From Rhynochetos jubatus (lineage: Eukaryota > Chordata > Aves > Eurypygiformes > Rhynochetidae), in NCBI GenBank assembly GCA_027574665.1, contig CM050656.1:9251501-9315500 (forward strand): 64,000 bases of DNA, in the 5' to 3' direction. Made by a program: the position numbers and the translations under genes. Under the pieces are notes generated by a model that did not search any database, was not told where the DNA came from, and was given only the letters and a program-made list of their open reading frames with translations. Of the stretch, positions 1-64,000 are shown piece by piece (the stretch's first letter is position 1; each line of letters opens with the position of its first letter).

Positions 1-369
1 GCCGACCGCGGTTTCCAGCCACGCCCCCCCCGCGTTCTGGCTAGGAAAGCTGGGGAGGGAGCCATGTCGGTGCAGTGTCGTGCTCCTCTTGGCAGGCCTT
101 TGCAATCCCAATTATCCCTGGAGCTGTGGGCTTTCTGGTTCTCCAGACCCTAACCCTAACCCTAACACTAGAAGTTGCCGACCGCGGTTTCCGGCCACGC
201 CCCCCCCGCGTTCTGGCTAGGAAAGCTGGGGAGGGAGCCATGTCGGTGCAGTGTCGTGCTCCTCTTGGCAGGCCTTTGCCATCCCAATTATCCCTGGAGC
301 TGTGGGCTTTCTGGTTCTCCAGACCCTAACCCTAACCCTAACCCTAGAAGTTGCCGACCGCGGTTTCCG

Positions 370-379
370 GCCACGCCCC
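370..379 (-). promoter_or_regulatory. GC-box/CACCC-type motif in each monomer (representative)
   Basis: The plus strand reads GCCACGCCCC; the minus strand GGGGCGTGGC fits the KLF-type GC-box consensus (GGGYGTGGY). In a recurrent subset the CpG is lost and the site becomes GCCACACCCC, seen near 1429, 3189, 13597, 15710, 31399, 44427, 47071, 48647, 49704 and 59375. That form still fits the consensus. Such motifs are common by chance in GC-rich DNA. No transcript or factor binding can be shown from sequence. Confidence 0.35.
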
Positions 380-383
380 CCCC
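376..383 (+). repeat. C-tract, the main length-variable site of the monomer
   Basis: Eight consecutive C follow CCACG in the commonest unit. Other units have nine or ten C, or are interrupted, for example by cccccgccggg, ccccccgtggg, cccccaccgcg, ccccaccccgcg, ccccctcggg or ccccccccttgcg. Most 1-3 bp differences in monomer length arise here, as expected for replication slippage at a homopolymer. Long-read and PCR errors also concentrate at such runs, so individual 1-bp differences should be treated cautiously. Differences shared by several ordered copies, such as ccaccccgcg, are unlikely to be errors. Confidence 0.9.
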
Positions 384-410
384 GCGTTCTGGCTAGGAAA
401 GCTGGGGAGG

Positions 411-453
411 GAGCCATGTCGGTGCAGTGTCGTGCTCCTCTTGGCAGGCCTTT
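411..453 (+). repeat. Nearly invariant block I of the monomer (positions 59-101)
   Basis: This 43-bp block (gagccatgtcgg, then tgcagtgtcgtgctcctc, then ttggcaggccttt) changes far less between copies than the head or C-tract. Recurrent exceptions are ctgctc for ctcctc at 85, tcagtg or ttggtg at 68-69, gtcgttctc at 82, aggtcttt at 97, gagaga at 59, and a 1-bp deletion giving gagcatg in five units (45997, 46172, 47573, 47748, 57601). Low variation here while nearby sites diverge could reflect constraint by a bound protein, or simply a lower mutation rate because only two CpGs and no homopolymer lie in it. Confidence 0.8.
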
Positions 454-463
454 GCAATGCCAA
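441..463. repeat. Short inverted repeat TTGGCA / TGCCAA with 11-bp spacer
   Basis: Monomer positions 89-94 (TTGGCA) and 106-111 (TGCCAA) are exact inverted complements. TTGGC/GCCAA are NFI half-site sequences, but the spacing is much longer than the N5 of a full NFI palindrome. Units with caatccc or ccatccc have lost the right arm, so the pairing is not conserved throughout. Chance occurrence of such a short inverted repeat in 176 bp is quite likely. Confidence 0.4.
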
Positions 464-464
464 T
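460..464 (+). promoter_or_regulatory. CCAAT pentamer in most monomers (representative)
   Basis: CCAAT lies at monomer positions 108-112 in both the caatgcc and caatccc/ccatccc subtypes. It is lost (TCAAT) in the aatgtc-attgtcc subtype at 1057, 2641, 11991, 12872 and 14985. It matches the NF-Y core, but the flanks (TG-CCAAT-TA) are not the full preferred context. The array spaces one such element every ~176 bp on the same strand. Function is conjecture. Confidence 0.25.
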
Positions 465-469
465 TATCC

Positions 470-498
470 CTGGAGCTGTGGGCTTTCTGGTTCTCCAG
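470..498. repeat. Short inverted repeat CTGGAG / CTCCAG with 17-bp spacer
   Basis: Monomer positions 118-123 and 141-146 are exact inverted complements and lie just before the telomeric tract. The arms are nearly invariant. Exceptions are the ctgaag units (for example 881, 2465, 11815, 12696, 14809) and the ctgggg units (3345, 10583, 13753, 15866). Ones of this size are expected by chance about once per unit, so no role is assigned. Confidence 0.4.
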
Positions 499-499
499 A

Positions 500-522
500 C
501 CCTAACCCTAACCCTAACCCTA
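500..522 (-). repeat. Interstitial telomeric tract, one per monomer (representative)
   Basis: On the plus strand the tract reads three CCCTAA units followed by CCCTA(G); on the minus strand it is TTAGGG in tandem. It recurs at monomer positions 148-170 in all 363 units, always in the same orientation. The minus strand contains overlapping matches to the YTAGGGTTR consensus bound by the Myb domains of TRF1/TRF2 in vertebrates. It also carries exactly four GGG runs with 3-nt loops, the minimum for an intramolecular G-quadruplex. Common variants are gacgctaac (first unit damaged) and aacactag (last unit damaged). Rarer ones are cccttacac near 9494, 13197 and 15310, aaacctag near 26430 and 27663, aactctag near 50553 and 60752, and a single ccgtaaccc near 7742. 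Binding and G4 formation are inferred from motif, not shown. Confidence 0.95.
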
Positions 523-1584
523 GAAGTTGTCGACCGCGGTTTCTGGTCACGCCCCCCCCGCGTTCTGGCTAGGAAAGCTGGGGAGGGAGCCATGTCGGTG
601 CAGTGTCGTGCTCCTCTTGGCAGGCCTTTGCAATGCCAATTATCCCTGGAGCTGTGGGCTTTCTGGTTCTCCAGACCCTAACCCTAACCCTAACCCTAGA
701 AGTTGCCGACCGCGCTTTCCGGCCACGCCCCCCCCGCGTTCTGGCTAGGAAAGCTGGGGAGGGAGCCATGTCGGTGCAGTGTCGTGCTCCTCTTGGCAGG
801 CCTTTGCAATCCCAATTATCCCTGGAGCTGTGGGCTTTCTGGTTCTCCAGACGCTAACCCTAACCCTAACCCTAGAAGTTGCCGACCGCGCTTTCCGGCC
901 ACGCCCCCCCCGCGTTCTGGCTAGGAAAGCTGGGGAGGGAGCCATGTCGGTGCAGTGTCGTGCTCCTCTTGGCAGGCCTTTGCAATGCCAATTATCCCTG
1001 AAGCTGTGGGCTTTCTGGTTCTCCAGACCCTAACCCTAACCCTAACCCTAGAAGTTGCCGACCGCGGTTTCCGTCCACGCCCCCCCCGCGTTCTGGCTAG
1101 GAAAGCTGGGGAGGGAGCCATGTCAGTGCAGTGTCGTGCTCCTCTTGGCAGGCCTTTGCAATGTCAATTGTCCCTGGAGCTGTGGGCTTTCTGGTTCTCC
1201 AGACCCTAACCCTAACCCTAACCCTAGAAGTTGCCGACCGCGGTTTCCGGCCACGCCCCCCCCGCGTTCTGGCTAGGAAAGCTTTGGAGGGAGCCATGTC
1301 GGTGCAGTGTCGTGCTCCTCTTGGCAGGCCTTTGCAATGCCAATTATCCCTGGAGCTGTGGGCTTTCTGGTTCTCCAGACGCTAACCCTAACCCTAACAC
1401 TAGAAGTTGCCGACCGCGGTTTCCGGCCACACCCCCCCCGCGTTCTGGCTAGGAAAGCTGGGGAGGGAGCCATGTCGGTGCAGTGTCGTGCTCCTCTTGG
1501 CAGGCCTTTGCAATGCCAATTATCCCTGGAGCTGTGGGCTTTCTGGTTCTCCAGACCCTAACCCTAACCCTAACCCTAGAAATT

Positions 1585-3696
1585 GCCGACCGCGCTTTCC
1601 GGCCACGCCCCTGCCGGGTTCTGGCCGGGAAAGCTGGGGAGGGAGCCATGTCGGTGCAGTGTCGTGCTCCTCTTGGCAGGCCTTTGCAATGCCAATTATC
1701 CCTGGAGCTGTGGGCTTTCTGGTTCTCCAGACCCTAACCCTAACCCTAACCCTAGAAGTTGCCGACCGCGGTTTCCAGCCACGCCCCCCCCGCGTTCTGG
1801 CTAGGAAAGCTGGGGAGGGAGCCATGTCGGTGCAGTGTCGTGCTCCTCTTGGCAGGCCTTTGCAATCCCAATTATCCCTGGAGCTGTGGGCTTTCTGGTT
1901 CTCCAGACCCTAACCCTAACCCTAACCCTAGAAGTTGCCGACCGCGGTTTCCGGCCACGCCCCCCCCGCGTTCTGGCTAGGAAAGCTGGGGAGGGAGCCA
2001 TGTCGGTGCAGTGTCGTGCTCCTCTTGGCAGGCCTTTGCAATGCCAATTATCCCTGGAGCTGTGGGCTTTCTGGTTCTCCAGACCCTAACCCTAACCCTA
2101 ACCCTAGAAGTTGCCGACCGCGGTTTCCGGCCACGCCCCCCCCGCGTTCTGGCTAGGAAAGCTGGGGAGGGAGCCATGTCGGTGCAGTGTCGTGCTCCTC
2201 TTGGCAGGCCTTTGCAATGCCAATTATCCCTGGAGCTGTGGGCTTTCTGGTTCTCCAGACCCTAACCCTAACCCTAACCCTAGAAGTTGTCGACCGCGGT
2301 TTCTGGTCACGCCCCCCCCGCGTTCTGGCTAGGAAAGCTGGGGAGGGAGCCATGTCGGTGCAGTGTCGTGCTCCTCTTGGCAGGCCTTTGCAATGCCAAT
2401 TATCCCTGGAGCTGTGGTCTTTCTGGTTCTCCAGACGCTAACCCTAACCCTAACCCTAGAAGTTGCCGACCGCGCTTTCCGGCCACGCCCCCCCCGCGTT
2501 CTGGCTAGGAAAGCTGGGGAGGGAGCCATGTCGGTGCAGTGTCGTGCTCCTCTTGGCAGGCCTTTGCAATGCCAATTATCCCTGAAGCTGTGGGCTTTCT
2601 GGTTCTCCAGACCCTAACCCTAACCCTAACCCTAGAAGTTGCCGACCGCGGTTTCCGGCCACGCCCCCCCCGCGTTCTGGCTAGGAAAGCTGGGGAGGGA
2701 GCCATGTCGGTGCAGTGTCGTGCTCCTCTTGGCAGGCCTTTGCAATGTCAATTGTCCCTGGAGCTGTGGGCTTTCTGGTTCTCCAGACCCTAACCCTAAC
2801 CCTAACCCTAGAAGTTGCCGACCGCCGTTTCCGGCCACGCCCCCCCCGCGTTCTGGCTAGGAAAGCTTTGGAGGGAGCCATGTCGGTGCAGTGTCGTGCT
2901 CCTCTTGGCAGGCCTTTGCAATGCCAATTATCCCTGGAGCTGTGGGCTTTCTGGTTCTCCAGACCCTAACCCTAACCCTAACCCTAGAAGTTGCCGACCG
3001 CCGTTTCCGGCCACGCCCCCCCCGCGTTCTGGCTAGGAAAGCTGGGGAGAGAGCCATGTCGGTGCAGTGTCGTGCTCCTCTTGGCAGGCCTTTGCAATGC
3101 CAATTATCCCTGGAGCTGTGGGCTTTCTGGTTCTCCAGACGCTAACCCTAACCCTAACACTAGAAGTTGCCGACCGCGGTTTCCGGCCACACCCCCCCCG
3201 CGTTCTGGCTAGGAAAGCTGGGGAGGGAGCCATGTCGGTGCAGTGTCGTGCTCCTCTTGGCAGGCCTTTGCAATGCCAATTATCCCTGGAGCTGTGGGCT
3301 TTCTGGTTCTCCAGACCCTAACCCTAACCCTAACCCTAGAAGTTGCCGACCGCGGTTTCCGGCCACGCCCCCCCCGGGTTCTGGCTAGGAAAGCTGGGGA
3401 GGGAGCCATGTCGGTGCAGTGTCGTGCTCCTCTTGGCAGGCCTTTGCAATGCCAATTATCCCTGGGGCTGTGGGCTTTCTGGTTCTCCAGACCCTAACCC
3501 TAACCCTAACCCTAGAAGTTGCCGACCGCGGTTTCCGGCCACGCCCCCCCCGCGTTCTGGCTAGGAAAGCTGGGGAGGGAGCCATGTCGGTGCAGTGTCG
3601 TGCTCCTCTTGGCAGGCCTTTGCAATGCCAATTATCCCTGGAGCTGTGGGCTTTCTGGTTCTCCAGACCCTAACCCTAACCCTAACCCTAGAAATT
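1585..3696 (+). repeat. 12-mer higher-order repeat, complete copy (2,112 bp)
   Basis: The anchor is a unit with gaaatt just upstream and ccgggaaag (start 1585). The next anchor of the same type is at 3697, exactly 12 x 176 bp away. Order: anchor; ccagcc (1761); two plain units; ctggtc with gtggtct/acgct (2289); gcgct/ctgaag (2465); attgtcc (2641); gccgtt/ctttggag (2817); gagaga with acgct/acact (2993); cacaccc (3169); gggttct/ctggggct (3345); plain (3521). The unit at 2289 combines a head and tail that are in separate neighbouring units at 14457 and 14633, so it looks recombinant. Confidence 0.85.
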
Positions 3697-4752
3697 GCCG
3701 ACCGCGCTTTCCGGCCACGCCCCCGCCGGGTTCTGGCCGGGAAAGCTGGGGAGGGAGCCATGTCGGTGCAGTGTCGTGCTCCTCTTGGCAGGCCTTTGCA
3801 ATGCCAATTATCCCTGGAGCTGTGGGCTTTCTGGTTCTCCAGACCCTAACCCTAACCCTAACCCTAGAAGTTGCCGACCGCGGTTTCCAGCCACGCCCCC
3901 CCCGCGTTCTGGCTAGGAAAGCTGGGGAGGGAGCCATGTCGGTGCAGTGTCGTGCTCCTCTTGGCAGGCCTTTGCAATCCCAATTATCCCTGGAGCTGTG
4001 GGCTTTCTGGTTCTCCAGACCCTAACCCTAACCCTAACCCTAGAAGTTGCCGACCGCGGTTTCCGGCCACGCCCCCCCCGCGTTCTGGCTAGGAAAGCTG
4101 GGGAGGGAGCCATGTCGGTGCAGTGTCGTGCTCCTCTTGGCAGGCCTTTGCCATCCCAATTATCCCTGGAGCTGTGGGCTTTCTGGTTCTCCAGACCCTA
4201 ACCCTAACCCTAACCCTAGAAGTTGCCGACCGCGCTTTCCGGCCACGCCCCCCCCGCGTTCTGGCTAGGAAAGCTGGGGAGGGAGCCATGTCGGTGCAGT
4301 GTCGTGCTCCTCTTGGCAGGCCTTTGCAATGCCAATTATCCCTGGAGCTGTGGGCTTTCTGGTTCTCCAGACCCTAACCCTAACCCTAACCCTAGAAGTT
4401 GTCGACCGCGGTTTCTGGTCACGCCCCCCCCGCGTTCTGGCTAGGAAAGCTGGGGAGGGAGCCATGTCGGTGCAGTGTCGTGCTCCTCTTGGCAGGCCTT
4501 TGCAATGCCAATTATCCCTGGAGCTGTGGGCTTTCTGGTTCTCCAGACCCTAACCCTAACCCTAACCCTAGAAGTTGCCGACCGCGGTTTCCGGCCACGC
4601 CCCCCCCGCGTTCTGGCTAGGAAAGCTGGGGAGGGAGCCATGTCGGTGCAGTGTCGTGCTCCTCTTGGCAGGCCTTTGCAATGCCAATTATCCCTGGAGC
4701 TGTGGGCTTTCTGGTTCTCCAGACCCTAACCCTAACCCTAACCCTAGAAGTT
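3697..4752 (+). repeat. Leading half of a further 12-mer copy (6 monomers)
   Basis: Starting with the gaaatt/ccgggaaag anchor at 3697, followed by ccagcc (3873), ccatccc (4049), gcgct (4225), gtcgacc/ctggtc (4401) and a plain unit (4577). It then switches to the 13-mer cassette at 4753. The same six-unit lead and the same switch occur at 16218-17273, offset 12,521 bp, so this junction was itself copied. Confidence 0.85.
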
Positions 4753-6872
4753 GCCGACCGCGCTTTAAGGCCACGCCCCCGCCGGGTCCTGGCTAGGAAA
4801 GCTGGGGAGAGAGCCATGTCGGTGCAGTGTCGTGCTCCTCTTGGCAGGCCTTTGCAATGCCAATTATCCCTGGAGCTGTGGGCTTTCTGGTTCTCCAGAC
4901 CCTAACCCTAACCCTAACCCTAGAAGTTGCCGACCGCGCTTTCCGGCCACGCCCCCCAAGCGTTCTGGCTAGGAAAGCTGGAGAGGGAGCCATGTCGGTG
5001 CAGTGTCGTGCTCCTCTTGGCAGGCCTTTGCAATGCCAATTATCCCTGGAGCTGTGGGCTTTCTGGTTCTCCAGACCCTAACCCTAACCCTAACCCTAAC
5101 CCTAGAAGTTGCCGACCGCAGTTTCCGGCCACGCCCCCCGTGGGTTCTGGCTAGGAAAGCTGGGGAGGGAGCCATGTCGGTGCAGTGTCGTGCTCCTCTT
5201 GGCAGGCCTTTGCAATCCCAATTATCCCTGGAGCTGTGGGCTTTCTGGTTCTCCAGACCCTAACCCTAACCCTAACACTAGAAGTTGCCGACCGCGGTTT
5301 CTGGCCACGCCCCCACCGCGTTCTGGCTAGGAAAGCTGGGGAGGGAGCCATGTCGGTGCAGTGTCGTGCTCCTCTTGGCAGGCCTTTGCAATGCCAATTA
5401 TCCCTGGAGCTGTGGGCTTTCTGGTTCTCCAGACCCTAACCCTAACCCTAACCCTAGAAGTTGCCGACCGCGGTTTCCGGCCACGCCCCCCCCGCGTTCT
5501 GGCTAGGAAAGCTGGGGAGGGAGCCATGTCGGTGCAGTGTCGTGCTCCTCTTGGCAGGCCTTTGCAATGCCAATTATCCCTGGAGCTGTGGGCTTTCTGG
5601 TTCTCCAGACGCTAACCCTAACCCTAACCCTAGAAGTTGCCGACCGCGGTTTCTGGAAACGCCCCCCCCGCGTTCTGGCTAGGAAAGCTGGGGAGGGAGC
5701 CATGTCGGTGCAGTGTCGTGCTCCTCTTGGCAGGTCTTTGCAATGCCAATTATCCCTGGAGCTGTGGGCTTTCTGGTTCTCCAGACCCTAACCCTAACCC
5801 TAACCCTAGAAGTTGCCGACCGCGGTTTCCGGCCACGCCCCCCCCCCGCGTTCTGGCTAGGAAAGCTGGGGAGGGAGCCATGTCGGTGCAGTGTCGTGCT
5901 CCTCTTGGCAGGCCTTTGCAATGCCAATTATCCCTGGAGCTGTGGGCTTTCTGGTTCTCCAGACCATAACCCTAACCCTAACCCTAGAAATTGCCGACCG
6001 CGGTTTCCGGCCACGCCCCCCCGGGTTCTAGCCGGGAAAGCTGGGGAGGGAGCCATGTCGGTGCAGTGTCGTGCTGCTCTTGGCAGGCCTTTGCAATGCC
6101 AATTATCCCTGGAGCTGTGGGCTTTCTGGTTCTCCAGACCCTAACCCTAACCCTAACCCTAGAAGTTGCCGACCGCGGTTTCCGGCCACGCCCCCCCAGC
6201 GTTCTGGCTAGGAAAGCTGGGGAGAGAGCCATGTCGGTGCAGTGTCGTGCTGCTCTTGGCAGGCCTTTGCAATGCCAATTATCCCTGGAGCTGTGGGCTT
6301 TCTGGTTCTCCAGACCCTAACCCTAACCCTAACCCTAGAAGTTGCCGACCGCGCTTTCCGGCCACGCCCCCCCCGCGTTCTGGCTAGGAAAGCTGGGGAG
6401 GGAGCCATGTCGGTGCAGTGTCGTGCTCCTCTTGGCAGGCCTTTACAATGCCAATTATCCCTGGAGCTGTGGGCTTTCTGGTTCTCCAGACCCTAACCCT
6501 AACCCTAACCCTAGAAGTTGCCGACCGCGCTTTCCGGCCACGCCCCCGCCGGGTTCTGGCTAGGAAAGCTGGGGAGGGAGCCATGTCGGTGCAGTGTCGT
6601 GCTCCTCTTGGCAGGCCTTTGCAATGCCAATTATCCCTGGAGCTGTGGGCTTTCTGGTTCTCCAGACCCTAACCCTAACCCTAACCCTAGAAGTTGCCGA
6701 CCGTGGTTTCCGGCCACGCCCCACCCCGCGTTCTGGCTAGGAAAGCTGGGGAGGGAGCCATGTCGGTGCAGTGTCGTGCTCCTCTTGGCAGGCCTTTGCA
6801 ATGCCAATTATCCCTGGAGCTGTGGGCTTTCTGGTTCTCCAGACCCTAACCCTAACCCTAACCCTAGAAGTT
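4753..6872 (+). repeat. Cassette related to the 13-mer higher-order repeat (12 monomers)
   Basis: The anchor is the unusual gcgctttaagg head with ccgccgggtcct (4753). It is followed by ccccaagcg/ggagag with four CCCTAA units (4929, 182 bp), gcagttt/ccccccgtggg (5111), ctggcc/ccaccgcg (5287), plain with acgct (5463), ctggaaac with aggtcttt (5639), a long C-tract with accataac (5815), gaaatt/ctagccggg with ctgctc (5993), ccccagcg/gagaga (6168), gcgct (6344, 6520) and cgtggt/ccaccccgcg (6696). Tandem copies of this order are at 17274 and 19570. Confidence 0.85.
4929..5110 (+). repeat. 182-bp monomer with an extra telomeric unit
   Basis: This unit has four CCCTAA before CCCTAG, the longest telomeric tract in the window. 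The only others are at 17450-17631 and 19746-19927. All three have the ccccaagcg/ggagaggg body and are followed by a gcagttt unit. They are therefore copies of one expansion event spread by cassette duplication, not three separate slippages. Confidence 0.93.
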
Positions 6873-9800
6873 GCCGACCGCGGTTTCCGGCCACGCCCCC
6901 CCCGCGTTCTGGCTAGGAAAGCTTTGGAGGGAGCCATGTCGGTGCAGTGTCGTGCTCCTCTTGGCAGGCCTTTGCAATGCCAATTATCCCTGGAGCTGTG
7001 GGCTTTCTGGTTCTCCAGACCCTAACCCTAACCCTAACCCTAGAAGTTGCCGACCGCGGTTTCCGGCCACGCCCCCCCCGCGTTCTGGCTAGGAAAGCTG
7101 GGGAGGGAGCCATGTCGGTGCAGTGTCGTGCTCCTCTTGGCAGGCCTTTGCAATCCCAATTATCCCTGGAGCTGTGGGCTTTCTGGTTCTCCAGACCCTA
7201 ACCCTAACCCTAACCCTAGAAGTTGCCGACCGCGGTTTCCGGCCACGCCCCCCCCGCGTTCTGGCTAGGAAAGCTGGGGAGGGAGCCATGTCGGTGCAGT
7301 GTCGTGCTCCTCTTGGCAGGTCTTTGCAATGCCAATTATCCCTGGAGCTGTGGGCTTTCTGGTTCTCCAGACCCTAACCCTAACCCTAACCCTAGAAGTT
7401 GCCGACCGCGGTTTCCGGCCACGCCCGCCCCCCGCGTTCTGGCTAGGAAAGCTGGGGAGGGAGCCATGTCGGTGCAGTGTCGTGCTCCTCTTGGCAGGCC
7501 TTTGCAATGCCAATTATCCCTGGAGCTGTGGGCTTTCTGGTTCTCCAGACCCTAACCCTAACCCTAACCCTAGAAGTTGCCGACCGCGCTTTCCGGCCAC
7601 GCCCCCCCCCTTGCGTTCTGGCTAGGAAAGCTTTGGAGGGAGCCATGTCGGTGCAGTGTCGTGCTCCTCTTGGCAGGCCTTTGCAATGCCAATTATCCCT
7701 GGAGCTGTGGGCTTTCTGGTTCTCCAGACCCTAACCCTAACCGTAACCCTAGAAGTTGCCGACGGCGGTTTCCGGCCACGCCCCCCCCGGGTTCTGGCTA
7801 GGAAAGCTGGGGAGGGAGCCATGTCGGTGCAGTGTCGTGCTCCTCTTGGCAGGCCTTTGCAATCCCAATTATCCCTGGAGCTGTGGGCTTTCTGGTTCTC
7901 CAGACCCTAACCCTAACCCTAACCCTAGAAGTTGCCGACCGCGGTTTCCGGCCACGCCCCCCCCGCGTTCTGGCTAGGAAAGCTTTGGAGGGAGCCATGT
8001 CGGTGCAGTGTCGTGCTCCTCTTGGCAGGCCTTTGCAATGCCAATTATCCCTGGAGCTGTGGGCTTTCTGGTTCTCCAGACCCTAACCCTAACCCTAACC
8101 CTAGAAGTTGCCGACCGCGGTTTCTGGCCACGCCCCCCCCGGGTTCTAGCCGGGAAAGCTGGGGAGGGAGCCATGTCGGTGCAGTGTCGTGTTCCTCTTG
8201 GCAGGCCTTTACAATCTCAATTATCCCTGGAGCTGTGGGCTTTCTGGTTCTCCAGACCCTAACCCTAACCCTAACCCTAGAAGTTGCCGACCGCAGTTTC
8301 CGGCCACGCCCCCCGTGGATTCTGGCTAGGAAAGCTGGGGAGGGAGCCATGTCGGTGCAGTGTCGTGCTCCTCTTGGCAGGCCTTTGCAATGCCAATTAT
8401 CCCTGGAGCTGTGGGCTTTCTGGTTCTCCAGACCCTAACCCTAACCCTAACCCTAGAAGTTGCCGACCGCGGTTTCCGGACACGCCCCCACCGCGTTCTG
8501 GCTAGGAAAGCTGGGGAGGGAGCCATGTCGGTGCAGTGTCGTGCTCCTCTTGGCAGGCCTTTGCAATGCCAATTATCCCTGGAGCTGTGGGCTTTCTGGT
8601 TCTCCAGACCCTAACCCTAACCCTAACCCTAGAAGTTGCCGACCGCCGTTTCCGGCCACGCCCCCCCCGCGTTCTGGCTAGGAAAGCTGGGGAGGGAGCC
8701 ATGTCGGTGCAGTGTCGTGCTCCTCTTGGCAGGCCTTTGCAATGCCAATTATCCCTGGAGCTGTGGGCTTTCTGGTTCTCCAGACGCTAACCCTAACCCT
8801 AACCCTAGAAGTTGCCGACCGCGGTTTCTGGAAACGCCCCCCCCGCGTTCTGGCTAGGAAAGCTGGGGAGGGAGCCATGTCGGTGCAGTGTCGTGCTCCT
8901 CTTGGCAGGCCTTTGCAATGCCAATTATCCCTGGAGCTGTGGGCTTTCTGGTTCTCCAGACCCTAACCCTAACCCTAACCCTAGAAGTTGCCGACCGCGG
9001 TTTCCGGCCACGCCCCCCCCCCGCGTTCTGGCTAGGAAAGCTGGGGAGGGAGCCATGTCGGTGCAGTGTCGTGCTCCTCTTGGCAGGCCTTTGCAATGCC
9101 AATTATCCCTGGAGCTGTGGGCTTTCTGGTTCTCCAGACCCTAACCCTAACCCTAACCCTAGAAGTTGCCGACTGCGGTTTCCGGCCACGCCCCCCCCGC
9201 GTTCTGGCTAGGAAAGCTGGGGAGGGAGCCATGTCGGTGCAGTGTCGTGCTCCTCTTGGCAGGCCTTTGCAATGCCAATTATCCCTGGAGCTGTGGGCTT
9301 TCTGGTTCTCCAGACCCTAACCCTAACCCTAACCCTAGAAGTTGCCGACCGCGGTTTCCGGCCACGCCCCCCCCCGCGTTCTGGCTAGGAAAGCTGGGGA
9401 GGGAGCCATGTCGGTGCAGTGTCGTGCTCCTCTTGGCAGGCCTTTGCAATGCCAATTATCCCTGGAGCTGTGGGCTTTCTGGTTCTCCAGACCCTTACAC
9501 TAACCCTAACCCTAGAAGTTGCCGACCACAGTTTCCGGCCACGCCCCCCCCGCGTTCTGGCTAGGAAAGCTTTGGAGGGAGCCATGTCGGTGCAGTGTCG
9601 TGCTCCTCTTGGCAGGCCTTTGCAATGCCAATTATCCCTGGAGCTGTGGGCTTTCTGGTTCTCCAGACCCTAACCCTAACCCTAACCCTAGAAGTTGCCG
9701 ACCGCGGTTTCCGGCCACGCCCCCCCCGCGTTCTGGCTAGGAAAGCTGGGGAGAGAGCCATGTCGGTGCAGTGTCGTGCTCCTCTTGGCAGGCCTTTGCA

Positions 9801-11110
9801 ATGCCAATTATCCCTGGAGCTGTGGGATTTCTGGTTCTCCAGACCCTAACCCTAACCCTAACCCTAGAAGTTGCCGACCGCGGTTTCCGGCCACGCCCCC
9901 CCCCCGCGTTCTGGCTAGGAAAGCTGGGGAGGGAGCCATGTCGGTGCAGTGTCGTGCTCCTCTTGGCAGGCCTTTGCAATGCCAATTATCCCTGGAGCTG
10001 TGGGCTTTCTGGTTCTCCAGACCCTAACCCTAACCCTAACCCTAGAAGTTGCCGACCGCGCTTTCCGGCCACGCCCCCCCCCTTGCGTTCTGGCTAGGAA
10101 AGCTTTGGAGGGAGCCATGTCGGTGCAGTGTCGTGCTCCTCTTGGCAGGCCTTTGCAATGCCAATTATCCCTGGAGCTGTGGGCTTTCTGGTTCTCCAGA
10201 CCCTAACCCTAACCCTAACCCTAGAAGTTGCCGACCGCCATTTCCGGCCACGCCCCCCCGTGGTTTCTGGCTAGGAAAGCTGGGGAGAGAGCCATGTCGG
10301 TGCAGTGTCGTGCTCCTCTTGGCAGGCCTTTGCAATCCCAATTATCCCTGGAGCTGTGGGCTTTCTGGTTCTCCAGACGCTAACCCTAACCCTAACCCTA
10401 GAAGTTGCCGACCGCCGTTTCCGGCCACGCCCCCCCCGCGTTCTGGCTAGGAAAGCTGGGGAGGGAGCCATGTCGGTGCAGTGTCGTGCTCCTCTTGGCA
10501 GGCCTTTGCAATGCCAATTATCCCTGGAGCTGTGGGCTTTCTGGTTCTCCAGACCCTAACCCTAACCCTAACCCTAGAAGTTGCCGACCGCGGTTTCCGG
10601 CCACGCCCCCCCCGGGTTCTGGCTAGGAAAGCTGGGGAGGGAGCCATGTCGGTGCAGTGTCGTGCTCCTCTTGGCAGGCCTTTGCAATGCCAATTATCCC
10701 TGGGGCTGTGGGCTTTCTGGTTCTCCAGACCCTAACCCTAACCCTAACCCTAGAAGTTACCGACCGCGCTTTCCGGCCACGCCCCCCGTGGGTTCTGGCT
10801 AGGAAAGCTGGGGAGGGAGCCATGTCGGTGCAGTGTCGTGCTCCTCTTGGCAGGCCTTTGCAATTCCAATTATCCCTGGAGCTGTGGGCTTTCTGGTTCT
10901 CCAGACCCTAACCCTAACCCTAACCCTAGAAATTGCCGACCGCGGTTTCTGGCCTCGCCCCCCCCGGGTTCTAGCCGGGAAAGCTGGGGAGGGAGCCATG
11001 TCGGTGCAGTGTCGTGTTCCTCTTCGCAGGCCTTTACAATCTCAATTATCCCTGGAGCTGTGGGCTTTCTGGTTCTCCAGACCCTAACCCTAACCCTAAC
11101 CCTAGAAGTT
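6873..11110 (+). repeat. Mosaic satellite segment, 24 monomers
   Basis: No single fixed higher-order period spans this stretch. Two internal copies stand out. Units 8286-9167 repeat the variant order of 5111-5992 (offset 3,175 bp). The 179-bp unit at 7579, with cccccccccttgcg and ctttggag, recurs at 10051 (offset 2,472 bp). Single-unit oddities are gacggcgg with ccgtaaccc (7758 and its predecessor), cccttacac with gaccacag (around 9494-9530), gttacc (10759 region) and cttcgcagg (near 11023). There is nothing but monomers here. Confidence 0.85.
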
Positions 11111-14104
11111 GCCGACCGCGGTTTCCAGCCACGCCCCCCCCGCGTTCTGGCTAGGAAAGCTGGGGAGGGAGCCATGTCGGTGCAGTGTCGTGCTCCTCTT
11201 GGCAGGCCTTTGCAATCCCAATTATCCCTGGAGCTGTGGGCTTTCTGGTTCTCCAGACCCTAACCCTAACCCTAACCCTAGAAGTTGCCGACCGCGCTTT
11301 CCGGCCACGCCCCCCCCGCGTTCTGGCTAGGAAAGCTGGGGAGGGAGCCATGTCGGTGCAGTGTCGTGCTCCTCTTGGCAGGCCTTTGCCATCCCAATTA
11401 TCCCTGGAGCTGTGGGCTTTCTGGTTCTCCAGACCCTAACCCTAACCCTAACCCTAGAAGTTGCCGACCGCGGTTTCCGGCCACGCCCCCCCCGCGTTCT
11501 GGCTAGGAAAGCTGGGGAGGGAGCCATGTCGGTGCAGTGTCGTGCTACTCTTGGCAGGCCTTTGCAATGCCAATTATCCCTGGAGCTGTGGGCTTTCTGG
11601 TTCTCCAGACCCTAACCCTAACCCTAACCCTAGAAGTTGTCGACCGCGGTTTCTGGTCACGCCCCCCCCGCGTTCTGGCTAGGAAAGCTGGGGAGGGAGC
11701 CATGTCGGTGCAGTGTCGTGCTCCTCTTGGCAGGCCTTTGCAATGCCAATTATCCCTGGAGCTGTGGTCTTTCTGGTTCTCCAGACGCTAACCCTAACCC
11801 TAACCCTAGAAGTTGCCGACCGCGCTTTCCGGCCACGCCCCCCCCGCGTTCTGGCTAGGAAAGCTGGGGAGGGAGCCATGTCGGTGCAGTGTCGTGCTCC
11901 TCTTGGCAGGCCTTTGCAATGCCAATTATCCCTGAAGCTGTGGGCTTTCTGGTTCTCCAGACCCTAACCCTAACCCTAACCCTAGAAGTTGCCGACCGCG
12001 GTTTCCGGCCACGCCCCCCCCGCGTTCTGGCTAGGAAAGCTGGGGAGGGAGCCATGTCGGTGCAGTGTCGTGCTCCTCTTGGCAGGCCTTTGCAATGTCA
12101 ATTGTCCCTGGAGCTGTGGGCTTTCTGGTTCTCCAGACCCTAACCCTAACCCTAACCCTAGAAGTTGCCGACCGCGGTTTCCGGCCACGCCCCCCCCCGC
12201 GTTCTGGCTAGGAATGCTGGGGAGGGAGCCATGTCGGTGCAGTGTCGTGCTCCTCTTGGCAGGCCTTTGCAATGCCAATTATCCCTGGAGCTGTGGGCTT
12301 TCTGGTTCTCCAGACGCTAACCCTAACCCTAACCCTAGAAGTTGCCGACCGCGCTTTCCGGCCACGCCCCCCCCGCGTTCTGGCTACGAAAGCTTTGGAG
12401 GGAGCCATGTCGGTGCAGTGTCGTGCTCCTCTTGGCAGGCCTTTGCAGTGCCAATTATCCCTGGAGCTGTGGGCTTTCTGGTTCTCCAGACGCTAACCCT
12501 AACCCTAACCCTAGAAGTTGCCGACCGCGGTTTCCGGCCACGCCCCCCCCGCGTTCTGGCTAGGAAAGCTGGGGAGAGAGCCATGTCGGTGCAGTGTCGT
12601 GCTCCTCTTGGCAGGCCTTTGCAATGCCAATTATCCCTGGAGCTGTGGGCTTTCTGGTTCTCCAGACCCTAACCCTAACCCTAACCCTAGAAGTTGTCGA
12701 CCGCGGTTTCTGGTCACGCCCCCCCCGCGTTCTGGCTAGGAAAGCTGGGGAGGGAGCCATGTCGGTGCAGTGTCGTGCTCCTCTTGGCAGGCCTTTGCAA
12801 TGCCAATTATCCCTGAAGCTGTGGGCTTTCTGGTTCTCCAGACCCTAACCCTAACCCTAACCCTAGAAGTTGCCGACCGCGGTTTCTGGCCACGCCCCCC
12901 CCGCGTTCTGGCTAGGAAAGCTGGGGAGGGAGCCATGTCGGTGCAGTGTCGTGCTCCTCTTGGCAGGCCTTTGCAATGTCAATTGTCCCTGGAGCTGTGG
13001 GCTTTCTGGTTCTCCAGACCCTAACCCTAACCCTAACCCTAGAAGTTGCCGACCGCGGTTTCCGGCCACGCCCCCCCCCGCGTTCTGGCTAGGAATGCTG
13101 GGGAGGGAGCCATGTCGGTGCAGTGTCGTGCTCCTCTTGGCAGGCCTTTGCAATGCCAATTATCCCTGGAGCTGTGGGCTTTCTGGTTCTCCAGACCCTT
13201 ACACTAACCCTAACCCTAGAAGTTGCCGACCGCGGTTTCCGGCCACGCCCCCCCCGGGTTCTGGCTACGAAAGCTTTGGAGGGAGCCATGTCGGTGCAGT
13301 GTCGTGCTCCTCTTGGCAGGCCTTTGCAATGCCAATTATCCCTGGAGCTGTGGGCTTTCTGGTTCTCCAGACCCTAACCCTAACCCTAACCCTAGAAGTT
13401 GCCGACCGCGCTTTCCGGCCACGCCCCCCCCGCGTTCTGGCTAGGAAAGCTGGGGAGAGAGCCATGTCGGTGCAGTGTCGTGCTCCTCTTGGCAGGCCTT
13501 TGCAATGCCAATTATCCCTGGAGCTGTGGGCTTTCTGGTTCTCCAGACGCTAACCCTAACCCTAACACTAGAAGTTGCCGACCGCGGTTTCCGGCCACAC
13601 CCCCCCCGCGTTCTGGCTAGGAAAGCTGGGGAGGGAGCCATGTCGGTGCAGTGTCGTGCTCCTCTTGGCAGGCCTTTGCAATGCCAATTATCCCTGGAGC
13701 TGTGGGCTTTCTGGTTCTCCAGACCCTAACCCTAACCCTAACCCTAGAAGTTGCCGACCGCGGTTTCCGGCCACGCCCCCCCCGGGTTCTGGCTAGGAAA
13801 GCTGGGGAGGGAGCCATGTCGGTGCAGTGTCGTGCTCCTCTTGGCAGGCCTTTGCAATGCCAATTATCCCTGGGGCTGTGGGCTTTCTGGTTCTCCAGAC
13901 CCTAACCCTAACCCTAACCCTAGAAGTTGCCGACCGCGCTTTCCGGCCACGCCCCCCCCGCGTTCTGGCTAGGAAAGCTGGGGAGGGAGCCATGTCGGTG
14001 CAGTGTCGTGCTCCTCTTGGCAGGCCTTTGCAATGCCAATTATCCCTGGAGCTGTGGGCTTTCTGGTTCTCCAGACCCTAACCCTAACCCTAACCCTAGA
14101 AATT
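11111..14104 (+). repeat. 12-mer-type region, rearranged (17 monomers)
   Basis: Units 11111-12166 repeat the order of 1761-2816 at an offset of 9,350 bp (ccagcc, ..., ctggtc with gtggtct/acgct, gcgct/ctgaag, attgtcc). Units 12872-14104 (seven monomers) repeat in 14985-16217 at 2,113 bp. The unit at 12696 has the ctggtc head but the ctgaag tail, which are normally in units one to two apart. This marks an exchange inside a monomer. New variants here are aatgctgg (12167, 13048) and ctacgaaagctttgg (12344, 13225). Confidence 0.85.
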
Positions 14105-16217
14105 GCCGACCGCGCTTTCCGGCCACGCCCCCGCCGGGTTCTGGCCGGGAAAGCTGGGGAGGGAGCCATGTCGGTGCAGTGTCGTGCTCCTCTTGGCAGG
14201 CCTTTGCAGTGCCAATTATCCCTGGAGCTGTGGGCTTTCTGGTTCTCCAGACGCTAACCCTAACCCTAACCCTAGAAGTTGCCGACCGCGGTTTCCGGCC
14301 ACGCCCCCCCCGCGTTCTGGCTAGGAAAGCTGGGGAGAGAGCCATGTCGGTGCAGTGTCGTGCTCCTCTTGGCAGGCCTTTGCAATGCCAATTATCCCTG
14401 GAGCTGTGGGCTTTCTGGTTCTCCAGACCCTAACCCTAACCCTAACCCTAGAAGTTGTCGACCGCGGTTTCTGGTCACGCCCCCCCCGCGTTCTGGCTAG
14501 GAAAGCTGGGGAGGGAGCCATGTCGGTGCAGTGTCGTGCTCCTCTTGGCAGGCCTTTGCAATGCCAATTATCCCTGGAGCTGTGGGCTTTCTGGTTCTCC
14601 AGACCCTAACCCTAACCCTAACCCTAGAAGTTGCCGACCGCGCTTTCCGGCCACGCCCCCCCCGCGTTCTGGCTAGGAAAGCTGGGGAGGGAGCCATGTC
14701 GGTGCAGTGTCGTGCTCCTCTTGGCAGGCCTTTGCAATGCCAATTATCCCTGGAGCTGTGGTCTTTCTGGTTCTCCAGACGCTAACCCTAACCCTAACCC
14801 TAGAAGTTGCCGACCGCGCTTTCCGGCCACGCCCCCCCCGCGTTCTGGCTAGGAAAGCTGGGGAGGGAGCCATGTCGGTGCAGTGTCGTGCTCCTCTTGG
14901 CAGGCCTTTGCAATGCCAATTATCCCTGAAGCTGTGGGCTTTCTGGTTCTCCAGACCCTAACCCTAACCCTAACCCTAGAAGTTGCCGACCGCGGTTTCT
15001 GGCCACGCCCCCCCCGCGTTCTGGCTAGGAAAGCTGGGGAGGGAGCCATGTCGGTGCAGTGTCGTGCTCCTCTTGGCAGGCCTTTGCAATGTCAATTGTC
15101 CCTGGAGCTGTGGGCTTTCTGGTTCTCCAGACCCTAACCCTAACCCTAACCCTAGAAGTTGCCGACCGCGGTTTCCGGCCACGCCCCCCCCCGCGTTCTG
15201 GCTAGGAATGCTGGGGAGGGAGCCATGTCGGTGCAGTGTCGTGCTCCTCTTGGCAGGCCTTTGCAATGCCAATTATCCCTGGAGCTGTGGGCTTTCCGGT
15301 TCTCCAGACCCTTACACTAACCCTAACCCTAGAAGTTGCCGACCGCGGTTTCCGGCCACGCCCCCCCCGCGTTCTGGCTACGAAAGCTTTGGAGGGAGCC
15401 ATGTCGGTGCAGTGTCGTGCTCCTCTTGGCAGGCCTTTGCAATGCCAATTATCCCTGGAGCTGTGGGCTTTCTGGTTCTCCAGACCCTAACCCTAACCCT
15501 AACCCTAGAAGTTGCCGACCGCCGTTTCCGGCCACGCCCCCCCCGCGTTCTGGCTAGGAAAGCTGGGGAGAGAGCCATGTCGGTGCAGTGTCGTGCTCCT
15601 CTTGGCAGGCCTTTGCAATGCCAATTATCCCTGGAGCTGTGGGCTTTCTGGTTCTCCAGACGCTAACCCTAACCCTAACACTAGAAGTTGCCGACCGCGG
15701 TTTCCGGCCACACCCCCCCCGCGTTCTGGCTAGGAAAGCTGGGGAGGGAGCCATGTCGGTGCAGTGTCGTGCTCCTCTTGGCAGGCCTTTGCAATGCCAA
15801 TTATCCCTGGAGCTGTGGGCTTTCTGGTTCTCCAGACCCTAACCCTAACCCTAACCCTAGAAGTTGCCGACCGCGGTTTCCGGCCACGCCCCCCCCGGGT
15901 TCTGGCTAGGAAAGCTGGGGAGGGAGCCATGTCGGTGCAGTGTCGTGCTCCTCTTGGCAGGCCTTTGCAATGCCAATTATCCCTGGGGCTGTGGGCTTTC
16001 TGGTTCTCCAGACCCTAACCCTAACCCTAACCCTAGAAGTTGCCGACCGCGCTTTCCGGCCACGCCCCCCCCGCGTTCTGGCTAGGAAAGCTGGGGAGGG
16101 AGCCATGTCGGTGCAGTGTCGTGCTCCTCTTGGCAGGCCTTTGCAATGCCAATTATCCCTGGAGCTGTGGGCTTTCTGGTTCTCCAGACCCTAACCCTAA
16201 CCCTAACCCTAGAAATT
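14105..16217 (+). repeat. 12-mer higher-order repeat, complete copy (2,113 bp)
   Basis: Bounded by two gaaatt/ccgggaaag anchors at 14105 and 16218. Order: anchor; gagaga (14281); gtcgacc/ctggtc (14457); gcgct with gtggtct/acgct (14633); gcgct/ctgaag (14809); ctggcc/attgtcc (14985); aatgctgg with cccttacac (15161); ctacgaaagctttgg (15338); gccgtt/gagaga/acact (15514); cacaccc (15690); gggttct/ctggggct (15866); gcgct (16042). The extra base relative to 2,112 lies in a C-tract (15161 unit, 177 bp). This is the clearest copy of the 12-mer. Confidence 0.88.
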
Positions 16218-17273
16218 GCCGACCGCGCTTTCCGGCCACGCCCCCGCCGGGTTCTGGCCGGGAAAGCTGGGGAGGGAGCCATGTCGGTGCAGTGTCGTGC
16301 TCCTCTTGGCAGGCCTTTGCAATGCCAATTATCCCTGGAGCTGTGGGCTTTCTGGTTCTCCAGACCCTAACCCTAACCCTAACCCTAGAAGTTGCCGACC
16401 GCGGTTTCCAGCCACGCCCCCCCCGCGTTCTGGCTAGGAAAGCTGGGGAGGGAGCCATGTCGGTGCAGTGTCGTGCTCCTCTTGGCAGGCCTTTGCAATG
16501 CCAATTATCCCTGGAGCTGTGGGCTTTCTGGTTCTCCAGACCCTAACCCTAACCCTAACCCTAGAAGTTGCCGACCGCGGTTTCCGGCCACGCCCCCCCC
16601 GCGTTCTGGCTAGGAAAGCTGGGGAGGGAGCCATGTCGGTGCAGTGTCGTGCTCCTCTTGGCAGGCCTTTGCCATCCCAATTATCCCTGGAGCTGTGGGC
16701 TTTCTGGTTCTCCAGACCCTAACCCTAACCCTAACCCTAGAAGTTGCCGACCGCGGTTTCCGGCCACGCCCCCCCCGCGTTCTGGCTAGGAAAGCTGGGG
16801 AGGGAGCCATGTCGGTGCAGTGTCGTGCTCCTCTTGGCAGGCCTTTGCAATGCCAATTATCCCTGGAGCTGTGGGCTTTCTGGTTCTCCAGACCCTAACC
16901 CTAACCCTAACCCTAGAAGTTGTCGACCGCGGTTTCTGGTCACGCCCCCCCCGCGTTCTGGCTAGGAAAGCTGGGGAGGGAGCCATGTCGGTGCAGTGTC
17001 GTGCTCCTCTTGGCAGGCCTTTGCAATGCCAATTATCCCTGGAGCTGTGGGCTTTCTGGTTCTCCAGACCCTAACCCTAACCCTAACCCTAGAAGTTGCC
17101 GACCGCGGTTTCCGGCCACGCCCCCCCCGCGTTCTGGCTAGGAAAGCTGGGGAGGGAGCCATGTCGGTGCAGTGTCGTGCTCCTCTTGGCAGGCCTTTGC
17201 AATGCCAATTATCCCTGGAGCTGTGGGCTTTCTGGTTCTCCAGACCCTAACCCTAACCCTAACCCTAGAAGTT
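16218..17273 (+). repeat. Leading half of a 12-mer copy, duplicate of 3697-4752
   Basis: Six units: gaaatt/ccgggaaag, ccagcc, ccatccc, plain, gtcgacc/ctggtc, plain. They precede a switch to the gctttaagg cassette exactly as at 3697-4752, offset 12,521 bp. The variant order from about 2817 through 6.1 kb corresponds to 15338 through 18.7 kb at this same offset, so a multi-kilobase segment was copied. One visible difference is gcggtt at 16746 against gcgctt at 4225. Confidence 0.85.
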
Positions 17274-19569
17274 GCCGACCGCGCTTTAAGGCCACGCCCC
17301 CGCCGGGTCCTGGCTAGGAAAGCTGGGGAGAGAGCCATGTCGGTGCAGTGTCGTGCTCCTCTTGGCAGGCCTTTGCAATGCCAATTATCCCTGGAGCTGT
17401 GGGCTTTCTGGTTCTCCAGACCCTAACCCTAACCCTAACCCTAGAAGTTGCCGACCGCGCTTTCCGGCCACGCCCCCCAAGCGTTCTGGCTAGGAAAGCT
17501 GGAGAGGGAGCCATGTCGGTGCAGTGTCGTGCTCCTCTTGGCAGGCCTTTGCAATGCCAATTATCCCTGGAGCTGTGGGCTTTCTGGTTCTCCAGACCCT
17601 AACCCTAACCCTAACCCTAACCCTAGAAGTTGCCGACCGCAGTTTCCGGCCACGCCCCCCGTGGTTTCTGGCTAGGAAAGCTGGGGAGGGAGCCATGTCG
17701 GTGCAGTGTCGTGCTCCTCTTGGCAGGCCTTTGCAATCCCAATTATCCCTGGAGCTGTGGGCTTTCTGGTTCTCCAGACCCTAACCCTAACCCTAACCCT
17801 AGAAGTTGCCGACCGCGGTTTCCGGACACGCCCCCCCCGCGTTCTGGCTAGGAAAGCTGGGGAGGGAGCCATGTCGGTGCAGTGTCGTGCTCCTCTTGGC
17901 AGGCCTTTGCAATGCCAATTATCCCTGGAGCTGTGGGCTTTCTGGTTCTCCAGACCCTAACCCTAACCCTAACCCTAGAAGTTGCCGACCGCGGTTTCCG
18001 GCCACGCCCCCCCCGCGTTCTGGCTAGGAAAGCTGGGGAGGGAGCCATGTCGGTGCAGTGTCGTGCTCCTCTTGGCAGGCCTTTGCAATGCCAATTATCC
18101 CTGGAGCTGTGGGCTTTCTGGTTCTCCAGACGCTAACCCTAACCCTAACCCTAGAAGTTGCCGACCGCGGTTTCTGGAAACGCCCCCCCCGCGTTCTGGC
18201 TAGGAAAGCTGGGGAGGGAGCCATGTCGGTGCAGTGTCGTGCTCCTCTTGGCAGGTCTTTGCAATGCCAATTATCCCTGGAGCTGTGGGCTTTCTGGTTC
18301 TCCAGACCCTAACCCTAACCCTAACCCTAGAAGTTGCCGACCGCGGTTTCCGGCCACGCCCCCCCCCCGCGTTCTGGCTAGGAAAGCTGGGGAGGGAGCC
18401 ATGTCGGTGCAGTGTCGTGCTCCTCTTGGCAGGCCTTTGCAATGCCAATTATCCCTGGAGCTGTGGGCTTTCTGGTTCTCCAGACCATAACCCTAACCCT
18501 AACCCTAGAAATTGCCGACCGCGGTTTCCGGCCACGCCCCCCCGGGTTCTAGCCGGGAAAGCTGGGGAGGGAGCCATGTCGGTGCAGTGTCGTGCTGCTC
18601 TTGGCAGGCCTTTGCAATGCCAATTATCCCTGGAGCTGTGGGCTTTCTGGTTCTCCAGACCCTAACCCTAACCCTAACCCTAGAAGTTGCCGACCGCGCT
18701 TTCCGGCCACGCCCCCGCCGGGTTCTGGCTAGGAAAGCTGGGGAGGGAGCCATGTCGGTGCAGTGTCGTGCTCCTCTTGGCAGGCCTTTGCAATGCCAAT
18801 TATCCCTGGAGCTGTGGGCTTTCTGGTTCTCCAGACCCTAACCCTAACCCTAACCCTAGAAGTTGCCGACCGTGGTTTCCGGCCACGCCCCACCCCGCGT
18901 TCTGGCTAGGAAAGCTGGGGAGGGAGCCATGTCGGTGCAGTGTCGTGCTCCTCTTGGCAGGCCTTTGCAATGCCAATTATCCCTGGAGCTGTGGGCTTTC
19001 TGGTTCTCCAGACCCTAACCCTAACCCTAACCCTAGAAGTTGCCGACCGCGCTTTCCGGCCACGCCCCCGCCGGGTTCTGGCTAGGAAAGCTGGGGAGGG
19101 AGCCATGTCGGTGCAGTGTCGTGCTCCTCTTGGCAGGCCTTTGCAATGCCAATTATCCCTGGAGCTGTGGGCTTTCTGGTTCTCCAGACCCTAACCCTAA
19201 CCCTAACCCTAGAAGTTGTCGACCGCGGTTTCTGGTCACGCCCCCCCCGCGTTCTGGCTAGGAAAGCTGGGGAGGGAGCCATGTCGGTGCAGTGTCGTGC
19301 TCCTCTTGGCAGGCCTTTGCAATGCCAATTATCCCTGGAGCTGTGGGCTTTCTGGTTCTCCAGACCCTAACCCTAACCCTAACCCTAGAAGTTGCCGACC
19401 GCGGTTTCCGGCCACGCCCCCCCCGCGTTCTGGCTAGGAAAGCTGGGGAGGGAGCCATGTCGGTGCAGTGTCGTGCTCCTCTTGGCAGGCCTTTGCAATG
19501 CCAATTATCCCTGGAGCTGTGGGCTTTCTGGTTCTCCAGACCCTAACCCTAACCCTAACCCTAGAAGTT
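17274..19569 (+). repeat. 13-mer higher-order repeat, copy 1 (2,296 bp)
   Basis: Thirteen units from one gctttaagg anchor (17274) to the next (19570). The length is 13 x 176 + 8, explained by the 182-bp unit with an extra CCCTAA (17450) plus C-tract changes. Other members: gcagttt/cgtggtttc (17632), ccggacac (17808), plain/acgct (17984), ctggaaac (18160), long C-tract with accataac (18336), gaaatt/ctagccggg (18514), gcgct/gccggg (18689), cgtggt/ccaccccgcg (18865), gcgct/gccggg (19042), ctggtc (19218), plain (19394). Confidence 0.9.
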
Positions 19570-22393
19570 GCCGACCGCGCTTTAAGGCCACGCCCCCGCC
19601 GGGTCCTGGCTAGGAAAGCTGGGGAGAGAGCCATGTCGGTGCAGTGTCGTGCTCCTCTTGGCAGGCCTTTGCAATGCCAATTATCCCTGGAGCTGTGGGC
19701 TTTCTGGTTCTCCAGACCCTAACCCTAACCCTAACCCTAGAAGTTGCCGACCGCGCTTTCCGGCCACGCCCCCCAAGCGTTCTGGCTAGGAAAGCTGGAG
19801 AGGGAGCCATGTCGGTGCAGTGTCGTGCTCCTCTTGGCAGGCCTTTGCAATGCCAATTATCCCTGGAGCTGTGGGCTTTCTGGTTCTCCAGACCCTAACC
19901 CTAACCCTAACCCTAACCCTAGAAGTTGCCGACCGCAGTTTCCGGCCACGCCCCCCGTGGTTTCTGCCTAGGAAAGCTGGGGAGGGAGCCATGTCGGTGC
20001 AGTGTCGTGCTCCTCTTGGCAGGCCTTTGCAATCCCAATTATCCCTGGAGCTGTGGGCTTTCTGGTTCTCCAGACCCTAACCCTAACCCTAACCCTAGAA
20101 GTTGCCGACCGCGGTTTCCGGACACGCCCCCACCGCGTTCTGGCTAGGAAAGCTGGGGAGGGAGCCATGTCGGTGCAGTGTCGTGCTCCTCTTGGCAGGC
20201 CTTTGCAATGCCAATTATCCCTGGAGCTGTGGGCTTTCTGGTTCTCCAGACCCTAACCCTAACCCTAACCCTAGAAGTTGCCGACCGCGGTTTCCGGCCA
20301 CGCCCCCCCCGCGTTCTGGCTAGGAAAGCTGGGGAGGGAGCCATGTCGGTGCAGTGTCGTGCTCCTCTTGGCAGGCCTTTGCAATGCCAATTATCCCTGG
20401 AGCTGTGGGCTTTCTGGTTCTCCAGACGCTAACCCTAACCCTAACCCTAGAAGTTGCCGACCGCGGTTTCTGGAAACGCCCCCCCCGCGTTCTGGCTAGG
20501 AAAGCTGGGGAGGGAGCCATGTCGGTGCAGTGTCGTGCTCCTCTTGGCAGGTCTTTGCAATGCCAATTATCCCTGGAGCTGTGGGCTTTCTGGTTCTCCA
20601 GACCCTAACCCTAACCCTAACCCTAGAAGTTGCCGACCGCGGTTTCCGGCCACGCCCCCCCCCCGCGTTCTGGCTAGGAAAGCTGGGGAGGGAGCCATGT
20701 CGGTGCAGTGTCGTGCTCCTCTTGGCAGGCCTTTGCAATGCCAATTATCCCTGGAGCTGTGGGCTTTCTGGTTCTCCAGACCATAACCCTAACCCTAACC
20801 CTAGAAATTGCCGACCGCGGTTTCCGGCCACGCCCCCCCGGGTTCTAGCCGGGAAAGCTGGGGAGGGAGCCATGTCGGTGCAGTGTCGTGCTGCTCTTGG
20901 CAGGCCTTTGCAATGCCAATTATCCCTGGAGCTGTGGGCTTTCTGGTTCTCCAGACCCTAACCCTAACCCTAACCCTAGAAGTTGCCGACCGCGGTTTCC
21001 GGCCACGCCCCCCCAGCGTTCTGTCTAGGAAAGCTGGGGAGAGAGCCATGTCGGTGCAGTGTCGTGCTGCTCTTGGCAGGCCTTTGCAATGCCAATTATC
21101 CCTGGAGCTGTGGGCTTTCTGGTTCTCCAGACCCTAACCCTAACCCTAACCCTAGAAGTTGCCGACCGCGCTTTCCGGCCACGCCCCCGCCGGGTTCTGG
21201 CTAGGAAAGCTGGGGAGGGAGCCATGTCGGTGCAGTGTCGTGCTCCTCTTGGCAGGCCTTTGCAATCCCAATTATCCCTGGAGCTGTGGGCTTTCTGGTT
21301 CTCCAGACCCTAACCCTAACCCTAACCCTAGAAGTTGCCGACCGTGGTTTCCGGCCACGCCCCACCCCGCGTTCTGGCTAGGAAAGCTGGGGAGGGAGCC
21401 ATGTCGGTGCAGTGTCGTGCTCCTCTTGGCAGGCCTTTGCAATGCCAATTATCCCTGGAGCTGTGGGCTTTCTGGTTCTCCAGACCCTAACCCTAACCCT
21501 AACCCTAGAAGTTGCCGACCGCGCTTTCCGGCCACGCCCCCGCCGGGTTCTGGCTAGGAAAGCTGGGGAGGGAGCCATGTCGGTGCAGTGTCGTGCTGCT
21601 CTTGGCAGGCCTTTGCAATGCCAATTATCCCTGGAGCTGTGGGCTTTCTGGTTCTCCAGACCCTAACCCTAACCCTAACCCTAGAAGTTGCCGACCGCGG
21701 TTTCCGGCCACGCCCCCCCCGCGTTCTGGCTAGGAAAGCTGGGGAGGGAGCCATGTCGGTGCAGTGTCGTGCTCCTCTTGGCAGGCCTTTGCCATCCCAA
21801 TTATCCCTGGAGCTGTGGGCTTTCTGGTTCTCCAGACCCTAACCCTAACCCTAACCCTAGAAGTTGCCGACCGCGGTTTCCGGCCACGCCCCCCCCGCGT
21901 TCTGGCTAGGAATGCTGGGGAGGGAGCCATGTCGGTGCAGTGTCGTGCTCCTCTTGGCAGGCCTTTGCAATGCCAATTATCCCTGGAGCTGTGGGCTTTC
22001 TGGTTCTCCAGACCCTAACCCTAACCCTAACCCTAGAAGTTGTCGACCGCGGTTTCTGGTCACGCCCCCCCCGCGTTCTGGCTAGGAAAGCTGGGGAGGG
22101 AGCCATGTCGGTGCAGTGTCGTGCTCCCCTTGGCAGGCCTTTGCAATGCCAATTATCCCTGGAGCTGTGGGCTTTCTGGTTCTCCAGACCCTAACCCTAA
22201 CCCTAACCCTAGAAGTTGCCGACCGCGGTTTCCGGCCACGCCCCCCCCGCGTTCTGGCTAGGAAAGCTGGGGAGGGAGCCATGTCGGTGCAGTGTCGTGC
22301 TCCTCTTGGCAGGCCTTTGCAATGCCAATTATCCCTGGAGCTGTGGGCTTTCTGGTTCTCCAGACCCTAACCCTAACCCTAACCCTAGAAGTT
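19570..22393 (+). repeat. 13-mer higher-order repeat, copy 2, extended (16 monomers)
   Basis: The order of copy 1 is repeated at an offset of 2,296 bp through the gaaatt/ctagccggg unit (20810). An additional unit with ccccagcg/gagaga (20985) then shifts the rest to 2,472 bp. The same additional unit is present at 6168, so it was probably lost from copy 1 rather than gained here. Differences from copy 1 include tttctgccta for tttctggcta near 19963 and ccaccgcg at 20104. After 21690 the order changes to ccatccc, aatgctgg, ctggtc with gctcccc, and plain. Confidence 0.87.
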
Positions 22394-24330
22394 GCCGACC
22401 GCAGTTTCCGGCCACGCCCCCCGTGGGTTCTGGCTAGGAAAGCTGGGGAGGGAGCCATGTCGGTGCAGTGTCGTGCTCCTCTTGGCAGGCCTTTGCAATG
22501 CCAATTATCCCTGGAGCTGTGGGCTTTCTGGTTCTCCAGACCCTAACCCTAACCCTAACCCTAGAAGTTGCCGACCGCGGTTTCCGGCCACGCCCCCCCC
22601 GCGTTCTGGCTAGGAAAGCTGGGGAGGGAGCCATGTCGGTGCAGTGTCGTGCTCCTCTTGGCAGGCCTTTGCAATGCCAATTATCCCTGGAGCTGTGGGC
22701 TTTCTGGTTCTCCAGACCCTAACCCTAACCCTAACCCTAGAAGTTGCCGACCGCGGTTTCCGGCCACGCCCCCCCCGCGTTCTGGCTAGGAAAGCTGGGG
22801 AGGGAGCCATGTCGGTGCAGTGTCGTGCTCCTCTTGGCAGGCCTTTGCAATGCCAATTATCCCTGGAGCTGTGGGCTTTCTGGTTCTCCAGACCCTAACC
22901 CTAACCCTAACCCTAGAAGTTGCCGACCGCGGTTTCCGGCCACGCCCCCCCCGGGTTCTGGCTAGGAAAGCTGGGGAGAGAGCCATGTCGGTGCAGTGTC
23001 GTGCTCCTCTTGGCAGGCCTTTGCAATGCCAATTATCCCTGGAGCTGTGGGCTTTCTGGTTCTCCAGACCCTAACCCTAACCCTAACCCTAGAAGTTGCC
23101 GACCGCGGTTTCCGGCCACGCCCCCCCCGCGTTCTGGCTAGGAAAGCTGGGGAGGGAGCCATGTCGGTGCAGTGTCGTGCTCCTCTTGGCAGGCCTTTGC
23201 CATCCCAATTATCCCTGGAGCTGTGGGCTTTCTGGTTCTCCAGACCCTAACCCTAACCCTAACCCTAGAAGTTGCCGACCGCGGTTTCCGGCCACGCCCC
23301 CCCCGCGTTCTGGCTAGGAAAGCTGGGGAGGGAGCCATGTCGGTGCAGTGTCGTGCTCCTCTTGGCAGGCCTTTACAATCCCAATTATCCCTGGAGCTGT
23401 GGGCTTTCTGGTTCTCCAGACCCTAACCCTAACCCTAACCCTAGAAGTTGCCGACCGCGGTTTCCGGCCACGCCCCCCCCGCGTTCTGGCTAGGAAAGCT
23501 GGGGAGGGAGCCATGTCGGTGCAGTGTCGTGCTCCTCTTGGCAGGCCTTTGCAATGCCAATTATCCCTGGAGCTGTGGGCTTTCTGGTTCTCCAGACCCT
23601 AACCCTAACCCTAACCCTAGAAATTGCCGACCGCGGTTTCCGGCCACGGCCCCCCCGCGTTCTAGCCGGGAAAGCTGGGGAGGGAGCCATGTCGGTGCAG
23701 TGTCGTGCTGCTCTTGGCAGGCCTTTGCAATGCCAATTATCCCTGGAGCTGTGGGCTTTCTGGTTCTCCAGACCCTAACCCTAACCCTAACCCTAGAAGT
23801 TGCCGACCGCGGTTTCCGGCCACGCCCCCCCAGCGTTCTGGCTAGGAAAGCTGGGGAGAGAGCCATGTCGGTGCAGTGTCGTGCTGCTCTTGGCAGGCCT
23901 TTGCAATGCCAATTATCCCTGGAGCTGTGGGCTTTCTGGTTCTCCAGACCCTAACCCTAACCCTAACCCTAGAAGTTGCCGACCGTGGTTTCCGGCCACG
24001 CCCCACCCCGCGTTCTGGCTAGGAAAGCTGGGGAGGGAGCCATGTCGGTGCAGTGTCGTGCTCCTCTTGGCAGGCCTTTGCAATGCCAATTATCCCTGGA
24101 GCTGTGGGCTTTCTGGTTCTCCAGACCCTAACCCTAACCCTAACCCTAGAAGTTGCCGACCGCGCTTTCCGGCCACGCCCCCGCCGGGTTCTGGCTAGGA
24201 AAGCTGGGGAGGGAGCCATGTCGGTGCAGTGTCGTGCTCCTCTTGGCAGGCCTTTGCAATGCCAATTATCCCTGGAGCTGTGGGCTTTCTGGTTCTCCAG
24301 ACCCTAACCCTAACCCTAACCCTAGAAGTT
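22394..24330 (+). repeat. 11-mer higher-order repeat, copy 1 (1,937 bp)
   Basis: Eleven units: gcagttt/ccccccgtggg (22394), two plain units, gggttct/gagaga (22922), ccatccc (23098), acaatccc (23274), plain (23450), gaaatt with cacggcc and ctagccggg (23626), ccccagcg/gagaga (23802), cgtggt/ccaccccgcg (23978) and gcgct/gccggg (24155). The next copy begins immediately. By eye I find no difference between the two copies at any diagnostic site, so this is the youngest-looking duplication in the window. Confidence 0.92.
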
Positions 24331-26267
24331 GCCGACCGCAGTTTCCGGCCACGCCCCCCGTGGGTTCTGGCTAGGAAAGCTGGGGAGGGAGCCATGTCGG
24401 TGCAGTGTCGTGCTCCTCTTGGCAGGCCTTTGCAATGCCAATTATCCCTGGAGCTGTGGGCTTTCTGGTTCTCCAGACCCTAACCCTAACCCTAACCCTA
24501 GAAGTTGCCGACCGCGGTTTCCGGCCACGCCCCCCCCGCGTTCTGGCTAGGAAAGCTGGGGAGGGAGCCATGTCGGTGCAGTGTCGTGCTCCTCTTGGCA
24601 GGCCTTTGCAATGCCAATTATCCCTGGAGCTGTGGGCTTTCTGGTTCTCCAGACCCTAACCCTAACCCTAACCCTAGAAGTTGCCGACCGCGGTTTCCGG
24701 CCACGCCCCCCCCGCGTTCTGGCTAGGAAAGCTGGGGAGGGAGCCATGTCGGTGCAGTGTCGTGCTCCTCTTGGCAGGCCTTTGCAATGCCAATTATCCC
24801 TGGAGCTGTGGGCTTTCTGGTTCTCCAGACCCTAACCCTAACCCTAACCCTAGAAGTTGCCGACCGCGGTTTCCGGCCACGCCCCCCCCGGGTTCTGGCT
24901 AGGAAAGCTGGGGAGAGAGCCATGTCGGTGCAGTGTCGTGCTCCTCTTGGCAGGCCTTTGCAATGCCAATTATCCCTGGAGCTGTGGGCTTTCTGGTTCT
25001 CCAGACCCTAACCCTAACCCTAACCCTAGAAGTTGCCGACCGCGGTTTCCGGCCACGCCCCCCCCGCGTTCTGGCTAGGAAAGCTGGGGAGGGAGCCATG
25101 TCGGTGCAGTGTCGTGCTCCTCTTGGCAGGCCTTTGCCATCCCAATTATCCCTGGAGCTGTGGGCTTTCTGGTTCTCCAGACCCTAACCCTAACCCTAAC
25201 CCTAGAAGTTGCCGACCGCGGTTTCCGGCCACGCCCCCCCCGCGTTCTGGCTAGGAAAGCTGGGGAGGGAGCCATGTCGGTGCAGTGTCGTGCTCCTCTT
25301 GGCAGGCCTTTACAATCCCAATTATCCCTGGAGCTGTGGGCTTTCTGGTTCTCCAGACCCTAACCCTAACCCTAACCCTAGAAGTTGCCGACCGCGGTTT
25401 CCGGCCACGCCCCCCCCGCGTTCTGGCTAGGAAAGCTGGGGAGGGAGCCATGTCGGTGCAGTGTCGTGCTCCTCTTGGCAGGCCTTTGCAATGCCAATTA
25501 TCCCTGGAGCTGTGGGCTTTCTGGTTCTCCAGACCCTAACCCTAACCCTAACCCTAGAAATTGCCGACCGCGGTTTCCGGCCACGGCCCCCCCGCGTTCT
25601 AGCCGGGAAAGCTGGGGAGGGAGCCATGTCGGTGCAGTGTCGTGCTGCTCTTGGCAGGCCTTTGCAATGCCAATTATCCCTGGAGCTGTGGGCTTTCTGG
25701 TTCTCCAGACCCTAACCCTAACCCTAACCCTAGAAGTTGCCGACCGCGGTTTCCGGCCACGCCCCCCCAGCGTTCTGGCTAGGAAAGCTGGGGAGAGAGC
25801 CATGTCGGTGCAGTGTCGTGCTGCTCTTGGCAGGCCTTTGCAATGCCAATTATCCCTGGAGCTGTGGGCTTTCTGGTTCTCCAGACCCTAACCCTAACCC
25901 TAACCCTAGAAGTTGCCGACCGTGGTTTCCGGCCACGCCCCACCCCGCGTTCTGGCTAGGAAAGCTGGGGAGGGAGCCATGTCGGTGCAGTGTCGTGCTC
26001 CTCTTGGCAGGCCTTTGCAATGCCAATTATCCCTGGAGCTGTGGGCTTTCTGGTTCTCCAGACCCTAACCCTAACCCTAACCCTAGAAGTTGCCGACCGC
26101 GCTTTCCGGCCACGCCCCCGCCGGGTTCTGGCTAGGAAAGCTGGGGAGGGAGCCATGTCGGTGCAGTGTCGTGCTCCTCTTGGCAGGCCTTTGCAATGCC
26201 AATTATCCCTGGAGCTGTGGGCTTTCTGGTTCTCCAGACCCTAACCCTAACCCTAACCCTAGAAGTT
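24331..26267 (+). repeat. 11-mer higher-order repeat, copy 2 (1,937 bp)
   Basis: A direct tandem copy of 22394-24330 with all eleven units in the same order and the same rare variants, including cacggcc at 25563 and acaatccc at 25211. The similarity ends at 26268, where a ccatccc unit with aaacctag follows instead of a third gcagttt unit. Very recent duplication is the simplest reading; an assembly or read-overlap duplication cannot be excluded. Confidence 0.92.
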
Positions 26268-28732
26268 GCCGACCGCGGTTTCCGGCCACGCCCCCCCCGC
26301 GTTCTGGCTAGGAAAGCTGGGGAGGGAGCCATGTCGGTGCAGTGTCGTGCTCCTCTTGGCAGGCCTTTGCCATCCCAATTATCCCTGGAGCTGTGGGCTT
26401 TCTGGTTCTCCAGACCCTAACCCTAACCCTAAACCTAGAAGTTGCCGACCGCGGTTTCCGGCCACGCCCCCCCCGCGTTCTGGCTAGGAATGCTGGGGAG
26501 GGAGCCATGTCGGTGCAGTGTCGTGCTCCTCTTGGCAGGCCTTTGCAATGCCAATTATCCCTGGAGCTGTGGGCTTTCTGGTTCTCCAGACCCTAACCCT
26601 AACCCTAACCCTAGAAGTTGTCGACCGCGGTTTCTGGTCACGCCCCCCCCGCGTTCTGGCTAGGAAAGCTGGGGAGGGAGCCATGTCGGTGCAGTGTCGT
26701 GCTCCCCTTGGCAGGCCTTTGCAATGCCAATTATCCCTGGAGCTGTGGGCTTTCTGGTTCTCCAGACCCTAACCCTAACCCTAACCCTAGAAGTTGCCGA
26801 CCACGGTTTCCGGCCACGCCCCCCCCGCGTTCTGGCTAGGAAAGCTGGGGAGGGAGCCATGTCGGTGCAGTGTCGTGCTCCTCTTGGCAGGCCTTTACAA
26901 TGCCAATTATCCCTGGAGCTGTGGGCTTTCTGGTTCTCCAGACCCTAACCCTAACCCTAACCCTAGAAGTTGCCGACCGCGGTTTCCGGCCACGCCCCCG
27001 CCGGGTTCTGGCTAGGAAAGCTGGGGAGGGAGCCATGTCGGTGCAGTGTCGTGCTCCTCTTGGCAGGCCTTTGCAATGCCAATTATCCCTGGAGCTGTGG
27101 GCTTTCTGGTTCTCCAGACCCTAACCCTAACCCTAACCCTAGAAGTTGCCGACCGTCGTTTCCGGCCACGCCCCACCCCGCGTTCTGGCTAGGAAAGCTG
27201 GGGAGGGAGCCATGTCGGTGCAGTGTCGTGCTCCTCTTGGCAGGCCTTTGCAATGCCAATTATCCCTGGAGCTGTGGGCTTTCTGGTTCTCCAGACCCTA
27301 ACCCTAACCCTAACCCTAGAAGTTGCCGACCGCGCTTTCCGGCCACGCCCCCGCCGGGTTCTGGCTAGGAAAGCTGGGGAGGGAGCCATGTCGGTGCAGT
27401 GTCGTGCTCCTCTTGGCAGGCCTTTGCAATGCCAATTATCCCTGGAGCTGTGGGCTTTCTGGTTCTCCAGACCCTAACCCTAACCCTAACCCTAGAAGTT
27501 GCCGACCGCGGTTTCCGGCCACGCCCCCCCCGCGTTCTGGCTAGGAAAGCTGGGGAGGGAGCCATGTCGGTGCAGTGTCGTGCTCCTCTTGGCAGGCCTT
27601 TGCCATCCCAATTATCCCTGGAGCTGTGGGCTTTCTGGTTCTCCAGACCCTAACCCTAACCCTAAACCTAGAAGTTGCCGACCGCGGTTTCCGGCCACGC
27701 CCCCCCCGCGTTCTGGCTAGGAATGCTGGGGAGGGAGCCATGTCGGTGCAGTGTCGTGCTCCTTTTGGCAGGCCTTTGCAATGCCAATTATCCCTGGAGC
27801 TGTGGGCTTTCTGGTTCTCCAGACCCTAACCCTAACCCTAACCCTAGAAGTTGTCGACCGCGGTTTCTGGTCACGCCCCCCCCGCGTTCTGGCTAGGAAA
27901 GCTGGGGAGGGAGCCATGTCGGTGCAGTGTCGTGCTCCCCTTGGCAGGCCTTTGCAATGCCAATTATCCCTGGAGCTGTGGGCTTTCTGGTTCTCCAGAC
28001 CCTAACCCTAACCCTAACCCTAGAAGTTTCCGACCGCGCTTTCCGGCCACGCCCCCGCCGGGTTCTGGCTAGGAAAGCTGGGGAGGGAGCCATGTCGGTG
28101 CAGTGTCGTGCTCCTCTTGACAGGCCTTTGCAATGCCAATTATCCCTGGAGCTGTGGGCTTTCTGGTTCTCCAGACCCTAACCCTAACCCTAACCCTAGA
28201 AGTTGCCGACCGCGGTTTCCGGCCACGCCTCCCCCGCGTTCTGGCTAGGAATGCTGGGGAGGGAGCCATGTCGGTGCAGTGTCGTGCTCCTCTTGGCAGG
28301 CCTTTGCAATGCCAATTATCCCTGGAGCTGTGGGCTTTCTGGTTCTCCAGACCCTAACCCTAACCCTAACCCTAGAAGTTGTCGACCGCGGTTTCTGGTC
28401 ACGCCCCCCCCGCGTTCTGGCTAGGAAAGCTGGGGAGGGAGCCATGTCGGTGCAGTGTCGTGCTCCCCTTGGCAGGCCTTTGCAATGCCAATTATCCCTG
28501 GAGCTGTGGGCTTTCTGGTTCTCCAGACCCTAACCCTAACCCTAACCCTAGAAGTTGCCGACCGCGGTTTCCGGCCACGCCCCCCCCGCGTTCTGGCTAG
28601 GAAAGCTGGGGAGGGAGCCATGTCGGTGCAGTGTCGTGCTCCTCTTGGCAGGCCTTTGCAATGCCAATTATCCCTGGAGCTGTGGGCTTTCTGGTTCTCC
28701 AGACCCTAACCCTAACCCTAACCCTAGAAGTT
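26268..28732 (+). repeat. Nested 7-mer and 3-mer duplications (14 monomers)
   Basis: The run gcgct/gccggg, ccatccc with aaacctag, aatgctgg, ctggtc with gctcccc occurs at 26092-26795 and again at 27325-28028, offset 1,233 bp (7 monomers + 1). The last two of these types recur again at 28205 and 28381, offset 528 bp (3 monomers). Private changes mark individual units: ccttttggc (27677), gtttccgacc (28029), cttgacagg (near 28118), cgcctccccc (28205). The rare aaacctag telomeric variant is shared only by the units at 26268 and 27501. Confidence 0.87.
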
Positions 28733-30673
28733 GCCGACCGCAGTTTCCGGCCACGCCCCCCGTGGGTTCTGGCTAGGAAAGCTGGGGAGGGAGCCATGTC
28801 GGTGCAGTGTCGTGCTCCTCTTGGCAGGCCTTTGCAATGCCAATTATCCCTGGAGCTGTGGGCTTTCTGGTTCTCCAGACCCTAACCCTAACCCTAACCC
28901 TAGAAGTTGCCGACCGCGGTTTCCGGCCACGCCCCCCCCGCCGGGTTCTGGCTAGGAAAGCTGGGGAGGGAGCCATGTCGGTGCAGTGTCGTGCTCCTCT
29001 TGGCAGGCCTTTGCAATGCCGATTATCCCTGGAGCTGTGGGCTTTCTGGTTCTCCAGACCCTAACCCTAACCCTAACCCTAGAAGTTGCCGACCGCGGTT
29101 TCCGGCCACGCCCCCCCCGCGTTCTGGCTAGGAAAGCTGGGGAGGGAGCCATGTCGGTGCAGTGTCGTGCTCCTCTTGGCAGGCCTTTGCAATGCCAATT
29201 ATCCCTGGAGCTGTGGGCTTTCTGGTTCTCCAGACGCTAACCCTAACCCTAACCCTAGAAGTTGCCGACCGCGGTTTCTGGAAACGCCCCCCCCGCGTTC
29301 TGGCTAGGAAAGCTGGGGAGGGAGCCATGTCGGTGCAGTGTCGTGCTCCTCTTGGCAGGCCTTTGCCATCCCAATTATCCCTGGAGCTGTGGGCTTTCTG
29401 GTTCTCCAGACCCTAACCCTAACCCTAACCCTAGAAGTTGCCGACCGCAGTTTCCGGCCACGCCCACCCCCCGCGTTCTGGCTAGGAAAGCTGGGGAGGG
29501 AGCCATGTCGGTGCAGTGTCGTGCTCCTCTTGGCAGGCCTTTGCAATGCCAATTATCCCTGGAGCTGTGGGCTTTCTGGTTCTCCAGACCATAACCCTAA
29601 CCCTAACCCTAGAAATTGCCGACCGCGGTTTCCGGCCACGCCCCCCCCGCGTTCTAGCCGGGAAAGCTGGGGAGGGAGCCATGTCGGTGCAGTGTCGTGC
29701 TCCTCTTGGCAGGCCTTTGCAATGCCAATTATCCCTGGAGCTGTGGGCTTTCTGGTTCTCCAGACCCTAACCCTAACCCTAACCCTAGAAGTTGCCGACC
29801 GCGGTTTCCGGCCACGCCCCCCCAGCGTTCTGGCTAGGAAAGCTGGGGAGAGAGCCATGTCGGTGCAGTGTCGTGCTCCTCTTGGCAGGCCTTTGCAATG
29901 CCAATTATCCCTGGAGCTGTGGGCTTTCTGGTTCTCCAGACCCTAACCCTAACCCTAACCCTAGAAGTTGCCGACCGCGGTTTCCGGCCACGCCCCCCCC
30001 GCGTTCTGGCTAGGAAAGCTGGGGAGGGAGCCATGTCGGTGCAGTGTCGTGCTCCTCTTGGCAGGCCTTTGCAATGCCAATTATCCCTGGAGCTGTGGGC
30101 TTTCTGGTTCTCCAGACCCTAACCCTAACCCTAACCCTAGAAGTTGCCGACCGCGGTTTCCGGCCACGCCCCCCCCGGGTTCTGGCTAGGAAAGCTGGGG
30201 AGAGAGCCATGTCGGTGCAGTGTCGTGCTCCTCTTGGCAGGCCTTTGCAATGCCAATTATCCCTGGAGCTGTGGGCTTTCTGGTTCTCCAGACCCTAACC
30301 CTAACCCTAACCCTAGAAGTTGCCGACCGCGGTTTCCGGCCACGCCCCCCCCGCGTTCTGGCTAGGAAAGCTGGGGAGGGAGCCATGTCGGTGCAGTGTC
30401 GTGCTCCTCTTGGCAGGCCTTTGCCATCCCAATTATCCCTGGAGCTGTGGGCTTTCTGGTTCTCCAGACCCTAACCCTAACCCTAACCCTAGAAGTTGCC
30501 GACCGCGGTTTCCGGCCACGCCCCCCCCGCGTTCTGGCTAGGAAAGCTGGGGAGGGAGCCATGTCGGTGCAGTGTCGTGCTCCTCTTGGCAGGCCTTTAC
30601 AATCCCAATTATCCCTGGAGCTGTGGGCTTTCTGGTTCTCCAGACCCTAACCCTAACCCTAACCCTAGAAGTT
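28733..30673 (+). repeat. Mosaic of 11-mer and 13-mer cassettes (11 monomers)
   Basis: The segment starts with a gcagttt/ccccccgtggg unit, then shows gccgggttct after a long C-tract (28909), plain/acgct, ctggaaac (29264), gcagttt with acgcccacccccc (29440), gaaatt with accataac upstream (29618), ccccagcg/gagaga (29794), plain, gggttct/gagaga (30146), ccatccc (30322) and acaatccc (30498). It therefore joins pieces seen in separate cassettes at 17-21 kb and 22-26 kb. Confidence 0.83.
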
Positions 30674-33668
30674 GCCGACCGCGGTTTCCGGCCACGCCCC
30701 CCCCGCGTTCTGGCTAGGAAAGCTGGGGAGGGAGCCATGTCGGTGCAGTGTCGTGCTCCTCTTGGCAGGCCTTTGCAATGCCAATTATCCCTGGAGCTGT
30801 GGGCTTTCTGGTTCTCCAGACCCTAACCCTAACCCTAACCCTAGAAGTTGCCGACCGCCGTTTCCGGCCACGCCCCCCCCGCGTTCTGGCTAGGAAAGCT
30901 GGGGAGGGAGCCATGTCGGTGCAGTGTCGTGCTCCTCTTGGCAGGCCTTTGCAATGCCAATTATCCCTGGAGCTGTGGGCTTTCTGGTTCTCCAGACCCT
31001 AACCCTAACCCTAACCCTAGAAGTTGCCGACCGCGGTTTCCGGCCACGCCCCCCCCCGCGTTCTGGCTAGGAAAGCTGGGGAGGGAGCCATGTCGGTGCA
31101 GTGTCGTGCTCCTCTTGGCAGGCCTTTGCAATGCCAATTATCCCTGGAGCTGTGGGCTTTCTGGTTCTCCAGATCCTAACCCTAACCCTAACCCTAGAAG
31201 TTGCCGACCGTGGTTTCCGGCCACGCCCCCCCCGCGTTCTGGCTAGGAAAGCTGGGGAGGGAGCCATGTCGGTGCAGTGTCGTGCTCCTCTTGGCAGGCC
31301 TTTGCAATGCCAATTATCCCTGGAGCTGTGGGCTTTCTGGTTCTCCAGACGCTAACCCTAACCCTAACCCTAGAAGTTGCCGACCGCGCTTTCCAGCCAC
31401 ACCCCCGCCGGGTTCTGGCTAGGAAAGCTGGGGAGGGAGCCATGTCGGTGCAGTGTCGTGCTCCTCTTGGCAGGCCTTTGCAATGCCAATTATCCCTGGA
31501 GCTGTGGGCTTTCTGGTTCTCCAGACCCTAACCCTAACCCTAACCCTAGAAGTTGCCGACCGCGGTTTCCGGCCACGCCCCCCCCGGGTTCTAGCCGGGA
31601 AAGCTGGGGAGGGAGCCATGTCGGTGCAGTGTCGTGCTCCTCTTGGCAGGCCTTTGCAATGCCAATTATCCCTGGAGCTGTGGGCTTTCTGGTTCTCCAG
31701 ACCCTAACCCTAACCCTAACCCTAGAAGTTGCCGACCGCGGTTTCCGGCCACGCCCCCCCCGCATTCTGGCTAGGAAAGCTGGGGAGGGAGCCATGTCGG
31801 TGCAGTGTCGTGCTCCTCTTGGCAGGCCTTTGCAATGCCAATTATCCCTGGAGCTGTGGGCTTTCTGGTTCTCCAGACCCTAACCCTAACCCTAACCCTA
31901 GAAGTTGCCGACCGCGCTTTCCGGCCACGCCCCCCCCGGCTTCTGGCTAGGAAAGCTGGGGAGGGAGCCATGTCGGTGCAGTGTCGTGCTCCTCTTGGCA
32001 GGCCTTTGCCATCCCAATTATCCCTGGAGCTGTGGGCTTTCTGGTTCTCCAGACCCTAACCCTAACCCTAACCCTAGAAGTTGACGACCGTGGTTTCCGG
32101 CCACGCCCCCCCCGCGTTCTGGCTAGGAAAGCTGGGGAGGGAGCCATGTCGGTGCAGTGTCGTGCTCCTCTTGGCAGGCCTTTGCAATGCCAATTATCCC
32201 TGGAGCTGTGGGCTTTCTGGTTCTCCAGACCCTAACCCTAACCCTAACCCTAGAAGTTGACGACCGCGGTTTCCGGCCACGCCCCCGCCGGGTTCTGGCT
32301 AGGAAAGCTGGGGAGGGAGCCATGTCGGTGCAGTGTCGTGCTCCTCTTGGCAGGCCTTTGCCATCCCAATTATCCCTGGAGCTGTGGGCTTTCTGGTTCT
32401 CCAGACCCTAACCCTAACCCTAACCCTAGAAGTTGCCGACCGCGGTTTCCGGCCACGCCCCCCCCCGCGTTCTGGCTAGGAAAGCTGGGGAGGGAGCCAT
32501 GTCGGTGCAGTGTCGTGCTCCTCTTGGCAGGCCTTTGCAATGCCAATTATCCCTGGAGCTGTGGGCTTTCTGGTTCTCCAGACCCTAACCCTAACCCTAA
32601 CCCTAGAAGTTGCCGACCGCGGTTTCCGGCCACGCCCCCCCCGCGTTCTGGCTAGGAAAGCTGGGGAGGGAGCCATGTCGGTGCAGTGTCGTGCTCCTCT
32701 TGGCAGGCCTTTACAATCCCAATTATCCCTGGAGCTGTGGGCTTTCTGGTTCTCCAGACCCTAACCCTAACCCTAACCCTAGAAGTTGCCGACCGCCGTT
32801 TCCGGCCACGCCCCCCCCGCGTTCTGGCTAGGAAAGCTGGGGAGGGAGCCATGTCGGTGCAGTGTCGTGCTCCTCTTGGCAGGCCTTTGCAATGCCAATT
32901 ATCCCTGGAGCTGTGGGCTTTCTGGTTCTCCAGACCCTAACCCTAACCCTAACCCTAGAAGTTGCCGACCGCGCTTTCCGGCCACGCCCCCCCCCGCGTT
33001 CTGGCTAGGAAAGCTGGGGAGGGAGCCATGTCGGTGCAGTGTCGTGCTCCTCTTGGCAGGCCTTTGCAATGCCAATTATCCCTGGAGCTGTGGGCTTTCT
33101 GGTTCTCCAGATCCTAACCCTAACCCTAACCCTAGAAGTTGCCGACCGTGGCTTCCGGCCACGCCCCCCCCGCATTCTGGCTAGGAAAGCTGGGGAGGGA
33201 GCCATGTCGGTGCAGTGTCGTGCTCCTCTTGGCAGGCCTTTGCAATGCCAATTATCCCTGGAGCTGTGGGCTTTCTGGTTCTCCAGACGCTAACCCTAAC
33301 CCTAACCCTAGAAGTTGCCGACCGCGCTTTCCAGCCACACCCCCGCCGGGTTCTGGCTAGGAAAGCTGGGGAGGGAGCCATGTCGGTGCAGTGTCGTGCT
33401 CCTCTTGGCAGGCCTTTGCAATGCCAATTATCCCTGGAGCTGTGGGCTTTCTGGTTCTCCAGACCCTAACCCTAACCCTAACCCTAGAAGTTGCCGACCG
33501 CGGTTTCCGGCCACGCCCCCCCCGCGTTCTGGCTAGGAAAGCTGGGGAGGGAGCCATGTCGGTGCAGTGTCGTGCTCCTCTTGGCAGGCCTTTGCAATGC
33601 CAATTATCCCTGGAGCTGTGGGCTTTCTGGTTCTCCAGACCCTAACCCTAACCCTAACCCTAGAAGTT
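30674..33668 (+). repeat. 11-monomer-offset duplication region (17 monomers)
   Basis: Units 30850-31554 and 32788-33492 share their order at an offset of 1,938 bp: gccgtt, long C-tract ending in agatcctaac, cgtgg head, then gcgctttccag with cacacccc and gccggg. The agatcctaac telomeric variant (near 31174 and 33112) occurs only in these two places. Between them lie a ctagccggg unit (31555), gcattct (31731), ggcttct with ccatccc (31907) and two gttgacgacc units (32083, 32259). Confidence 0.85.
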
Positions 33669-35785
33669 GCCGACGGCGGTTTCCGGCCACGCCCCCCCCG
33701 CGTTCTGGCTAGGAAAGCTAGGGATAGAGCCATGTCGGTGCAGTGTCGTGCTCCTCTTGGCAGGCCTTTGCCATCCCAATTATCCCTGGAGCTGTGGGCT
33801 TTCTGGTTCTCCAGACCCTAACCCTAACCCTAACCCTAGAAGTTGCCGACCGCGGTTTCCGGCCACGCCCCCCCCCGCATTCTGGCTAGGAAAGCTGGGG
33901 AGGGAGCCATGTCGGTGCAGTGTCGTGCTCCTCTTGGCAGGCCTTTGCAATGCCAATTATCCCTGGAGCTGTGGGCTTTCTGGTTCTCCAGACCCTAACC
34001 CTAACCCTAACCCTAGAAATTGCCGACTGCGCTTTCCGGCCACGCCCCCCCCGGGTTCTAGCCGGGAAAGCTGGGGAGGGAGCCATGTCGGTGCAGTGTC
34101 GTGCTCCTCTTGGCAGGCCTTTGCAATCCCAATTATCCCTGGAGCTGTGGGCTTTCTGGTTCTCCAGACGCTAACCCTAACCCTAACCCTAGAAGTTGCC
34201 GACCGCGGTTTCCGGCCACGCCCCCCCCGCATTCTGGCTAGGAAAGCTGGGGAGGGAGCCATGTCGGTGCAGTGTCGTGCTGCTCTTGGCAGGCCTTTGC
34301 AATCCCAATTATCCCTGGAGCTGTGGGCTTTCTGGTTCTCCAGACGCTAACCCTAACCCTAACCCTAGAAGTTGCCGACCGCGGTTTCTGGCCCAGCCCC
34401 CCCCGGCTTCTGGCTAGGAAAGCTGGGGAGGGAGCCATGTCGGTGCAGTGTCGTGCTCCTCTTGGCAGGCCTTTGCAATGCCAATTATCCCTGGAGCTGT
34501 GGGCTTTCTGGTTCTCCAGACCCTAACCCTAACCCTAACCCTAGAAGTTGCCGACCGCGGTTTCCGGCCACGCCCCCCCCGTGGGTTCTGGCTAGGAAAG
34601 CTGGGGAGGGAGCCATGTCGGTGCAGTGTCGTGCTCCTCTTGGCAGGCCTTTGCAATGCCAATTATCCCTGGAGCTGTGGGCTTTCTGGTTCTCCAGACC
34701 CTAACCCTAACCCTAACCCTAGAAGTTGCCGACCGCGGTTTCCGGCCACGCCCCCCCCGCGTTCTGGCTAGGAAAGCTGGGGAGGGAGCCATGTCGGTGC
34801 AGTGTCGTGCTCCTCTTGGCAGGCCTTTGCAATCCCAATTATCCCTGGAGCTGTGGGCTTTCTGGTTCTCCAGACCCTAACCCTAACCCTAACCCTAGAA
34901 GTTGCCGACCGCGGTTTCCGGCCACGCCCCCCCCCGCGTTCTGGCTAGGAAAGCTGGGGAGGGAGCCATGTCGGTGCAGTGTCGTGCTCCTCTTGGCAGG
35001 CCTTTGCAATGCCAATTATCCCTGGAGCTGTGGGCTTTCTGGTTCTCCAGACCCTAACCCTAACCCTAACCCTAGAAGTTGCCGACCGCGCTTTCCGGCC
35101 ACGCCCCCCCCCGCGTTCTGGCTAGGAAAGCTGGGGAGGGAGCCATGTCGGTGCAGTGTCGTGCTCCTCTTGGCAGGCCTTTGCAATGCCAATTATCCCT
35201 GGAGCTGTGGGCTTTCTGGTTCTCCAGACCCTAACCCTAACCCTAACCCTAGAAGTTGCCGACCGCCGTTTCCGGCCACGCCCCCCCCGCGTTCTGGCTA
35301 GGAAAGCTGGGGAGGGAGCCATGTCGGTGCAGTGTCGTGCTCCTCTTGGCAGGCCTTTGCAATGCCAATTATCCCTGGAGCTGTGGGCTTTCTGGTTCTC
35401 CAGACCCTAACCCTAACCCTAACCCTAGAAGTTGCCGACGGCGGTTTCCGGCCACGCCCCCCCCGCGTTCTGGCTAGGAAAGCTGGGGAGGGAGCCATGT
35501 CGGTGCAGTGTCGTGCTCCTCTTGGCAGGCCTTTGCAATGCCAATTATCCCTGGAGCTGTGGGCTTTCTGGTTCTCCAGACCCTAACCCTAACCCTAACC
35601 CTAGAAGTTGCCGACCGCGGTTTCCGGACACGCCCCCCCCGCGTTCTGGCTAGGAAAGCTGGGGAGGGAGCCATGTCGGTGCAGTGTCGTGCTGCTCTTG
35701 GCAGGCCTTTGCAATGCCAATTATCCCTGGAGCTGTGGGCTTTCTGGTTCTCCAGACCCTAACCCTAACCCTAACCCTAGAAGTT
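33669..35785 (+). repeat. Mosaic satellite segment (12 monomers)
   Basis: Only monomers are present. It opens with a unit carrying gacggcgg and the private sequence ctagggatagag (33669), then units with gaaatt/gactgcgc/ctagccggg (34022 region), ctgctc, and ggcccagcc with ggcttct near 34390 (the usual CCACG core changed). Plain, gccgtt, gacggcgg and ccggacac units follow. I found no clear internal higher-order period. This is where the gactgcgc head, dominant in the next region, first becomes frequent. Confidence 0.8.
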
Positions 35786-37018
35786 GCCGACCGCCGTTTC
35801 TGGCCACGCCCCCCCCGCATTCTGGCTAGGAAAGCTGGGGAGGGAGCCATGTCGGTGCAGTGTCGTGCTCCTCTTGGCAGGCCTTTGCAATGCCAATTAT
35901 CCCTGGAGCTGTGGGCTTTCTGGTTCTCCAGACCCTAACCCTAACCCTAACCCTAGAAGTTGCCGACCGCGGTTTCCGGCCACGCCCCCGCCGGGTTCTG
36001 GCTTGGAAAGCTGGGGAGGGAGCCATGTCGGTGCAGTGTCGTGCTCCTCTTGGCAGGCCTTTGCAATGCCAATTGTCCCTGGAGCTGTGGGCTTTCTGGT
36101 TCTCCAGACCCTAACCCTAACCCTAACCCTAGAAGTTGCCGACCGCGGTTTCCGGCCACGCCCCCCGTGGGTTCTGGCTAGGAAAGCTGGGGAGGGAGCC
36201 ATGTCGGTGCAGTGTCGTGCTCCTCTTGGCAGGCCTTTGCAATCCCAATTATCCCTGGAGCTGTGGGCTTTCTGGTTCTCCAGACCCTAACCCTAACCCT
36301 AACCCTAGAAATTGCCGACTGCGCTTTCCGGCCACGCCCCCCCCGGGTTCTAGCCGGGAAAGCTGGGAAGGGAGCCATGTCGGTGCAGTGTCGTGCTGCT
36401 CTTGGCAGGCCTTTGCAATGCCAATTATCCCTGGAGCTGTGGGCTTTCTGGTTCTCCAGACCCTAACCCTAACCCTAACCCTAGAAGTTGCCGACCGTGG
36501 TTTCCGGCCACGCCCCCCGTGGGTTCTGGCTAGGAAAGCTGGGGAGGGAGCCATGTCGGTGCAGTGTCGTGCTCCTCTTGGCAGGCCTTTGCAATCCCAA
36601 TTATCCCTGGAGCTGTGGGCTTTCTGGTTCTCCAGACCCTAACCCTAACCCTAACCCTAGAAATTGCCGACTGCGCTTTCCGGCCACGCCCCCCCCCGGG
36701 TTCTAGCCGGGAAAGCTGGGGAGGGAGCCATGTCGGTGCAGTGTCGTGCTCCTCTTGGCAGGCCTTTGCAATCCCAATTATCCCTGGAGCTGTGGGCTTT
36801 CTGGTTCTCCAGACCCTAACCCTAACCCTAACCCTAGAAGTTGCCGACCGCGGTTTCCGGCCACGCCCCCCCCGCGTTCTGGCTAGGAAAGCTGGGGAGG
36901 GAGCCATGTCGGTGCAGTGTCGTGCTCCTCTTGGCAGGCCTTTGCAATGCCAATTATCCCTGGAGCTGTGGGCTTTCTGGTTCTCCAGACCCTAACCCTA
37001 ACCCTAACCCTAGAAGTT
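35786..37018 (+). repeat. 7-mer higher-order repeat (1,233 bp)
   Basis: Seven units: gccgtt/gcattct (35786), gccggg with cttggaaag and attgtcc (35962), ccccccgtggg/caatccc (36138), gaaatt/gactgcgc/ctagccggg (36314), cgtggt/ccccccgtggg (36490), gaaatt/gactgcgc with a longer C-tract (36666), plain (36843). The first five types recur in the same order from 37019 at an offset of 1,233 bp. The 36314 unit alone has gctgggaaggg. Confidence 0.86.
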
Positions 37019-38779
37019 GCCGACCGCCGTTTCCGGCCACGCCCCCCCCGCATTCTGGCTAGGAAAGCTGGGGAGGGAGCCATGTCGGTGCAGTGTCGTG
37101 CTCCTCTTGGCAGGCCTTTGCAATGCCAATTATCCCTGGAGCTGTGGGCTTTCTGGTTCTCCAGACCCTAACCCTAACCCTAACCCTAGAAGTTGCCGAC
37201 CGCGGTTTCCGGCCACGCCCCCCCCGCGTTCTGGCTTGGAAAGCTGGGGAGGGAGCCATGTCGGTGCAGTGTCGTGCTCCTCTTGGCAGGCCTTTGCAAT
37301 GCCAATTGTCCCTGGAGCTGTGGGCTTTCTGGTTCTCCAGACCCTAACCCTAACCCTAACCCTAGAAGTTGCCGACCGTGGTTTCCGGCCACGCCCCCCG
37401 TGGGTTCTGGCTAGGAAAGCTGGGGAGGGAGCCATGTCGGTGCAGTGTCGTGCTGCTCTTGGCAGGCCTTTGCAATCCCAATTATCCCTGGAGCTGTGGG
37501 CTTTCTGGTTCTCCAGACCCTAACCCTAACCCTAACCCTAGAAATTGCCGACTGCGCTTTCCGGCCACGCCCCCCCCGGGTTCTAGCCGGGAAAGCTGGG
37601 GAGGGAGCCATGTCGGTGCAGTGTCGTGCTGCTCTTGGCAGGCCTTTGCAATCCCAATTATCCCTGGAGCTGTGGGCTTTCTGGTTCTCCAGACCCTAAC
37701 CCTAACCCTAACCCTAGAAGTTGCCGACCGTGGTTTCCGGCCACGCCCCCCGTGGGTTCTGGCTAGGAAAGCTGGGGAGGGAGCCATGTCGGTGCAGTGT
37801 CGTGCTCCTCTTGGCAGGCCTTTGCAATCCCAATTATCCCTGGAGCTGTGGGCTTTCTGGTTCTCCAGACCCTAACCCTAACCCTAACCCTAGAAATTGC
37901 CGACTGCGCTTTCCGGCCACGCCCCCCCCCGGGTTCTAGCCGGGAAAGCTGGGGAGGGAGCCATGTCGGTGCAGTGTCGTGCTCCTCTTGGCAGGCCTTT
38001 GCAATCCCAATTATCCCTGGAGCTGTGGGCTTTCTGGTTCTCCAGACCCTAACCCTAACCCTAACCCTAGAAATTGCCGACTGCGCTTTCCGGCCACGCC
38101 CCCCCCGGGTTCTAGCCGGGAAAGCTGGGGAGGGAGCCATGTCGGTGCAGTGTCGTGCTCCTCTTGGCAGGCCTTTGCCATCCCAATTATCCCTGGAGCT
38201 GTGGGCTTTCTGGTTCTCCAGACCCTAACCCTAACCCTAACCCTAGAAGTTGCCGACCGTGGTTTCCGGCCACGCCCCCCGTGGGTTCTGGCTAGGAAAG
38301 CTGGGGAGGGAGCCATGTCGGTGCAGTGTCGTGCTCCTCGTGGCAGGCCTTTGCAATGCCAATTATCCCTGGAGCTGTGGGCTTTCTGGTTCTCCAGACC
38401 CTAACCCTAACCCTAACCCTAGAAGTTGCCGACCGCGCTTTCCGGCCACGCCCCCCCCGGGTTCTGGCTAGGAAAGCTGGGGAGGGAGCCATGTCGGTGC
38501 AGTGTCGTGCTCCTCTTGGCAGGCCTTTGCAATGCCAATTATCCCTGGAGCTGTGGGCTTTCTGGTTCTCCAGACCCTAACCCTAACCCTAACCCTAGAA
38601 GTTGCCGACCGCGGTTTCCGGCCACGCCCCCCCCGCGTTCTGGCTAGGAAAGCTGGGGAGGGAGCCATGTCGGTGCAGTGTCGTGCTCCTCTTGGCAGGC
38701 CTTTGCAATGCCAATTATCCCTGGAGCTGTGGGCTTTCTGGTTCTCCAGACCCTAACCCTAACCCTAACCCTAGAAGTT
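37019..38779 (+). repeat. 10-mer higher-order repeat (1,761 bp)
   Basis: Ten units beginning with gccgtt/gcattct and cttggaaag/attgtcc, then alternating cgtggt/ccccccgtggg units (37371, 37723, 38252) with gaaatt/gactgcgc/ctagccggg units (37547, 37899, 38076), and ending with gcgct/gggttct and a plain unit. The next block (from 38780) repeats this at an offset of 1,761 bp except for its fifth unit. The ctcctcgtgg variant near 38332 is private to this copy. Confidence 0.87.
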
Positions 38780-39483
38780 GCCGACCGCCGTTTCCGGCCA
38801 CGCCCCCCCCGCATTCTGGCTAGGAAAGCTGGGGAGGGAGCCATGTCGGTGCAGTGTCGTGCTCCTCTTGGCAGGCCTTTGCAATGCCAATTATCCCTGG
38901 AGCTGTGGGCTTTCTGGTTCTCCAGACCCTAACCCTAACCCTAACCCTAGAAGTTGCCGACCGCGGTTTCCGGCCACGCCCCCCCCGCGTTCTGGCTTGG
39001 AAAGCTGGGGAGGGAGCCATGTCGGTGCAGTGTCGTGCTCCTCTTGGCAGGCCTTTGCAATGCCAATTGTCCCTGGAGCTGTGGGCTTTCTGGTTCTCCA
39101 GACCCTAACCCTAACCCTAACCCTAGAAGTTGCCGACCGTGGTTTCCGGCCACGCCCCCCGTGGGTTCTGGCTAGGAAAGCTGGGGAGGGAGCCATGTCG
39201 GTGCAGTGTCGTGCTCCTCTTGGCAGGCCTTTGCAATCCCAATTATCCCTGGAGCTGTGGGCTTTCTGGTTCTCCAGACCCTAACCCTAACCCTAACCCT
39301 AGAAATTGCCGACTGCGCTTTCCGGCCACGCCCCCCCCGGGTTCTAGCCGGGAAAGCTGGGGAGGGAGCCATGTCGGTGCAGTGTCGTGCTGCTCTTGGC
39401 AGGCCTTTGCAATGCCAATTATCCCTGGAGCTGTGGGCTTTCTGGTTCTCCAGACCCTAACCCTAACCCTAACCCTAGAAGTT
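38780..39483 (+). repeat. Start of the second 10-mer copy (4 monomers)
   Basis: gccgtt/gcattct, cttggaaag/attgtcc, cgtggt/ccccccgtggg and gaaatt/ctagccggg with ctgctc match 37019-37722 at an offset of 1,761 bp. The copy then diverges because a gccgtt/ccccctgcg unit replaces the expected cgtggt unit at 39484. Confidence 0.86.
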
Positions 39484-40188
39484 GCCGACCGCCGTTTCCG
39501 GCCACGCCCCCCCTGCGTTCTGGCTAGGAAAGCTGGGGAGGGAGCCATGTCGGTGCAGTGTCGTGCTCCTCTTGGCAGGCCTTTGCAATCCCAATTATCC
39601 CTGGAGCTGTGGGCTTTCTGGTTCTCCAGACCCTAACCCTAACCCTAACCCTAGAAATTGCCGACTGCGCTTTCCGGCCACGCCCCCCCCCGGGTTCTAG
39701 CCGGGAAAGCTGGGGAGGGAGCCATGTCGGTGCAGTGTCGTGCTCCTCTTGGCAGGCCTTTGCAATCCCAATTATCCCTGGAGCTGTGGGCTTTCTGGTT
39801 CTCCAGACCCTAACCCTAACCCTAACCCTAGAAATTGCCGACTGCGCTTTCCGGCCACGCCCCCCCCGGGTTCTAGCCGGGAAAGCTGGGGAGGGAGCCA
39901 TGTCGGTGCAGTGTCGTGCTCCTCTTGGCAGGCCTTTGCAATGCCAATTATCCCTGGAGCTGTGGGCTTTCTGGTTCTCCAGACCCTAACCCTAACCCTA
40001 ACCCTAGAAGTTGCCGACCGTGGTTTCCGGCCACGCCCCCCGTGGGTTCTGGCTAGGAAAGCTGGGGAGGGAGCCATGTCGGTGCAGTGTCGTGCTCCTC
40101 TTGGCAGGCCTTTGCAATGCCAATTATCCCTGGAGCTGTGGGCTTTCTGGTTCTCCAGACCCTAACCCTAACCCTAACCCTAGAAGTT
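39484..40188 (+). repeat. 4-mer tandem duplication, copy 1 (705 bp)
   Basis: Four units: gccgtt/cccctgcg with caatccc (39484), gaaatt/gactgcgc with a 1-bp longer C-tract (39660), gaaatt/gactgcgc (39837), cgtggt/ccccccgtggg (40013). The identical order follows directly. The cccctgcg variant is found only in these two copies, so the duplication is local and recent. Confidence 0.9.
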
Positions 40189-40893
40189 GCCGACCGCCGT
40201 TTCCGGCCACGCCCCCCCTGCGTTCTGGCTAGGAAAGCTGGGGAGGGAGCCATGTCGGTGCAGTGTCGTGCTCCTCTTGGCAGGCCTTTGCAATCCCAAT
40301 TATCCCTGGAGCTGTGGGCTTTCTGGTTCTCCAGACCCTAACCCTAACCCTAACCCTAGAAATTGCCGACTGCGCTTTCCGGCCACGCCCCCCCCCGGGT
40401 TCTAGCCGGGAAAGCTGGGGAGGGAGCCATGTCGGTGCAGTGTCGTGCTCCTCTTGGCAGGCCTTTGCAATCCCAATTATCCCTGGAGCTGTGGGCTTTC
40501 TGGTTCTCCAGACCCTAACCCTAACCCTAACCCTAGAAATTGCCGACTGCGCTTTCCGGCCACGCCCCCCCCGGGTTCTAGCCGGGAAAGCTGGGGAGGG
40601 AGCCATGTCGGTGCAGTGTCGTGCTCCTCTTGGCAGGCCTTTGCAATGCCAATTATCCCTGGAGCTGTGGGCTTTCTGGTTCTCCAGACCCTAACCCTAA
40701 CCCTAACCCTAGAAGTTGCCGACCGTGGTTTCCGGCCACGCCCCCCGTGGGTTCTGGCTAGGAAAGCTGGGGAGGGAGCCATGTCGGTGCAGTGTCGTGC
40801 TCCTCTTGGCAGGCCTTTGCAATGCCAATTATCCCTGGAGCTGTGGGCTTTCTGGTTCTCCAGACCCTAACCCTAACCCTAACCCTAGAAGTT
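40189..40893 (+). repeat. 4-mer tandem duplication, copy 2 (705 bp)
   Basis: Direct repeat of the preceding four units with the same rare cccctgcg head and the same C-tract lengths. I see no difference at the diagnostic sites. After it the array continues with a gcgct/gggttct unit, as after 38252 in the 10-mer. Confidence 0.9.
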
Positions 40894-43800
40894 GCCGACC
40901 GCGCTTTCCGGCCACGCCCCCCCCGGGTTCTGGCTAGGAAAGCTGGGGAGGGAGCCATGTCGGTGCAGTGTCGTGCTCCTCTTGGCAGGCATTTGCAATG
41001 CCAATTATCCCTGGAGCTGTGGGCTTTCTGGTTCTCCAGACCCTAACCCTAACCCTAACCCTAGAAGTTGCCGACAGCGCTTTCCGGCCACGCCCCCCCC
41101 AGGTTCTGACTAGGAAAGCTGGGGAGGGAGCCATGTCGGTGCAGTGTCGTGCTCCTCTTGGCAGGCCTTTGCAATGCCAATTATCCCTGGAGCTGTGGGC
41201 TTTCTGGTTCTCCAGACGCTAACCCTAACCCTAACCCTAGAAGTTGCCGACTGCGCTTTCCGGCCACGCCCCCCCCGCGTTCTGGCTAGGAAAGCTGGGG
41301 AGGGAGCCATGTCGGTGCAGTGTCGTGCTCCTCTTGGCAGGCCTTTGCAATCCCAATTATCCCTGGAGCTGTGGGCTTTCTGGTTCTCCAGACCCTAACC
41401 CTAACCCTAACCCTAGAAGTTGCCGACCGCGCTTTCCGGCCACGCCCCCCCCGGGTTCTGGCTAGGAAAGCTGGGGAGGGAGCCATGTCGGTGCAGTGTC
41501 GTGCTCCTCTTGGCAGGCCTTTGCAATGCCAATTATCCCTGGAGCTGTGGGCTTTCTGGTTCTCCAGACCCTAACCCTAACCCTAACCCTAGAAGTTGCC
41601 GACCGTGGTTTCCGGCCACGCCCCCCGTGGGTTCTGGCTAGGAAAGCTGGGGAGGGAGCCATGTCGGTGCAGTGTAGTGCTCCTCTTGGCAGGCCTTTGC
41701 AATGCCAATTATCCCTGGAGCTGTGGGCTTTCTGGTTCTCCAGACCCTAACCCTAACCCTAACCCTAGAAGTTGCCGACTGCGGTTTCCGGCCACGCCCC
41801 CCCCGCGTTCTGGCTAGGAAAGCTGGGGAGGGAGCCATGTCGGTGCAGTGTCGTGCTCCTCTTGGCAGGCCTTTGCAATGCCAATTATCCCTGGAGCTGT
41901 GGGCTTTCTGGTTCTCCAGACCCTAACCCTAACCCTAACCCTAGAAGTTGCCGACCGCGGTTTCCGGCCACGCCCCCCCCGCGTTCTGGCTAGGAAAGCT
42001 GGGGAGGGAGCCATGTCGGTGCAGTGTCGTGCTCCTCTTGGCAGGCCTTTGCAATCCCAATTATCCCTGGAGCTGTGGGCTTTCTGGTTCTCCAGACCCT
42101 AACCCTAACCCTAACCCTAGAAGTTGCCGACCGCCGTTTCCGGCCACACCCCCCCCGCATTCTGGCTAGGAAAGCTGGGGAGGGAGCCATGTCGGTGCAG
42201 TGTCGTGCTGCTCTTGGCAGGCCTTTGCAATCCCAATTATCCCTGGAGCTGTGGGCTTTCTGGTTCTCCAGACCCTAACCCTAACCCTAACCCTAGAAGT
42301 TGCCGACCGCGCTTTCCGGCCACGCCCCCCCCGCGTTCTGGCTAGGAAAGCTGGGGAGGGAGCCATGTCGGTGCAGTGTCGTGCTGCTCTTGGCAGGCCT
42401 TTGCAATGCCAATTATCCCTGGAGCTGTGGGCTTTCTGGTTCTCCAGACCCTAACCCTAACCCTAACCCTAGAAGTTGCCGACCGCGCTTTCCGGCCACG
42501 CCCCCCCCGCGTTCTGGCTAGGAAAGCTGGGGAGGGAGCCATGTCGGTGCAGTGTCGTGCTCCTCTTGGCAGGCCTTTGCAATCCCAATTATCCCTGGAG
42601 CTGTGGGCTTTCTGGTTCTCCAGACCCTAACCCTAACCCTAACCCTAGAAGTTGCCGACCGCCGTTTCCGGCCACGCCCCCCCCGCGTTCTGGCTAGGAA
42701 AGCTGGGGAGGGAGCCATGTCGGTGCAGTGTCGTGCTCCTCTTGGCAGGCCTTTGCAATGCCAATTATCCCTGGAGCTGTGGGCTTTCTGGTTCTCCAGA
42801 CCCTAACCCTAACCCTAACCCTAGAAGTTGCCGACCGCGGTTTCCGGCCACGCCCCCCCCCGCGTTCTGGCTAGGAAAGCTGGGGAGGGAGCCATGTCGG
42901 TGCAGTGTCGTGCTCCTCTTGGCAGGCCTTTGCAATGCCAATTATCCCTGGAGCTGTGGGCTTTCTGGTTCTCCAGACCCTAACCCTAACCCTAACCCTA
43001 GAAGTTGCCGACCGCGGTTTCCGGCCACGCCCCCCCCCCGCGTTCTGGCTAGGAAAGCTGGGGAGGGAGCCATGTCGGTGCAGTGTCGTGCTCCTCTTGG
43101 CAGGCCTTTGCAATGCCAATTATCCCTGGAGCTGTGGGCTTTCTGGTTCTCCAGACCCTAACCCTAACCCTAACCCTAGAAGTTGCCGACCGCGGTTTCC
43201 GGCCACGCCCCCCCCGCGTTCTGGCTTGGAAAGCTGGGGAGGGAGCCATGTCGGTGCAGTGTCATGCTCCTCTTGGCAGGCCTTTGCAATGCCAATTGTC
43301 CCTGGAGCTGTGGGCTTTCTGGTTCTCCATACCCTAACCCTAACCCTAACCCTAGAAGTTGCCGACGGCGGTTTCCGGCCACGCCCCCCGTGGGTTCTGG
43401 CTAGGAAAGCTGGGGAGGGAGCCATGTCGGTGCAGTGTCGTGCTCCTCTTGGCAGGCCTTTGCAATCCCAATTATCCCTGGAGCTGTGGGCTTTCTGGTT
43501 CTCCAGACCCTAACCCTAACCCTAACCCTAGAAGTTGCCGACTGCGCTTTCCGGCCACGCCCCCCCCCGGGTTCTAGCCGGGAAAGCTGGGGAGGGAGCC
43601 ATGTCGGTGCAGTGTCGTGCTGCTCTTGGCAGGCCTTTGCAATCCCAATTATCCCTGGAGCTGTGGGCTTTCTGGTTCTCCAGACCCTAACCCTAACCCT
43701 AACCCTAGAAGTTGCCGACCGTGGTTTCCGGCCACGCCCCCCGTGGGTTCTGGCTAGGAAAGCTGGGGAGGGAGCCATGTCGGTGCAGTGTCGTGCTCCT

Positions 43801-45820
43801 CTTGGCAGGCCTTTGCAATCCCAATTATCCCTGGAGCTGTGGGCTTTCTGGTTCTCCAGACCCTAACCCTAACCCTAACCCTAGAAATTGCCGACTGCGC
43901 TTTCCGGCCACGCCCCCCCCCGGGTTCTAGCCGGGAAAGCTGGGGAGGGAGCCATGTCGGTGCAGTGTCGTGCTCCTCTTGGCAGGCCTTTGCAATGCCA
44001 ATTGTCCCTGGAGCTGTGGGCTTTCTGGTTCTCCATACCCTAACCCTAACCCTAACCCTAGAAGTTGCCGACCGCGCTTTCCGGCCACGCCCCCCCCGCG
44101 TTCTGGCTAGGAAAGCTGGGGAGGGAGCCATGTCGGTGCAGTGTCGTGCTCCTCTTGGCAGGCCTTTGCAATGCCAATTATCCCTGGAGCTGTGGGCTTT
44201 CTGGTTCTCCAGACCCTAACCCTAACCCTAACCCTAGAAGTTGCCGACCGCGCTTTCCGGCCACGCCCCCCCCGCGTTCTGGCTAGGAAAGCTGGGGAGG
44301 GAGCCATGTCGGTGCAGTGTCGTGCTCCTCTTGGCAGGCCTTTGCAATGCCAATTATCCCTGGAGCTGTGGGCTTTCTGGTTCTCCAGACCCTAACCCTA
44401 ACCCTAACCCTAGAAGTTGCCGACCGCGGTTTCCGGCCACACCCCCGCCGGGTTCTGGCTAGGAAAGCTGGGGAGGGAGCCATGTCGGTGCAGTGTCGTG
44501 CTCCTCTTGGCAGGCCTTTGCAATCCCAATTATCCCTGGAGCTGTGGGCTTTCTGGTTCTCCAGACCCTAACCCTAACCCTAACCCTAGAAGTTGCCGAC
44601 CGCGGTTTCCGGCCACGCCCCCCCCGCGTTCTGGCTAGGAAAGCTGGGGAGGGAGCCATGTCGGTGCAGTGTCGTGCTCCTCTTGGCAGGCCTTTGCAAT
44701 CCCAATTATCCCTGGAGCTGTGGGCTTTCTGGTTCTCCAGACCCTAACCCTAACCCTAACCCTAGAAGTTGCCGACTGCGGTTTCCGGCCACGCCCCCCC
44801 CGCGTTCTGGCTAGGAAAGCTGGGGAGGGAGCCATGTCGGTGCAGTGTCGTGCTCCTCTTGGCAGGCCTTTGCAATGCCAATTATCCCTGGAGCTGTGGG
44901 CTTTCTGGTTCTCCAGACGCTAACCCTAACCCTAGAAGTTGCCGACAGCGCTTTCCGGCCACGCCCCCCCCAGGTTCTGACTAGGAAAGCTGGGGAGGGA
45001 GCCATGTCGGTGCAGTGTCGTGCTCCTCTTGGCAGGCCTTTGCAATGCCAATTATCCCTGGAGCTGTGGGCTTTCCGGTTCTCCAGACGCTAACCCTAAC
45101 CCTAACCCTAGAAGTTGCCGACCGCGGTTTCCGGCCACGCCCCCGCCGCGTTCTGGCTAGGAAAGCTGGGGAGGGAGCCATGTCGGTGCAGTGTCGTGCT
45201 CCTCTTGGCAGGCCTTTGCAATGCCAATTATCCCTGGAGCTGTGGGCTTTCTGGTTCTCCAGACCCTAACCCTAACCCTAACCCTAGAAGTTGCCGACCG
45301 CGGTTTCCGGCCACGCCCCCCCCGCATTCTGGCTAGGAAATCTGGGGAGGGAGCCATGTCGGTGCAGTGTCGTGCTCCTCTTGGCAGGCATTTGCAATGC
45401 CAATTATCCCTGGAGCTGTGGGCTTTCTGGTTCTCCAGACCCTAACCCTAACCCTAACCCTAGAAGTTGCCGACCGCGGTTTCCGGCCACGCCCCCGCCG
45501 GGTTCTGGCTAGGAAAGCTGGGGAGGGAGCCATGTCGGTGCAGTGTCGTGCTCCTCTTGGCAGGCCTTTGCAATGCCAATTATCCCTGGAGCTGTGGGCT
45601 TTCTGGTTCTCCATACCCTAACCCTAACCCTAACCCTAGAAGTTGCCGACCGCGGTTTCCGGCCACGCCCCCTCCGTGTTCTGGCTAGGAAAGCTGGGGA
45701 GGGAGCCATGTCGGTGCAGTGTCGTGCTGCTCTTGGCAGGCCTTTGCAATCCCAATTATCCCTGGAGCTGTGGGCTTTCTGGTTCTCCAGACCCTAACCC
45801 TAACCCTAACCCTAGAAGTT
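40894..45820 (+). repeat. Mosaic satellite segment (28 monomers)
   Basis: No regular higher-order period is evident. Recognisable types are gacagcg with caggttctgac (41070 and 44941), gactgcgc or gactgcgg heads, gccgtt/gcattct, cttggaaag/attgtcc (43196 region) and the gaaatt/ctagccggg plus cgtggt pair (43720-43960). The catacccta junction, where the G before the telomeric tract is T, appears near 43330, 44036 and 45614. The 170-bp unit at 44771 has one CCCTAA fewer. Private changes include tgtagtgc near 41675 and tttccggttc near 45074. Confidence 0.82.
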
Positions 45821-47396
45821 GCCGACCGCGGTTTCCGGCCACGCCCCCCCCGAGTTCTGGCTAGGAAAGCTGGGGAGAGAGCCATGTCGGTGCAGTGTCG
45901 TGCTCCTCTTGGCAGGCCTTTGCAATGCCAATTATCCCTGGAGCTGTGGGCTTTCTGGTTCTCCAGACCCTAACCCTAACCCTAACCCTAGAAGTTGCCG
46001 ACCGCGGTTTCCGGCCACGCCCTCCCCGCGTTCTGGCTTGGAAAGCTGGGGAGGGAGCATGTCGGTGCAGTGTCGTGCTCCTCTTGGCAGGCCTTTGCAA
46101 TGCCAATTATCCCTGGAGCTGTGGGCTTTCTGGTTCTCCAGACCCTAACCCTAACCCTAACCCTAGAAGTTGCCGACCGCGGTTTCCGGCCACGCCCTCC
46201 CCGCGTTCTGGCTTGGAAAGCTGGGGAGGGAGCATGTCGGTGCAGTGTCGTGCTCCTCTTGGCAGGCCTTTGCAATCCCAATTGTCCCTGGAGCTGTGGG
46301 CTTTCTGGTTCTCCAGACCCTAACCCTAACCCTAACCCTAGAAGTTGCCGACCGTGGTTTCCGGCCACGCCCCCCGTGGGTTCTGGCTAGGAAAGCTGGG
46401 GAGGGAGCCATGTCGGTGCAGTGTCGTGCTCCTCTTGGCAGGCCTTTGCAATGCCAATTATCCCTGGAGCTGTGGGCTTTCTGGTTCTCCAGACCCTAAC
46501 CCTAACCCTAACCCTAGAAGTTGCCGACCGAGCTTTCCGGCCACGCCCCCCCCGCGTTCTGGCTTTGAAAGCTGGGGAGGGAGCCATGTCGGTGCAGTGT
46601 CGTGCTCCTCTTGGCAGGCCTTTGCAATGCCAATTGTCCCTGGAGCTGTGGGCTTTCTGGTTCTCCATACCCTAACCCTAACCCTAACCCTAGAAGTTGC
46701 CGACCGCGCTTTCCGGCCACGCCCCCCCCGCGTTCTGGCTAGGAAAGCTGGGGAGGGAGCCATGTCGGTGCAGTGTCGTGCTCCTCTTGGCAGGCCTTTG
46801 CAATGCCAATTATCCCTGGAGCTGTGGGCTTTCTGGTTCTCCAGACCCTAACCCTAACCCTAACCCTAGAAGTTGCCGACCGCGCTTTCCGGCCACGCCC
46901 CCCCCGTGTTCTGGCTAGGAAAGCTGGGGAGGGAGCCATGTCGGTGCAGTGTCGTGCTCCTCTTGGCAGGCCTTTGCAATGCCAATTATCCCTGGAGCTG
47001 TGGGCTTTCTGGTTCTCCAGACCCTAACCCTAACCCTAACCCTAGAAGTTGCCGACCGCGGTTTCCGGCCACACCCCCGCCGGGTTCTGGCTAGGAAAGC
47101 TGGGGAGGGAGCCATGTCGGTGCAGTGTCGTGCTCCTCTTGGCAGGCCTTTGCCATCCCAATTATCCCTGGAGCTGTGGGCTTTCTGGTTCTCCAGACGC
47201 TAACCCTAACCCTAGAAGTTGCCGACAGCGCTTTCCGGCCACGCCCCCCCCAGGTTCTGACTAGGAAAGCTGGGGAGGGAGCCATGTCGGTGCAGTGTCG
47301 TGCTGCTCTTGGCAGGCCTTTGCAATCCCAATTATCCCTGGAGCTGTGGGCTTTCTGGTTCTCCAGACCCTAACCCTAACCCTAACCCTAGAAGTT
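45821..47396 (+). repeat. 9-mer higher-order repeat, copy 1 (1,576 bp)
   Basis: Nine units: gagttct/gagaga (45821), two with ccctccccgcg, cttggaaag and the 1-bp deletion gagcatg (45997, 46172), cgtggt/ccccccgtggg (46347), cgagct with ctttgaaag and catacccta (46523), gcgct (46699), gcgct/cgtgttct (46875), cacaccc with a shortened telomeric tract (47051, 170 bp), gacagcg/caggttctgac (47221). The total is 9 x 176 - 8, accounted for by the two 1-bp deletions and the missing CCCTAA. Confidence 0.9.
47051..47220 (+). repeat. 170-bp monomer lacking one telomeric unit
   Basis: Only two CCCTAA-type units precede CCCTAG. The other 170-bp units are 44771-44940, 57255-57424 and 58128-58297. Three of the four (44771, 47051, 58128) are followed by the gacagcg/caggttctgac unit, suggesting one contraction copied with its neighbour. 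The bodies upstream of the tract differ (caatgcc or ccatccc; gacgct or gaccct), so head exchange has occurred since. 57255 may be independent. Confidence 0.92.
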
Positions 47397-48802
47397 GCCG
47401 ACCGCGGTTTCCGGCCACGCCCCCCCCGAGTTCTGGCTAGGAAAGCTGGGGAGAGAGCCATGTCGGTGCAGTGTCGTGCTCCTCTTGGCAGGCCTTTGCA
47501 ATCCCAATTATCCCTGGAGCTGTGGGCTTTCTGGTTCTCCAGACCCTAACCCTAACCCTAACCCTAGAAGTTGCCGACCGCGGTTTCCGGCCACGCCCTC
47601 CCCGCGTTCTGGCTTGGAAAGCTGGGGAGGGAGCATGTCGGTGCAGTGTCGTGCTCCTCTTGGCAGGCCTTTGCAATGCCAATTATCCCTGGAGCTGTGG
47701 GCTTTCTGGTTCTCCAGACCCTAACCCTAACCCTAACCCTAGAAGTTGCCGACCGCGGTTTCCGGCCACGCCCTCCCCGCGTTCTGGCTTGGAAAGCTGG
47801 GGAGGGAGCATGTCGGTGCAGTGTCGTGCTCCTCTTGGCAGGCCTTTGCAATCCCAATTGTCCCTGGAGCTGTGGGCTTTCTGGTTCTCCAGACCCTAAC
47901 CCTAACCCTAACCCTAGAAGTTGCCGACCGTGGTTTCCGGCCACGCCCCCCGTGGGTTCTGGCTAGGAAAGCTGGGGAGGGAGCCATGTCGGTGCAGTGT
48001 CGTGCTCCTCTTGGCAGGCCTTTGCAATGCCAATTATCCCTGGAGCTGTGGGCTTTCTGGTTCTCCAGACCCTAACCCTAACCCTAACCCTAGAAGTTGC
48101 CGACCGAGCTTTCCGGCCACGCCCCCCCCGCGTTCTGGCTTTGAAAGCTGGGGAGGGAGCCATGTCGGTGCAGTGTCGTGCTCCTCTTGGCAGGCCTTTG
48201 CAATGCCAATTGTCCCTGGAGCTGTGGGCTTTCTGGTTCTCCATACCCTAACCCTAACCCTAACCCTAGAAGTTGCCGACCGCGGTTTCCGGCCACGCCC
48301 CCCCCGCGTTCTGGCTAGGAAAGCTGGGGAGGGAGCCATGTCGGTGCAGTGTCGTGCTCCTCTTGGCAGGCCTTTGCAATGCCAATTATCCCTGGAGCTG
48401 TGGGCTTTCTGGTTCTCCAGACCCTAACCCTAACCCTAACCCTAGAAGTTGCCGACCGCGCTTTCCGGCCACGCCCCCCCCGCGTTCTGGCTAGGAAAGC
48501 TGGGGAGGGAGCCATGTCGGTGCAGTGTCGTGCTCCTCTTGGCAGGCCTTTGCAATGCCAATTATCCCTGGAGCTGTGGGCTTTCTGGTTCTCCAGACCC
48601 TAACCCTAACCCTAACCCTAGAAGTTGCCGACCGCGGTTTCCGGCCACACCCCCGCCGGGTTCTGGCTAGGAAAGCTGGGGAGGGAGCCATGTCGGTGCA
48701 GTGTCGTGCTCCTCTTGGCAGGCCTTTGCAATGCCAATTATCCCTGGAGCTGTGGGCTTTCTGGTTCTCCAGACGCTAACCCTAACCCTAACCCTAGAAG
48801 TT
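47397..48802 (+). repeat. 9-mer higher-order repeat, copy 2, incomplete (8 monomers)
   Basis: The first eight types follow in the same order at an offset of 1,576 bp, including both gagcatg deletions and the rare cgagct/ctttgaaag unit (48099). Differences: gcggtt for gcgctt at 48275, the usual cgcgttct at 48451, and a full-length telomeric tract in the cacaccc unit (48627). The shortened tract in copy 1 therefore arose after, or was replaced since, the duplication. A gactgcgc unit then replaces gacagcg. Confidence 0.88.
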
Positions 48803-50563
48803 GCCGACTGCGCTTTCCGGCCACGCCCCCCCCGCGTTCTGGCTAGGAAAGCTGGGGAGGGAGCCATGTCGGTGCAGTGTCGTGCTCCTCTTGGCAGGCC
48901 TTTGCAATCCCAATTATCCCTGGAGCTGTGGGCTTTCTGGTTCTCCAGACCCTAACCCTAACCCTAACCCTAGAAGTTGCCGACCGCGCTTTCCGGCCAC
49001 GCCCCCCCCGGGTTCTGGCTAGGAAAGCTGGGGAGGGAGCCATGTCGGTGCAGTGTCGTTCTCCTCTTGGCAGGCCTTTGCAATGCCAATTATCCCTGGA
49101 GCTGTGGGCTTTCTGGTTCTCCAGACCCTAACCCTAACCCTAACCCTAGAAGTTGCCGACCGCGGTTTCCGGCCACGCCCCCCCCGCGTTCTGGCTTTGA
49201 AAGCTGGGAAGGGAGCCATGTCGGTGCAGTGTCGTGCTCCTCTTGGCAGGCCTTTGCAATGCCAATTGTCCCTGGAGCTGTGGGCTTTCTGGTTCTCCAT
49301 ACCCTAACCCTAACCCTAACCCTAGAAGTTGCCGACCGCGCTTTCCGGCCACGCCCCCCCCCGCGTTCTGGCTAGGAAAGCTGGGGAGGGAGCCATGTCG
49401 GTGCAGTGTCGTGCTCCTCTTGGCAGGCCTTTGCAATGCCAATTATCCCTGGAGCTGTGGGCTTTCTGGTTCTCCAGACCCTAACCCTAACCCTAACCCT
49501 AGAAGTTGCCGACCGCGGTTTCCGGCCACGCCCCCCCCGCGTTCTGGCTAGGAAAGCTGGGGAGGGAGCCATGTCGGTGCAGTGTCGTGCTCCTCTTGGC
49601 AGGCCTTTGCAATGCCAATTATCCCTGGAGCTGTGGGCTTTCTGGTTCTCCAGACCCTAACCCTAACCCTAACCCTAGAAGTTGCCGACCGCGGTTTCCG
49701 GCCACACCCCCGCCGGGTTCTGGCTAGGAAAGCTGGGGAGGGAGCCATGTCGGTGCAGTGTCGTGCTCCTCTTGGCAGGCCTTTGCAATGCCAATTATCC
49801 CTGGAGCTGTGGGCTTTCTGGTTCTCCAGACCCTAACCCTAACCCTAACCCTAGAAGTTGCCGACCGCGGTTTCCGGCCACGCCCCCCCCGCGTTCTGGC
49901 TAGGAAAGCTGGGGAGGGAGCCATGTCGGTGCAGTGTCGTGCTCCTCTTGGCAGGCCTTTGCAATGCCAATTATCCCTGGAGCTGTGGGCTTTCTGGTTC
50001 TCCAGACCCTAACCCTAACCCTAACCCTAGAAGTTGCCGACCGCGGTTTCCGGCCACGCCCCCCCCGCGTTCTGGCTAGGAAAGCTGGGGAGGGAGCCAT
50101 GTCGGTGCAGTGTCGTGCTCCTCTTGGCAGGCCTTTGCAATGCCAATTATCCCTGGAGCTGTGGGCTTTCTGGTTCTCCAGACCCTAACCCTAACCCTAA
50201 CCCTAGAAGTTGCCGACCGCGGTTTCCGGCCACGCCCCCCCCGCATTCTGGCTAGGAAATCTGGGGAGGGAGCCATGTCGGTGCAGTGTCGTGCTCCTCT
50301 TGGCAGGCATTTGCAATGCCAATTATCCCTGGAGCTGTGGGCTTTCTGGTTCTCCAGACCCTAACCCTAACCCTAACCCTAGAAGTTGACGACCGCGGTT
50401 TCCGGCCACGCCCCCGCCGGGTTCTGGCTAGGAAAGCTGGGGAGGGAGCCATGTCGGTGCAGTGTCGTGCTCCTCTTGGCAGGCCTTTGCAATGCCAATT
50501 ATCCCTGGAGCTGTGGGCTTTCTGGTTCTCCAGACCCTAACCCTAACCCTAACTCTAGAAGTT
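48803..50563 (+). repeat. Segment copied at 58.5-60.8 kb (10 monomers)
   Basis: Units 48803-49859 (gactgcgc/acgct, gcgct/gggttct, ctttgaaag with gctgggaaggg and catacccta, gcgct, plain, cacaccc) match 58474-59530 at an offset of 9,671 bp. Four further units follow: two plain, gcattct with gaaatctgg and caggcattt (50212), and gttgacgacc with gccggg and aactctag (50388). The gaaatctgg change is shared with the unit at 45293, which also has caggcattt. Confidence 0.87.
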
Positions 50564-51797
50564 GCCGACCGCGGTTTCTGGCCACGCCCCGCCCCGCGTT
50601 CTGGCTAGGAAAGCTGGGGAGGGAGCCATGTCGGTGCAGTGTCGTGCTCCTCTTGGCAGGCCTTTGCAATGCCAATTATCCCTGGAGCTGTGGGCTTTCT
50701 GGTTCTCCAGACCCTAACCCTAACCCTAACCCTAGAAGTTGCCGACCGCGGTTTCCGGCCACGCCCCCGCCGGGTTCTGGCTAGGAAAGCTGGGGAGGGA
50801 GCCATGTCGGTGCAGTGTCGTGCTCCTCTTGGCAGGCCTTTGCAATCCCAATTATCCCTGGAGCTGTGGGCTTTCTGGTTCTCCAGACCCTAACCCTAAC
50901 CCTAACCCTAGAAGTTGCCGACCGCGGTTTCCGGCCACGCCCCCCCCGCATTCTGGCTAGGAAAGCTGGGGAGGGAGCCATGTCGGTGCAGTGTCGTGCT
51001 CCTCTTGGCAGGCCTTTGCAATGCCAATTATCCCTGGAGCTGTGGGCTTTCTGGTTCTCCAGACCCTAACCCTAACCCTAACCCTAGAAGTTGCCGACCG
51101 CGGTTTCCGGCCACGCCCCCCCCCGCGTTCTGGCTAGGAAAGCTGGGGAGGGAGCCATGTCGGTGCAGTGTCGTGCTCCTCTTGGCAGGCCTTTGCAATG
51201 CCAATTATCCCTGGAGCTGTGGGCTTTCTGGTTCTCCAGACCCTAACCCTAACCCTAACCCTAGAAGTTGCCGACCGCGGTTTCCGGCCACGCCCCCCCC
51301 GCGTTCTGGCTAGGAAAGCTGGGGAGGGAGCCATGTCGGTGCAGTGTCGTGCTCCTCTTGGCAGGCCTTTGCAATCCCAATTATCCCTGGAGCTGTGGGC
51401 TTTCTGGTTCTCCAGACCCTAACCCTAACCCTAACCCTAGAAGTTGCCGACCGCGGTTTCCGGCCACGCCCCCCCCACGTTCTGGCTAGGAAAGCTGGGG
51501 AGAGAGCCATGTCGGTGCAGTGTCGTGCTCCTCTTGGCAGGCCTTTGCCATCCCAATTATCCCTGGAGCTGTGGGCTTTCTGGTTCTCCAGACCCTAACC
51601 CTAACCCTAACCCTAGAAGTTGCCGACCGCGGTTTCCGGCCACGCCCCCCCCGCGTTCTGGCTAGGAAAGCTGGGGAGGGAGCCATGTCGGTGCAGTGTC
51701 ATGCTCCTCTTGGCAGGCCTTTGCAATGCCAATTATCCCTGGAGCTGTGGGCTTTCTGGTTCTCCAGACCCTAACCCTAACCCTAACCCTAGAAGTT
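50564..51797 (+). repeat. 7-monomer segment copied at 60763-61996
   Basis: Order: ctggcc with ccgccccgcg preceded by aactctag (50564), gccggg/caatccc, gcattct, longer C-tract, caatccc, gagaga with ccatccc (51446), plain. The same order lies 10,199 bp downstream. The two visible differences are ccacgttct at 51446 (cgcgttct in the other copy) and gtcatgctc near 51700. The rare aactctag junction supports common descent. Confidence 0.88.
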
Positions 51798-54700
51798 GCC
51801 GACCGCGGTTTCCGGCCACGCCCCCCCCGCATTCTGGCTAGGAAAGCTGGGGAGGGAGCCATGTCGGTGCAGTGTCGTGCTCCTCTTGGCAGGCCTTTGC
51901 AATGCCAATTATCCCTGGAGCTGTGGGCTTTCTGGTTCTCCAGACCCTAACCCTAACCCTAACCCTAGAAGTTGCCGACCGCGGTTTCCGGCCACGCCCC
52001 CGCCGGGTTCTGGCTAGGAAAGCTGGGGAGGGAGCCATGTCGGTGCAGTGTCGTGCTCCTCTTGGCAGGCCTTTGCAATCCCAATTATCCCTGGAGCTGT
52101 GGGCTTTCTGGTTCTCCAGACCCTAACCCTAACCCTAACCCTAGAAGTTGCCGACCGCGGTTTCCGGCCACGCCCCCCCCGCATTCTGGCTAGGAAAGCT
52201 GGGGAGGGAGCCATGTCGGTGCAGTGTCGTGCTCCTCTTGGCAGGCCTTTGCAATGCCAATTATCCCTGGAGCTGTGGGCTTTCTGGTTCTCCAGACCCT
52301 AACCCTAACCCTAACCCTAGAAGTTGCCGACCGCGGTTTCCGGCCACGCCCCCCCCCGGGTTCTGGCTAGGAAAGCTGGGGAGGGAGCCATGTCGGTGCA
52401 GTGTCGTGCTCCTCTTGGCAGGCCTTTGCAATGCCAATTATCCCTGGAGCTGTGGGCTTTCTGGTTCTCCAGACCCTAACCCTAACCCTAACCCTAGAAG
52501 TTGCCGACCGCGGTTTCCGGCCACGCCCCCCCCGCGTTCTGGCTAGGAAAGCTGGGGAGGGAGCCATGTCGGTGCAGTGTCGTGCTCCTCTTGGCAGGCC
52601 TTTGCAATCCCAATTATCCCTGGAGCTGTGGGCTTTCTGGTTCTCCAGACCCTAACCCTAACCCTAACCCTAGAAGTTGCCGACCGCGGTTTCCGGCCAC
52701 GCCCCCCCCGCGTTCTGGCTAGGAAAGCTGGGGAGGGAGCCATGTCGGTGCAGTGTCGTGCTCCTCTTGGCAGGCCTTTGCAATGCCAATTATCCCTGGA
52801 GCTGTGGGCTTTCTGGTTCTCCAGACCCTAACCCTAACCCTAACCCTAGAAGTTGCCGACCGCGGTTTCCGGCCACGCCCCCCCCTTGCGTTCTGGCTAG
52901 GAAAGCTGGGGAGGGAGCCATGTCAGTGCAGTGTCGTTCTCCTCTTGGCAGGCCTTTGCAATGCCAATTATCCCTGGAGCTGTGGGCTTTCTGGTTCTCC
53001 AGACCCTAACCCTAACCCTAACCCTAGAAGTTGACGACCGCGGTTTCCGGCCACGCCCCCCCCGCATTCTGGCTAGGAAAGCTGGGGAGGGAGCCATGTC
53101 GGTGCAGTGTCGTGCTCCTCTTGGCAGGCCTTTGCAATGCCAATTATCCCTGGAGCTGTGGGCTTTCTGGTTCTCCAGACCCTAACCCTAACCCTAACCC
53201 TAGAAGTTGCCGACCGCGGTTTCCGGCCACGCCCCCTCGGGTTCTGGCTAGGAAAGCTGGGGAGAGAGCCATGTCGGTGCAGTGTCGTGCTCCTCTTGGC
53301 AGGCCTTTGCAATGCCAATTATCCCTGGAGCTGTGGGCTTTCTGGTTCTCCAGACCCTAACCCTAACCCTAACCCTAGAAGTTGCCGACTGCGGTTTCCG
53401 GCCACGCCCCCCCCGCGTTCTGGCTAGGAAAGCTGGGGAGGGAGCCATGTCAGTGCAGTGTCGTTCTCCTCTTGGCAGGCCTTTGCAATGCCAATTATCC
53501 CTGGAGCTGTGGGCTTTCTGGTTCTCCAGACCCTAACCCTAACCCTAACCCTAGAAGTTGACGACCGCGGTTTCCGGCCACGCCCCCCCCGCGTTCTGGC
53601 TAGGAAAGCTGGGGAGGGAGCCATGTCGGTGCAGTGTCGTGCTCCTCTTGGCAGGCCTTTGCAATGCCAATTATCCCTGGAGCTGTGGGCTTTCTGGTTC
53701 TCCAGACCCTAACCCTAACCCTAACCCTAGAAGTTGCCGACCGCGGTTTCCGGCCACGCCCCCCCCGCGTTCTTGCTAGGAAAGCTGGGGAGGGAGCCAT
53801 GTCGGTGCAGTGTCGTGCTCCTCTTGGCAGGCCTTTGCAATGCCAATTATCCCTGGAGCTGTGGGCTTTCTGGTTCTCCAGACCCTAACCCTAACCCTAA
53901 CCCTAGAAATTGCCGACGGCGCTTTCCGGCCACGCCCCCCCCGCGTTCGAGCTAGGAAAGCTGGGGAGGGAGCCATGTCGGTGCAGTGTCGTGCTCCTCT
54001 TGGCAGGCCTTTGCAATGCCAATTATCCCTGGAGCTGTGGGCTTTCTGGTTCTCCAGACCCTAACCCTAACCCTAACCCTAGAAGTTGACGACCGCGGTT
54101 TCCGGCCACGCCCCCCCCGCGTTCTGGCTAGGAAAGCTGGGGAGGGAGCCATGTCGGTGCAGTGTCGTGCTCCTCTTGGCAGGCCTTTGCAATGCCAATT
54201 ATCCCTGGAGCTGTGGGCTTTCTGGTTCTCCAGACCCTAACCCTAACCCTAACCCTAGAAGTTGCCGACCGCGGTTTCCGGCCACGCCCCCGCCGGGTTC
54301 TGGCTAGGAAAGCTGGGGAGGGAGCCATGTCGGTGCAGTGTCGTGCTCCTCTTGGCAGGCCTTTGCAATGCCAATTATCCCTGGAGCTGTGGGCTTTCTG
54401 GTTCTCCAGACCCTAACCCTAACCCTAACCCTAGAAGTTGCCGACCGCGGTTTCCGGCCACGCCCCCTCGGGTTCTGGCTAGGAAAGCTGGGGAGAGAGC
54501 CATGTCGGTGCAGTGTCGTGCTCCTCTTGGCAGGCCTTTGCAATGCCAATTATCCCTGGAGCTGTGGGCTTTCTGGTTCTCCAGACCCTAACCCTAACCC
54601 TAACCCTAGAAGTTGCCGACCGCGGTTTCCGGCCACGCCCCCCCCGCGTTCTGGCTAGGAAAGCTGGGGAGGGAGCCATGTCGGTGCAGTGTCGTGCTCC

Positions 54701-57700
54701 TCTTGGCAGGCCTTTGCAATCCCAATTATCCCTGGAGCTGTGGGCTTTCTGGTTCTCCAGACCCTAACCCTAACCCTAACCCTAGAAGTTGCCGACCGCG
54801 GTTTCCGTCCACGCCCCCTCCGTGTTCTGGCTAGGAAAGCTGGGGAGGGGGCCATGTCGGTGCAGTGTCGTGCTGCTCTTGGCAGGCCTTTGCAATCCCA
54901 ATTATCCCTGGAGCTGTGGGCTTTCTGGTTCTCCAGACCCTAATCCTAACCCTAACCCTAGAAGTTGCCGACCGCGGTTTCCGGCCACGCGCCCCCCGCG
55001 TTCTGGCTAGGAAAGCTGGGGAGGGAGCCATGTCGGTGCAGTGTCGTGCTCCTCTTGGCAGGCCTTTGCAATGCCAATTATCCCTGGAGCTGTGGGCTTT
55101 CTGGTTCTCCAGACGCTAACCCTAACCCTAACCCTAGAAGTTGCCGACCGCGGTTTCCGGCCACGCCCCCCCCGCGTTCTGGCTAGGAAAGCTGGGGAGG
55201 GAGCCATGTCGGTGCAGTGTCGTGCTCCTCTTGGCAGGCCTTTGCAATGCCAATTATCCCTGGAGCTGTGGGCTTTCTGGTTCTCCAGACCCTAACCCTA
55301 ACCCTAACCCTAGAAATTGCCGACTGCGCTTTCCGGCCACGCCCCCCCCGGGTTCTAGCCGGGAAAGCTGGGGAGGGAGCCATGTCGGTGCAGTGTCGTG
55401 CTCCTCTTGGCAGGCCTTTGCAATCCCAATTATCCCTGGAGCTGTGGGCTTTCTGGTTCTCCAGACGCTAACCCTAACCCTAACCCTAGAAGTTGCCGAC
55501 TGCGCTTTCCGGCCACGCCCCCCCCACGTTCTGGCTAGGAAAGCTGGGGAGGGAGCCATGTCGGTGCAGTGTCGTGCTCCTCTTGGCAGGCCTTTGCAAT
55601 CCCAATTATCCCTGGAGCTGTGGGCTTTCTGGTTCTCCAGACCCTAACCCTAACCCTAACCCTAGAAGTTGCCGACGGCGCTTTCCGGCCGCGCCCCCCC
55701 CGCATTCTGGCTAGGAAAGCTGGGGAGGGAGCCATGTTGGTGCAGTGTCGTGCTCCTCTTGGCAGGCCTTTGCAATGCCAATTATCCCTGGAGCTGTGGG
55801 CTTTCTGGTTCTCCAGACCCTAACCCTAACCCTAACCCTAGAAGTTGACGACCGCGGTTTCCGGCCACGCCCCCCCCGCATTCTGGCTAGGAAAGCTGGG
55901 GAGGGAGCCATGTCGGTGCAGTGTCGTGCTCCTCTTGGCAGGCCTTTGCAATGCCAATTATCCCTGGAGCTGTGGGCTTTCTGGTTCTCCAGACCCTAAC
56001 CCTAACCCTAACCCTAGAAGTTGCCGACCGCGGTTTCCGGCCACGCCCCCCCCGCGTTCTGGCTAGGAAAGCTGGGGAGGGAGCCATGTTGGTGCAGTGT
56101 CGTGCTCCTCTTGGCAGGCCTTTGCAATGCCAATTATCCCTGGAGCTGTGGGCTTTCTGGTTCTCCAGACCCTAACCCTAACCCTAACCCTAGAAGTTGC
56201 CGACCGCGGTTTCCGGCCACGCCCCCTCGGGTTCTGGCTAGGAAAGCTGGGGAGAGAGCCATGTCGGTGCAGTGTCGTGCTCCTCTTGGCAGGCCTTTGC
56301 AATGCCAATTATCCCTGGAGCTGTGGGCTTTCTGGTTCTCCAGACCCTAACCCTAACCCTAACCCTAGAAGTTGCCGACCGCGGTTTCCGGCCACGCCCC
56401 CCCCGCGTTCTGGCTAGGAAAGCTGGGGAGGGAGCCATGTCGGTGCAGTGTCGTGCTCCTCTTGGCAGGCCTTTGCAATCCCAATTATCCCTGGAGCTGT
56501 GGGCTTTCTGGTTCTCCAGACCCTAACCCTAACCCTAACCCTAGAAGTTGCCGACCGTGGTTTCCGGCCACGCCCCCCGTGGGTTCTGGCTAGGAAAGCT
56601 GGGGAGGGAGCCATGTCGGTGCAGTGTCGTGCTCCTCTTGGCAGGCCTTTGCAATCCCAATTATCCCTGGAGCTGTGGGCTTTCTGGTTCTCCAGACCCT
56701 AACCCTAACCCTAACCCTAGAAATTGCCGACTGCGCTTTCCGGCCACGCCCCCCCCCGGGTTCTAGCCGGGAAAGCTGGGGAGGGAGCCATGTCGGTGCA
56801 GTGTCGTGCTCCTCTTGGCAGGCCTTTGCAATCCCAATTATCCCTGGAGCTGTGGGCTTTCTGGTTCTCCAGACCCTAACCCTAACCCTAACCCTAGAAA
56901 TTGCCGACTGCGCTTTCCGGCCACGCCCCCCCCGGGTTCTAGCCGGGAAAGCTGGGGAGGGAGCCATGTCGGTGCAGTGTCGTGCTCCTCTTGGCAGGCC
57001 TTTGCAATCCCAATTATCCCTGGAGCTGTGGGCTTTCTGGTTCTCCAGACCCTAACCCTAACCCTAACCCTAGAAGTTGCCGACCGTGGTTTCCGTCCAC
57101 GCCCCCCGTGGGTTCTGGCTAGGAAAGCTGGGGAGGGAGCCATGTCGGTGCAGTGTCGTGCTCCTCTTGGCAGGCCTTTGCAATGCCAATTATCCCTGGA
57201 GCTGTGGGCTTTCTGGTTCTCCAGACCCTAACCCTAACCCTAACCCTAGAAGTTGCCGACTGCGCTTTCCGGCCACGCCCCCCCCGCGTTCTGGCTAGGA
57301 AAGCTGGGGAGGGAGCCATGTCGGTGCAGTGTCGTGCTCCTCTTGGCAGGCCTTTGCAATCCCAATTATCCCTGGAGCTGTGGGCTTTCTGGTTCTCCAG
57401 ACCCTAACCCTAACCCTAGAAGTTGCCGACCGCGGTTTCCGGCCACGCCCCCCCCGCGTTCTGGCTAGGAAAGCTGGGGAGGGAGCCATGTCGGTGCAGT
57501 GTCGTGCTCCTCTTGGCAGGCCTTTGCAATGCCAATTATCCCTGGAGCTGTGGGCTTTCTGGTTCTCCAGACCCTAACCCTAACCCTAACCCTAGAAGTT
57601 GCCGACCGCGGTTTCCGGCCACGCCCTCCCCGCGTTCTGGCTTGGAAAGCTGGGGAGGGAGCATGTCGTTGCAGTGTCGTGCTCCTCTTGGCAGGCCTTT

Positions 57701-58473
57701 GCAATCCCAATTGTCCCTGGAGCTGTGGGCTTTCTGGTTCTCCAGACCCTAACCCTAACCCTAACCCTAGAAGTTGCCGACCGTGGTTTCCGGCCACGCC
57801 CCCCGTGGGTTCTGGCTAGGAAAGCTGGGGAGGGAGCCATGTCGGTGCAGTGTCGTGCTCCTCTTGGCAGGCCTTTGCAATGCCAATTATCCCTGGAGCT
57901 GTGGGCTTTCTGGTTCTCCAGACCCTAACCCTAACCCTAACCCTAGAAGTTGCCGACCGCGCTTTCCGGCCACGCCCCCCCCGCGTTCTGGCTAGGAAAG
58001 CTGGGGAGGGAGCCATGTCGGTGCAGTGTCGTGCTCCTCTTGGCAGGCCTTTGCAATGCCAATTATCCCTGGAGCTGTGGGCTTTCTGGTTCTCCAGACC
58101 CTAACCCTAACCCTAACCCTAGAAGTTGCCGACCGCGGTTTCCGACCACACCCCCGCCGGGTTCTGGCTAGGAAAGCTGGGGAGGGAGCCATGTCGGTGC
58201 AGTGTCGTGCTCCTCTTGGCAGGCCTTTGCAATGCCAATTATCCCTGGAGCTGTGGGCTTTCTGGTTCTCCAGACCCTAACCCTAACCCTAGAAGTTGCC
58301 GACAGCGCTTTCCGGCCACGCCCCCCCCAGGTTCTGACTAGGAAAGCTGGGGAGGGAGCCATGTCGGTGCAGTGTCGTGCTCCTCTTGGCAGGCCTTTGC
58401 AATGCCAATTATCCCTGGAGCTGTGGGCTTTCTGGTTCTCCAGACGCTAACCCTAACCCTAACCCTAGAAGTT
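51798..58473 (+). repeat. Mosaic satellite segment (38 monomers)
   Basis: Only monomers occur. Three units with gccccctcggg and gagaga (53209, 54440, 56199) are 175 bp long and mark related stretches 1,231 and 1,759 bp apart. gttgacgacc heads recur at 53033, 53560, 54088 and 55847. tgtcagtg with gtcgttctc is linked to the unit just before gttgacgacc at 52855 and 53384. From 56550 the cgtggt/ccccccgtggg and gaaatt/gactgcgc pair returns. Two 170-bp units (57255, 58128) lack one CCCTAA. The gagcatg deletion reappears at 57601, linking this end to the 9-mer. Confidence 0.83.
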
Positions 58474-59530
58474 GCCGACTGCGCTTTCCGGCCACGCCCC
58501 CCCCGCGTTCTGGCTAGGAAAGCTGGGGAGGGAGCCATGTCGGTGCAGTGTCGTGCTCCTCTTGGCAGGCCTTTGCAATCCCAATTATCCCTGGAGCTGT
58601 GGGCTTTCTGGTTCTCCAGACCCTAACCCTAACCCTAACCCTAGAAGTTGCCGACCGCGCTTTCCGGCCACGCCCCCCCCGGGTTCTGGCTAGGAAAGCT
58701 GGGGAGGGAGCCATGTCGGTGCAGTGTCGTGCTCCTCTTGGCAGGCCTTTGCAATGCCAATTATCCCTGGAGCTGTGGGCTTTCTGGTTCTCCAGACCCT
58801 AACCCTAACCCTAACCCTAGAAGTTGCCGACCGCGGTTTCCGGCCACGCCCCCCCCGCGTTCTGGCTTTGAAAGCTGGGAAGGGAGCCATGTCGGTGCAG
58901 TGTCGTGCTCCTCTTGGCAGGCCTTTGCAATGCCAATTGTCCCTGGAGCTGTGGGCTTTCTGGTTCTCCATACCCTAACCCTAACCCTAACCCTAGAAGT
59001 TGCCGACCGCGCTTTCCGGCCACGCCCCCCCCCGCGTTCTGGCTAGGAAAGCTGGGGAGGGAGCCATGTCGGTGCAGTGTCGTGCTCCTCTTGGCAGGCC
59101 TTTGCAATGCCAATTATCCCTGGAGCTGTGGGCTTTCTGGTTCTCCAGACCCTAACCCTAACCCTAACCCTAGAAGTTGCCGACCGCGCTTTCCGGCCAC
59201 GCCCCCCCCGCGTTCTGGCTAGGAAAGCTGGGGAGGGAGCCATGTTGGTGCAGTGTCGTGCTCCTCTTGGCAGGCCTTTGCAATGCCAATTATCCCTGGA
59301 GCTGTGGGCTTTCTGGTTCTCCAGACCCTAACCCTAACCCTAACCCTAGAAGTTGCCGACCGCGGTTTCCGGCCACACCCCCGCCGGGTTCTGGCTAGGA
59401 AAGCTGGGGAGGGAGCCATGTCGGTGCAGTGTCGTGCTCCTCTTGGCAGGCCTTTGCAATCCCAATTATCCCTGGAGCTGTGGGCTTTCTGGTTCTCCAG
59501 ACGCTAACCCTAACCCTATCCCTAGAAGTT
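58474..59530 (+). repeat. Copy of 48803-49859 (6 monomers)
   Basis: Same unit order at an offset of 9,671 bp, including the ctttgaaag/gctgggaaggg/catacccta unit (58826). Differences: no gtcgttctc in the gggttct unit (present near 49059), gcgct for gcggtt at 59179, and private ttggtgcag near 59245 and ccctatccctag near 59517. It is therefore older than the 11-mer and 4-mer duplications. Confidence 0.87.
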
Positions 59531-60762
59531 GCCGACCGCGGTTTCCGGCCACGCCCCCCCCGCGTTCTGGCTAGGAAAGCTGGGGAGGGAGCCATGTCGG
59601 TGCAGTGTCGTGCTGCTCTTGGCAGGCCTTTGCAATGCCAATTATCCCTGGAGCTGTGGGCTTTCTGGTTCTCCAGACCCTAACCCTAACCCTAACCCTA
59701 GAAGTTGCCGACCGCCGTTTCCGGCCACGCCCCCCCCGCGTTCTGGCTAGGAAAGCTGGGGAGGGAGCCATGTCGGTGCAGTGTCGTGCTCCTCTTGGCA
59801 GGCCTTTGCAATGCCAATTATCCCTGGAGCTGTGGGCTTTCTGGTTCTCCAGACCCTAACCCTAACCCTAACCCTAGAAGTTGCCGACCGCGGTTTCCGG
59901 CCACGCCCCCCCCGCGTTCTGGCTAGGAAAGCTGGGGAGGGAGCCATGTCGGTGCAGTGTCGTGCTCCTCTTGGCAGGCATTTGCAATGCCAATTATCCC
60001 TGGAGCTGTGGGCTTTCTGGTTCTCCAGACCCTAACCCTAACCCTAACCCTAGAAGTTGCCGACCGCGGTTTCCGGCCACGCCCCCCCCGCGTTCTGGCT
60101 AGGAAAGCTGGGGAGGGAGCCATGTCGGTGCAGTGTCGTGCTCCTCTTGGCAGGCCTTTGCAATGCCAATTATCCCTGGAGCTGTGGGCTTTCTGGTTCT
60201 CCAGACCCTAACCCTAACCCTAACCCTAGAAGTTGCCGACCGCGGTTTCCGGCCACGCCCCCTCCGTGTTCTGGCTAGGAAAGCTGGGGAGGGAGCCATG
60301 TCGGTGCAGTGTCGTGCTGCTCTTGGCAGGCCTTTGCAATCCCAATTATCCCTGGAGCTGTGGGCTTTCTGGTTCTCCAGACCCTAACCCTAACCCTAAC
60401 CCTAGAAGTTGCCGACCGCGGTTTCCGGCCACGCCCCCCCCGAGTTCTGGCTAGGAAAGCTGGGGAGAGAGCCATGTCGGTGCAGTGTCGTGCTCCTCTT
60501 GGCAGGCCTTTGCAATGCCAATTATCCCTGGAGCTGTGGGCTTTCTGGTTCTCCAGACCCTAACCCTAACCCTAACCCTAGAAGTTGCCGACCGCGGTTT
60601 CCGGCCACGCCCCCCCCGCGTTCTGGCTAGGAAAGCTGGGGAGGGAGCCATGTCGGTGCAGTGTCGTGCTCCTCTTGGCAGGCCTTTGCAATGCCAATTA
60701 TCCCTGGAGCTGTGGGCTTTCTGGTTCTCCAGACCCTAACCCTAACCCTAACTCTAGAAGTT
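59531..60762 (+). repeat. Seven monomers between the two long-range copies
   Basis: Where the left copy has four units (49860-50563), this one has seven. This shifts the offset from 9,671 to 10,199 bp, a difference of exactly three monomers (528 bp). The units ccctccgtgttct/ctgctc/caatccc (60235) and gagttct/gagaga (60411) match 45645 and 45821 at 14,590 bp, so this stretch is pieced from two sources. It ends with an aactctag unit. Confidence 0.85.
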
Positions 60763-61996
60763 GCCGACCGCGGTTTCTGGCCACGCCCCGCCCCGCGTTC
60801 TGGCTAGGAAAGCTGGGGAGGGAGCCATGTCGGTGCAGTGTCGTGCTCCTCTTGGCAGGCCTTTGCAATGCCAATTATCCCTGGAGCTGTGGGCTTTCTG
60901 GTTCTCCAGACCCTAACCCTAACCCTAACCCTAGAAGTTGCCGACCGCGGTTTCCGGCCACGCCCCCGCCGGGTTCTGGCTAGGAAAGCTGGGGAGGGAG
61001 CCATGTCGGTGCAGTGTCGTGCTCCTCTTGGCAGGCCTTTGCAATCCCAATTATCCCTGGAGCTGTGGGCTTTCTGGTTCTCCAGACCCTAACCCTAACC
61101 CTAACCCTAGAAGTTGCCGACCGCGGTTTCCGGCCACGCCCCCCCCGCATTCTGGCTAGGAAAGCTGGGGAGGGAGCCATGTCGGTGCAGTGTCGTGCTC
61201 CTCTTGGCAGGCCTTTGCAATGCCAATTATCCCTGGAGCTGTGGGCTTTCTGGTTCTCCAGACCCTAACCCTAACCCTAACCCTAGAAGTTGCCGACCGC
61301 GGTTTCCGGCCACGCCCCCCCCCGCGTTCTGGCTAGGAAAGCTGGGGAGGGAGCCATGTCGGTGCAGTGTCGTGCTCCTCTTGGCAGGCCTTTGCAATGC
61401 CAATTATCCCTGGAGCTGTGGGCTTTCTGGTTCTCCAGACCCTAACCCTAACCCTAACCCTAGAAGTTGCCGACCGCGGTTTCCGGCCACGCCCCCCCCG
61501 CGTTCTGGCTAGGAAAGCTGGGGAGGGAGCCATGTCGGTGCAGTGTCGTGCTCCTCTTGGCAGGCCTTTGCAATCCCAATTATCCCTGGAGCTGTGGGCT
61601 TTCTGGTTCTCCAGACGCTAACCCTAACCCTAACCCTAGAAGTTGCCGACCGCGGTTTCCGGCCACGCCCCCCCCGCGTTCTGGCTAGGAAAGCTGGGGA
61701 GAGAGCCATGTCGGTGCAGTGTCGTGCTCCTCTTGGCAGGCCTTTGCCATCCCAATTATCCCTGGAGCTGTGGGCTTTCTGGTTCTCCAGACCCTAACCC
61801 TAACCCTAACCCTAGAAGTTGCCGACCGCGGTTTCCGGCCACGCCCCCCCCGCGTTCTGGCTAGGAAAGCTGGGGAGGGAGCCATGTCGGTGCAGTGTCG
61901 TGCTCCTCTTGGCAGGCCTTTGCAATGCCAATTATCCCTGGAGCTGTGGGCTTTCTGGTTCTCCAGACCCTAACCCTAACCCTAACCCTAGAAGTT
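60763..61996 (+). repeat. Copy of 50564-51797 (7 monomers)
   Basis: Seven units in the same order as 50564-51797, 10,199 bp away, starting with ctggcc/ccgccccgcg after aactctag. One unit differs by gacgctaac (near 61615) where the other copy has the intact first telomeric unit. Confidence 0.88.
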
Positions 61997-63932
61997 GCCG
62001 ACCGCGGTTTCCGGCCACGCCCCCCCCGCGTTCTGGCTAGGAAAGCTGGGGAGGGAGCCATGTCAGTGCAGTGTCGTTCTCCTCTTGGCAGGCCTTTGCA
62101 ATGCCAATTATCCCTGGAGCTGTGGGCTTTCTGGTTCTCCAGACCCTAACCCTAACCCTAACCCTAGAAGTTGACGACCGCGGTTTCCGGCCACGCCCCC
62201 CCCGCATTCTGGCTAGGAAAGCTGGGGAGGGAGCCATGTCGGTGCAGTGTCGTGCTCCTCTTGGCAGGCCTTTGCAATGCCAATTATCCCTGGAGCTGTG
62301 GGCTTTCTGGTTCTCCAGACCCTAACCCTAACCCTAACCCTAGAAGTTGCCGACCGCGGTTTCCGGCCACGCCCCCCCCGCGTTCTGGCTAGGAAAGCTG
62401 GGGAGGGAGCCATGTCGGTGCAGTGTCGTGCTCCTCTTGGCAGGCCTTTGCAATGCCAATTATCCCTGGAGCTGTGGGCTTTCTGGTTCTCCAGACCCTA
62501 ACCCTAACCCTAACCCTAGAAGTTGCCGACGGCGGTTTCCGGCCACGCCCCCCCCGCGTTCTGGCTAGGAAAGCTGGGGAGGGAGCCATGTCGGTGCAGT
62601 GTCGTGCTCCTCTTGGCAGGCCTTTGCAATGCCAATTATCCCTGGAGCTGTGGGCTTTCTGGTTCTCCAGACCCTAACCCTAACCCTAACCCTAGAAGTT
62701 GCCGACCGCGGTTTCCGGCCACGCCCCCCCCGCGTTCTGGCTAGGAAAGCTGGGGAGGGAGCCATGTTGGTGCAGTGTCGTGCTCCTCTTGGCAGGCCTT
62801 TGCAATGCCAATTGTCCCTGGAGCTGTGGGCTTTCTGGTTCTCCAGACCCTAACCCTAACCCTAACCCTAGAAGTTGACGACCGCGGTTTCCGGCCACGC
62901 CCCCCCCGCGTTCTGGCTAGGAAAGCTGGGGAGGGAGCCATGTCGGTGCAGTGTCGTGCTCCTCTTGGCAGGCCTTTGCAATCCCAATTATCCCTGGAGC
63001 TGTGGGCTTTCTGGTTCTCCAGACCCTAACCCTAACCCTAACCCTAGAAGTTGCCGACCGCGGTTTCCGGCCACGCCCCCCCCGCGTTCTTGCTAGGAAA
63101 GCTGGGGAGGGAGCCATGTCGGTGCAGTGTCGTGCTCCTCTTGGCAGGCCTTTGCAATGCCAATTATCCCTGGAGCTGTGGGCTTTCTGGTTCTCCAGAC
63201 GCTAACCCTAACCCTAACCCTAGAAGTTGCCGACCGCGGTTTCCGGCCACGCCCCCCCCGCGTTCTGGCTAGGAAAGCTGGGGAGGGAGCCATGTCGGTG
63301 CAGTGTCGTGCTCCTCTTGGCAGGCCTTTGCAATGCCAATTATCCCTGGAGCTGTGGGCTTTCTGGTTCTCCAGACCCTAACCCTAACCCTAACCCTAGA
63401 AATTGCCGACGGCGCTTTCCGGCCACGCCCCCCCCGGGTTCTAGCCGGGAAAGCTGGGGAGGGAGCCATGTCGGTGCAGTGTCGTGCTCCTCTTGGCAGG
63501 CCTTTGCAATGCCAATTATCCCTGGAGCTGTGGGCTTTCTGGTTCTCCAGACCCTAACCCTAACCCTAACCCTAGAAGTTGACGACCGCGGTTTCCGGCC
63601 ACGCCCCCCCCGCGTTCTGGCTAGGAAAGCTGGGGAGGGAGCCATGTCGGTGCAGTGTCGTGCTCCTCTTGGCAGGCCTTTGCAATGCCAATTATCCCTG
63701 GAGCTGTGGGCTTTCTGGTTCTCCAGACCCTAACCCTAACCCTAACCCTAGAAGTTGCCGACCGCGGTTTCCGGCCACGCCCCCGCCGGGTTCTGGCTAG
63801 GAAAGCTGGGGAGGGAGCCATGTCGGTGCAGTGTCGTGCTCCTCTTGGCAGGCCTTTGCAATGCCAATTATCCCTGGAGCTGTGGGCTTTCTGGTTCTCC
63901 AGACCCTAACCCTAACCCTAACCCTAGAAGTT
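61997..63932 (+). repeat. Mosaic satellite segment (11 monomers)
   Basis: A tgtcagtg/gtcgttctc unit (61997) followed by gttgacgacc/gcattct (62173) repeats the pair at 52855-53208. Further gttgacgacc heads are at 62877 and 63581. The unit at 63053 has gttcttgctagg, as at 53736, and 63405 has gaaatt/gacggcgc/ctagccggg, resembling the unit near 53912. Thus 52.8-54.3 kb and 62.0-63.9 kb share ancestry, with small rearrangements. Confidence 0.84.
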
Positions 63933-64000
63933 GCCGACCGCGGTTTCCGGCCACGCCCCCCCCGCGTTCTGGCTAGGAAAGCTGGGGAGGGAGCCATGTC
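63933..64000 (+). repeat. Partial monomer at the window edge (68 bp)
   Basis: Positions 1-68 of a plain monomer, cut by the window end at gagccatgtc. The array therefore continues to the right. The left edge likewise begins inside the array, at monomer position 1 by coincidence of the chosen ruler. Confidence 0.97.

Follow-up and report, generated by a model that had tools for sequence, protein, structure and literature searches.

A 176-bp satellite with a telomeric tract inside its unit forms probably centromeric arrays on smaller chromosomes of a bird-like genome

The window, that is, the whole stretch of 64,000 nucleotides analysed here, corresponds to positions 9251501-9315500 of contig C11 in a 1.331-Gb assembly of 148 contigs (148.6, 135.8, 126.0, 79.2, 77.5, 63.6, 43.5, 42.6 Mb and smaller, with another of 85.2 Mb), sizes reminiscent of a bird with a passerine-like karyotype. 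TRF returned a single unbroken array over positions 1-64000, with a period of 176, 363.4 copies and 96% matches, and fuzzy anchoring located 363 unit starts and 362 full units in the window, spaced 170-182 bp apart. The first-pass annotation had described a 64-kb pure satellite array, and this description was borne out. The monomer is composed of a GC-rich 153-bp body and a 23-bp telomeric tract, and its homogeneous units, arranged head to tail over a long distance, qualify the array as satellite DNA. The features referred to below are the following.

1..64000, plus strand: satellite array with a 176-bp unit in a single orientation, a slice of array A of contig C11 (~8.7397-9.339 Mb)
148..170, plus strand: first telomeric tract of the window, CCCTAACCCTAACCCTAACACTA, with one C to A change
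171..323, plus strand: example of the 153-bp unit body, read from the sequence
324..346, plus strand: example of the intact 23-bp tract, CCCTAACCCTAACCCTAACCCTA, with four CCC runs (23 bp in 611 of 634 units)
5075..5104, plus strand: tract grown to five telomeric repeats
17596..17625, plus strand: tract grown to five telomeric repeats
19892..19921, plus strand: tract grown to five telomeric repeats
22251..24339, plus strand: longest exact tandem duplication, copy 1 (2,089 bp, offset of 11 units or 1,937 bp)
24188..26276, plus strand: longest exact tandem duplication, copy 2, overlapping copy 1

Unit length was exactly 176 bp in 299 of the 362 window units, whose identity averaged 98.3% to the consensus and 96.9% between pairs. 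Depending on the register in which the array was cut, 191 or 181 of the 362 monomers were distinct. Runs of identical units never exceeded 3 in 30 shuffles, as against the exact 2,089-bp block repeated at a distance of 11 units, and recent block duplications and concerted evolution are demonstrated within the array. No clear higher-order repeat was seen in the window, where lag identities were flat (0.968-0.971), leaving block duplications only. The predicted single-strand folding of one unit was unremarkable (z -1.13), Rfam gave zero matches at the gathering score in window positions 1-4000 and zero at E up to 10 in positions 1-1000, and a 28-mer of the satellite had 0 matches in viral and 0 in prokaryotic contigs.

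C11 is 34.9 Mb long and starts with 2.5 kb of N followed by telomeric repeats. The window is a slice of a larger array and not the whole of it: array A extends from ~8,739,655 to between 9,339,000 and 9,340,000 (~0.60 Mb) and is broken at 9,332.4-9,337.7 kb by DNA which, judged by eye, resembles part of an endogenous retrovirus. A second array, B, starts at 13.72-13.74 Mb, ends at 14.00-14.025 Mb (0.26-0.31 Mb) and is separated from A by 4.4 Mb, over which the satellite was absent in 10 out of 10 samples of 4 kb (9.36-13.70 Mb). It was likewise absent from short samples taken beside the arrays, five at 9.340-9.355 Mb and one at 13.72 Mb.

Genome-wide, an exact 35-base stretch of the body occurred in 74,723 copies (40,076 + 34,647; reversed control, 0), which, if each copy stands for 176 bp, amounts to ~13 Mb or 1% of the assembly. 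A 42-base stretch allowing up to three mismatches gave 34,142 + 27,071 matches, and the tract with its flanks 29,457 + 26,057. The exact C11-type 42-mer had only 4,059 matches on one strand and 157 on the other, indicating that copies elsewhere are mostly of other subfamilies. Nine chromosomes of 10-35 Mb were seen to bear arrays (C11, C13, C19, C20, C21, C22, C23, C27 and C28), that of C13 being located by pattern search. On contigs C1 to C10 there were 13 isolated 35-mer matches among those listed, if the list follows contig order as it seems to, and none lay in a long array.

Besides the window's type 1, we recognised a type 2 (copy at C22:8000), which is 85-90% identical to it, carries an imperfect tract, CGCTAACCCTAGCCCTAACCCTAA, at the same place, and also forms arrays. 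The best 40 of 1,659 candidates for the type-2 query lay on C20, C21, C22, C23, C27, C28 and three small contigs; the best 40 of 194 candidates for the type-1 query lay on these same six chromosomes, on C19 and on four small contigs. An exact type-2 41-mer had 6,287 + 6,536 matches, the first among those listed being one on C16, followed by C20. On C20, which begins with 6 kb of GC-rich minisatellite, type 2 occupied 6.2-20.1 kb, type 1 was found at ten sites between 25 and 515 kb, type 2 reappeared from 669.6 to ~735 kb, and other DNA was read at 760 kb. The order type 2, type 1, type 2 was also met at the sampled sites of C21, C23, C27 and C28, so that on these five chromosomes a core has older or different layers on both sides; C22 gave type 2 and then type 1, with one side sampled, and C11, C13 and C19 gave type 1 only in the samples. 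The arrays measure several hundred kb and lie within a contig or at a broken contig end, with one site met on eight of the nine sampled chromosomes and two on C11. The chromosomes were sampled, the arrays not being read through, and satellite coverage at the edges of arrays and at chromosome ends was counted on the unit body, leaving out pure telomeric repeats; the continuity of the arrays and their restriction to one site per chromosome are what we infer from these samples.

Older relatives of the satellite are dispersed in the genome. We collected 29 such loci, 11 of them covering the 13 matches on C1 to C10, one on C11, and 17 derived from a second motif, which had 37 matches, 21 of them in the fetched loci and 16 outside the sample, on C32, C35, C36, C80 and C120. 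They are mini-arrays of 0.6-13.8 units with 85-96% identity to their own consensus, and two with common edges (L146 and L150) were counted as one. The tract or a remnant of it, partly judged by eye, was at the same place in the 29 older fragments, indicating that it is ancestral to the family. When read by pattern, the dispersed tracts had 1-4 hexamers; 16 of the 80 pattern matches had none and were taken, individually unchecked, as faulty matches.

In the window, the telomeric core TAACCCTAA was present in 362 out of 362 units (719 overlapping occurrences), at one place and on one strand, and the perfect CCCTAACCCTAACCCTAACCC, with four CCC runs at telomeric spacing, in 311 of the 362. This agrees with the first-pass annotation, in which all units carried CCCTAA repeats at the same place and orientation. 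Its estimate of about 8.7 kb of telomeric sequence was slightly high: perfect telomeric hexamers covered 8,513 bases of the window, all on one strand, with no bases in such hexamers on the opposite strand. Its further claim that the tract is integral to the monomer is upheld by the presence of the tract in all window units, in imperfect form at the same place in the diverged subfamily, and in the dispersed fragments, and we therefore consider this claim supported. Being telomeric repeats at a non-terminal site, the tracts qualify as interstitial telomeric sequences. Among 634 C11 units (the 362 of the window plus 272 drawn from 12 stretches elsewhere on the chromosome), tract length was 23 bp in 611 units, 17 bp in 13, 29 bp in 7, 11 bp in 2 and 32 bp in 1; the differences are mostly steps of six, a sign of hexamer slippage, and this chromosome is homogenised at four repeats.

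Whether the tract has any role is a separate matter. There is about an even chance that it is neutral debris, a telomeric insertion that fell by chance into one monomer before amplification and has since been carried along by concerted evolution. Mean site diversity in the C11 units was 0.0145 in the tract; the preceding 15 bp had 0.0040, the following 61 bp 0.0610 and the remaining 77 bp 0.0166. The value for the tract, near that of the other 77 bp, is not exceptional among the parts of the unit and gives no visible sign of selection, as expected from neutral debris. The variable number of hexamers among dispersed copies and the ability of type 2 to build arrays despite its imperfect tract point the same way. 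On the other hand, the tract occurs in all classes of copies examined and its four-repeat form is fixed in 611 of the 634 C11 units, although neutrality could accommodate both facts. Absence of a role would be compatible with a centromeric position of the arrays.

The best explanation of the family as a whole is that it is a native and fairly old satellite of a bird-like genome. The flanking of a core by older layers, the single site met on eight of the nine sampled chromosomes and the assembly breaks within the arrays together correspond to the anatomy of a centromeric satellite, and, judging from this arrangement of sequences, the arrays are most likely centromeric, either kinetochore-bearing or immediately pericentromeric, on a set of smaller chromosomes. 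Arrays of the exact 35-mer are missing from the first ten contigs, which include the largest chromosomes, and the centromeres there would consist of other DNA. The CENP-B box, which is found in some families and is not obligatory, had 0 matches at up to 1 mismatch and 4 at 2. Besides these points, it counts against a centromeric position that C11 bears two arrays 4.4 Mb apart and that layered edges are possible in any large array.

Several arrays are situated at contig ends, which would also suit a subtelomeric satellite whose tract is a captured telomere and whose internal arrays on C11, C13 and C27 were moved inward by fusion or inversion. Moreover, the array strand fits the telomere polarity of its side on eight of the nine chromosomes (plus on the left side of C11, C13, C20 and C22, minus on the right side of C21, C23, C27 and C28, with C19 as the exception), an agreement with a one-sided binomial p of ~0.02 for a pattern spotted post hoc. 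We gave this rule little weight because C19 runs contrary to it and, in four of the nine cases, the array is at a contig end that is a break. The contig ends of C19, C21, C22 and C23, which lie inside the satellite and have no terminal telomere run, are breaks within the array and not chromosome ends, and no such run stood beside the arrays at any of the five contig ends read. Ends away from the arrays were sampled on all of these chromosomes but C13 and C19: C11, C20, C23 and C27 each bore a 472-bp satellite (89-99% alike) at one end, other DNA was read at the tested ends of C21 and C22 and at the right end of C27, and the left end of C28 read N. The 176-bp satellite was absent from all of these tested ends (probes of 0.4-6 kb each), and on C11, C13 and C27 the arrays sit megabases in from the ends. 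A subtelomeric origin is, in our opinion, unlikely.

The part of PMC7215372 used here describes, in mouse and horse, insertions in which telomeric repeats are accompanied by telomerase RNA sequence, and for this reason we compared the unit with the genome's own TERC (C12:20191256-20191785, 135.6 bits). If the resemblance reflected descent, the probably centromeric family of ~13 Mb would derive from a fragment of the TERC gene, the tract would be a fossil of the RNA template, and joining events at the tract would account for the spread of the dispersed copies. The dispersed consensus, aligned from the TERC template onward, scored 35.5, with 56 of 70 aligned columns in agreement (gaps excluded), a score reached by 0 of 3,000 shuffles of either sequence and by ~1 in 2,344 overlapping real GC-rich windows. 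Type 1 scored more weakly (p 0.012-0.019 over three nulls) and type 2 was null (p 0.29-0.32), the ranking expected if the dispersed form is ancestral. This anchored test, however, came after a first view of the alignment, and unanchored local alignment was marginal (p=0.05; 0.22 with TERC shuffled). Neither the 3' half of the unit (p=0.82) nor the region upstream of the tract (p=0.23) scored above chance, the unit has no counterpart of the conserved pseudoknot core, and TERC as a DNA query matched only itself, with no second TERC-like locus. At E up to 10, Rfam found no telomerase RNA in window positions 1-1000 or in four dispersed loci (L081, L125, L127 and L136), the four matches in the latter all having E above 1 and falling below the gathering score. 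A unit word resembling the CR7 region of TERC gave p=0.006 for a single selected pair of 35-mers and was set aside, since the whole 3' half was null. Descent from TERC seems improbable to us on this balance.

The high regularity of the unit is all that speaks for an assembly or synthetic artefact, and the unique flanks of the array, its many distinct monomers, the different subfamilies on nine chromosomes and the existence of older dispersed copies leave that reading a negligible probability and exclude the synthetic concatemer that the first-pass annotation had kept as an escape.

The edges of the dispersed loci may tell how the family spread. In an exploratory comparison, the 3' edge lay inside the tract in 15 of 28 loci (14 of 27 without the duplicate), whereas 600 simulated cuts placed 21.8% there (p=0.0002; 0.0006 without the duplicate), and 5' edges showed no excess in the tract (5 of 27, p=0.45). 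At least one of the fifteen loci, L123, runs on past the tract when read by eye. A comparison with a flat expectation (15 of 28, p=8e-8) was discarded as too lenient, as alignments stop early in the variable region and the loci were picked by motif. The 3' excess would fit spread by break repair with joining at telomeric repeats, as has been proposed for the interstitial telomeres of mammals in the cited part of PMC7215372.

Under the preferred, centromeric reading, the type-1 core would carry CENP-A, and unequal exchange in the core, or alternatively break-induced replication, would keep the arrays homogeneous; on this chromosome, unequal exchange would also have fixed the tract at four repeats. 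The tract could in principle form a G-quadruplex or i-motif, and would offer TRF1/TRF2-type sites in every nucleosome-sized unit. Conjecturally, it may stall replication and thereby favour the exchange through which the array is amplified, or it may recruit shelterin.

The monomer may be undescribed, as far as a limited literature search goes. Three stretches of 19-21 bases, each in both orientations (six in all), had no match in 5.39 million open-access full texts, a corpus outside which Dfam, Repbase, GenBank and supplementary files lie, and among the papers listed in searches of an open-access library no title or abstract named a satellite of this kind. The closest precedents, in the parts of the sources cited, are the frog Boana faber, in which telomeric repeats may form part of centromeric satellite units according to a review (PMC9693754), and Solanum, in which functional centromeres were invaded by telomeric repeats (PMC5615363). 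The present arrays, if centromeric, share with both the occurrence of telomeric repeats in centromeric regions, and differ in a monomer known base by base, with a 23-bp tract in a 176-bp unit, an unrelated body, a bird-like genome and dated layers. The arrays of human alpha satellite consist of a core between older layers. Its monomer, of 171 bp in the section of PMC9498494 consulted, is nucleosome-sized like ours, and the flanking of a core by older layers is a further likeness; unlike alpha satellite, the present family has no clear higher-order repeat and no CENP-B box, is GC-rich and bears a telomeric tract in its unit.

FA-SAT, the major satellite of the cat, has a unit of 483 bp that holds TAACCC-like hexamers; it is not known to have a single intact tract at a fixed place. 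It differs from the present satellite in unit length, a distinction made by description and not by sequence comparison. Like ours, it is GC-rich, with preferred telomeric or centromeric sites, as stated in the part of PMC6379292 drawn upon. Some TleSat satellites of the thrush Turdus leucomelas, a songbird, are centromeric and some occur on microchromosomes only; compared by length only, 176 is not among the nine unit lengths taken from that paper (1220, 145, 1644, 23, 21, 645, 103, 419 and 638 bp; PMC11375038, in part). Mammalian interstitial telomeric sequences resemble the present tract in being internal telomeric repeats, some of them beside telomerase RNA sequence, but are, in the portion of PMC7215372 used, short single insertions, unlike a repeated unit that totals ~13 Mb. 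A review states, in its cited section, that birds usually show terminal telomeric signals only (PMC9693754), and telomeric FISH in two nightingales gave no interstitial signal in the results quoted from PMC8687609; large telomere-bearing arrays are therefore not general in songbirds.

By estimate, 74,723 copies of 23 bp would place up to 1.7 Mb of telomere-like DNA outside telomeres. Should the arrays be centromeres, every unit at or beside the kinetochore would contain telomeric motifs and a potential G-quadruplex, and one abundant repeat may join the DNA of chromosome ends and that of chromosome centres. The genome would then offer a natural test of three questions: how cells distinguish telomeres from telomeric DNA at internal sites, whether satellite amplification is driven by such motifs, and whether TTAGGG probes or telomere lengths estimated from reads are misleading in the source species. 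An origin from telomerase RNA, were it true, would constitute a new route to a satellite, in which the DNA at chromosome centres would have been seeded by the gene responsible for chromosome ends.

Identical runs within the window were separated by 84 units of the 176-bp satellite (14,817 bp), and a like spacing was found on contig C13 (C13:8338186-8392796), where the matches of one variant repeat were offset by 14,764 bp (about 84 units). Array A, the block of about 0.60 Mb to which the window belongs, also harboured a stretch that, judged by eye, looks like part of an endogenous retrovirus. The features located are listed below.

Features in array A and on other contigs of the assembly
C11:9335000-9337748 (L026:1-2749), minus strand: retrovirus-like DNA inside array A
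C12:20191256-20191785 (L171): telomerase RNA gene, Rfam match of 135.6 bits
Start of C20 (L176:1-6160): very GC-rich minisatellite, of the form GGCGGGGCTTAAGGGGCGAGG...
C44:8000-8399 (L085), 124-kb contig: telomere-like variant repeats, of the form TAGGGTGTTAT...
C11:34932000-34938080 (L038), right end of C11: 472-bp satellite, 99% matches
Left end of C23: 472-bp satellite, 89%
C9, C10, C27 (at 8 kb), C67 and right end of C20: 472-bp satellite, other sites
C48:85152300-85154000 (L146), 85-Mb contig: dispersed satellite insertion
C46:744600-745800 (L150), 16.5-Mb contig: dispersed satellite insertion

The telomerase RNA gene, whose template reads CTAACCCTAAT, gave a single Rfam match. The C20 minisatellite immediately precedes a 176-bp array. 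Besides the 176-bp family, a second satellite with a 472-bp unit was observed, located at several chromosome ends and on small contigs.

L146 and L150 represent one dispersed insertion with coinciding edges, on two different contigs; they perhaps mark a region common to both sex chromosomes.
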